DNA from: a virus
Virus record (IMG/VR): IMGVR_UViG_3300044535_000424
Span: 1 to 29,510 of that record
Length of the DNA: 29,510 nucleotides
Direction: 5' to 3' (one strand)
Shown here: positions 1 through 29,510 of the stretch, one piece after another
Numbering within the stretch: position 1 is the stretch's first letter
Layout: each line of letters begins with the position of its first letter
The notes under the pieces: generated by a model
Database searches by the model: none
Told to the model about the DNA's origin: nothing
Seen by the model: the letters and a program-made list of their open reading frames with translations, nothing else
Translations under genes and position numbers: made by a program

Positions 1-1563
1 TGTGTCAACCTCTTGGATCAATGTGATTGGGTTAACCTGGAATACAGTCTCAAACTCAATCGGTTCGTCGCTAAAGTCAACATCGGGCCTAAAGGTAACA
101 TCCCCAAAGTTTCGTTTATAGGTTGTCTTAAAGAATGTCTGTGGTAAAGCTTCCCCCTCCTTGTGCTTCATTGTAATTGATGATGGCACTAGCATTTTCT
201 TATGGGTAAGGTTTTTAAAATCTATAAATTGAGTATATTCAACATTCTGCCCTAAAGCATACCAATCCTCAATATTGTGCAATTCAAAATTATATGTTTT
301 AGATGGCACTAATACCGCATTGAACATCTGAAGAACTGAATTAAAAAACTCTGATACCTTAATTTCTGGCATCACTCTGGCCATATCAACAAGCACTTGG
401 CTTGTAGGCGGAGATACTAAACAAGCAATGCTACCATCAACCACCGCATCAACTGGTGTATTGTAAATGAACTGAACCACATCACCTTTGCTTAATCTTA
501 AAAAGTTACAAAATTGCTGGCCACCACTGGTCCATTGTGCCGCCGTTTTATTTTGATAAAAGCCTTTTGTTTTACCATTAACGGTTACTTTAACGCCAAG
601 CGTTGGTGTGAATGTAGGGGCAACTAATGGTGTATAATTAGTAATGGTTAACCCAAACCTATATTGGCCAGTTTCAGGGCAAGTGTAAGTGTATGTTGTA
701 TTATTCCAAGCCCCACTTGTATTACCAGTTATTACTGTATTCCCAACTGGCAAAGCAAACCAAGTGTTTAATGTGCTTGTAGGCCTAAATATATTCTGTG
801 GTGTTGAATCATTGGCCTCAAAGTTACCATAGTTATTGCCGTTGATACGATCAAAATAACTACCTGGGGCTTCTTGAGGAGTTACATATAGATACTCAAA
901 CTCTGGTCTTGATAATAATGTACCCCCTAAACTAAAGCCTTCAGCCGTAAAGATATTTTCAATCATATCTTTAAGCAAAATTGATGGTCTTAACCCTTTA
1001 TAGTTGATTGTGTTTTGTACACCTATGTCATAAGATACGCCACCACTTTTATTGCAATATCGATATCCGTATCCGTAATCTTTTAAGTCCCAAATAATTG
1101 ATCCACCTAAAATACCACCAGTCCACGAGGATATTGCTAAAGCGTTGCTGATTGTATGTAAGTAGTTTGACCAATCAATTTCGGGTAATGTCTTCTCGCC
1201 CCAATTTACTAAAAGCGTTTTACTTGTCCCATAGAATACTATATTATAAGAGCTTGGAAGTCCGTCTTTAAATTTTACCTCAAGCAATTCAATTTCACCA
1301 GTAAAGACTGGCAAGCCGTGTATATATATTTCACCAGTTAACGCAAAGTTCTGATTCCAAGATTGCAAAAGGACATTTTCGTCAAAATAGTTTTGGAATA
1401 TCTTATTGTTTGACTCTGTGGCTGGGATGGTAAAGTTTTGCGAGAAGTCAGTAAAGACCGTATCAATCTTTGAATAGTCTTTTATCTGTCTATTTAATTG
1501 GATTGATTCATCTTGAAACAAATCTACCAGTTTACCATCTATAATAAGCGAAAAATATATCAT
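1..1563 (-). CDS. Large tail structural protein, N-terminal 521 residues (continues at 29510)
   Basis: The frame opens with ATG at 1563, which overlaps the TGA of the upstream tail gene as ATGA, and stays open to the first base of the window. If the molecule is circular it continues in frame into 29510..28401, giving an 890-residue protein. It is rich in Gly, Asn, Thr and aromatic residues with no signal peptide or membrane segment, as expected of an extended beta-rich virion protein. Its place after tail completion genes and before the tape measure suggests a distal tail or baseplate-type component. The exact role is inferred; proteins of this general build are common in Bacteroidota phages. 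Confidence 0.8.
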   Translation of the reverse strand, partial: MIYFSLIIDGKLVDLFQDESIQLNRQIKDYSKIDTVFTDFSQNFTIPATESNNKIFQNYFDENVLLQSWNQNFALTGEIYIHGLPVFTGEIELLEVKFKDGLPSSYNIVFYGTSKTLLVNWGEKTLPEIDWSNYLHTISNALAISSWTGGILGGSIIWDLKDYGYGYRYCNKSGGVSYDIGVQNTINYKGLRPSILLKDMIENIFTAEGFSLGGTLLSRPEFEYLYVTPQEAPGSYFDRINGNNYGNFEANDSTPQNIFRPTSTLNTWFALPVGNTVITGNTSGAWNNTTYTYTCPETGQYRFGLTITNYTPLVAPTFTPTLGVKVTVNGKTKGFYQNKTAAQWTSGGQQFCNFLRLSKGDVVQFIYNTPVDAVVDGSIACLVSPPTSQVLVDMARVMPEIKVSEFFNSVLQMFNAVLVPSKTYNFELHNIEDWYALGQNVEYTQFIDFKNLTHKKMLVPSSITMKHKEGEALPQTFFKTTYKRNFGDVTFRPDVDFSDEPIEFETVFQVNPITLIQEVDT

Positions 1564-2669
1564 CGAACAATGCTATTGATTAGTGGTTGAGCGTATTCAA
1601 AGTTGAAAGTATACATAATTAACTTGTCGTTTTTAGCCGTCTTTTTATCAAAGGCAGAATCCACGATCTGACAAGCATAGGTTTTAGCATTGTAATAAAC
1701 AAAAACCGCCGAGCTTAACATTAACTGTTGGAAATAATCGACATAAGATTCTGGAATCCAATTGGTATTTGCTAATTGCTTATAAATACCTTGAATATTA
1801 TATGGAGTTTTAATTCCAACACCATAAGACCAGGCTTCCGCCATATTAGTTTGAGCATATATGCCTTTGTAATATTCCTCTTTTGTGGTTGTCATTGCAA
1901 CCTTACTCACCGCATTAAATGAGTAACCCTCAATAACCCCATATCTATTTTTAAATAAGATAGTTGTAGTGCCATATTTATTTGGGCAATCAAACTTGAC
2001 GCTTATGGTTTCCGATCCAGTTGAATAATTGAATACGATATTGATATCCGATCCCCAAGTACCTCCAGCCGTTATGAGTTGTTTTAGCTCAACCGCTTGA
2101 ATGTAAGTGCTTGAATTAGTAACCGCAGTCGGAGTGATGGTGCTTGTGCCACAAACAATGCTCGTGATTTTAGTCGCATCATACCAAATATAGTCATATT
2201 GCGTTTCTGTGGTAAGATATACAGTTGTTCTGTCAGTTAAAACTCGTTTTGTGGTTGCCTGATTAAACCCTTCAAGTGTATATTCGTATCCTTTAGTGGC
2301 TAAAATGACATTACTTGTAACTGGAGCTGATGAACCACCGCCCCAAAATCCGTTTACTTTAACCGCACAATAAACCGCACCGCTTCCAATCGTTGATGTG
2401 GATGCTCCAATGGTTAAAAAATTGTCGCTTATATATTGAGTTACAATTTTAGAAATATCAATCCAACTACGATTACCAGCATAAGTGTCTGGAAGCCTAT
2501 TGATTTCCGCTATTGGCGAAGCTGGTATTGTGGTTGTCCCACTCCATACATAGATTCTATACTGATAAACGAAATTAGGTTGTGCATAGTCTGTATCGTA
2601 TGCTTGATAAAGCATTGAACTCAATGCCCCTTTTATACTTGTAGGTTGAACTGTTAAGCTTATAGCCAT
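1560..2669 (-). CDS. Tail structural protein, 369 aa
   Basis: The start ATG at 2669 overlaps the TAA of the upstream tail-completion gene (TAATG), and its TGA overlaps the ATG of the large tail protein (ATGA), so all three are probably translationally coupled. The product is beta-rich, with many Thr, Ser and Tyr residues. It carries the segment FKNRYGVIEGYSF near residue 240, a motif I associate with structural proteins of Bacteroidota phages. No membrane segment or signal peptide is present. The position argues for a tail component; tube-adjacent, fibre or baseplate are all possible. It is not the clearest candidate for the tail tube, which I place at 23223..23780. Confidence 0.75.
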   Translation of the reverse strand: MAISLTVQPTSIKGALSSMLYQAYDTDYAQPNFVYQYRIYVWSGTTTIPASPIAEINRLPDTYAGNRSWIDISKIVTQYISDNFLTIGASTSTIGSGAVYCAVKVNGFWGGGSSAPVTSNVILATKGYEYTLEGFNQATTKRVLTDRTTVYLTTETQYDYIWYDATKITSIVCGTSTITPTAVTNSSTYIQAVELKQLITAGGTWGSDINIVFNYSTGSETISVKFDCPNKYGTTTILFKNRYGVIEGYSFNAVSKVAMTTTKEEYYKGIYAQTNMAEAWSYGVGIKTPYNIQGIYKQLANTNWIPESYVDYFQQLMLSSAVFVYYNAKTYACQIVDSAFDKKTAKNDKLIMYTFNFEYAQPLINSIVR

Positions 2670-3229
2670 TATCTTCTTTTAATTTTTAATACCACTCCAA
2701 ATTCTTTTTGCAAATCCATTTTGCCAAGCTTTGCAATTACCTGGTCATATTTCCATACACTTGTCTTCCTCGAAATTTCAATAAATGGGAACGCCTCAAT
2801 TCCAAAATACTTAATTTTTCTATTCATACAAAATGCCATTGCCTTTCGGCTATTCTTTGTATTCTTTTTAAACTCCCCACTTGATAGATTCCTTGGCCTT
2901 AATCCTTTATTTTGAATCCATCGTTGCATTGCCAGTCCTGGAATACCTTTGCCTTTATCACGGCCCTCATTTACATATTTGCCATAATCCCACATTGTAA
3001 CACCATAACCGCCTCGAACCCCTTTTACTACCTTAATAGATTTTAGCAAGTTGCCAGATGCAATATGGTTGGCCCTTATAGATTTGATTCTGGTATTTAA
3101 CGGTTTGCCATTCTTCCAGTTAGTCCTATAAGTTTTACGCTTAACTTTAGCCCCCAGATTTATTTTCATCTGGTTGGCAAAGTATGTCGCCATTTCTTTG
3201 ATACCGATATTTAGATTAGCAGTATCCAT
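2669..3229 (-). CDS. HK97 gp10-like tail completion / minor head-tail protein
   Basis: The 186-residue product is strongly basic at both ends (many Lys and Arg). Its central part reads YGKYVNEGR followed by a Gly/Pro-containing loop and MQRWIQNKG, which is the typical core of HK97-gp10-like head-tail joining proteins. These proteins act where the tail tube meets the head. The start at 3229 overlaps the end of the upstream gene by 14 nt, and the stop overlaps the next ATG as TAATG. Family assignment is by motif; the assembly role follows from the family and the position among tail genes. Confidence 0.7.
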   Translation of the reverse strand: MDTANLNIGIKEMATYFANQMKINLGAKVKRKTYRTNWKNGKPLNTRIKSIRANHIASGNLLKSIKVVKGVRGGYGVTMWDYGKYVNEGRDKGKGIPGLAMQRWIQNKGLRPRNLSSGEFKKNTKNSRKAMAFCMNRKIKYFGIEAFPFIEISRKTSVWKYDQVIAKLGKMDLQKEFGVVLKIKRR

Positions 3230-3710
3230 CAGTCACTATTGGATTGGCAACATCTATATTTAAGCTAATAGTAAAACCTGCAATGACATCATCATAAGTC
3301 TCCTCAAATGCAGTAAATTGAATGGGCCTTTGTATTTCCAAGGCATTGTAGTAAAGCTCTTCGTATTTTTTTACTGCAATAGCAAAGTCAACATATAATT
3401 GCTGAAGCACCATTGCATAGTTGTTATTCTCTGTATACCCAATCTCTGAATAAAGCGTCTCTTGGTTCAAGCCTTGGTTTTCGGTTGTGATGGTGTTTAC
3501 ACGATCAGCAATCATAATGTTTACCTGAACGGTTGCCATTGGTGATCCTAAAGACACCTGGCCGATATTGGTGTGCATATATGGGTAAACCAACATTGAA
3601 CGCATATTCATTTCGGTTATATTACCGTGGGAATATCTTGCCCCAATTTCGGTTGCCACATCTTTGCAAAACGCCAGTGCAGTGCCTATATGATTTTTAT
3701 CTTTTTGCAT
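3216..3710 (-). CDS. Probable tail terminator / tail completion protein
   Basis: This is a 164-residue protein without membrane segments. The pattern of a hydrophobic YPYMHTNIG stretch, then VNIMIADRVN, then a final FEETYDDVIAGFTISLNI strand resembles the compact alpha/beta tail-terminator type proteins found beside gp10-like genes in Bacteroidota phages. It sits directly between the chaperone-like gene and the gp10-like gene. Its start lies 9 nt after the zero-frame chaperone stop but inside the end of the -1 frame extension, so both upstream products finish at this start. Function is inferred from shape and neighbourhood. Confidence 0.65.
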   Translation of the reverse strand: MQKDKNHIGTALAFCKDVATEIGARYSHGNITEMNMRSMLVYPYMHTNIGQVSLGSPMATVQVNIMIADRVNTITTENQGLNQETLYSEIGYTENNNYAMVLQQLYVDFAIAVKKYEELYYNALEIQRPIQFTAFEETYDDVIAGFTISLNIDVANPIVTDGYC

Positions 3711-3963
3711 TTATTTTATTTAACTCTGTGTTTTGAACTTCTTGAAGGTCGAGAATGTAAGATTGCCACAATAAGGTTTTATGAATTGGAAGCTTGACCA
3801 CTTGATCAGTTTTAAGGATGTCGCCTCCAGTAAGTCCGTAAATGAGACCGTACCATCCCCACTTTTTATTAAACGCTGCAATTCCAGCATTTCCGAGTCC
3901 CTCGTTTTCTCCTCCAGCAAACACCTCTGGATATAATTCAGTAAGTCGTACCCTAAATCGCAA
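3697..3963 (-). CDS. -1 frameshift extension of the tail chaperone (fusion product about 248 aa)
   Basis: This frame has no ATG. Its first codon after the T-run is TTG at 3963, and 88 codons follow. The sequence looks strongly protein-like: FNKKWGWYGLIYGL, then GGDI, VVKLPIHKTLLWQSY and a Lys-rich end. I recognise the KWGWY...GDI...KLP pattern as the downstream part of tail chaperone genes in Bacteroidota phages. Joining residues 1-160 of the zero frame to this frame by a -1 slip at 3962..3970 gives about 248 residues. About 80 codons are then read in two frames. Independent initiation at TTG is possible but less likely than frameshifting. Confidence 0.6.
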   Translation of the reverse strand: MRFRVRLTELYPEVFAGGENEGLGNAGIAAFNKKWGWYGLIYGLTGGDILKTDQVVKLPIHKTLLWQSYILDLQEVQNTELNKINAKR

Positions 3964-4442
3964 AAAAAAACAATGGCCCCTTTTACAACATTCATTGGTA
4001 GCTCTTGGAAGCTTTCGTTTATTTTGCCACTATAAGATTCAATATCATAGCGTTTGCCATCATTTATAATAGTAGGCCTATAAAGTACAGACATAACCTT
4101 ATACAGATTATCTCGCTCCTTTTGGTAGTTATCTATGTCCACAAATTCAGCCGTGCTTAATTCATCTATATTAGGCACAAAGCCATATTCAATATTGTTA
4201 TATGTAAAAGTCTTAACCAGGGAAGTCTCTTCCTTGAGTGCCTCTTCAATTCTGATTAAGATTTGCTTTAATGTTTGGTAAGGGATCTTTTTAATTTCGT
4301 GCGTGTTAATTTCGCAGAATATAGAAATGGTTTGAACTGCACGGTCAAAATCGCTCAATCTCTCTGGGAGCTTCTCAAACTCCAAGTATTGATGCAACTT
4401 AATATCTTTAAGACTTGTTGGTACAATTAGGCTTCTCTCCAT
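3720..4442 (-). CDS. Tail assembly chaperone-like protein, zero-frame product (240 aa)
   Basis: The zero-frame product has 240 residues. Residues 1-155 are Leu/Ile/Glu-rich helical sequence. After codon 160 the gene contains a run of nine T on the coding strand, and a second long protein-like frame runs in -1 from there (3697..3963). A base protein plus a -1 frameshift extension is the hallmark of siphophage tail assembly chaperones (lambda G/GT type), which hold the tape measure during tail assembly. The gene heads the tail block but lies about 6.6 kb upstream of the tape measure, unlike the usual adjacent position. It has its own candidate promoter (4453..4476) behind a terminator. The chaperone assignment is inferred from this architecture. 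Confidence 0.65.
   Translation of the reverse strand: MERSLIVPTSLKDIKLHQYLEFEKLPERLSDFDRAVQTISIFCEINTHEIKKIPYQTLKQILIRIEEALKEETSLVKTFTYNNIEYGFVPNIDELSTAEFVDIDNYQKERDNLYKVMSVLYRPTIINDGKRYDIESYSGKINESFQELPMNVVKGAIVFFCDLGYDLLNYIQRCLLEEKTRDSEMLELQRLIKSGDGTVSFTDLLEATSLKLIKWSSFQFIKPYCGNLTFSTFKKFKTQS
3961..3970 (-). promoter_or_regulatory. Candidate -1 ribosomal frameshift site (T9 run)
   Basis: On the coding strand the zero-frame codons read GTT TTT TTT TGC. The heptamer T TTT TTT fits the X XXY YYZ rule for a -1 slip, and slipping joins the zero frame to the open -1 frame. No downstream stimulatory structure was worked out. Confidence 0.55.
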
Positions 4443-4452
4443 ATGGGAATAA

Positions 4453-4476
4453 AACCCAAAAAAGCCGATTTGTTAC
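4453..4476 (-). promoter_or_regulatory. Candidate phage-type promoter (GTAACAA ... GTTTTATT) for the tail block
   Basis: The coding strand reads GTAACAA, 14 nt, then GTTTTATT; the first G is 34 nt before the ATG of the chaperone-like gene. It begins one base after the T-tract of the preceding terminator. No TAnnTTTG box is present here. One of five similarly placed motifs in the window. Confidence 0.5.
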
Positions 4477-4477
4477 G

Positions 4478-4500
4478 AAAAAAGGGGCTTTAATGCCCCC
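4478..4500 (-). terminator. Intrinsic terminator after the small-gene cassette
   Basis: The minus strand carries GGGGC, a six-base loop, GCCCC and then six T. The hairpin starts within the stop codon of the 4500..4748 gene and closes the cassette that begins at 5300. Confidence 0.8.
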
Positions 4501-4748
4501 TAAAAGATTGAATGGTCGCCGAAAGTGTCAGTGTCGACATACTTGTTAAATAAATCAACTATTTTATTGTGGGCCTCAATTATAACCCTATGGGCGTTGC
4601 CAGTGCCGTAGTATATGTCTTCTTTTAATGTCTCAAGAATATATATGGCCTCTTCTCTGATTTTCTCGTCGCAGTCATTAAAGTGGCTTTCAACAAACTC
4701 CTCAAGTTCATAAAGGTCGTGAGATGGGCAATTGTCTTCGTTTAGCAT
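4500..4748 (-). CDS. Small acidic protein of unknown function, 82 aa
   Basis: This is an acidic, probably all-helical protein of 82 residues (many Glu and Asp; two Cys near residues 7 and 26). It has no recognised domain, membrane segment or signal. Its start overlaps the end of the upstream gene by 7 nt. It is the last gene of a four-gene unit bounded by the promoter at 5323..5353 and the terminator at 4478..4500. I do not recognise it. Confidence 0.65.
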   Translation of the reverse strand: MLNEDNCPSHDLYELEEFVESHFNDCDEKIREEAIYILETLKEDIYYGTGNAHRVIIEAHNKIVDLFNKYVDTDTFGDHSIF

Positions 4749-4963
4749 ATCTTATTTATTTCTTTTTTAACTTGTTGCCAGTATTTAATTCTATCAAGGG
4801 AAGTATCACCATTATTATGGTAAAATGTATCCAAAAGCGTCTCTTCAACAAATATCAAAGCACATTCTTTTGATTCTGAAATACTAATTGAATTTTCTAA
4901 ATCAACAAGGAATAAGTCATAATATTTATAAACTAATTGTTTTGCCTTTTCTTTAGGTGTCAT
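4742..4963 (-). CDS. Small protein of unknown function, 73 aa
   Basis: The product has 73 residues with alternating charged and aromatic positions and a likely helical fold (AKQLVYKYYDLFLVDLENSI region). No membrane segment is seen. The start ATG at 4963 overlaps the stop of the 33-residue membrane peptide gene as ATGA, so the two are probably translationally coupled. The function is unknown. It belongs to the small-gene cassette between the terminase and tail blocks. Confidence 0.65.
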   Translation of the reverse strand: MTPKEKAKQLVYKYYDLFLVDLENSISISESKECALIFVEETLLDTFYHNNGDTSLDRIKYWQQVKKEINKIC

Positions 4964-5061
4964 AGTCTTTCAATTATAGCGATTAAAGTGCCAAGTGCCA
5001 ATGCCGTAATCATAATGGCATTAAATAGGTGCAAAGCGATGTTTTTTAATAGGTTTTTCAT
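4960..5061 (-). CDS. Very small membrane peptide, 33 aa
   Basis: The frame runs from ATG at 5061 to TGA at 4960. After a short basic start (MKNLLKN) residues 7-30 are one hydrophobic segment (IMITALALGTLIAII), so a single-pass inner-membrane peptide is likely. Both ends make ATGA overlaps: with the stop of the 5058..5300 gene and with the start of the 4742..4963 gene. This is strong support for a real gene despite its length. Possible roles are a lysis regulator, superinfection exclusion or another membrane function; none can be chosen from sequence. Confidence 0.65.
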   Translation of the reverse strand: MKNLLKNIALHLFNAIMITALALGTLIAIIERL

Positions 5062-5300
5062 ATTACTGTAATTGATTGGATTTTCTCTGCAAAGGTTTTG
5101 GTTGATTCATCCATTGCGTGAACCATCCAAGATTCTAAAAAGTTATTGTAGGCTTTTTTAGTCATATTTGAGGCCTCAATGATAAATCTAAACGCTTCAG
5201 TTGGGTGCATCATAAAAGTGATGGTGTCATTCTCGCACACATAAGTGTAAACGCTTTGATTGTCTTTTTTAGTTTCGTTTGTTAAAGCAAATTTTTTCAT
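5058..5300 (-). CDS. Small protein of unknown function, 80 aa
   Basis: This is the first gene of the cassette, behind the promoter at 5323..5353. The 80-residue product begins MKKFALTNETKKDN, continues with a short beta-like section (YTYVCENDTITFMM) and then helices. No domain or membrane segment was recognised. The predicted transcription start is near 5316, which leaves a leader of about 15 nt. The stop overlaps the ATG of the membrane peptide as ATGA. Confidence 0.65.
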   Translation of the reverse strand: MKKFALTNETKKDNQSVYTYVCENDTITFMMHPTEAFRFIIEASNMTKKAYNNFLESWMVHAMDESTKTFAEKIQSITVI

Positions 5301-5322
5301 ACTTTTTTCTTATTTGATAGCA

Positions 5323-5353
5323 CAAAGATACAGTCATATTTTGAATTTACAAT
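5323..5353 (-). promoter_or_regulatory. Bacteroidota-type promoter for the small-gene cassette
   Basis: The minus strand reads ATTG (5353..5350), 19 nt, then TATCTTTG (5330..5323), fitting the Bacteroidota -33/-7 consensus with a near-match -33. The surrounding gap 5301..5402 is AT-rich and contains no other feature that I can see. Confidence 0.7.
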
Positions 5354-5402
5354 ACAAATAATGATATTTTTTGTAACTATTTGATTTTTAGGCTAATAAT
5401 TT

Positions 5403-6572
5403 TTATCTGATTGAGTATTTGCCGTAGTTAGGACGATTAAAGCTATTGAATATTGCATACCTGGAGGCGTCAATGCCGTGGTTAAAAGCATCCACTGGCC
5501 TATTAGTTGCCTTCCCATCTTTGTCCTGAATGTATTTGTAGTTTCTAAACTCCTTAATAAGATTGGTTGATCGTGTAGTAATATGTATCTTGTACCTTCG
5601 CATCATATCAATACCTATATTTATACTATCTGGACCTTTTGCCGTGGGCTTTACATTAAAACCATAGGAATGAATCTCATTGATGGACTTCGGTTCGCTT
5701 GAATCAGCAAATATATTTACTCGCCTATCTATGTTTAGCGACCTCATCACATCCACAATATCCTTATTGGTCATTCCGTTCTGGTAAATATGCTCATCAA
5801 GGTAAATCTTATCGTCATAAAGGTAAACAGAAACCAAGGCCGTTGGATCTTGAGTGTAGCCAAAGTCTAAACCATAGGCAATAAATCGAGCTTCTTGTGG
5901 GATGTTCCCAATCTCCTCATAATTAAATACCAATAGTTTTGACTGTGCCTTTTGGCCAAGCCCATATATACGCCAGTATGTTTCGTCAACTTCCTTAAGC
6001 CGTTCAATCTCAGCTACCAGGTTAGCATCAAGGAATGGATTATCCTTATATGTGGTAACAAAGAACTCGGCATCAGGCCTTGGGATGATATTGTCATAAA
6101 GCCAGTGGTATTCCTCCGATGGATTAAAGTCAATTATTACCTTGTCCGTTGTTCTTATGTTTAGTTGGAAGAAGTCTTCATATTTAAGCTCGTTGCCCTC
6201 ATTAACAAACAGTAAGTGTCTTTTGCGACCTCTAATCTTTTGTGGTTCATCCAAACTTACAAATTCAATGACATTAGAATTAAGATGATATTCGTTTACA
6301 GACTTGTAGTGATCCTCCTCATTATACAAATCATATTTGCGGAGTAACTCAAAAAAGTCCCTCATCACTGACCCACGAAGTGCTGGGCCGTGTTTCCTTA
6401 CAATTGATATTATTTTATTCTGATTGGATAAACAATACTTGAATATAATCCAAATAAGAATGTTGTAAGTCTTCCCAGAACGAGTACCCCCTTGCTCGAC
6501 TGTAAAACGCTTAGTGCTTTGTTCTAAATGAACAAATACACAATTACTCTTCAAGTTTATTGATGACCTCAA
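5403..6572 (-). CDS. terL: Terminase large subunit (ATPase and nuclease)
   Basis: This 389-residue DNA-packaging motor uses ATP to translocate DNA into the prohead and cuts it. The Walker A motif GGTRSGKT is at residues 28-35 and a Walker B-like LLFVNE at 120-125. The C-terminal RNase H-like nuclease shows the expected acidic residues: Asp in YGLDFGYTQD (about 236), in FADSSEP (about 290), and in the final DAFNHGIDASRY (361-372). Length and layout are normal for the small terminase type of Bacteroidota and PBSX-like phages. The start at 6572 overlaps the small terminase end by 29 nt, and no later ATG precedes Walker A. Assignment is secure. Confidence 0.95.
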   Translation of the reverse strand: MRSSINLKSNCVFVHLEQSTKRFTVEQGGTRSGKTYNILIWIIFKYCLSNQNKIISIVRKHGPALRGSVMRDFFELLRKYDLYNEEDHYKSVNEYHLNSNVIEFVSLDEPQKIRGRKRHLLFVNEGNELKYEDFFQLNIRTTDKVIIDFNPSEEYHWLYDNIIPRPDAEFFVTTYKDNPFLDANLVAEIERLKEVDETYWRIYGLGQKAQSKLLVFNYEEIGNIPQEARFIAYGLDFGYTQDPTALVSVYLYDDKIYLDEHIYQNGMTNKDIVDVMRSLNIDRRVNIFADSSEPKSINEIHSYGFNVKPTAKGPDSINIGIDMMRRYKIHITTRSTNLIKEFRNYKYIQDKDGKATNRPVDAFNHGIDASRYAIFNSFNRPNYGKYSIR

Positions 6573-6906
6573 TGTTTATGTCTAAAGCTTTGCCATTCAT
6601 CCCAGTTATTTCCTTGCGTTCAATATAGCCTCTGTCCTTACCTTTAGTTTTGAGCATAAAAATAATAGCCGTTGGATTGCCATCTCTGATAAGCTCAAGC
6701 AATTTTGATTCGGTAAAGTCTAAAACAAGGTTTTGTATCTCGTGAACCTTCTCCGCAAACAACTCATCTTCCCTCATCCATCGGTAAGGTGTTGTCCTAT
6801 CCAAGTCCATTTTTTTGGCAGCCTGGCTTATTATACCAAGTTGACCTTCTAATATTTTTAGGAATGCCTCTTTTCTATCTTCTTGTTGTTTTTGTAGTGC
6901 GTTCAT
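6544..6906 (-). CDS. terS: Terminase small subunit (DNA-binding)
   Basis: This 120-residue protein lies directly upstream of the large terminase. Residues 20-55 contain a homeodomain-like helix-turn-helix (ISQAAKKMDLDRTTPYRWMR) typical of small terminases that recognise the packaging site. A helical middle section and a short C-terminal tail with KDRGYIERKEITG follow, as in related small terminases. The ATG overlaps the stop of the preceding 45-residue gene as ATGA. Context and HTH make the call fairly firm. Confidence 0.85.
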   Translation of the reverse strand: MNALQKQQEDRKEAFLKILEGQLGIISQAAKKMDLDRTTPYRWMREDELFAEKVHEIQNLVLDFTESKLLELIRDGNPTAIIFMLKTKGKDRGYIERKEITGMNGKALDINIEVINKLEE

Positions 6907-7040
6907 TTTAGCTTTATGGTTAGTTCAATCCAATAAATAAGGAATGACAAGTTGATTATTACTTCATTTTCCTCATAGTCTAATATAAGAGACGGAGATA
7001 TATAAATACAAGTATACCACTTGCCAGTTTTAATTTTCAT
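6903..7040 (-). CDS. Small protein, 45 aa, between the DUF3310 gene and terS
   Basis: The frame runs from ATG at 7040 to TGA at 6903 and encodes 45 residues starting MKIKTGKWYTCIYIS. It is rich in Ile, Leu and aromatic residues, more like a small beta-sheet protein than a clear membrane helix. Both ends are ATGA overlaps, with the DUF3310 gene upstream and terS downstream, which strongly supports translation. It fills what would otherwise be a 130-nt gap. Function unknown. Confidence 0.6.
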   Translation of the reverse strand: MKIKTGKWYTCIYISPSLILDYEENEVIINLSFLIYWIELTIKLK

Positions 7041-7285
7041 AACTCTTTTATTTTTTGTTCATACCATTGGGCCTTCTTTAAATCTTGGTCAATAGGTTGG
7101 TTTGGTTTATTGCCTAATCGCATACGATATTTAAACGCACACATTTGGCAGTGTAACTTAAAAGCTTCTTTGCCCCATATGTCAACCATCATTTCCCAGA
7201 CTTCCTTGTTTAGTGTTTTATAGTGTTCTGGATTAATGTAGTCATATAACGAGCCTTGTTCTCTGTCTTGATGTAATTCAGCCAT
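7037..7285 (-). CDS. DUF3310 family protein
   Basis: The 82-residue product shows the DUF3310 (SaV-like) pattern: INPEHYK near the start, a central CQMCAFKYRMRLGNK, and the closing DLKKAQWYEQKIKEL. These small proteins are common in phages, often near nucleotide-metabolism or packaging genes; their biochemical role is not settled. Here it is the first clearly recognisable gene of the packaging transcript, starting 88 nt after the promoter at 7373..7404. Its start lies within the alternative small frame 7210..7365. Confidence 0.8.
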   Translation of the reverse strand: MAELHQDREQGSLYDYINPEHYKTLNKEVWEMMVDIWGKEAFKLHCQMCAFKYRMRLGNKPNQPIDQDLKKAQWYEQKIKEL

Positions 7286-7365
7286 TCTGAAAATTTGATT
7301 GGGTTAATGTTTTTCTCTTGGAGATAGTCAAGAGTTCTTGTTGTAAGTGGTGTTAATTTTTTCAT
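7210..7365 (-). CDS. Candidate small protein, 51 aa, overlapping the DUF3310 gene
   Basis: The frame runs from ATG at 7365 to TAA at 7210. Its first 29 residues (MKKLTPLTTRTLDYLQEKNI and on) lie outside the DUF3310 gene and look like a sensible helical protein; the rest overlaps that gene in another frame. The start is only 7 nt after the -7 box of the promoter at 7373..7404, so it would be read from a nearly leaderless mRNA. It could be a leader peptide or a short independent protein. Less certain than its neighbours. Confidence 0.4.
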   Translation of the reverse strand: MKKLTPLTTRTLDYLQEKNINPIKFSEWLNYIKTENKARYMTTLIQNTIKH

Positions 7366-7372
7366 ATTGATG

Positions 7373-7404
7373 CAAATATAGTATTTTAATTTTACAATTT
7401 CAAA
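7373..7404 (-). promoter_or_regulatory. Bacteroidota-type promoter for the packaging block
   Basis: The minus strand reads TTTG (7404..7401), 20 nt, then TATATTTG (7380..7373), a full match to the consensus. It overlaps the end of the HNH gene and drives the DUF3310, 45-residue, terS and terL genes. Confidence 0.75.
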
Positions 7405-7660
7405 TCTTGCCTATATCCATTCGTAGCTTGTGTATTTTTTTTAGGTCTTCTTTGCAGTCTGTTATATCACCGTATTCAATATGACAAGGTCTACAAAGTG
7501 CCATCAGGTTAAATATATTATCCTTTGATGTTCTTCCACCCATTCCTCTTGCCTCGATGTGATGGATGTCAGTTGCTCTGGCTTCACAGACTTCGCAAGG
7601 AATAAAGTCGGTTGTGTCATAGCCAAAATAATCCATATAAATCTTAGTGTGGTTTTTCAT
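7400..7660 (-). CDS. HNH endonuclease domain protein
   Basis: The 86-residue product has a complete zinc-HNH layout: Cys pair PCEVC (22 and 25), the catalytic DIHHIEARG (His 33-34), an Asn at 48 in DNIFNL, and the second zinc pair LCRPCH (56 and 59). HNH proteins beside terminase genes often assist cos-type packaging; here it lies about 750 nt upstream of terS. A homing or general nuclease role is also possible. I chose ATG at 7660 rather than 7672 because the MKNHTK start gives a normal N-terminus and less overlap with the ParB-like gene. Confidence 0.8.
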   Translation of the reverse strand: MKNHTKIYMDYFGYDTTDFIPCEVCEARATDIHHIEARGMGGRTSKDNIFNLMALCRPCHIEYGDITDCKEDLKKIHKLRMDIGKI

Positions 7661-8189
7661 TGATGTAAGCAAGTATTCGTTCTGATGTTGTTGTATAATC
7701 TATGTAATCCTTATCAAGTTTCTTGATGAACTTCTCAAACTTTTTTAAATCGGTGTTGTTATTAAAACAAATAGTATAATTGAAACTGTCTTCTTTATCC
7801 TCTTGCACCTCTTCCGCATCTTCCACTTCAAATAAGTTAGGATCAAGGTCAAGGCCAAAACCATCAAGCTCACTCAAATCCCATTCATTAGCTAAAGCGT
7901 CAAAATCCCAATCCCCATAGTTAAGATTGTCCTTAATAAGAAACTCCTTTTGTTGCTCAATTGGTAAGTCAACCACCAAAACTTCAGTTTCTTTAAATCC
8001 CAATTCTTTAAGAGCTTTAAGTCTCATATTACCACCAAGCACTTCAAAGTCTTTATTGACTACAATAGGCCTTATATCAAGCATTTGCGGAAACTCCTTA
8101 ATAGACAATAGGAGCTTTTTATATTTCGCCTTGTTGATTACCCTTGGATTGTTGGGGTTGGTTTTCAGTTTCGATACTTGTAATTTCAT
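7644..8189 (-). CDS. ParB/Spo0J N-terminal domain protein
   Basis: This is a 181-residue protein. Residues 1-85 form a ParB-like nuclease/CTPase fold: KLKTNPNNPR, then RPIVVNKDFEVLGGNMRLKALKELG, where GGNMR (52-56) corresponds to the GxxR core of the family. The second half is acidic (LDLDPNLFEVEDAEEVQEDK) and then basic. There is no separate HTH domain, so it is not a full plasmid-type ParB. Phage ParB-like proteins often accompany DNA-modifying enzymes; the cytosine methyltransferase here lies about 3 kb upstream. Exact function unknown. Confidence 0.8.
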   Translation of the reverse strand: MKLQVSKLKTNPNNPRVINKAKYKKLLLSIKEFPQMLDIRPIVVNKDFEVLGGNMRLKALKELGFKETEVLVVDLPIEQQKEFLIKDNLNYGDWDFDALANEWDLSELDGFGLDLDPNLFEVEDAEEVQEDKEDSFNYTICFNNNTDLKKFEKFIKKLDKDYIDYTTTSERILAYINEKPH

Positions 8190-8325
8190 TGTAGTAATTT
8201 TTTAAAAATTCAGCCTCTTCACGATTCATAAATTGACCAACTATAAGACCATCGTGCCAAACACGAAAATATTTTTTTGGATCGGGATTAAGGTCATATA
8301 AATAACTGATGCTAATTGATGCCAT
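8119..8325 (-). CDS. Small protein of unknown function, 68 aa
   Basis: The central part KKYFRVWHDGLIVGQF followed by NREEAEFLKNYYNE resembles a short conserved type of Bacteroidota phage protein. The C-terminal 20 residues are Gln/Asn-rich and lie over the start of the ParB-like gene in another frame (71 nt overlap). The start overlaps the upstream gene by 14 nt. No domain or membrane segment is seen. Function unknown. Confidence 0.65.
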   Translation of the reverse strand: MASISISYLYDLNPDPKKYFRVWHDGLIVGQFMNREEAEFLKNYYNEITSIETENQPQQSKGNQQGEI

Positions 8326-8746
8326 ATTCTTTGTAGATGATTAATAGGTCATTGATCATATCTTGCCAGGCTTTTGGGTTGCAAGTGCAAGGTCTGTAAA
8401 ACTTCCTTGATTGGAATACTCTATTCCATATTGTCGCAATCTCGTCGCCCTCTTGTTTTGTCAAGGTTGTATTGTTTACCTTTTGAAACTCGGTTAAATA
8501 GTTAAACTCATTCTCGGTTAAGCACAAAGGTTGCTTGTAACGGAATAACTTATTAAGCTTCTCTTTACGCTCTTCGCATCCGCAATCCTCACCAGCAATA
8601 AACTTGACTAACTTATCAATCCCAGTCGCTTTGGTTACCTTCGCAATCGTGTCCCCCAAACCTAACGATGGTTGTTCTTGTGTTTCTTGATTCTCGATAT
8701 GCTCGATAATCGTTTTTTGTTTGTTTTTTAAGTTTTTCTTTGGCAT
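8312..8746 (-). CDS. Conserved Cys-containing phage protein, 144 aa
   Basis: The protein begins with a Lys/Gln-rich segment and then shows LGLGDTIAKVTKATGIDKLV, followed by GEDCGCEERKEKLNKLF and a later PCTCNP. The DCGCxxRKxxLNxLF segment and the C-terminal Cys pair suggest a small metal-binding fold and recur in Bacteroidota phages near the sigma-like gene. The first 131 nt overlap the 3' end of the sigma gene in a different frame, an unusually long overlap. Function unknown. Confidence 0.7.
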   Translation of the reverse strand: MPKKNLKNKQKTIIEHIENQETQEQPSLGLGDTIAKVTKATGIDKLVKFIAGEDCGCEERKEKLNKLFRYKQPLCLTENEFNYLTEFQKVNNTTLTKQEGDEIATIWNRVFQSRKFYRPCTCNPKAWQDMINDLLIIYKEYGIN

Positions 8747-9206
8747 TTTTTATAGTATTAAATATTGAATGTACACCTATTCCAGTGCTTTTGGCTATAT
8801 CTCTTAAGCTGCAACCATTTACAAAGTACAATTCAAGGAGCATTTGTTCATATTCTCCGAATCCTTGTATAATTCGTTTAAGTTTATGAATTAAAACCTG
8901 ATATTTTTGCTCTTGATCATCAACTGGCTCAAGCTCGTATTCAAAATTGGTGAAATCCGCCCCGTACTCCTTGCGTTTGTGGAAGTCGTAGTATAGGTTC
9001 TGAATGACTTTAAAAACATAAACAGTATTGATACCTCCAGAATAGTTGACTAACTTCTCAAGGTTGCCTTCTTTAATTTGTAATTCGCCTATTTTTAAGT
9101 ACATCTGTTGCACAATTTCCTTTGCCGTCGCTGAATCCGCCCCTAAATAGTTCGCTATTTTAAGCCATTCTTTGTGCTTATTGGCAAAGTCTTGAAGCGT
9201 TAACAT
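8616..9206 (-). CDS. ECF-like RNA polymerase sigma factor
   Basis: This 196-residue protein has two helical domains. Residues 10-75 resemble sigma region 2 (WLKIANYLGADSATAKEIVQ, then QMYLKIG, like the VQExxL core). Residues 118-160 are a region 4 helix-turn-helix (LELYFVNGCSLRDIAKSTG, then VHSIFNTIKNAKEKL). No region 1.1 or 3 is present, which is the ECF layout. It probably redirects host RNA polymerase. The window contains five matching candidate promoters (GTAACAA-N13/14-GTT or GTA), mostly before structural genes, which is what an ECF-type factor would use. The final 36 residues overlap the next gene and may be dispensable. Confidence 0.75.
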   Translation of the reverse strand: MLTLQDFANKHKEWLKIANYLGADSATAKEIVQQMYLKIGELQIKEGNLEKLVNYSGGINTVYVFKVIQNLYYDFHKRKEYGADFTNFEYELEPVDDQEQKYQVLIHKLKRIIQGFGEYEQMLLELYFVNGCSLRDIAKSTGIGVHSIFNTIKNAKEKLKKQTKNDYRAYRESRNTRTTIVRFGGHDCEGNQSDWD

Positions 9207-9547
9207 AGGTATTCTTTTATTTTGGCCTCAAAGTCTTCAAATGAATAGCAAACAATGTACTTAAATCCGTTATCCTCGACATCCTTTTGCCATTCCTTTT
9301 GAGTATCTGTCTGTTTATTTGGCTTGATTTTCATTTCAATGCACAAACCGTGATAGTTTTCTGTTGGTTTTAATAGGACTAAATCAGCCACCCCAGACAA
9401 AACACCCTCGGCTTTTAATATTTTAGCAGTTATTAAAGACCTACGACCACCATTAGGCACTGCAAAAAGCAATCGTGCAAGTTTAGGGTAGTTAAACCTA
9501 AACCACTTGACGCACATTATCTGCAATTTGCTTTCCTCGTGTTTCAT
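9200..9547 (-). CDS. VRR-NUC nuclease
   Basis: The 115-residue product starts at ATG 9547, chosen because it makes an ATGA overlap with the upstream 34-residue gene; an ATG 18 nt earlier also exists. It shows the small VRR-NUC layout: an N-terminal Glu in MKHEESKLQ, the basic FAVPNGG loop, GVADLVLL with its Asp at about 55, the EMK catalytic pair (71-73), and QKEWQ (83-87). Such nucleases act on branched or flapped DNA and are common in phage replication modules. The stop overlaps the sigma factor start by 7 nt. Confidence 0.85.
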   Translation of the reverse strand: MKHEESKLQIMCVKWFRFNYPKLARLLFAVPNGGRRSLITAKILKAEGVLSGVADLVLLKPTENYHGLCIEMKIKPNKQTDTQKEWQKDVEDNGFKYIVCYSFEDFEAKIKEYLC

Positions 9548-9648
9548 AAACTTGCCCAAACACAAAGTGCGAGTAACCCAAGAATTCCAAGTATAAAAAA
9601 TATGATGGCTTGTATTAATTGATATTTTTGGTCTTCTTCGTTATACAT
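9544..9648 (-). CDS. Very small membrane peptide, 34 aa
   Basis: The frame runs from ATG at 9648 to TGA at 9544. A polar start (MYNEEDQKYQ) is followed by about 22 hydrophobic residues (LIQAIIFFILGILGLLALC), so a single membrane pass is likely. The start overlaps the end of the upstream gene by 8 nt and the stop overlaps the VRR-NUC start as ATGA. Too short for a domain call; function unknown. Confidence 0.6.
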   Translation of the reverse strand: MYNEEDQKYQLIQAIIFFILGILGLLALCVWASL

Positions 9649-9925
9649 AGCCTAATTCTTTTTTGCGTTTGTCTTGTGCTGATGTTTGTCTATTCATCCA
9701 ATTAGCCCCCCTTAAGTCAGGCCTCATTTGTTGAAGTTGCCTTCTTGCTCGGCTTACTGATTCAAAAGACGGAATGGTTTTGTTCTTCATTGCCTTGAGT
9801 AATTCAAGTGCAGTGATGTTCTGGGCATCGTAAAGCTTTAAGATTTGATTATAAAGGTAATAATCACAGTCCCTTGTGTGTTTTTGATACATCAAAATGT
9901 CCTCTATTGTTTCGTTTATTTTCAT
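9641..9925 (-). CDS. Phage protein of unknown function, 94 aa
   Basis: The product has 94 residues. The segment FESVSRARRQLQQMRPDLRG, followed by ANWMNRQ, resembles a small family often found next to phage nuclease or recombination genes, probably nucleic-acid binding because of its Arg-rich helix. It is the first gene after the weak promoter at 9934..9964 and starts about 8 nt after the -7 box. Function not established. Confidence 0.7.
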   Translation of the reverse strand: MKINETIEDILMYQKHTRDCDYYLYNQILKLYDAQNITALELLKAMKNKTIPSFESVSRARRQLQQMRPDLRGANWMNRQTSAQDKRKKELGYV

Positions 9926-9933
9926 ATCTGAAA

Positions 9934-9964
9934 CAAATGTACATTTAAAATTTTAAATTTAAAA
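9934..9964 (-). promoter_or_regulatory. Weak Bacteroidota-type promoter
   Basis: A good -7 box TACATTTG is at 9941..9934. The matching -33 position (9964..9961) is TTTT rather than TTTG. It would serve 9641..9925 and the sigma factor transcript. Confidence 0.5.
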
Positions 9965-9990
9965 AGGGTTACTTAAAAAATATTCACAAT

Positions 9991-10233
9991 TTATGTGATT
10001 CTGTAGTGTTTAAAGTACATTACCTTAAATTCCTCATAAGATAGCATCGAAATAAACTCCATCCCTCCAGAATAAATGCTTGTGTACTCTAATCCATCGT
10101 AGTCAATATACTTGCCAAAGGAATCTATATGAATGAACAGTCGTGGAGCAATATCACATTCCGACATAACATATCCCTCATCCTCGTTTTCAAGTTGGGC
10201 ATCGGTTAGCTGAAATATGTCAAGCTCAAGCAT
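9991..10233 (-). CDS. Small acidic protein of unknown function, 80 aa
   Basis: An acidic 80-residue protein with many Asp, Glu and Tyr residues. Its ATG overlaps the last bases of the phosphoesterase gene, so the two are co-transcribed. A DNA-mimic or regulatory role is conceivable given the charge, but nothing specific is recognised. Confidence 0.6.
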   Translation of the reverse strand: MLELDIFQLTDAQLENEDEGYVMSECDIAPRLFIHIDSFGKYIDYDGLEYTSIYSGGMEFISMLSYEEFKVMYFKHYRIT

Positions 10234-11228
10234 TAGTAAATTTCTTTAGTAAAGTAATCAATACGCTTGTTATGCACTCGGTAGTTGCCGTTTTCTTTAA
10301 TCTCAATCATTGCAAATCCCTGGTTGTGTTTTGTGTTAAACGGATCATAATCGGGGGCAAGTTCGCATAAGCATCCAGTTGAATAGGTCGTTGATAGTTC
10401 GTGGTTTAGTATGCTTTCTGAGTGTTCAGATGTGGTATGGCAATGGCCAATTAACATTGATGACTTAATACGGTTATAAACGCCTCTTGCTGGGTTCACT
10501 GGGCTAAAGAATCCCTTTACTATCATATGGCCGTGCGTCATTGGAAGCTTACCAGCCATCAAGATTACATTTTGATCGTGCCAAATGATATTCTTTTCTC
10601 TTAATTTAAGTCTTGAAGATAGTGTGTAATATTCATCGTGAAACAATGCTGGAGCTTTTTTCATTAAGTAACGCTTATACCAGTTGTCGTGGTTGCCTTC
10701 AATCCAGTGAATAGGGCATTTGAAACGGTCATTAAGCATATCCAAAAATTCAGACACCATTTCAAACCATTGGCGAATCTCGGAGTACAATGGAGGCGGT
10801 GCATCGTGGCTTGTAAATGGCTCGTTATCTAAAATATCCCCACCTAAAACAATGCAGTCAATATTATTATCTAAACCAAACTGCAAAGCAGCCGTTAAAG
10901 CTTCATTGTCTTGGTTTGGGAAGTGTATATCCGAAAGCCAAAGCACTCTTGTCGCACCTTCAATCTTTACAAACTTGCGGACATTGGCCCTTGATTCTGG
11001 CAAACCAAATGGGTTCTCCCTTGATTGAATCCTTTCTGTTTTAATCGGGTTTTTAAGCTTTGACCATCTCCCAGAATGTTGGCTTAAGATTGTCCGAGCT
11101 GCACTATAATTTGTAAATAGTGTTGGATAGTGCTCCATAAGTAACTGTGCTAAAGTCCTTATGGATGATTGAGGATATTTAGCCAAATACTCTCTGACTA
11201 TTAACCCTTTTTTGCTGATTTGCCCCAT
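10233..11228 (-). CDS. Calcineurin-like metallophosphoesterase with N-terminal HTH-like region
   Basis: This 331-residue protein carries the full metallophosphoesterase set: LSDIHFP (Asp100, His102), GGDILDN (129-135), GNHD (178-181), MTHGH and GHCHT. Such enzymes hydrolyse phosphodiesters or phosphomonoesters with two metal ions. Residues 1-60 precede the catalytic domain and look like a helical HTH-type domain (VREYLAKYPQSSIRTLAQLL, then SAARTILSQHSGRW). That arrangement suggests a DNA- or RNA-directed phosphoesterase, but the substrate is unknown. A GTAACAA-type promoter candidate precedes it (11238..11261). Confidence 0.85.
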   Translation of the reverse strand: MGQISKKGLIVREYLAKYPQSSIRTLAQLLMEHYPTLFTNYSAARTILSQHSGRWSKLKNPIKTERIQSRENPFGLPESRANVRKFVKIEGATRVLWLSDIHFPNQDNEALTAALQFGLDNNIDCIVLGGDILDNEPFTSHDAPPPLYSEIRQWFEMVSEFLDMLNDRFKCPIHWIEGNHDNWYKRYLMKKAPALFHDEYYTLSSRLKLREKNIIWHDQNVILMAGKLPMTHGHMIVKGFFSPVNPARGVYNRIKSSMLIGHCHTTSEHSESILNHELSTTYSTGCLCELAPDYDPFNTKHNQGFAMIEIKENGNYRVHNKRIDYFTKEIY

Positions 11229-11237
11229 TAAACATAG

Positions 11238-11261
11238 AACGCATCTTTACGATTTTGTTAC
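11238..11261 (-). promoter_or_regulatory. Candidate phage-type promoter (GTAACAA ... GTTCTATG) for the phosphoesterase
   Basis: The minus strand reads GTAACAA at 11261, 14 nt, then GTTCTATG. The first G is 33 nt before the ATG, as in the other four copies. It overlaps the methyltransferase stop codon. Confidence 0.4.
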
Positions 11262-12244
11262 TTTATGTAACTAAATATGTGAGCTATTACATCAACTGTC
11301 CATCCATTGCCAAGCATCTTATATCGTTGAGAATCAGAAACATAAGCCGTATATCCATCTTTAACAGTTTGAAGCCTTTCACATTCTGTTGGAGTTAATT
11401 TTCTAATATTATCGTTATATTCAATAGCATTTGTATGCCCAGTATCTAAACAATATGTTTTGCCATCATCTCTTGTTAAATGACCAGTTCCACCTTTCCC
11501 AGATGTGCTTGATCGTGGCATCATATTATGTACAATTATATCTGAATCAGAATTGCTTAAACTTTTAAAATGATTTGTTTTAATTGTATTTAAATAGTAC
11601 TTGTCATCAACTTCAGTTTCCAAAACATCCTTCAAAAGTATCCCTTTGTCTTTAGGTTGTTCAATTATGCTTTGTAAATCTCCAAACAATCCGCCAGGTA
11701 TCATTCCTATATTTGTCCAATAAAGCCTTTGTCTATTTTGAGCAGATACCAAACTTGAGTTTATCATAATAGGATTAACGCCTATTGCTTTGCTTAAAAC
11801 CTTCTCCCATTTTTCACCCATCATTACATTCTCAAGTAAAAATAGTACATTAGGATTTTTCTCTCTTAACTCACCAAGTAATCGCATATACTCCCAAAAC
11901 AAATACGACTGACCTTCAAACTCAAATCCTTCAGCTTTTAATTGCAAATAGTGATCAAGTGTCAAGATTTCTTGTTCATCTTTGGTCGACATACCCTTAC
12001 GCTTACCTGCAAATGAGAATGATTGGCAAGGAGAACCACCAATTAACAAATCAATCTTTGGTAAAGCTCTTCCATCAACATTTACAACCGAACCTAATTG
12101 TACTGTATTTGGATAGTTTGCCATAGTAACTTGAATCGCAAACTTATCAATCTCGGATGCAAAATATTCATCCACTTTAATTCCTTGTCGTTCCAAAGCT
12201 TGTTGGCCACAAGACATTCCGTCAAATAAACTTAATACTTTCAT
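11258..12244 (-). CDS. C5 cytosine DNA methyltransferase
   Basis: Ordered motifs are all present in the 328-residue protein: motif I VLSLFDGMSCGQQAL (3-17), motif IV GGSPCQSFSF with nucleophile Cys73, motif VI LLENV (about 137-140), motif VIII QNRQRLYW (169-176), motif IX RKLTPTECERLQ and motif X GNGWTVDVIAHI. The target-recognition part between VIII and IX is about 100 residues. ATG at 12244 is preferred because it overlaps the upstream stop as ATGA. No partner restriction gene is visible, so this is a solitary methyltransferase, probably protecting phage DNA from host restriction. The recognised site cannot be read from sequence. Confidence 0.93.
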   Translation of the reverse strand: MKVLSLFDGMSCGQQALERQGIKVDEYFASEIDKFAIQVTMANYPNTVQLGSVVNVDGRALPKIDLLIGGSPCQSFSFAGKRKGMSTKDEQEILTLDHYLQLKAEGFEFEGQSYLFWEYMRLLGELREKNPNVLFLLENVMMGEKWEKVLSKAIGVNPIMINSSLVSAQNRQRLYWTNIGMIPGGLFGDLQSIIEQPKDKGILLKDVLETEVDDKYYLNTIKTNHFKSLSNSDSDIIVHNMMPRSSTSGKGGTGHLTRDDGKTYCLDTGHTNAIEYNDNIRKLTPTECERLQTVKDGYTAYVSDSQRYKMLGNGWTVDVIAHIFSYIK

Positions 12245-12426
12245 TTTGGTAAACAATCAAATCCTAAACTTTTAATAACTTCAACTTTTAATACTTTCAC
12301 TGGTTCTTTAAAGTATCTTTTGCGAGTGAAATACCCATCAGTGTGTTTATACACGACATCTTTAACCCACTTTGGCCCTTTGTCCGTTTGGACAAGTAAA
12401 TTAGCTCTGAATATTTCTGTTGGCAT
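12241..12426 (-). CDS. Small basic protein of unknown function, 61 aa
   Basis: I start this at ATG 12426 (MPTEIFRANLLVQTDKGPKW) because the upstream 11 residues of the longer frame are hydrophobic and lie inside the preceding gene. The 61-residue product is Lys-rich and beta-like. It overlaps the preceding gene by 26 nt and couples to the methyltransferase by ATGA. Function unknown. Confidence 0.6.
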   Translation of the reverse strand: MPTEIFRANLLVQTDKGPKWVKDVVYKHTDGYFTRKRYFKEPVKVLKVEVIKSLGFDCLPK

Positions 12427-13078
12427 AACAAGTTCTATAATGAAGACAAACACAAGCAAACATTCTCCAATTGATATTTGGCAAGGAGAAGTTATTTATA
12501 AATGTCATAAATGGGTTATTTTTCGTTTGGTCTCTTTTGTATTTATCTTCCAAAGCCAGTTTTAATTCACTGATCATAATTTCAAGTACAAACTCTGGGT
12601 ATTGCATATCATCAAAAGTCCTTATAAACTCATATTTTGAACTAAAGAACATTGGAAACGAATCAAACTTTTTGGATTCCTCGTACTCATACCAAACCTT
12701 CCGCATATCTTCATAGCCTTGGCGTTCCTCTTCAGGTGTAAGCTTCACAAAGTTTTCAGTCTTTTTAACTTGTGGCTTTTGGATATCAATTTCACCGAGC
12801 AATCCACTATTGATTGCCTTATAAATTACTGTTGCCACAAATTGAGCGTTTAAGCGTTCTGGCTTCTTTACATCAATTATTCCCATAATCCATTTGTCCA
12901 TTGAATCCTTAATGACATTGATATTGTATTTGCCATAGTTTTGTTTGATAAACTCAACAATCTCGGCTGGATACTTCGGAATGTCAAGGTCGGCTAACAT
13001 ACAAACATTCTCGAGGATCTTGCCAATTTCTTTATTTTGTGCGTCTTTTATATACATAGTTTTCAAATTTAATCCCAT
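12401..13078 (-). CDS. Replication-associated protein of unknown type, 225 aa
   Basis: This mostly helical 225-residue protein follows the replication initiator gene with a 10-nt overlap. Segments such as ILENVCMLADLDIPKYPAEI and FIKQNYGKYNINVIKDSMD resemble the N-terminal helical domain of a protein type that follows initiators in Bacteroidota phages, possibly a helicase loader or other replisome adaptor. No Walker A motif is present, so it is not an AAA+ DnaC. The role is inferred from position. Confidence 0.65.
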   Translation of the reverse strand: MGLNLKTMYIKDAQNKEIGKILENVCMLADLDIPKYPAEIVEFIKQNYGKYNINVIKDSMDKWIMGIIDVKKPERLNAQFVATVIYKAINSGLLGEIDIQKPQVKKTENFVKLTPEEERQGYEDMRKVWYEYEESKKFDSFPMFFSSKYEFIRTFDDMQYPEFVLEIMISELKLALEDKYKRDQTKNNPFMTFINNFSLPNINWRMFACVCLHYRTCYANRNIQS

Positions 13079-13779
13079 TTAATGATTTTTTCTTCCTTTA
13101 CTTTTATTTCATCTTCCCAACGCTCTTGGTTAAGGTATGTGAGTGGATGTGGTGGCGTATAACTTGCAAATGGTTTGTAAGCCAAAAAGCTCGGGAGCGT
13201 CGCCGAAATTTTCGCCCTCTGTGATTCCGTTAGTTTTTTGTATTTAGATTCACATCCTTTTTTGTTATTCTTATTAGGATATAAATTCCAAAAAGATTCA
13301 AAAGAAAAACAAGTATTTATATTATTATCCTTATTATTATTTACTCTATTATTATCTATATTATTATTGGGTGCAATTTTTTCACCATTAGAGTGCAAAT
13401 TTTTCACCCCTTGAGATGCAATATTTTCATCCTCTTGGTGCAAATTTTTCACTGTTGGTACGCTTACAATTTTAGTCTCATTATTAGCGATTGCCCATTC
13501 AGATTTGTTCTGAATCATTTTGCAATAAACCTCAGATGCTCTTAAAAATTTGGTTTTCTCATCCCTGATTACTAACCCTTTAAGTTCTAAAGCATTTATG
13601 ATATAAATTATGTTTCGTTTACTCAAGTCTAAATCATCGGCCATTCTTTGACGGCTTATGATTGCCCATCCACCATACTTAATGTTGTTTGATAAATGAT
13701 AAATTGAATCCAGAACGGCGTACTCGTTCATTGATAAGCATAAAGCTTTCCTAATTGGGTGTATTATTGTAGTATACAT
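13069..13779 (-). CDS. Winged-helix replication initiator / replisome organiser
   Basis: The 236-residue protein has an N-terminal winged helix (about 15-75: NEYAVLDSIYHLSNN, RQRMADDLDLSKRNIIYIIN, ALELKGLVIRDE). A polar linker with an Asn-rich stretch follows, and then a C-terminal section FESFWNLYPNKNNKKGCESK typical of phage replication proteins (FWxxYPxK). Such proteins bind the origin and recruit the helicase. ATG 13779 is preferred to 13794 because it follows the T-tract of the leader hairpin and lies outside it. The gene has its own promoter and a structured leader of about 95 nt. Confidence 0.75.
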   Translation of the reverse strand: MYTTIIHPIRKALCLSMNEYAVLDSIYHLSNNIKYGGWAIISRQRMADDLDLSKRNIIYIINALELKGLVIRDEKTKFLRASEVYCKMIQNKSEWAIANNETKIVSVPTVKNLHQEDENIASQGVKNLHSNGEKIAPNNNIDNNRVNNNKDNNINTCFSFESFWNLYPNKNNKKGCESKYKKLTESQRAKISATLPSFLAYKPFASYTPPHPLTYLNQERWEDEIKVKEEKIIKWD

Positions 13780-13833
13780 AAATAAAAACCCCACTCAAAA
13801 TTGAATAGGTCAAGTATCCAAAATTGAATGGGG
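13780..13833 (-). terminator. Leader hairpin plus T-tract directly before the initiator ATG (possible attenuator)
   Basis: In the minus-strand RNA CCCCATTCAA (13833..13824) can pair with TTGAGTGGGG (13798..13789), ten pairs including one G-U. A 25-nt loop lies between. TTTTTATTT and then the ATG follow at once. The position between promoter and gene suggests attenuation or control of translation rather than plain termination. Confidence 0.55.
13796..13829. repeat. Two 11-bp direct repeats in the initiator leader
   Basis: CAAAATTGAAT occurs at 13796..13806 and 13819..13829, 23 bp apart (about two helical turns). This is suitable for an operator, though the copies also form part of the leader hairpin. 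Confidence 0.5.
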
Positions 13834-13879
13834 CAGTATTTTTAAAAATTAAGTTCATCATTCTTGACCAATGATATTG

Positions 13880-13910
13880 CAAATATAAAGTTTGTTTTGT
13901 AATTTCCAAA
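13880..13910 (-). promoter_or_regulatory. Bacteroidota-type promoter for the replication block
   Basis: The minus strand reads TTTG (13910..13907), 19 nt, TATATTTG (13887..13880), a full consensus match. Transcription should start near 13873, leaving a leader of about 95 nt before 13779. Confidence 0.8.
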
Positions 13911-13917
13911 TATTAAT

Positions 13918-13940
13918 AGTATTTTCGCAATACTTTTTTC
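13918..13940. repeat. Inverted repeat directly upstream of the replication promoter
   Basis: AGTATT, five bases, AATACT. On the plus strand it is followed by a T run, so it could be a plus-strand terminator; as DNA it could be an operator just upstream of the -33 box. Confidence 0.4.
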
Positions 13941-13957
13941 ATATCTGACGGGATTAG

Positions 13958-13976
13958 GGGGCTATTGCCCCTTTTT
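13958..13976 (+). terminator. GC hairpin with T-tract reading on the plus strand
   Basis: GGGGC, TATT, GCCCC, then TTTTT on the plus strand. It overlaps the stop codon of the 13962..14390 gene. No plus-strand gene feeds into it; it may stop antisense transcription or simply end the minus-strand mRNA as a bare hairpin. Confidence 0.4.
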
Positions 13977-14390
13977 CTTTAGTACAATCGAATCTTTATA
14001 AGGTACAAATTTAGCGGACATCATTATTTCACCTTCCTCGCTGATCATTCCGTTGTTTGTTAATGACAATCTATAAGACTGTTTAGCAACATCTTGGATA
14101 GCTTTAAGCCTAGCGGATAGTTCAACATACTCTGGTATATGGTCATATTCATAACGGCCACCACCAGTCCTTACCTCGACTACATAACCATTAAACTCTT
14201 GCTTATTATATTGATTGGCAGACTTTAAAAAATCTTCGTTTAAATCGCTTGAAATCTTATCGATGGTATCTTGTATCTGTTTTAAAGCAATAAGCAGTTC
14301 TAAAGGCTCAGAATAGCCTAAATTAACATCATTGTGCATCATCCTCAATTCAGATAATACACTTATAGGAGATATTTTCTTTTTTAGCAT
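13962..14390 (-). CDS. Phage protein paired with the SSB-like protein, 142 aa
   Basis: The 142-residue protein is helical at first (LELLIALKQIQDTIDKISSD). A central FNGYVVEVRTGGGRYEYDHI, then PEYVELSARLKAIQD, and a final Lys-rich tail follow. Its gene starts 2 nt after the SSB-like stop, and the same gene pair recurs in Bacteroidota phages as I recall. A role in replication or recombination is likely by association. No catalytic motif is recognised. Confidence 0.65.
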   Translation of the reverse strand: MLKKKISPISVLSELRMMHNDVNLGYSEPLELLIALKQIQDTIDKISSDLNEDFLKSANQYNKQEFNGYVVEVRTGGGRYEYDHIPEYVELSARLKAIQDVAKQSYRLSLTNNGMISEEGEIMMSAKFVPYKDSIVLKKKGQ

Positions 14391-14392
14391 AG

Positions 14393-14875
14393 TTAGAATG
14401 GTAAATCTTCCCTATTGTCCTTAGATATCTTCTTTGCTTTTAAGTCAAACTTTTCTCCAAGCATTTCAAAGTATGGGTTAACTCCAGATTCAACATAAGC
14501 TTCAAAGTATTTAGCGTGTTCAAATAAGCTTTCAAACTTGATGTGGCCACTAACTACCAAGTCAGTTACGCATTTAAGGACTGACATCCTTGCAATCTTC
14601 TTGTCTTTATCAGGATCACTTGGTTTAGATGCGAAAGGCACGAAAGGTGCTTTGACTGGTTTTACTGTGTGAAACAATTTGCCATTGACATCTTTGCTTG
14701 TAATGTCGTAGGTTGATTCATCGCCCAATTTAAAAGATGTTTGGTCTTTAGACTTTGAGTTGTAGTCTCCGACATCACCATTTGTGAAGCCGATTTCAAA
14801 TCTGTACATTGTACCGTACTTGCTTTCCCAAGTCCCAGAGGCTTGGATGTGGTTTACTGTGCTTGTTTTTTCCAT
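14393..14875 (-). CDS. SSB-like single-stranded DNA-binding protein
   Basis: The 160-residue protein has a beta-rich N-terminal half (SGTWESKYGTMYRFEIGFT, NGDVGDYNSK, KLGDESTYDI) compatible with an OB fold. A helical section follows, and the C-terminus is acidic and aromatic, NREDLPF. That ending copies the DDIPF-type tail by which SSB proteins recruit partner enzymes. Position in the early replication block supports it. The fold is inferred, not proven, because the family diverges from classical bacterial SSB. Confidence 0.65.
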   Translation of the reverse strand: MEKTSTVNHIQASGTWESKYGTMYRFEIGFTNGDVGDYNSKSKDQTSFKLGDESTYDITSKDVNGKLFHTVKPVKAPFVPFASKPSDPDKDKKIARMSVLKCVTDLVVSGHIKFESLFEHAKYFEAYVESGVNPYFEMLGEKFDLKAKKISKDNREDLPF

Positions 14876-15069
14876 AATGATTCTTGTTTTAAAGTGTAGT
14901 TCATTCTTGTTAAAATTTCGATTTTCTTCTCTTGGCTCATAGCATTGTGTCTGAAGTTAAACCTCCACGAAGCTATTGTGTTGTAATTAATGCCCATTGC
15001 GTCGGCTAACTCCTCATTGCTTTTAGCAAACACCTCACTCAAGGCCACTTGCATTGTTTGTTCTTCCAT
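14854..15069 (-). CDS. Small HTH DNA-binding protein, 71 aa
   Basis: The centre (SNEELADAMGINYNTIASWR) is a clear helix-turn-helix, followed by a second basic helix (SQEKKIEILTRMNY) and a terminal Trp/Lys segment. It fits a Cro-like or excision/regulatory protein of phage. It lies in the early operon and could bind the operator-like repeats near 13796..13940, but no target is shown. Starts at 15069 and 15054 are both possible; the overlap with the neighbour is 35 or 20 nt. Confidence 0.7.
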   Translation of the reverse strand: MEEQTMQVALSEVFAKSNEELADAMGINYNTIASWRFNFRHNAMSQEKKIEILTRMNYTLKQESLWKKQAQ

Positions 15070-15337
15070 ATTCTATTTGTTTGATTATTATATTCCATTC
15101 AACCTCATCCAATAACACCATAAGCATCTTGTAAAGTGGTTCTGGGTTATCCCCTGAATACTCAACAATTTTGCTTCTTATAGCTTTGTATACATAAAGG
15201 TAAAGTGTTTGTGCATCAAAGCTTGGATTAGATAATAAAAATTGTTCGATGTTGATGATACCATCAAGGTTCTCAATCATTTGGTAGGTAGGGTAGTTCC
15301 CAACCCCTAAATCTGTGTTGTATTTCATATTTGACAT
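15035..15337 (-). CDS. Unknown early protein, about 100 aa
   Basis: I favour ATG 15337 (MSNMKYNTDLGVGNYPTYQ), which lies 14 nt after the upstream stop; a start at 15370 inside the previous gene would add 11 residues. The protein is helical and acidic with PLYKMLMVLLDEVEW near the end. No domain recognised. Confidence 0.6.
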   Translation of the reverse strand: MSNMKYNTDLGVGNYPTYQMIENLDGIINIEQFLLSNPSFDAQTLYLYVYKAIRSKIVEYSGDNPEPLYKMLMVLLDEVEWNIIIKQIEYGRTNNASGLE

Positions 15338-15351
15338 TGCGAATTTATATT

Positions 15352-15636
15352 TTATTTTGTAATTTTCCAAAACATAGTTGGCGGATAGTTCATATTTTTC
15401 TTAATGGTTTTGTATTGGCCAAGGTAACCCCAAACTAATCCACCGTATTGCTTTTGTGAATAGATGATTGGTATGCCATTACGCATTCGCATCTCCTCAA
15501 ACTTGTTGACGAATCGAGGGCCATCACCAAACTCACTCCACCAAAAAAGATAGTCGCCCTTTTTTAGTTTCATAAATTCAATAACATCATCCTCGGTGTA
15601 TTGCATTACTGTCGGCAAGTGTTCTGTGATTACCAT
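15352..15636 (-). CDS. Unknown early protein, 94 aa
   Basis: A 94-residue aromatic-rich protein (DYLFWWSEFGDGPRFVNKF, VWGYLGQY). It starts inside the last bases of the upstream gene (7 nt overlap). The pattern is reminiscent of small beta-barrel or host-takeover proteins of phages, but I cannot assign a family. Confidence 0.6.
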   Translation of the reverse strand: MVITEHLPTVMQYTEDDVIEFMKLKKGDYLFWWSEFGDGPRFVNKFEEMRMRNGIPIIYSQKQYGGLVWGYLGQYKTIKKNMNYPPTMFWKITK

Positions 15637-15863
15637 AGGTTTATTTTTAAAATTGAATCACCATACTTTTTTTGTGCAACCAACATACCCATAATGATTT
15701 CAAATTTGTAATGCTTCTTTTGTTGCAAGGCCCACACGAATAGGTGTTCGTAGTGCATTGAAATTGTAACCACATTACCAACGGCCTCAATAGGCAATCT
15801 TGTTTTGATTCGATAGAGTTGCTCAAATCTCTTGGCAAGTCTAAAAAGTTCTATTGTTTTCAT
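15630..15863 (-). CDS. First early gene, unknown function, 77 aa
   Basis: This is the first gene after the strong early promoter at 15874..15904; the ATG at 15863 is about 10 nt from the -7 box, so the mRNA would have almost no leader. The 77-residue product begins MKTIELFRLAKRFEQLYRIK and is mixed helical and beta. Function unknown; its place makes it a candidate host-takeover or regulatory protein. Confidence 0.65.
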   Translation of the reverse strand: MKTIELFRLAKRFEQLYRIKTRLPIEAVGNVVTISMHYEHLFVWALQQKKHYKFEIIMGMLVAQKKYGDSILKINLW

Positions 15864-15873
15864 ATTGATGGTA

Positions 15874-15904
15874 CAAAGGTACTATTTAGAATTGTAAAAA
15901 CAAA
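15874..15904 (-). promoter_or_regulatory. Strong Bacteroidota-type early promoter
   Basis: The minus strand reads TTTG (15904..15901), 19 nt, TACCTTTG (15881..15874), a full consensus match. It lies between the end of the lysis block and the first early gene. The rest of the gap (15905..15945) is A/T-rich and shows no clear terminator. Confidence 0.8.
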
Positions 15905-15945
15905 ATAAATATGATAAAATTTTTTAAATTGTTAAAAATGCAACC

Positions 15946-16365
15946 TTATAAGGATGCAAGTTGGAAGTGCATCGCATCGCAGCGTAACCAAGTTCCACCC
16001 CAATCAAACCCAGCGTCTGTGAAGCATTTAGCGAATGTAGGTGATAGTTTAGGCGTTTGGTATAATCCGTTTTCAAAGGCATTGACATCAATAGCCAATC
16101 CCCAAGAATGTAAGCTCATAGTTGATAGGCCTCTTTTTTTACGGATATTAAAACAACCATCCCAGGTTTTAAGCTCTTTTACCGCTCCAGTATCAATAAG
16201 ATTCTTAAACGCTTTTTTAAGTGGCTCAACCATTAGCCTATTACAGTATATTCGTTTTGGTATGATCCCAATTTCCAACTCTGTTGGCACATCCCAAAGC
16301 GTCATACACTTATTAGATGCACTTGGCTCACCGAATTTTGCTAAACACTGCTTACTTGATACCAT
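15946..16365 (-). CDS. Endolysin: M15-type peptidoglycan peptidase
   Basis: The 139-residue product has the M15 zinc-peptidase signature: SLHSWGLAIDVN with His86 and Asp93, and the C-terminal CDAMHF with His133. This is the VanY/L-Ala-D-Glu peptidase layout used by phage endolysins to cut the stem peptides of the cell wall. I take ATG 16365 rather than 16416, because the longer form would overlap the upstream gene by 65 nt and the short form already contains the whole domain. No signal peptide is seen, so export probably depends on a holin. Confidence 0.85.
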   Translation of the reverse strand: MVSSKQCLAKFGEPSASNKCMTLWDVPTELEIGIIPKRIYCNRLMVEPLKKAFKNLIDTGAVKELKTWDGCFNIRKKRGLSTMSLHSWGLAIDVNAFENGLYQTPKLSPTFAKCFTDAGFDWGGTWLRCDAMHFQLASL

Positions 16366-16546
16366 CGACCTGAATAAAATTAGAAAGGAATTTACCACAC
16401 CCACCAATAATTGCACACCATCTCATTAACTCTGGATCATTCAAATTAAATGAAGCTACAAATATAGTTGCACCAGCTATGGCATCCCCAAACATACGGA
16501 CTTGCTTTTGTGTTGGGCTGAAATATGGTTTTAATTTTATCTGCAT
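16352..16546 (-). CDS. Small membrane-associated lysis-cluster protein, 64 aa
   Basis: The 64-residue product starts MQIKLKPYFSPTQKQVRMFG and continues with moderately hydrophobic helices (IAGATIFVASFNL, AIIGGCGKFLSNFI). Its place just before the endolysin suggests a second holin-like or accessory lysis protein. It overlaps the end of the upstream small gene by 10 nt. The family is recurrent in Bacteroidota phages as I remember it; function unproven. Confidence 0.6.
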   Translation of the reverse strand: MQIKLKPYFSPTQKQVRMFGDAIAGATIFVASFNLNDPELMRWCAIIGGCGKFLSNFIQVDGIK

Positions 16547-16668
16547 CTGCCTTGTCCTCTGTATTTTTTATCTGGCTTTGAGTTCTTTGAGTGAACGCCC
16601 TTATTGTTCTTTTTAGGCTTCACTTTGAACATCTTTAATACATCAACTTTACTCCCCTTCTTTGCCAT
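16537..16668 (-). CDS. Very small basic protein, 43 aa
   Basis: I place the start at ATG 16668 (MAKKGSKVDVLKMF); the longer upstream frame overlaps the holin gene with a hydrophobic, unrelated stretch. The Lys-rich product contains NKGVHSKNSK and KKYRGQGR, a combination I recognise from tiny proteins in lysis clusters of Bacteroidota phages. Probably nucleic-acid or membrane-surface binding; function unknown. Confidence 0.6.
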   Translation of the reverse strand: MAKKGSKVDVLKMFKVKPKKNNKGVHSKNSKPDKKYRGQGRCR

Positions 16669-16840
16669 TGATGTTTTTAGTTTTGAAATAATAGTAACGA
16701 ATAGCAAACAAACCTGATACAATAGCCACTAAACCCCATAAAAAAGAAACGATAGGTTGCACACTTGTCATAAAGTGAGCAATCCCCCCAACGAATGTGG
16801 TGGTTGTTAATGCGTCGGCTATATTGTCGTTGTTACTCAT
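16649..16840 (-). CDS. Holin candidate, 63 aa
   Basis: Starting at ATG 16840 (MSNNDNIADALTTTTFVGGI), the product has one clear membrane helix (VSFLWGLVAIVSGLFAIRYY), a moderately hydrophobic segment before it, and a charged Lys-rich C-terminal tail. Small size, membrane helix, charged tail and position in the lysis cluster fit a holin. The start overlaps the upstream stop by 8 nt. Direct evidence for pore formation is of course absent. Confidence 0.65.
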   Translation of the reverse strand: MSNNDNIADALTTTTFVGGIAHFMTSVQPIVSFLWGLVAIVSGLFAIRYYYFKTKNINGKEGE

Positions 16841-17057
16841 TGATCGGTGTCGGTGAAATTGGTGGGATATACTCAACGAAAGGGCAATCTAATATCCAAG
16901 CCCATTCGGAATTAGTTATTATTACGATGTCATCAGCTGACAAAAAAGTGAACCAATCTGCGTTAATATCTTGCACACAGTTGAAATATTGGTCAGGGGC
17001 GTACATTACGCCTTGAATTGAATCTTTTTGTGGTATGTCTAAAAGGTAGCCTTCCAT
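16833..17057 (-). CDS. Small protein after the receptor-binding protein, 74 aa
   Basis: A 74-residue acidic, aromatic-rich protein (ADWFTFLSADDIVIIT, NSEWAWILDCP) with a Pro-rich end. Lying 13 nt after the receptor-binding gene, it could be a fibre chaperone or accessory tail protein. No family recognised. Confidence 0.6.
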   Translation of the reverse strand: MEGYLLDIPQKDSIQGVMYAPDQYFNCVQDINADWFTFLSADDIVIITNSEWAWILDCPFVEYIPPISPTPINE

Positions 17058-17070
17058 TTTATTATATTAT

Positions 17071-19179
17071 TTAAACTTGTCTTGATAATGAAGTTTGGAA
17101 ATTTTGAACCGCAGTATAATACAAATCTATTTCGCTTTGTGTTAATCCATCGCCCAAGAAACTATATGCAATTTCTCTATTAGAATAACTTGCAGCAGTT
17201 ATTGCGTCATTGCCAGCACCTAAATAAATATTCCTATTTATATTTGTACCTATTGAATCTGTATTTGTTAAATTTATAGTTGAAGTGCCTCTTTTATATC
17301 TGCTATATGAAGTTGAGTTTGTTCTGCTTACTGCGTGAAATCCTTGTGAATTTGTATTTGCTGAACTTGGAGTGACAGCACTACAGTTTAACCCACTAAA
17401 AACTACATCCCCAGTAAAACGAGAATAAATTGTTGAGCTATTTAAACCACTTGAAATAGTCCCTGCACCCATATCACAATAAGCTCCAACTGAATTTGTT
17501 CTCAAATATACCCCCATTGCACCATTGCTTGTGCTTGTCCAATTCCCTTGTTGATTAAAGAAAGTGTTTGCATAAGCATTTGTACCGTTTGGTAAAGCAC
17601 CAGTTGAACTATGTGTCCAAGCCCCACTAAATGCGAGTCTATAAGCCGCATCCAAATCACGAGGGTCTTTTAAATTCCATTTGTGAGTTGTTGCAGTTCC
17701 ACCAACGAAAGGATAAATGGCTTTCATTTTAGTCCATAATCCGTATGTTTTTAAGTCAGTTACTAAAGTGTTTACTGCATTGGCTTGTGTTTGGTCAGTT
17801 ATAACCGCAGCATCAAGGAATGCTTGAGCGTTTGCATCGCTTACAATAGGCACACCAACATATCTGCTTAATTCTTGTTGGAATAATTGAACGCTTGTAT
17901 ATAGGTTAGTTGCCTCTGTGTCTGTTAAGCCGTTACCAATAGTTGAAAATGCGACTTGTCTTGTTGAATAAAATCCAGCAGTACCATTGACATCATTTGC
18001 ACCTATATATGTATTAAAAGAAAGTAATGGTTGAGTATTGGTTGTAGTAACAGTTGAAACTATACTACCATTCTTAACTAATTTTGTTGATGTTGCAGAT
18101 GTTGAAGTCCCTATATAATAACCATCCCCACTTGTATCAGTAAAACTTGCAACGACACCACCATTTGAAATATATGATTTATTTGCCCCAATAATACTAT
18201 GGTATATAGATATTTCATTTGAATAGCTTGTTCCATTAGTAACACCTATTTCAACTGAATTTGTAGCTATATATGCTGAAGTTCTTGAATAGAAACTTTT
18301 ATGTAAATTATTAAGAGTTAAATTTGTAGCATCATTTAAATAGGTATTTGCGAATGCGTTACTCCCATTTGGCGTTGCACCTTGTTTACTATAAGTCCAA
18401 GTACCGTTAAAAGCTAATCTGAAAGCAGCATCAAGGTCTCTTGCGTCTTTAAGGTTATATTTGAATTGAGAAACAAATCTGTTAGCTGGGGTTGTGGCTA
18501 TTGTTTGGTAATCACTAAAAGTTGAGCCAAGTTGGAATTGCGGATGCCAAACAAAAATGTCAGTGCCTCTCGTAAAAGAACCACTCGCAGTGCAGCACAT
18601 TGGTAACCAAACTTCAGTTGAAACGGCAGTTACATTAAAATTGAATGTTAATTTATACCACCCGTTTCCTACGCTTGTCATACTTGCGTTAGAAACACTG
18701 TTTTGAGTTTGTGTAATTAACCCCGTGTCTAAATCGCCCCAAACTACATTGTCAATTCCAAGGGCATATATAGTACAAAAAAAGTATCTGTTTGTTTTTT
18801 TCTTTACATAACAAGTATAAGCATTTGTGCCAGTGGTTGCTAATATTTGCCTAATGTTTCCACCCGTAATACTCCAACCTGTGTTTGTTCCATCGGGAGC
18901 CGTTGTGGCATTTGGGGTTGCTACGGTTGTGGTTTTTTGCCAAGCTCCATTTGTTAAGTCTTCAGTGTAGCTGAATTGATTGTAAGTATCAGAAACGAAA
19001 GGATATATAGCTTTCATCTTAGACCATAGGCCGTATGATTTAAGATTTGCTACAAGATTATTTACCGCATTAACCTCTGTTGTTCCAGTCAGTCCAGTTG
19101 CAGCAATAAACGCCTGGGCATCACTATCCCCATAGCTGACACCTCGCCTTCCTACACTTATAGATGGGCCAAAATACAT
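17071..19179 (-). CDS. Receptor-binding / tail fibre protein with duplicated LamG-like modules
   Basis: The 702-residue protein is built from two related units. Unit 1 has a helical stretch (about 22-60, VNNLVANLKSYGLWSKMKAI), an inserted carbohydrate-binding-like segment (about 66-225, beginning FSYTEDLTNGAW), and then KDARDLDAAFRLAF with a concanavalin/LamG-like domain (about 237-430). Unit 2 (about 446-700) repeats the helical stretch (VNTLVTDLKTYGLWTKMKAI) and KDPRDLDAAYRLAF with a second LamG-like domain but lacks the insert. Sugar-binding at the tail tip is the likely role. Downstream lies the lysis cluster, the usual place for such genes. Confidence 0.8.
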   Translation of the reverse strand: MYFGPSISVGRRGVSYGDSDAQAFIAATGLTGTTEVNAVNNLVANLKSYGLWSKMKAIYPFVSDTYNQFSYTEDLTNGAWQKTTTVATPNATTAPDGTNTGWSITGGNIRQILATTGTNAYTCYVKKKTNRYFFCTIYALGIDNVVWGDLDTGLITQTQNSVSNASMTSVGNGWYKLTFNFNVTAVSTEVWLPMCCTASGSFTRGTDIFVWHPQFQLGSTFSDYQTIATTPANRFVSQFKYNLKDARDLDAAFRLAFNGTWTYSKQGATPNGSNAFANTYLNDATNLTLNNLHKSFYSRTSAYIATNSVEIGVTNGTSYSNEISIYHSIIGANKSYISNGGVVASFTDTSGDGYYIGTSTSATSTKLVKNGSIVSTVTTTNTQPLLSFNTYIGANDVNGTAGFYSTRQVAFSTIGNGLTDTEATNLYTSVQLFQQELSRYVGVPIVSDANAQAFLDAAVITDQTQANAVNTLVTDLKTYGLWTKMKAIYPFVGGTATTHKWNLKDPRDLDAAYRLAFSGAWTHSSTGALPNGTNAYANTFFNQQGNWTSTSNGAMGVYLRTNSVGAYCDMGAGTISSGLNSSTIYSRFTGDVVFSGLNCSAVTPSSANTNSQGFHAVSRTNSTSYSRYKRGTSTINLTNTDSIGTNINRNIYLGAGNDAITAASYSNREIAYSFLGDGLTQSEIDLYYTAVQNFQTSLSRQV

Positions 19180-19181
19180 CC

Positions 19182-19454
19182 TTAGATATTGTACATTATT
19201 ACTGAACCACTCGTCAAGGTAATTGAGCTAATATATGTACCATCAGGCACACAAATAAACGCTCCTTGCTTTAAGGTTACTCCGCTTAATCCTAAAGATG
19301 TCATCAAAGATGCACTTGCTTGATCAAGAATTGCCGATACAACCGCATCAGCGTTAACCACAAAACCTCTAAATGTGCCAGTGTTTGCACTTGTATTTGA
19401 AACGACTTTACAACCAGTGTATCCAGCCGAGAATGATGTTGCACTTATACTCAT
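19182..19454 (-). CDS. Small tail-associated protein, 90 aa
   Basis: The 90-residue beta-rich protein contains TFRGFVVNADAVVSAI and GAFICVPDGTYISSITLTSG, features of small structural proteins found just before receptor-binding genes, possibly a fibre attachment or trimming protein. It is the first gene after the GTAACAA-type promoter at 19463..19486 and ends 2 nt before the receptor-binding gene. Confidence 0.65.
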   Translation of the reverse strand: MSISATSFSAGYTGCKVVSNTSANTGTFRGFVVNADAVVSAILDQASASLMTSLGLSGVTLKQGAFICVPDGTYISSITLTSGSVIMYNI

Positions 19455-19462
19455 ATATATAA

Positions 19463-19486
19463 TACTTTTATTTTGTAAATTGTTAC
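19463..19486 (-). promoter_or_regulatory. Candidate phage-type promoter (GTAACAA ... GTATTATA) for the receptor-binding/lysis operon
   Basis: The minus strand reads GTAACAA at 19486, 14 nt, GTATTATA; the second box is GTA rather than GTT. The first G lies 32 nt before the ATG at 19454. Confidence 0.45.
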
Positions 19487-19487
19487 A

Positions 19488-19643
19488 TTACGGCAAAGTC
19501 CTTGTAATCTGTCCAATTCCTTGCGCCCACATTGATCCATCACAACACTTTTTGTCGTATGTATTCTTGTCTTTACACAAACAAGCTCTGGATGAACCAG
19601 GCTTTGGGTTCACTCTCGATGGGGTTACGAATTTCTTTTCCAT
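19488..19643 (-). CDS. Small cysteine-rich protein, 51 aa
   Basis: The frame runs from ATG at 19643 to TAA at 19488 and fills a 170-nt stretch otherwise without a gene. The product has the pattern ACLCKDKNTY, KKCCDGSMWAQGIG, i.e. four Cys in CxC and CC pairs, which I recognise in tiny proteins near the lysis or tail genes of Bacteroidota phages. Probably a disulfide- or metal-stabilised mini-protein. Its start overlaps the spanin gene end by 19 nt. Confidence 0.65.
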   Translation of the reverse strand: MEKKFVTPSRVNPKPGSSRACLCKDKNTYDKKCCDGSMWAQGIGQITRTLP

Positions 19644-20026
19644 AATAATCTTAAAAATAAGCCGATAACCATCCCTAAAATCAATAGTTTTAAATTCAAT
19701 CCTAAATCACCTTTTTTATAAATGATTTGTGGGGGCAATTCAACTGTTTTAGTTAGTCTTATCGTGTCTTGTTTAACCTTTATATCTGTTTTAAAAAAGT
19801 TTCTGTTTCTGTATATTGTCAATCGCACCTTGCCAGTATCTGTGATAAATGTGTCAACATCATTAAGCGTGAATGTATCAACGCTATGAAATGAATCAGT
19901 CATTAATACTGTATCAATTACCCAATTCCTTGGTCTAAACAATGATGGATCTTTGATTAAGGCCCTTTGTAAATGCCAAGAAGCCGAGCAGCTACTCAAT
20001 AACAATATAAGGATTAAAGCTCTCAC
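19625..20026 (-). CDS. Candidate single-gene spanin (lipoprotein with C-terminal membrane helix)
   Basis: The 133-residue protein starts with a short signal and lipobox (MRALILILLLSSC; Leu-Ser-Ser-Cys with lipidated Cys13). A periplasmic beta-rich middle of about 95 residues follows. It ends with one membrane helix (LKLLILGMVIGLFLRLL) and a basic tail KRNS. An outer-membrane lipid anchor plus an inner-membrane helix in one chain is the u-spanin topology, which fuses the two membranes in the last step of Gram-negative lysis. Its gene starts with an ATGA overlap on the upstream gene. It lies apart from the holin/endolysin genes, with the receptor-binding gene between them. Confidence 0.65.
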   Translation of the reverse strand: MRALILILLLSSCSASWHLQRALIKDPSLFRPRNWVIDTVLMTDSFHSVDTFTLNDVDTFITDTGKVRLTIYRNRNFFKTDIKVKQDTIRLTKTVELPPQIIYKKGDLGLNLKLLILGMVIGLFLRLLWKRNS

Positions 20027-20292
20027 TTTTTCTTTTTCTTTGGAGCTTCCTCAACAATGGTAATATCGCAAGTTAATTGCAACGCTTCCATAATTTCACC
20101 AACATACATTGGCATACTCTCGCTTGTTAAAGATGCAATATGTAAAGCCTCAATGTCCCCATCGATAGCCGATGCACTCATCAAGCTCAAAGGTTGGCTT
20201 GGTAGTTCATCAATTACAAAGTGGTAGTCTTTAGTGTTAGTTAGATCACTTACATAGTGTAAGTAAACCTTTGATATTTTTCGCATTTTCAT
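20023..20292 (-). CDS. Protein of unknown function, 89 aa
   Basis: An 89-residue mixed alpha/beta protein (KISKVYLHYVSDLT, DYHFVIDELP, VGEIMEALQLTCD) ending in five Lys. It lies between the connector and spanin genes. A later ATG at 20286 is an equally likely start. Function not recognised. Confidence 0.65.
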   Translation of the reverse strand: MKMRKISKVYLHYVSDLTNTKDYHFVIDELPSQPLSLMSASAIDGDIEALHIASLTSESMPMYVGEIMEALQLTCDITIVEEAPKKKKK

Positions 20293-20365
20293 TTTTTTTT
20301 AAGTTTAAAAAATAGTCTTTTAATTTTGAAATATTATCCGCCTTTGGCTTATACTGTTTCTTCAT
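20246..20365 (-). CDS. Candidate small basic protein, 39 aa
   Basis: From ATG at 20365 (ATGA overlap with the connector stop) to TGA at 20246; Lys-rich, MKKQYKPKADNISKLKDYFL and on. It covers the 69-nt gap between its neighbours and runs 47 nt into the next gene. The stop-start overlap argues for translation, but size and composition leave doubt. Confidence 0.4.
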   Translation of the reverse strand: MKKQYKPKADNISKLKDYFLNLKKNENAKNIKGLLTLCK

Positions 20366-20874
20366 AGATTCCAGGTTGTATAGTTAGTTGGTGTGCTATA
20401 AGGATATTCCCCGCCATTTTGATAGGCCACATATTCTGGGTAAAGGCCTACATTCAAAGTGATATAATCCACTAAACGCTTTCTATATGTTTCAGCTATC
20501 TGTCTGTAACGCTTTACTAAAGCTTCAACCTCAAAACGATCCAATACAACCGTATTTTCAGGATTGTTTTTAAGGATACCAGCATTGCTTACCTCATAGT
20601 TATGAAACTGTACAAAGTCAGCCATAGCATAATGAATCAGCATAGGCTGAATATAATAGCTTGTCAAGGTCAAATAGTTACCAGCTAATGTGTTATTCAT
20701 TACATCGGTTAAAATCTTCCTATAAAGCACAGTACCAAGTACACCTTGGATTTCTATATCTTGAGCAACCTTAATAAAAGGGCTAATGTTGTCAATATCG
20801 ACATTGCCTTTTAATTGAGTATACTTATAAATATCCTCTTTAGTTACTAATAAAACATTATCATTCGTTTGCAT
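20362..20874 (-). CDS. Head-tail connector (gp6-like) protein
   Basis: The 170-residue helical protein follows the portal gene. Its pattern (KEDIYKYTQLKGNVDIDNIS, then IQGVLGTVLYRKIL, IQPMLIHYAMADFV, and a late long helix with YRQIAETYRKRLVDYI) fits the head-tail connector family common in Bacteroidota phages. It would form a ring below the portal. The start lies 4 nt before the portal stop boundary, consistent with one operon. Confidence 0.75.
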   Translation of the reverse strand: MQTNDNVLLVTKEDIYKYTQLKGNVDIDNISPFIKVAQDIEIQGVLGTVLYRKILTDVMNNTLAGNYLTLTSYYIQPMLIHYAMADFVQFHNYEVSNAGILKNNPENTVVLDRFEVEALVKRYRQIAETYRKRLVDYITLNVGLYPEYVAYQNGGEYPYSTPTNYTTWNL

Positions 20875-20875
20875 C

Positions 20876-22795
20876 TTATTTATTCTTTAAGCTTCCTCTG
20901 TTTGGTAGGTCAATTGTTTTAGTGCTTGCCGTATCCCAGCTTGGTGGTGCAAATGGCACACCTTCTCTGTTTGCAGTTGCATCGGATACCTTCTCATAGT
21001 TTCTTAAGTCCCTTTCGTCGCTATTTTTCTCACTTGAAGTTAGTGGCTTTATCTTCCCACCTTCTGTTTTGCGTCTATAAGTTACTCTATACCAAGCGTG
21101 ATGGCAATAAACTCCACCTTTAAATTTCCAGATACTATAATTGCTTGATCCCTCTGGGGCAAATTGACCGTTCACTCCATTAAAACTCATTATATTTATA
21201 TCTTCACGACGATAAACAACCCCTTTTTTTGATAAGTTGGTCATTTCTTTGCAGAACTTTCTTGAGTTTTTAGTCACTCTATCTGGGCCATACTTGTAGC
21301 GTATCTTAAAAATCCCAGTATCGTCTTTAGACTTCATATCTGGGTTATCGTATCCAAATTCGAAATGATCATCCTCATCGTTTGCCTCTTGGATGTCTAT
21401 AATTTCCCACTCGTTTAGGTCAACCTCCTCGCCTTTATCTTGCAAGAAAGCTAACCAGGCGTTCTCATCGTCCTCGGTCATCTTTGGTTTATCACTCCCC
21501 TCAAAATAAGAATAGCAAATTGCAGCTGCTTGTTCTTTGTCTTTACCTTCAGCAATAACAGTTGGGATGCAACGAGCTAAAAAATCATCTTTGCTCTCAC
21601 CACTTTTTTTTTGAACCATTTCAACTTTTGAGAAGCCGTATTCCTTCTCTTTGGTTGTAGTGTCAATGGCCACTCCGCTTAAATCAACGAACTCTAAAGG
21701 TTGCAAAGTCTTAAAGTATATATCAACCATTACTTCATTCTTTAAAAGCACCTTATTAAAGCCGTCAATCAATAGATTCTGGAATGGTCTGATAACAATA
21801 TTGTCAAATAAGATAGATGCAGTTTTTAACTCTTCAGCATTGCTTGAGAATCCGTTGCCACTATTTTTAACACCGAATAATAAAGGGCTGGTGATTCTAT
21901 GAGCTAACAAAATTTTATCAATACATTCTGTACTTAAAAATTGGTATTGATCAGCAGCATCGCTTAAAGCAACTGGAGTGATATCCGCTGCAGAATCTTT
22001 ACTCTCGTTAAATGATACGATTGCCCTGCCAGTGTTTGAACTCCCGCCAAATTTAGCATTGATTTGAGCTTCGATTGCATCTTTAATTTCTTCACTTGGT
22101 TCACCGTTGTTGAAGTTGATCAACATTGACGGAGCTAAACCGTTCTTAATATTGTTTAGATGGTAGTTGCTTATTTCACCTTCAAGCTCACAATATTGAG
22201 TGCCACCTTGATAGTCTGGTGGTGCAAAATAAAAGTTACCAGTTGAATAAGGCTTGATTACAAGCATACATTCTTTAGCACTTTCATCATATCCAAACGC
22301 TGCGAACTCTTTTGGCTTTTGGCCCTTCTTTAATTTTGACCAATCAGCACAATAGTACCATTTTTCAATTTCGCCCTTGTCATTGGCTTTCTGTGGTCTT
22401 AAAGTTTGCATTGGGAAGTGGTATGCCCTCACATACTTTTTGCCGTCTTTAGACTTTACAATTTGGAATGCACACATACCAAGCATCGTTAAATCCATTG
22501 TACACTTTTTAACCTCTTCATTTTGGAAGATGGTTTTGAAATCCAAGTATCCCTTTAAATGACGATCGGCTTTTACAACCTCTGGGCCATAGCCGTAAAT
22601 CATATCGGCTTTACCTTTGATACAAGCGTTGTTTGTAGGTGAGCTATAATACAAATCTATCAAATATTGATAGTAGTTATTGTCAGCACCGTATTCAACC
22701 CAATCTTTATTTGTTTGCTCAACAATAGATGGACTTGTATAACCAGCCATATTGATGATGTGGTAAGATGGAATATTTTTTTTGCGTGTAGCCAT
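20876..22795 (-). CDS. Portal protein with extra C-terminal domain
   Basis: This is a 639-residue protein. Residues 1-390 match a PBSX-like portal: NNACIKGKADMIYGYGPEV near the start, SNYHLNNIKNGLAPSMLINF, and the HRITSPLLFG helix region. Then comes a short segment with FLARCIPTVIAEGKDKEQAA and AICYSYF (about 403-428). A C-terminal domain of about 140 residues follows (KIRYKYGPDRVTKNSRKFCK, INIMSFNGVNGQFAP, WKFKGGVYCHHAWYRVTY), which resembles MuF/minor-head-type modules. Portal and a minor-head domain thus seem fused. The portal is the DNA entry ring of the capsid. Confidence 0.85.
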   Translation of the reverse strand: MATRKKNIPSYHIINMAGYTSPSIVEQTNKDWVEYGADNNYYQYLIDLYYSSPTNNACIKGKADMIYGYGPEVVKADRHLKGYLDFKTIFQNEEVKKCTMDLTMLGMCAFQIVKSKDGKKYVRAYHFPMQTLRPQKANDKGEIEKWYYCADWSKLKKGQKPKEFAAFGYDESAKECMLVIKPYSTGNFYFAPPDYQGGTQYCELEGEISNYHLNNIKNGLAPSMLINFNNGEPSEEIKDAIEAQINAKFGGSSNTGRAIVSFNESKDSAADITPVALSDAADQYQFLSTECIDKILLAHRITSPLLFGVKNSGNGFSSNAEELKTASILFDNIVIRPFQNLLIDGFNKVLLKNEVMVDIYFKTLQPLEFVDLSGVAIDTTTKEKEYGFSKVEMVQKKSGESKDDFLARCIPTVIAEGKDKEQAAAICYSYFEGSDKPKMTEDDENAWLAFLQDKGEEVDLNEWEIIDIQEANDEDDHFEFGYDNPDMKSKDDTGIFKIRYKYGPDRVTKNSRKFCKEMTNLSKKGVVYRREDINIMSFNGVNGQFAPEGSSNYSIWKFKGGVYCHHAWYRVTYRRKTEGGKIKPLTSSEKNSDERDLRNYEKVSDATANREGVPFAPPSWDTASTKTIDLPNRGSLKNK

Positions 22796-23139
22796 TATAA
22801 TGTAATCCAGTTTTTACTGTTTGTGTTTGTAGTTGACCAAGACTTCCACTGTCTGTACTCATCAATAGAACCAACGATCCAATAAGCTAGGTATTCAAAA
22901 TACATCTTGCTCGATTGGATTACTCTAATGTTTAGTTCGTCTAATTGATTAGCCACTGCATTGATGGTGGCAAGTGATGGAAGTGTCAATGTAACTTTAG
23001 TCCCCACTATTGTAGGCGTTACAGTTGTAGTTACTAATGTCTTGGTGGCCTTATGTTCAATTTCAAGTGTTACTGGTAACCCATCAAACGCAATAAGCGG
23101 ATGAAATGCAATTGATGTACTTGAATTATTGATAACCAT
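22795..23139 (-). CDS. Small structural protein of unknown function, 114 aa
   Basis: The 114-residue protein has an N-terminal beta-rich half (IAFHPLIAFDGLPVTLEIEH, VTPTIVGTKVTLTLP) and a helical C-terminal half (MYFEYLAYWIVG). The gene lies between the major tail protein and the portal and shares a TAATG stop-start with the portal gene. It heads the portal operon behind the GTAACAA-type promoter. Probably a virion component. Confidence 0.65.
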   Translation of the reverse strand: MVINNSSTSIAFHPLIAFDGLPVTLEIEHKATKTLVTTTVTPTIVGTKVTLTLPSLATINAVANQLDELNIRVIQSSKMYFEYLAYWIVGSIDEYRQWKSWSTTNTNSKNWITL

Positions 23140-23148
23140 ATTTAATAA

Positions 23149-23172
23149 AACCTAAAGGCCTCATTTTGTTAC
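23149..23172 (-). promoter_or_regulatory. Candidate phage-type promoter (GTAACAA ... GTTTTATT) for the portal operon
   Basis: The minus strand reads GTAACAA at 23172, 14 nt, GTTTTATT. The first G is 33 nt before the ATG at 23139. The second box is identical to that of the 4453..4476 copy, and both follow directly after a terminator. Confidence 0.5.
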
Positions 23173-23175
23173 AAT

Positions 23176-23198
23176 AAAAAAGGGGCATCTCTGCCCCC
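23176..23198 (-). terminator. Intrinsic terminator after the major tail protein gene
   Basis: GGGGCA, loop GAGA, TGCCCC and six T on the minus strand, 25 nt after the stop of 23223..23780. Confidence 0.85.
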
Positions 23199-23222
23199 TT
23201 CTCACCTATGTACACTTATTAA

Positions 23223-23780
23223 TTATGGAGTTGTATCTGGAGTAAAGATAGTTGACAAGCCAGCGTAAGTTACTGCTGCCAACGGTCTTGGGCCATACTT
23301 CTCGGAAGCAATAAAGCTCAAAGTATAAGTACGAGCATCACCAAGTAAAGTTCCCCAATCTTCAGAACCTGTAGTAACATCACAACCAAATTCCTCACCT
23401 AATAACCAAAAATTGTCATTTCTATCCCATACAACCACTCTCCAACGACCAGTTGCTAAAGTTTCAACATCTTTAGTGTCTAACCAAGGAGTTGCTTGTG
23501 ATTTAGGTTTAAATTTAACGGTTAAGTTAGATTCGTGGAAAGTTGTGCCATTGTCTCTTGATGAAGTGATGGTGTCAGTAAAACTGTTTGCACCTTTCAA
23601 TTCCCAAAAGTATCCAGTATCTAAAGTAACACCACCAGATTGAGCGATTTTAGTAACCGCACCTGAAGCGTCAACTGTGATAACATCACTCCAAACGAAT
23701 GGGATTAAAAACATCCCTTGAATACCACCAAGATATTCTTTGCAAGGCTCTAAACGAGCGTCTATTGTATTACAAGCCAT
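23223..23780 (-). CDS. Major tail (tube) protein candidate
   Basis: The 185-residue protein begins MACNTIDARLEPCKEYLGGI, a Cys/Gly-Gly start I associate with tail-tube proteins of Bacteroidota phages. It continues with beta strands (GYFWELKGANSFTDTITSS, NLTVKFKPKSQATPW) and the late GRWRVVVWDRNDNFWLLGEE segment. Single domain, no membrane segment. Tube proteins are made in many copies, which fits its isolation between two strong terminators directly after the capsid gene. The call rests on pattern and position. Confidence 0.7.
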   Translation of the reverse strand: MACNTIDARLEPCKEYLGGIQGMFLIPFVWSDVITVDASGAVTKIAQSGGVTLDTGYFWELKGANSFTDTITSSRDNGTTFHESNLTVKFKPKSQATPWLDTKDVETLATGRWRVVVWDRNDNFWLLGEEFGCDVTTGSEDWGTLLGDARTYTLSFIASEKYGPRPLAAVTYAGLSTIFTPDTTP

Positions 23781-23801
23781 TTTATTTTAATTTGTTTTTA
23801 T

Positions 23802-23827
23802 AAAAAAGGGCGGGTTTTGGCCCACCC
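23802..23827 (-). terminator. Intrinsic terminator after the major capsid gene
   Basis: Minus-strand RNA pairs GGGUGGG with CCCGCCC (seven pairs, one G-U) around CCAAAA, followed by six T. The following gene has no obvious promoter, so it is probably reached by partial read-through. Confidence 0.85.
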
Positions 23828-23853
23828 CTTATTGTTAATGTTTCAGTTAATTA

Positions 23854-24774
23854 TTACGGAGTTACATTGATAACAACTTGTTGAGCTGGGTTAGTTGCAA
23901 TGATACCTCCCGTGAAACGCATTATGGTGCGGACATTCTGAGATCCGTCGATTTTAGATAAATCTATGACAGACACTTCGTTAAAGTCGCTCAATAAACC
24001 TGTGCCAAAGTGTAAATCAGATTTCATACCTAAAATACAGTCGTTATCATTTAAACCTGGACACATTGTTACTGGAATACCTTGGAAGTTCATTGGCTTC
24101 TCACCAACATAGAATTGGAAGTTGTAGTTACCAGCAGACAAAGCAGCTTGGTAAGCTTTCATTGTGCTTGGGCCTACATAGTATTGGTAACCTTCTTTAC
24201 CGTACAATGCAGCTGGAGAGTAATCTAAAGCTTCTTGTAAACGAGCAACAACATTACCTGAAGTTGTAGCACCAGCAAATGGGCGAACGATAGCAGAATT
24301 GTCAATCAAGTATTGAACCATACCACCAGTGTAAAAAGTATTTGATTTCCAGATACCTAATTCAACGGCTTGAGCCACTTCAGCAGCAACTTGAGCTAAT
24401 AAAAATTGCTCGAAAGTAGCTGGTAATTTTTCAAATGCAGAGTAACCAGCTTGAGCAGCTTCCCAAGTAGTTCTTAAATTGTTTTTACACAAAGTTAAGT
24501 TAACTTGTTTTTCAACTGTGGTTAATACATACTCACCTAAAGTGATTGATGAAGTATCAGTGTAATCACAAGTTGCGTTGTCTACGCTGATAGTTTGTTG
24601 CCAGTTACGAATAACTTGCTTGTAAGCAACATTAGGGTGCAAAGTGATTAACTCTTTTGATAAAGTTTCACCACTCAAAAGGGCAGCAGCGATATATTCG
24701 TTGCCAAACTGACCAGCATAAGTATTTGGACTTACAGTCGGGCCAGACAATTTGATGTTTTTTAAATCTTTCAT
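23854..24774 (-). CDS. Major capsid protein (HK97-fold candidate)
   Basis: The 306-residue protein shows an N-terminal arm, a long helical spine-like region (FEQFLLAQVAAEVAQAVELG) and late beta strands with ATNPAQQVVINVTP. The gene lies directly after the protease and scaffold genes and is followed by a strong terminator, as expected for the most highly expressed virion protein. Codon choice looks regular and A/T-ending. HK97 fold is inferred from size, order and helix/strand pattern. Confidence 0.85.
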   Translation of the reverse strand: MKDLKNIKLSGPTVSPNTYAGQFGNEYIAAALLSGETLSKELITLHPNVAYKQVIRNWQQTISVDNATCDYTDTSSITLGEYVLTTVEKQVNLTLCKNNLRTTWEAAQAGYSAFEKLPATFEQFLLAQVAAEVAQAVELGIWKSNTFYTGGMVQYLIDNSAIVRPFAGATTSGNVVARLQEALDYSPAALYGKEGYQYYVGPSTMKAYQAALSAGNYNFQFYVGEKPMNFQGIPVTMCPGLNDNDCILGMKSDLHFGTGLLSDFNEVSVIDLSKIDGSQNVRTIMRFTGGIIATNPAQQVVINVTP

Positions 24775-24789
24775 TTTATTTGGTTTTTT

Positions 24790-25407
24790 TTATTTGAATA
24801 ATTGGTTAAATACTCGGTCAGTAACGGTTTCGTTTCTTTTTTCACCGATTTTAAATTTGATTGAATTTACTGGATTCGCCTCTGGAGAGTGGAATGATCT
24901 TGGAGCTTCCTCAGATGCTAAACGAGATACTAACTCGTCTCTCTCTTCAGTTACACTTGACAATTTCATTTTAAGAGCATTTAACTCTTCTCTGATTTCA
25001 GAAAGCTCAGCAGAAAACTCACTTACTTTAGTTGTAGTTTCAGTTAACTTTTTAGGCTTAGCCATTTCCTCAACGATTTGTTCTTTCATTGGTTCATCTT
25101 GCATTACTTCCTCAATGATTGGCTCTTCCATTACTTCCTCTTCTTTAGTGGAAATTTCCACGATGTAACCTTTATCATCAACTTTTACAATAGTGCCATC
25201 TTCCATAGCGTATTCACCCATTGGAGCTGGGATTTTACCATCTTCAGTAACTACGAAAATAGCACTTCCAACTTCAAAAGATTCAGCGTCAAATGTAGCT
25301 TGACCATCCATTGTTTTCATTGATGCAAGGTTAACTTCAACGGCTGGAGCTTCGGCTTTAATGCCTAAAGCAACCATCACTCTGTTTAATGTTTCGTTTG
25401 CGTTCAT
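24790..25407 (-). CDS. Capsid scaffold-like protein
   Basis: The 205-residue acidic protein has a beta-rich start (GSAIFVVTEDGKIPAPMGEY), a Glu-rich middle with a repeated acidic pattern (EEVMEEPIIEEVMQDEPMKE), and a long coiled-coil (FSAELSEIREELNALKMKL). It ends in a basic tail. This is the usual build of scaffold proteins that guide prohead assembly and are removed by the protease upstream. A GTAACAA-type promoter candidate precedes it. Confidence 0.75.
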   Translation of the reverse strand: MNANETLNRVMVALGIKAEAPAVEVNLASMKTMDGQATFDAESFEVGSAIFVVTEDGKIPAPMGEYAMEDGTIVKVDDKGYIVEISTKEEEVMEEPIIEEVMQDEPMKEQIVEEMAKPKKLTETTTKVSEFSAELSEIREELNALKMKLSSVTEERDELVSRLASEEAPRSFHSPEANPVNSIKFKIGEKRNETVTDRVFNQLFK

Positions 25408-25416
25408 ATTATATAT

Positions 25417-25439
25417 AACTTATTTTTTTTTATTGTTAC
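25417..25439 (-). promoter_or_regulatory. Candidate phage-type promoter (GTAACAA ... GTTATATA) for scaffold and capsid
   Basis: The minus strand reads GTAACAA at 25439, 13 nt, GTTATATA; spacing is one base shorter than in the other copies. The first G is 32 nt before the ATG at 25407. It overlaps the end of the protease gene. Confidence 0.45.
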
Positions 25440-26028
25440 AATTTTGCCATTCATTCAAGATGCTTATTACCTCTTGCAATTTGGCCTCCTCATCGGTTAA
25501 CTCTTTAGATAACTTTTGTCCTTTATCAACAAAATAACCTTCGATTGAAAAGCCTTGAACAAGCCCAGTTTTCACATAGTCATTCCACACCTCGTCGTTC
25601 TCAACTTTCATTGCTACCATCCAAGTGCCGATTGGATCAGTCATCCCATATAAAGCAGACTTATCCATTTCCATATCTTCTTTAACCCAAGACTCAACCA
25701 GGCATAAGCCTTGAATTTTAACGGCGTGTTCTAAAGTTGCCTGGCCTTGATTACCTCTTTGCAAATAAAGTTCTGAAGCCTTCTTTACAGTTGCTCTTGA
25801 GAAGTAACAATAAAACTCCATTCCATCCTGGTTACGATAGATAGGTTTGTTTGGAATCAATGCTGGGCCTAATAAGATTCTTTTTTCAGCATCAACGGTG
25901 GCAAATTTTACCTTGTGGTTATTAAGTGCCACGAAGTTAGATTCAATGGCAGGTGATTTAACAATGCTTATCGCATCGATACCACTTGCCATTTGATCTT
26001 CATCAAGTAATAACTCAAGTATTTGCAT
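25420..26028 (-). CDS. Prohead maturation protease, XkdF-type
   Basis: The 202-residue protein matches the XkdF-like serine protease pattern: FYCYFSRATVKKASELYL, then TLEHAVKI (His101), LVESWVKEDMEMDKSALYG, GTWMVAMKV, and LVQGFSIEGYF (Ser161). These correspond to the conserved His and Ser-containing blocks of the family. It cleaves scaffold and capsid proteins during head maturation. The start overlaps the upstream stop (TAATG). A Lys/Asn-rich tail follows the domain. Confidence 0.85.
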   Translation of the reverse strand: MQILELLLDEDQMASGIDAISIVKSPAIESNFVALNNHKVKFATVDAEKRILLGPALIPNKPIYRNQDGMEFYCYFSRATVKKASELYLQRGNQGQATLEHAVKIQGLCLVESWVKEDMEMDKSALYGMTDPIGTWMVAMKVENDEVWNDYVKTGLVQGFSIEGYFVDKGQKLSKELTDEEAKLQEVISILNEWQNCNNKKK

Positions 26029-26426
26029 TAGGCAAATTTCTTCAAGGTTTCAGTCCAGAAACTAAGGTCTTTTTGCACATTGAAAAAATCTGTGCTATTC
26101 AAAGAGCTTATTGCTGATTCTAAGTCGGCAACCGCTTCTTTTGGCACACCTAATTGCTTTAATTGTGTTTGATAGTCATTGTAATCAGCCTCAATTTTTG
26201 CACCTAATTGTTGCATTTGTCTCAACATTTCACCGCTTTGCTTTGAAAAATCTGATGCTTTTGTTTTGATTGCGTCAACTTGATCAGATATTTTTTGTGC
26301 GTTGTCAGTGATTTTGATTGCTGGAGCTTCATATCCTTTAGCTTTAGCAATTAATTTGATTAAATCTTCCTTTAATCCAAGGTTGATTGCTCTTAAATTC
26401 GATAGTTTTATACCTTTCTTTTGCAT
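26028..26426 (-). CDS. Coiled-coil protein between tape measure and protease, 132 aa
   Basis: A helical 132-residue protein with heptad-like stretches (SDQVDAIKTKASDFSKQSGE, MLRQMQQLGAKIEADYNDY). It lies 14 nt after the tape measure and overlaps the protease start. Similar helical proteins stand before head genes in Bacteroidota phages; a structural role is likely but unassigned. Confidence 0.65.
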   Translation of the reverse strand: MQKKGIKLSNLRAINLGLKEDLIKLIAKAKGYEAPAIKITDNAQKISDQVDAIKTKASDFSKQSGEMLRQMQQLGAKIEADYNDYQTQLKQLGVPKEAVADLESAISSLNSTDFFNVQKDLSFWTETLKKFA

Positions 26427-26440
26427 ATTAATAAAATAAT

Positions 26441-28273
26441 TTACCCTCCAAGTGTTGCATTTTGGCTTATGCGACGATCAAGACTTTGACGGCTTGTTAC
26501 ATCATTCCCTACCACATACGCTTTTTGTGGACCACCAATAGCCCCTTGAACGCTTCTTGCAACTTGTGTTGATGAATCAACTTGGCCACCAACCACACCA
26601 ATAGATGGGCCTCCAGTTGAGCCACCTCCAGCACCCCCACCAGTATCAACTCCCATTTTACTCGAAGCCTCATAAATTTTCTTTACATTGGCAAGACCAG
26701 TGGCAACCATACCAGCAGCAGCGACAATATTAAAAGGGAATGGCACTAATGGATCAGATAACACTTTGTTTGCAGCAACATAAGTATCAATTACCGCTTG
26801 TCCTATTGAAGCAGCAACCGCAGCCTTACTGTTTTCTTTAAATAATGCTTGAGCCCCAGCCAAGAATGTTTTGGTTGCATCTAATTGAGCATACTGTTGG
26901 GCCTTCTCAGCCATTGCCAAGTCTTTAGATAGCTTCTTTTTGTTGTTTGTATACTCAGCATCAACAACCATCCTTTCGGCTTGTATTTCAGCATAACGGG
27001 CCGTGCCTTCTTTAGCAAGTGCAAGTTCTTTGTCTAATGCCTCAACCTTTTTATTGTAAACAAGGTCAACATTATCAATCTGCATTTGAAGTCTTTTAAC
27101 ATCATTGCGCTCCAATTCAGCATTGGTTTCCACTTCCATCTTATAGACTTCTTGCTTTGCATCAGCAGTTGTTTTTAAAATGCCAAATTCCTCATTTCTT
27201 AAACCATTGATATTCGAAAGTTGTTCAGATAGTTGTCCAGTATACTTATTTTCAATTTCAAAAAGCTTTAGTTTTTCCTCCTCGATTCTATTGCTTAATT
27301 CCGCATTGCGTTTTTTAATACTCAATTCCTTTTGCATATGTGCAATGATGGATTCTTGGGCAGCAATTTCCTTTTGCTTGTTTTTTTCTAATACAAGGGC
27401 CAACTCTTCATTGGCTTTTATCCTATCTTGTATGCTTACATTCTCGTCATCTCTTCTTTGTCTTGTTTTCTCAGCCTCTATTTCAGCTTCCGTTGCAATT
27501 CTTTGGTAGGCCCTTTGTAATCTGCCCAAGTTTTTCTCATAAGTCAATAAGAAATCCTGGTTGTCAGTTACATTTTTAATGTTTTTGCCTATTGTAGTAA
27601 CCGCCTTTTTTGTAAAATCAACAACATCATTGACAACCGTTTTAATATTTTCAACCTTTTTAGCGTTTTGCTTTGCAAGTTCAATATTTTGGTTTTGTAA
27701 ATCTGTTATTTGTTGGGTTATTTTGGCAGCCTCTTCAGTGTCATTTGTAAATTCATTCCAGGCTTTTCTTAAATTTAAAACCGCTATTTGAGCATTGTTG
27801 GCCCACTCAACAAATTTGTTTAATACTAAGTCAATTAAATTGTCTTTAATCCATTGGCCGCCCCGTTTAAGTGAATCAACTAAGTCATCCCACCATACTT
27901 TAGGCTCTTTAAATAATTTAGCCATCCAGTCAATAGCTGGTTCAATAACCTCAACAACGCCATTAATAACCCCAACAACAACATTCATTGCCGCCTCAAA
28001 TAACTTGGCAATTCTCTCATTCTCCATTAGCTTTTGGCTAAAGGTATCAAATAGTTTTATCCCTATTCCAAGTCCAAATCCTTGTTTTATCAAACCCCCT
28101 AAACTTGCAAGTTTATTTTTAGATGAATCAGCAGCTTTGCCAACATCCTTAAGGCCCTTCTCCCCTTTGTCCAAAGATTTATCCAATCCTTTGACAGAAT
28201 CCTCCATTTTACTGAATGATTTTTGTGCCTGGGATGTATCGGCAATTATATTGTATTTTATTTCTTCAGCCAT
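26441..28273 (-). CDS. Tape measure protein
   Basis: The 610-residue protein has the build of a tape measure: an N-terminal Lys/Gly helical repeat (SVKGLDKSLDKGEKGLKDVG), a hydrophobic membrane-seeking segment near 90-115 (FEAAMNVVVGVINGVVEVIE), long charged coiled-coils (about 190-470), a second hydrophobic part (about 490-540) and a Gly-rich end. It sets tail length and helps DNA pass the cell envelope. At about 1.5 A per residue a tail of roughly 90 nm is predicted, so a siphovirus. Its start overlaps the upstream 48-residue gene by 16 nt. Confidence 0.88.
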   Translation of the reverse strand: MAEEIKYNIIADTSQAQKSFSKMEDSVKGLDKSLDKGEKGLKDVGKAADSSKNKLASLGGLIKQGFGLGIGIKLFDTFSQKLMENERIAKLFEAAMNVVVGVINGVVEVIEPAIDWMAKLFKEPKVWWDDLVDSLKRGGQWIKDNLIDLVLNKFVEWANNAQIAVLNLRKAWNEFTNDTEEAAKITQQITDLQNQNIELAKQNAKKVENIKTVVNDVVDFTKKAVTTIGKNIKNVTDNQDFLLTYEKNLGRLQRAYQRIATEAEIEAEKTRQRRDDENVSIQDRIKANEELALVLEKNKQKEIAAQESIIAHMQKELSIKKRNAELSNRIEEEKLKLFEIENKYTGQLSEQLSNINGLRNEEFGILKTTADAKQEVYKMEVETNAELERNDVKRLQMQIDNVDLVYNKKVEALDKELALAKEGTARYAEIQAERMVVDAEYTNNKKKLSKDLAMAEKAQQYAQLDATKTFLAGAQALFKENSKAAVAASIGQAVIDTYVAANKVLSDPLVPFPFNIVAAAGMVATGLANVKKIYEASSKMGVDTGGGAGGGSTGGPSIGVVGGQVDSSTQVARSVQGAIGGPQKAYVVGNDVTSRQSLDRRISQNATLGG

Positions 28274-28404
28274 CTTCTTTTAATTTGATTCCACAGTTGC
28301 TTCCAATTTCTTATAAATTTGTTTTTACCTTTGGCAATTTCCACATTTTCAGAAACCCCAACCCATCGGTTTGATTGTGCCAAGTTTATTATTTCGCTGA
28401 TCAT
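28258..28404 (-). CDS. Small basic protein before the tape measure, 48 aa
   Basis: The frame runs from ATG at 28404 (ATGA overlap with the stop of the large tail protein) to TAA at 28258, within the first codons of the tape measure gene. The product is basic and Trp-rich, MISEIINLAQSNRWVGVSEN and a KRRWLKK end. Stop-start overlaps on both sides support translation. It could be a remnant or mini-version of a tape-measure chaperone; function unknown. Confidence 0.55.
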   Translation of the reverse strand: MISEIINLAQSNRWVGVSENVEIAKGKNKFIRNWKQLWNQIKRRWLKK

Positions 28405-29510
28405 ATTATTCGCTCGATTGTAAATGATGTTCTGGTTATGTCAATAGTTTTTGTTGATCCGTCTAAAGTATAAGCTCTTAACTTAACAACTTGATTTTCC
28501 CCTATTGTCGCACTTGCAATCAAATTAATGCTTATCACCCCATTAGCGTGAACCTCCTGATACCCCTCTGTTTGCACATCATCAATATTAACTTCAAAAC
28601 CAACTTGAGCAGACGAATGGTTGTCCACTACCATATTGACATTGATACGATATTGGCCTGATGTGTTTATTGTTACCTGGCTATTGGCAAGGTCATAGGT
28701 ATAGAATCTTTGATCACCATCAAATCCGACATCAGTTAAAAATACAACTTGTGGCGTTGGGTTAACTGTTATAGGTAAGTTGCTATAATTCCACATCGTT
28801 ACTTTATTAAGTGAAACCAATGGGAGTATATTATCCATTATCGGAGTGATCATCGATTGAGCAGATATGTTGAATGTTGCAATATCAACCGCGTCAGTCT
28901 CGTATATACCACCACTTGAAATTGCATTTGCTAAAGCTTTACGGATAGGATTCCCATCGATAAAAGTCTTACCATTGTCCGTTGCAACTAAAGTTGTAAA
29001 GGTTGGCTTTTTGCCTACAGTTGTGGTTATCTCCAAATTGCTCACATTTGGATAAGTGATCAATTCAATTACGGCCTTTTGGCTTAACAAATCATATTGT
29101 ATTTTTTGAATCTTATAATAGTTCCCACTAATAGCCACATTATCGTTTAGTTTCATATTTAACCAAACCCCAACTGGTATTACTGCATCAACTACAACGA
29201 TTCGGCTTCTTGTTGAATAAAGCCTTGATAAATATCTATTCCAATACATCCAATACATTGAGTTCTTTGGCATATTGCCAATCAATGAAGCTTCAAGACC
29301 AAACGCAGTTGAATAAGAATTAGTTGTATAACCACTAAAGGGAGATGATGGCGGATATTGAGTTATAAGTGTAGTGCCAACATAGAAGCTATTAGCAACC
29401 ATTTTTATATTTGTGTTTCGACCATTATAAAATAGAATCAATTTTTGATCAACACCTTGGCTTTCTGAATTGATTATGAACGGCATTTCAATGTCCGTAT
29501 TGCTGATCAT
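28401..29510 (-). CDS. Large tail structural protein, C-terminal 369 residues (joins 1..1563)
   Basis: The frame is open from the right edge to TGA at 28401. The ATG at 29510 is only the window edge: the codon register matches that of 1..1563 exactly, so the two parts form one 890-residue protein if the molecule is circular. The join falls in a continuous beta-rich region (ITLIQEVDT, then MISNTDIEMPF). The part near the join has ILFYNGRN and, later, YWNRYLSRLYSTRSR and KLNDNVAISGNYYKIQKI, a pattern I associate with large tail proteins of Bacteroidota phages. It ends with small beta domains. Confidence 0.8.
   Translation of the reverse strand: MISNTDIEMPFIINSESQGVDQKLILFYNGRNTNIKMVANSFYVGTTLITQYPPSSPFSGYTTNSYSTAFGLEASLIGNMPKNSMYWMYWNRYLSRLYSTRSRIVVVDAVIPVGVWLNMKLNDNVAISGNYYKIQKIQYDLLSQKAVIELITYPNVSNLEITTTVGKKPTFTTLVATDNGKTFIDGNPIRKALANAISSGGIYETDAVDIATFNISAQSMITPIMDNILPLVSLNKVTMWNYSNLPITVNPTPQVVFLTDVGFDGDQRFYTYDLANSQVTINTSGQYRINVNMVVDNHSSAQVGFEVNIDDVQTEGYQEVHANGVISINLIASATIGENQVVKLRAYTLDGSTKTIDITRTSFTIERII

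Follow-up and report, generated by a model that had tools for sequence, protein, structure and literature searches.

The DNA analysed here, positions 1-29,510 (29,510 nt) of IMG/VR record IMGVR_UViG_3300044535_000424 and hereafter the window, carries five minus-strand copies of a bipartite element, GTAACA-N14/15-GT(T/A), each 32-34 nt 5' of an ATG, which we treat as putative late promoters P1 to P5. The heptamer GTAACAA occupies 4470-4476, 11255-11261, 19480-19486, 23166-23172 and 25433-25439, where a sequence-only reading had placed it, and the distance from its first G to the ATG, given there as 32-34 nt, measures 34, 33, 32, 33 and 32 nt in coordinate order. The right half is GTT in four sites (GTAACA-N14/15-GTT) and GTATTATA in the other. 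P1 (GTAACA-N15-GTTTTATT, 4448..4476) lies 34 nt before the ATG at 4442 and has an intrinsic-terminator-like hairpin on the same strand directly upstream (4482..4501), such hairpins not being enriched in the surrounding stretch (4 found vs 7.3 in shuffles). P2 (GTAACA-N15-GTTCTATG, 11233..11261) lies 33 nt before the ATG at 11228 of a phosphoesterase gene (PF00149), P3 (GTAACA-N15-GTATTATA, 19458..19486) 32 nt before the ATG at 19454, and P4 (GTAACA-N15-GTTTTATT, 23144..23172) 33 nt before the ATG at 23139, whose gene precedes that of the portal protein (20876..22795, minus strand; phrog_33693, E 1e-90). P5 (GTAACA-N14-GTTATATA, 25412..25439) lies 32 nt before the ATG at 25407 of a scaffold-like gene; the labels scaffold, capsid, tail chaperone and receptor-binding are those of the sequence-only reading. 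That reading had placed all sites in gaps, which holds for three of them, while the sites at 11261 and 25439 overlap the 3' ends of the upstream genes (11258..12256 and 25420..26028, respectively) and are therefore not wholly intergenic. A candidate sixth site, GCAACA-N15-ATTTTATT (26430..26458, minus strand), sits 32 nt before the ATG at 26426 and has A in place of the G of GTT.

The minus-strand gene at 8616..9206 encodes a 196 aa protein that, by its sequence matches and predicted fold, is an ECF-type sigma factor. ECF (group 4) sigmas consist of regions 2 and 4 joined by a linker, are about 160-200 aa long and have no region 1.1 or region 3 domain; an adjacent anti-sigma factor is usual for them, though not universal. 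The window protein has this architecture, with region 2, a flexible linker at about residues 82-94, region 4 and a low-confidence C-terminal tail. It matches TIGR02937 (sigma70-ECF) over residues 15-162 with 42.7 bits, against a curated cut-off of 42.9, and Pfam Sigma70_r4_2 with 25.0 bits, against 25.7, and all 25 members of the family alignment (A2) match TIGR02937 at E<=0.01. The predicted model (mean pLDDT 76.6, pTM 0.42) has two helical domains and a low-confidence linker; ECF-type sigmas fill the first 20 ranks of its Foldseek search (E 1.1e-3 to 0.025, none <=0.001), the best PDB profile matches are likewise ECF sigmas, and its region 4 superposes on that of E. coli sigmaE bound to -35 DNA (2h27_D) with Z 9.5 and rmsd 1.5 over 69 residues. 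Whole-chain rmsd is large (~25) because the domain arrangement differs from that of the ECF structures and, given the pTM, the relative placement of the two domains is left out of the argument. The earlier assignment of ECF-like regions 2 and 4 to this gene thus agrees with a TIGR02937 match spanning both regions and with a fold that best matches ECF sigmas. A tblastn search with the sigma over 50,697 phage records returned Nonlabens phages only, and a scan of a species-genome collection gave 118 pattern matches, none confirmed as a sigma relative, so that it supplies no prophage or host-genome context.

A different class of signal, the host-type -7 box (TANNTTTG / TAHHTTTG; excerpts of PMC6847099), occurs in exactly five other gaps (5330, 7380, 9941, 13887 and 15881), all on the minus strand: TACATTTG at 9934..9941, before gene 9641..9925, which is followed by 9200..9565 and then the sigma gene; TACCTTTG at 15874..15881, before gene 15630..15863; TATATTTG at both 13880..13887 (gap 13795..13961) and 7373..7380 (gap 7286..7399); and TATCTTTG at 5323..5330 (gap 5301..5402). 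The box is absent from the three gaps of at least 20 nt that hold a whole GTAACAA and from the short gap before 11228, a division of gaps already noticed by eye and now borne out by the gap scan. We propose that the TACATTTG box may serve as the promoter of the sigma operon; the isolated Nonlabens phage P12024L likewise has a host-type box 5' of its sigma operon. These boxes, together with the Nonlabens phage relatives, point to a host among the Bacteroidota, and the phage group appears to infect flavobacteria-like bacteria. Scans for sigma-70-type TTGACA/TATAAT elements were uninformative (77 hits vs 71.3 in shuffles, and 39 vs 47.7).

The geometry of the late sites can be read against the solved promoter complex of M. 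tuberculosis sigmaH, in which the -35 element GGAAYA occupies -34 to -29 and the -10 element is G-11 T-10 T-9, with an optimal spacer of 17 (excerpts of PMC6411747). The likeness to ECF promoters that had been suggested agrees with this complex in both elements and in their arrangement, while the window spacer of 14/15 is shorter than the sigmaH optimum. In the putative late promoters GTT lies 11-13 nt before the ATG, and over 74 rows compared, unfiltered, its commonest position is 11 nt (27 rows); since sigmaH has GTT at -11 to -9, the predicted transcription start is no more than about 2 nt from the ATG. The same rule gives predicted leaders of 0-2 nt at the five sites (about 2, 1, 0, 1 and 1 nt for P1 to P5) and of 0 at the candidate sixth, and by this analogy the late mRNAs are probably leaderless or nearly so. 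Neither the position of GTT relative to the ATG nor the near-absence of a leader was mentioned in the sequence-only reading.

By count alone, GTAACAA is not over-represented, with 11 copies in the window (both strands) against 7.25 expected and 12 of 100 shuffles reaching 11. Nine copies lie on the minus strand, rather than the eight or so counted by eye, and five of these nine, as had been claimed, lie 32-34 nt before a start, for which the probability is about 2.5e-10 with 45 start codons listed, a post-hoc figure. The fuller pattern GTAACAA-N13/14-GTTNTAT occurs four times in the window and never in 100 shuffles; shuffled controls, proposed at the outset as a check, thus favour the bipartite pattern and not the heptamer. 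A cross-trained matrix, built from seven sites of relatives G010 and G011 alone and then applied to both strands of the window, ranks the five sites 1-5 (scores 14.5-23.7), the best of the remainder scoring 14.3; maxima in ten shuffled windows, scanned on one strand each, were 6.8-14.3. Sixth in rank at that score is the candidate at 26458, equal at most to the best shuffle, and the training set contained a similarly placed G010 site. Motif discovery, also proposed at the outset, divided: a blind search of P12024L recovered its promoter motif without knowledge of the window motif (score 43.9; the highest of 20 shuffles reached 16.3), whereas within the window the motif was not singled out, 7 of 20 shuffles scoring as high. 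G010 behaved like the window (7/20 shuffles equally high) and G013 was borderline (1/20), while a different motif outscored all 20 shuffles in the sigma-less control P12002L, and 6H gave one motif at 1/20. This within-genome search replaced a k-mer positional enrichment pooled over redundant loci, which homologous sequence had swamped. The case for the motif is made by the comparative data.

Conservation before homologous genes, anticipated if the motif is functional, is found in the relatives G010 (sigma 61% identical) and G011 (59%), where orthologous genes keep GTAACA-N15-GTTTTAT at exactly 32 nt while the spacers diverge. In several phages with sigmas 24-63% identical, orthologous or comparable genes are preceded, at the same distance, by AACA-N14..17-GTT. 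P1 has orthologous sites in G010 (12311) and G011 (15468), again with a different spacer; P3 has one in G013 (CTAACA-N15-GTTTTAAG) and a similarly placed counterpart in G041 (GTAACA-N15-GTTTTATA); P4 has them in G010, G011 and G013, with similarly placed sites in G041, G042, G045 and G048; and P5 has them in G010 (20753), G011 (23973), G013 and G017. P2 is the weakest case, no phosphoesterase ortholog having been found in G010, G011 or G013, and is not fully conserved even in near relatives, where its position reads AAAACA (G004) or GAAACA (G008). The sites placed like the candidate sixth in G010, G013 and G017 carry GTT. G013 and G017 (sigma 42-43%) have NNAACA-N15-GTTT before orthologs of the genes after P3, P4 and P5, within contig reach, and P12024L (sigma 24%) has AAAACA-N16/17-GTTA(A/T)T before seven genes. 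The -35 element and spacer therefore shift with the phage sigma clade, as GTAACA/14-15, NNAACA/15 and AAAACA/16-17.

Position-specific enrichment was scored by counting the offsets of motif hits and taking those 28-34 nt before starts; the counts include some chance matches within coding sequence and, since some contigs are near relatives of each other, are not independent. Hits exceeded expectation in the window with G010 and G011 (10 vs 2.0, 138 genes), in G013, G017 and L016 (7 vs 1.2, 68 genes), in G030 and G038 (10 vs 1.3, 90 genes) and in P12024L (8 vs 0.5, 54 genes, one gene counted twice). Fifteen fresh contigs picked by portal protein gave 27 vs 6.1 (two starts counted twice), with G042, G045, G048 and G049 alone individually significant and G041 borderline. 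No clear peak was seen in G051, G052, G055, G056, G060, G062, G063, G067 and G069, all of them sigma-matching fresh contigs, nor any positional peak in G035, G031 and G029 of the first set. Of the first 15 sigma-bearing records, 7 (several short) lack a looser window-type pattern, as do all 23 further ones. Judged by sequence, many of the more diverged relatives retain the sigma without this motif. Four flavobacterial phages without detectable sigma, which are unrelated phages rather than members of the window phage's family, show no 28-34 nt peak (1 vs 2.5, 272 genes), so a comparison of phages with and without the gene comes out as expected for these controls and not for the diverged sigma-bearing relatives. 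Within the family, the sigma is present in 14 of 15 portal-family records of at least 20 kb and in 15 of 32 of all lengths, among the matches listed, the 32 loci having been picked on record length out of the best 80 of at least 468 related portal loci. Of the 17 records without a match 16 are under 20 kb, and as all may be fragments, phages of the family with and without the sigma could not be cleanly compared. What the computation shows is the motif itself, where it lies, how it is conserved and that it occurs together with this sigma clade.

In the mechanism that we propose, host RNA polymerase would make the phage sigma early in infection from the operon opening with the TACATTTG box, and the sigma would then join the host core enzyme and direct it to GTAACA-N14/15-GT(T/A)NTAT promoters ahead of the phosphoesterase and the structural gene blocks. 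The AAC of the -35 element would be recognised by region 4, while melting of the -10 GTT would fall to region 2. RNA synthesis would begin on the ATG or no more than about 2 nt from it, and the resulting leaderless or nearly leaderless mRNAs would be used in a host group whose translation does not depend on Shine-Dalgarno pairing. Binding of the sigma to these sites, its timing and the exact start site are what we infer. The earlier proposal that a phage sigma switches polymerase to late genes is largely supported by the comparative tests, with the diverged relatives that appear to keep the sigma without the motif standing against it, and we regard the whole model, an ECF-type phage sigma turning on late genes from nearly leaderless promoters, as very probably correct.

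Several other readings bear on parts of this model. The late sites might be promoters for a host ECF sigma rather than the phage-encoded one: F. psychrophilum has seven ECF sigmas, its SM6 promoters carry a CGT box in the -10 region (excerpts of PMC9723704), and CGTT is found in several phage clades of this set. We consider this improbable, as the positional peak is missing in the four sigma-less flavobacterial phages, the -35 and spacer follow the phage sigma clade, and most relatives with other recognition helices are without the motif. Alternatively, the sigma-like protein could be a helix-turn-helix late activator (ArpU/Q-like) working with the host primary sigma, with GTAACA...GTT as its operator, in keeping with weak matches to phrog_79 (Q-like) and phrog_36 (transcriptional regulator), with Phage_antitermQ in 6 of 25 family members and with the partial inverted-repeat look of GTAAC...GTT. 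The protein nevertheless has both region 2 and region 4, the right half reads GT(T/A)NTAT and not GTTAC, no host TANNTTTG box accompanies GTAACAA in its gaps, and GTT is placed as in an ECF -10 element, which together make an activator very unlikely. An operator or repressor site was also judged less likely, the right half being asymmetric and sitting like an ECF -10 element.

The promoters could also be real and sigma-directed with transcription starting further downstream, or translation at a later start codon, giving ordinary leaders. Start sites here are predicted from sequence geometry, and the scaffold-like gene of the window, like that of G010 and of G011, has a second in-frame ATG 30 nt further on; against this, the GTT-to-ATG distance hardly varies between clades, alignments of the scaffold-like protein with G010 and G011 begin at its first residue, and the genes at 23139, 4442 and 11228 have, among ORFs of at least 40 aa, either no alternative start codon up to 80 nt from the -35 or just a TTG at 75-79 nt, leaving ordinary leaders unlikely in our judgement. 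That a short AT-rich motif was simply picked by eye would fit the unremarkable GTAACAA count and the non-significant blind search of the window, yet the position statistics, the cross-training and the conservation in other phages speak otherwise, and we reject chance, to which we give almost no credence, as contradicted by the comparative data.

If right, the phage-sigma model maps predicted promoters for a phage family that counts at least 468 related portal loci in one collection, offers P12024L as a cultured test case, and yields a natural series of sigma/promoter pairs whose recognition helices and promoters may vary in step. Strongly timed promoters would become available for a host group with expression signals unlike those of E. 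coli, as would a system in which to study leaderless translation in non-Shine-Dalgarno bacteria. More tentatively, and leaning slightly against it ourselves, we suggest that co-evolution of a core-gene ECF sigma with its promoters has given this large, mostly uncultured family a private system of late transcription with starts fixed on the start codon, making virion mRNAs systematically leaderless. Were this true, the host-type early boxes at about -12 would make much of the phage's mRNA also leaderless, and a host making few leaderless mRNAs (only 5.5% in F. psychrophilum, according to excerpts of PMC9723704) would be exploited through leader-independent initiation.

Phage-encoded sigmas that serve late genes through bipartite promoters of the GTAA type have precedents. 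For Bacteroidota phages, phrase searches of one open-licence library returned no description of a late promoter driven by a sigma. In Salmonella phage 7-11 the late sigma SaPh711_gp47 works with host core polymerase at GTAAtg-(16)-aCTA; the abstract gives eight promoters, and the excerpted text reports primer extension for seven genes and in vitro RNA made by the gp47 holoenzyme (PMC8948821), the word 'leaderless' being absent from its text. Phage 7-11 resembles the window, known from sequence only, in its bipartite promoter, GTAA -35 and sites before structural genes, and differs in its -10 (aCTA, not GTT), its Salmonella host and its phiEco32-like nature; the two sigmas align very weakly by hhalign (probability 19, E 0.0012, 13% identity). 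In phiEco32, gp36 is a phage sigma for middle and late genes that uses host core enzyme (excerpts of PMC8948821, PMC4331800), with, unlike the window, single-element promoters and a middle class; a note in the phage 7-11 record names gp36 an ECF sigma factor. Bacterial ECF sigmas (M. tuberculosis sigmaH, E. coli sigmaE, SigW) share with the window sigma the arrangement of region 2, linker and region 4, and sigmaH promoters, in the excerpts cited above, share AA(C/T) in the -35 and the position of GTT, whereas the window sigma is a phage gene with a shorter promoter spacer and virion genes as predicted targets. The SM6 promoters of F. psychrophilum are also flavobacterial, ECF-type and marked by a conserved CGT box, but, in the same excerpts, drive host genes (type IX secretion etc.). 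The Nonlabens phages P12024L and P12024S have a homologous sigma (gp35, 24%) and portal (36%) and, in P12024L, protease (42%). In the P12024L record gp35 is entered as hypothetical, a note on it mentions sigma-70 region 2, and no promoters are annotated; scanned here, this phage has the same promoter layout before seven genes, differing from the window in its AAAACA -35 and its spacer of 16-17 nt.

Most genes of the 29,510-base window lie on the minus strand, and profile matches confirm a terminase (PF04466), a portal protein (phrog_33693), an XkdF-type protease and a phosphoesterase among its products. The sequence-only reading had proposed five GTAACAA-N13/14-GTT sites as late promoters (here P1 to P5, before the ATGs at 4442, 11228, 19454, 23139 and 25407), and all five GTAACAA copies are indeed found on this strand, 32–34 nt 5' of an ATG. 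GTAACAA as such is not enriched in the window; it is the position of the motif rather than its number that is unusual, as five of the nine minus-strand copies fall 32–34 nt before one of the 45 listed starts (P ~2.5e-10, a post hoc value). The host-type TANNTTTG box, which resembles the -7 element of flavobacterial host promoters, was also distributed as that reading had described, occurring in five other gaps and missing from every gap that contains GTAACAA. When the window was scanned on both strands with a matrix trained on only seven sites from two related IMG/VR contigs, G010 and G011 (sigma proteins 61% and 59% identical to that of the window), the five sites took ranks 1–5. Rank 6, at 26458 and also 32 nt from an ATG, did not outscore the top one among ten shuffles of the window, with a similarly placed G010 site included in the training set. 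This candidate sixth late promoter (26430..26458, minus strand) has its -35 element inside the end of the upstream coding sequence, and ATT instead of GTT, while its similarly placed counterparts in G010, G013 and G017 carry GTT.

Most of the sites recur before orthologous genes in related phages. In both G010 and G011, orthologs of genes 4442, 25407 and 23139 carry GTAACA-N15-GTTTTAT at exactly 32 nt, with spacers unrelated to those of the window, and in contigs G013 and G017 (sigma 43% and 42% identical) the form NNAACA-N15-GTTT, with GTT preceded by C, stands before orthologs of the genes after P3, P4 and P5 wherever the contigs extend that far. P2 is the weakest of the five sites, since no ortholog of its gene was found in G010, G011 or G013 and the -35 element is altered at this position in G004 (AAAACA) and G008 (GAAACA). 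P2 is overlapped by the end of gene 11258..12256, whose translation resembles, by eye, a cytosine-C5 DNA methyltransferase. In the isolated Nonlabens phage P12024L, whose sigma homologue is gp35 (24% identical; annotated as a hypothetical protein, with a note of sigma-70 region 2), a search blind to the window motif recovered ACAA-N14-CGTT in front of 8 genes, at about 31 nt (score 43.9 versus 16.3 for the best of 20 shuffles); a stricter listing gives AAAACA-N16/17-GTTA before seven genes, those at 179, 3031, 5412, 22090, 24771, 26011 and 27612. In G011 the same blind search outscored every one of its 20 shuffles; in G013 the result was borderline, with one of 20 as high, and in the window and in G010 it was not significant, with seven of 20 as high in each. 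For the control phage P12002L the search also outscored its 20 shuffles, with a motif of another kind.

For a test of position, AACA-N12..17-GTT was counted by distance from candidate starts, with expectations taken from other distances and a start with two matches counting twice. The 28–34 nt bin held 10 matches against 2.0 expected in the window, G010 and G011 together, 7 against 1.2 in G013, G017 and L016, 8 against 0.5 in P12024L, 10 against 1.3 in G030 and G038, 5 against 0.9 in G020 and 3 against 0.45 in G026. Flavobacterial phages 11b, 6H, FCL-2 and P12002L, which have no detectable sigma (272 genes), gave 1 against 2.5. Fifteen further contigs, selected by portal protein and counted with this same pattern, gave 27 against 6.1 (two starts counted twice); G042, G045, G048 and G049 were individually significant and G041 borderline, and the other ten, including G065 with no sigma match, showed no individually significant peak.

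The proposed regulator, the 196-aa product of 8616..9206 (minus strand), is well described as an ECF-like sigma factor, as the earlier reading held. The NCBI ECF sigma model matches across both DNA-binding regions at 42.7 bits (cut-off 42.9), and all 25 members of the family alignment match it at E<=0.01; the Pfam region 4 score is slightly below its cut-off. Against the PDB, a profile matches SigW, RpoE, SigE, SigL and other sigmas at E 0.006–0.033, behind a helix-turn-helix protein at E 0.0011. The predicted structure consists of two helical domains joined by a loose linker (mean pLDDT 76.6, pTM 0.42), and its first 20 Foldseek matches are all ECF-type sigmas (E 1.1e-3 to 0.025), with the modelled region 4 superposing on that of E. 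coli sigmaE on -35 DNA (rmsd 1.5, 69 residues, Z 9.5).

The sigma gene is present in 14 of the 15 portal-family records of at least 20 kb, with one of the matches there only partial, at the edge of a contig, and three containing a stop, and in 15 of 32 of all lengths (32 out of 80 loci). The matches in G055, G063, G066 and G069 each have one in-frame TGA or TAA. Twelve contigs hold a sigma and lack a clear peak: G035 (0 in the bin), G031 and G029 (1 each), G051, G052, G055, G056, G060, G062, G063, G067 and G069. Their sigmas are mostly lower-scoring, with recognition helices YSLYNTY, DSLYHTV and SIKNTIKNG, and motif-bearing phages have SIFNTIKNAK-like helices; exceptions are G069 (high-scoring sigma, no peak) and P12024L (different helix, clear motif), and the apparent correspondence between helix type and promoter motif is only suggestive. 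In G049 (61,996 bases) the sigma family is matched twice (E 1e-54 and 5e-18), and this phage may have two promoter classes.

M. tuberculosis sigmaH promoters are described with -35 GGAAYA at -34 to -29 and -10 G-11 T-10 T-9 (PMC6411747). At the five window sites the distance from the start of the -10 block to the ATG is 13, 12, 11, 12 and 12 nt, and read with this geometry the predicted leaders would therefore be 2, 1, 0, 1 and 1 nt, making the mRNAs leaderless or nearly so. The commonest distance overall is 11 nt (27 of 74 listed rows, which include chance matches and near relatives), followed by 14 nt (17 rows, mostly one gene in relatives). Such leaders would be unusual for the host group, because leaderless mRNAs are put at only 5.5% in F. 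psychrophilum (PMC9723704) and leaders exceed 10 nt in 87% of the F. johnsoniae transcripts reported with a probable promoter (PMC6847099); in phages, leaderless transcripts are said to be common (PMC5312081). Host-type TAHHTTTG boxes also lie 12–18 nt before several ATGs (window 9934..9941 and 15874..15881; G010 74 and 4274; G013 9434; P12024L 20463), so that some early mRNAs, too, may have 0–6 nt leaders; this bin is filled in the control flavobacterial phages as well.

In the order of expression that we infer, host polymerase would make sigma first, and sigma would then open the late blocks. This fits the host-type boxes upstream of the sigma genes (TACATTTG at gene 9641..9925, upstream of sigma in the window; before gene 20463, upstream of gp35, in P12024L), the late sites before the phosphoesterase and structural blocks, and the terminator-like hairpin that one late site directly follows.

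The sequence-only reading put forward a phage sigma switch to late genes that is not known to be described for such phages. For phages of Bacteroidota, phrase searches gave no account of a sigma-driven late promoter among the papers listed, as judged from titles and abstract openings. Phage sigma factors giving late promoters are already known from phage 7-11, whose gp47 is reported to direct host polymerase to GTAAtg-(16)-aCTA before late genes, with primer extension and in vitro transcription as evidence (PMC8948821); its sequence relation to the window family is too weak to call. Beside that system, what appears to be new, as read from sequence, is a putative phage ECF sigma within a portal family, together with predicted promoters that keep a set distance from the ATG in the window's clade and those close to it.

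Follow-up and report, generated by a model that had tools for sequence, protein, structure and literature searches.

Plasmids are the classical case of initiator genes being controlled by a leader RNA, and satellite phage P4 is another known one. In the plasmid ColIb-P9, the pseudoknot works at the level of translation, for which both a leader peptide and Inc RNA are required. In the rep leaders of pT181, pIP501 and inc18, as in the leader described here, a 5' sensor hairpin is able to base-pair with a portion of the intrinsic terminator that precedes rep, with competing folds and a kissing start of the pairing (PMC4878617). In the IncI-complex and IncL/M plasmids (ColIb-P9 repY-repZ), a 5' loop is complementary to a segment shortly before rep, which is also the case here, and in plasmid incompatibility the loops change in a matched fashion and hold the specificity (PMC10724649). 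According to PMC4825925, the replication operon of phage P4 is silenced by premature termination through CI RNA, which comes from its own leader and pairs with complementary segments there. The open-access literature yielded no account of a leader RNA as a general means of control ahead of tailed-phage replication operons.

The leader studied here lies in a viral sequence of 29,510 nucleotides (IMG/VR record IMGVR_UViG_3300044535_000424, positions 1 to 29,510), the whole of which is referred to as the window. Its features, and those of the adjoining region, are the following.

13880..13910, minus strand: promoter TTTG-N19-TATATTTG, of the Bacteroidota sigma-ABfr type, unchanged in five related leaders
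13857..13875, minus strand: hairpin I, stem AUCAUU/AAUGAU with the loop GGUCAAG at 13869..13863, from folding
13751..13861, minus strand: possible leader open reading frame (MMNLIFKNTAPF...), starting in the 3' arm of hairpin I and overlapping the rep start
13788..13834, minus strand: predicted terminator hairpin, from folding and a match in the terminator-like scan
13784..13788, minus strand: U-tract directly 3' of the stem, from the sequence
13069..13779, minus strand: rep, replication initiation protein and first gene of the replication operon (phrog_270, E 6.7e-24)
13372..13452, no strand assigned: about four iterons GTGCAAATTTTTCAC, 22-23 bp apart, inside rep, from a repeat search
13918..13934, plus strand: AT-rich hairpin followed by T6, with two compensatory pairs among the window-clade sequences
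13956..13973, plus strand: terminator-like hairpin, from the terminator-like scan

The order on the minus strand is promoter, hairpin I, terminator hairpin, U-tract and rep ATG (at 13779), so that the predicted terminator abuts the first gene. The promoter, which an earlier sequence-only reading had placed upstream of the structured leader, is present there, with a perfect -7 match and a TTG at 19 bp spacing. When the F. johnsoniae consensus TAHHTTTG, whose final G is -5 (PMC6847099), is used as a reference, transcription would start at A13875, which is base 1 of hairpin I. The long terminator hairpin follows after a gap of about 22 nt. It extends from 13834 to 13788 (GCCCCAUUCAA-UU-UUGGAUA-CUUGACC-UAUUCAA-UU-UUGAGUGGGGU) and has an outer stem of 11 pairs (13834..13824 with 13798..13788), an inner stem of 7 pairs (13821..13815 with 13807..13801) and a 7-nt apical loop, CUUGACC (13814..13808). 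The ten-pair stem reported previously (13833..13824 with 13798..13789) is real, with nine Watson-Crick pairs and one G-U pair, to which RNAfold adds the eleventh pair and the inner stem, and the T-tract just before the ATG is also as described. The predicted minimum free energy (MFE) of the leader is -29.1 kcal/mol, against -15.6 ± 2.75 kcal/mol in shuffled sequences (z -4.9), and none of 200 shuffles is as good. The two 11-bp direct repeats ATTCAATTTTG (13829..13819 and 13806..13796, 23 bp apart) that had been listed beside the stem do exist, but they form the two sides of one hairpin and not a separate element; a role as protein-binding iterons was rejected, as they are halves of the terminator hairpin and the real iterons lie inside rep.

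The complementarity of CTTGACC and GGTCAAG is likewise found at the positions given earlier, and the fold adds that each of these segments is an entire 7-nt hairpin loop, such that the two perfect complements are placed loop to loop. Taken alone, a complementary 7-mer in this AT-rich leader is not significant (p ~0.27 in the single-leader test), and its weight comes from the loop-to-loop placement and from the covariation in relatives. Close copies of the window leader were not found by DNA search, and the 44 relatives of the Rep C-terminus obtained in a first pass represent other genes or contexts, without a comparable leader. Searches of IMG/VR provided six distinct leaders (L002, L003, L082, L086, L088 and L189; the L-type leaders) that have the same plan as the window leader and a different sequence. 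A structural counterpart of hairpin I and a T5-T7 tract are present in all relatives. The hairpin I loops UUGGCGU, UUCGCGU and UUCGCAC of the L-type leaders pair with ACGCCAA, ACGCGAA and GUGCGAA, respectively; here the partner is the interior of the terminator hairpin, and there is a second 7-bp stretch.

In the alignment of the six L-type leaders (A3), the 28 pairs comprise 168 cells, every one of which holds a standard pair (100%), and six pairs are changed on both sides, three of them among the seven loop pairs, as compared with 0-2 in slid controls; the loci are metagenome fragments, and the covariation families are small (n = 6, 6 and 3). The check for compensatory changes in homologues, as proposed by the sequence-only reading, is therefore favourable, and the equivalent of the terminator stem also covaries. 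Among L002, L082 and L086 there are 14 variable columns, of which 10 fall in pairing segments (10/30 versus 4/79 sites, Fisher p 3e-4), and all 10 substituted pairing sites are compensated, which corresponds to five pairs. A second pairing of 7 nt (P2) in the L-type leaders joins the segment with the leader AUG to the loop of an inner hairpin and varies in a matched fashion, in four versions that include GTAGTTA/TAACTAC, TCAGTAT/ATACTGA and TCAAGAT/ATCTTGA, with one mismatch in L189.

This P2 pairing, covering the leader AUG, raises the question of a leader peptide. In such a scheme, translation of the leader open reading frame would open the terminator and bring ribosomes to the rep start, and the loop pairing would hide the leader start codon. 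The frame remains open beyond the rep ATG in the window and in all six L-type leaders, and a T is found at -3 of the rep AUG, where 22 of 35 genes have an A. However, the probability of such an open frame arising by chance is 0.18 in window shuffles and 0.06-0.07 for the L-types, its sequence is poorly conserved, and the leader of the Flavobacterium phage FCV-1 is without such a frame although its loops pair. Coupling through a leader peptide is therefore considered quite improbable. The open reading frame is probably accessory or due to chance and at most an addition in this branch. The present leaders are set apart from the IncI complex by their U-tract terminator and by such a frame not being general among them.

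The competition between the two pairings can be followed by folding growing prefixes of the transcript, a procedure that shows competition and not its outcome, as nested folding cannot represent a kissing state. For the L-type leaders, the long-range helix is the MFE structure in prefixes of 80-104 nt (-11 to -25 kcal/mol), and at full length it is the terminator (-28 to -31 kcal/mol), which is then ahead by a few kcal/mol. In the 80-nt prefix of the window leader, GGUCAAG is paired with CUUGACC (-9.3 kcal/mol), and later the terminator dominates at -28 kcal/mol. This is in agreement with the pseudoknot or competing fold suggested previously, since the long-range pairing and the terminator compete while the RNA is being made. 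In the window leader, the competing nested helix has no more than 7 bp and is far less stable than the terminator, so that antitermination in cis would there have to come from the kissing geometry or from kinetics. By its predicted anatomy, the leader is an attenuator, with a terminator between promoter and gene and a covarying pairing that competes with it. The succession of promoter, terminator hairpin with U-tract, and gene is kept in the relatives, and the exclusive alternative fold is backed by covariation, strongly in the L-types and more weakly, with its 7 bp, in the window.

The same architecture is found in other phages. An alignment of the L-type Reps led to 40 loci, many of which look like phages of Bacillota, as judged from their Shine-Dalgarno sequences (the hosts being unrecorded). 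Upstream of their rep genes is a terminator hairpin, the loop of which has 6-9 nt complementary to a segment starting about 35-55 nt further upstream. In one sub-family (L244, L249, L252, L255, L259 and L260), three of the seven loop pairs are changed on both sides and all cells pair. Cultured phages are also included. FCV-1, from Flavobacterium columnare, has the loop pair GUAGAGAG/CUCUCUAC, and its leader matches 70 Flavobacterium phage records; in snusmum9-1, from Flavobacterium sp. LMO9, a homologous leader precedes a helicase / VapE operon and has its loops exchanged to GUGGAACG/CGUUCCAC. In this leader family, unrelated to the L-type, three of eight loop pairs are changed on both sides; loop covariation is thus seen again in two unrelated leader families. 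Tenacibaculum phage JQ has the same architecture with a 10-nt pair, AGCAUCCUAC/GUAGGAUGCU, and about a dozen further phage contigs share it. The pairing is loop to loop in most members. In Bacteroides phage B40-8, as in several other Rep relatives, the region immediately upstream has no such leader.

A strict detector, defined by a 5' hairpin, a terminator and a loop complement of at least 7 nt, finds the window leader and gives no match in shuffled sequence (0.87 Mb). In the 3.4 Mb that were fetched, most matches are such rep leaders, with a few others (L100, L240 and L241); the fetched sequence is enriched for rep loci, and this result is a measure of specificity and not of prevalence. The matches in L100 (Lentimicrobium) and in Cellulophaga phi38:1 were rejected as chance. 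In L241, a further terminator leader, complementary to itself over 9 + 8 nt, lies at 2125..2236, some 750 bp upstream of rep. A model of the L-type leader (R1) gave only chance-level or plain terminator matches in 395 Bacteroidia genomes, from which it follows that L-type leaders are uncommon in host genomes; R1 also misses the window leader because the sequences are too different. No Rfam 15 family is matched by the window or its relatives at the gathering score.

It is an even matter, on the strength of these comparisons, whether the leader is a terminator-type transcription attenuator of the phage replication operon in which pairing in cis antiterminates and terminated leaders restore termination in trans. 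The loop of hairpin I would pair with the terminator loop (in the L-types with the interior), either as a kissing contact or as a competing long-range helix, and when this happens before the terminator is completed, the polymerase would pass. Terminated leader RNAs of other phage copies with the same loop pair would occupy hairpin I of nascent leaders, which would restore termination. More copies would then mean less initiator synthesis and less transcription through the origin within rep, and this fall with copy number would be seen only among phages that share a loop pair. The sequences show the architecture, the covariation, the diversified specificity and the competition in silico, whereas termination in vivo, the direction of the switch, the sign of the cis effect and the trans action are inferred; the contact between the loops might just as well make the terminated form more stable. 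The proposed action in trans is based on the loops, which always change together with their partner while the rest is constant, as expected under selection for specificity between molecules. The cognate loop duplexes have energies of -8.7 to -15.4 kcal/mol, and loops from different members of a family pair less strongly with each other, by about 2 to 10 kcal/mol. Loops that are diversified and mutually orthogonal in this way also suggest that phage copies act on one another, whatever the trans partner may be. P4 offers a precedent for silencing a phage replication operon through an RNA cut from its own leader; there, the processed CI RNA pairs with seqA and seqC, whereas here the pairing parts are the loop of a 5' hairpin and the loop of an intrinsic terminator.

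A device might also work purely in cis, with the kissing contact making the terminator more stable or setting its timing, so as to fix a low level of rep without any trans partner. One RNA holds everything needed for this, and the covariation is in cis. Such a device leaves unexplained, however, the diversification of the loops into mutually weak pairs with all else constant, and it is considered unlikely.

The resemblance of this diversification to that of plasmid incompatibility loops also points to another possibility, namely an antisense RNA from the opposite strand that covers hairpin I and is mimicked by the terminator loop, on the model of pT181-type attenuation or of the IncI-complex pseudoknot. 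The L002 loop contains UUGGCG, a motif that a reference title in PMC10724649 gives for the target loop of ColIb-P9. Two terminator-like hairpins occur on the plus strand upstream of the sense promoter, where there is no plus-strand gene, and both (13918..13934 and 13956..13973) are possible terminators of an antisense transcript; in L189, however, these hairpins are not found. Searches for Bacteroidota-type and sigma70 promoters opposite the 5' hairpin also speak against it, as there is no TAHHTTTG promoter at a conserved plus-strand place and the sigma70-like antisense promoters in 19 leaders of other phages are no better than in shuffles (Fisher p 0.23). Control by a countertranscript is consequently rated as rather unlikely. 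Unlike in pT181, pIP501 and inc18, no antisense promoter is thus found here, the pairing involves the loop or interior of the terminator, mostly loop to loop, and the leaders occur in phages and have unrelated sequences.

The sequence-only reading had assigned the attenuator-like leader to the initiator. The attenuator part is borne out by the covariation and the competing fold, whereas feedback on the initiator goes beyond what the sequence shows. Control of the initiator alone is not supported, because the first gene after the leader differs in relatives (Rep or a 161-aa, 65-aa or 225-aa protein, with Rep first or second); the leader would thus control the replication operon and not a single initiator. 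The 225-aa protein, the first gene behind the leader in L189 (773..1450, minus strand), resembles Mom-type DNA modification proteins by eye. L189 sits in a divergent phage; its leader and that of L088 share 93% identity, compared with 77% for the Rep genes. The promoter and the upstream gene of the window are almost exactly common to five related leaders, which argues that the leader and the Rep N-terminus are exchanged as a cassette. The Reps of the window, L002 and L003 are almost identical in their C-terminal third, and their N-terminal halves are unrelated or distant. As judged from these sequences, the differing Rep halves and the exchanged leader are a modular exchange of initiator specificity. 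The iterons in rep are probably the origin, which would then lie downstream of the attenuator. Other iterons are found at the same place in L002 (2784..2875) and L189 (429..498), and the iteron sequence differs along with the N-terminal half of Rep. The arrangement is lambda-like: the iterons lie in the Rep linker at spacings of 22-24 bp, beside an AT-rich stretch. A phage-encoded sigma-factor-like protein is found at 8616..9206 and might use promoters other than those searched. No tyrosine integrase, as a sign of lysogeny, is present in the window or in the six related records, which are fragments.

A wider interpretation, put forward tentatively and with the balance against it, is that these short, self-complementary two-hairpin leaders belong to a class of phage RNA that is widespread and so far undescribed, each being an attenuator and, once terminated, an inhibitor of other copies in trans. 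Their loops would define replication-interference groups, much as in plasmid incompatibility, with no need for a separate antisense gene. A single architecture whose loop changes are compensated precedes replication operons in Bacteroidota phages and, as the Shine-Dalgarno sequences suggest, in phages of Bacillota, and as cultured Flavobacterium and Tenacibaculum phages are among them, it is testable now. If the loops act between genomes, one could read from them which co-infecting phages hold back each other's replication.
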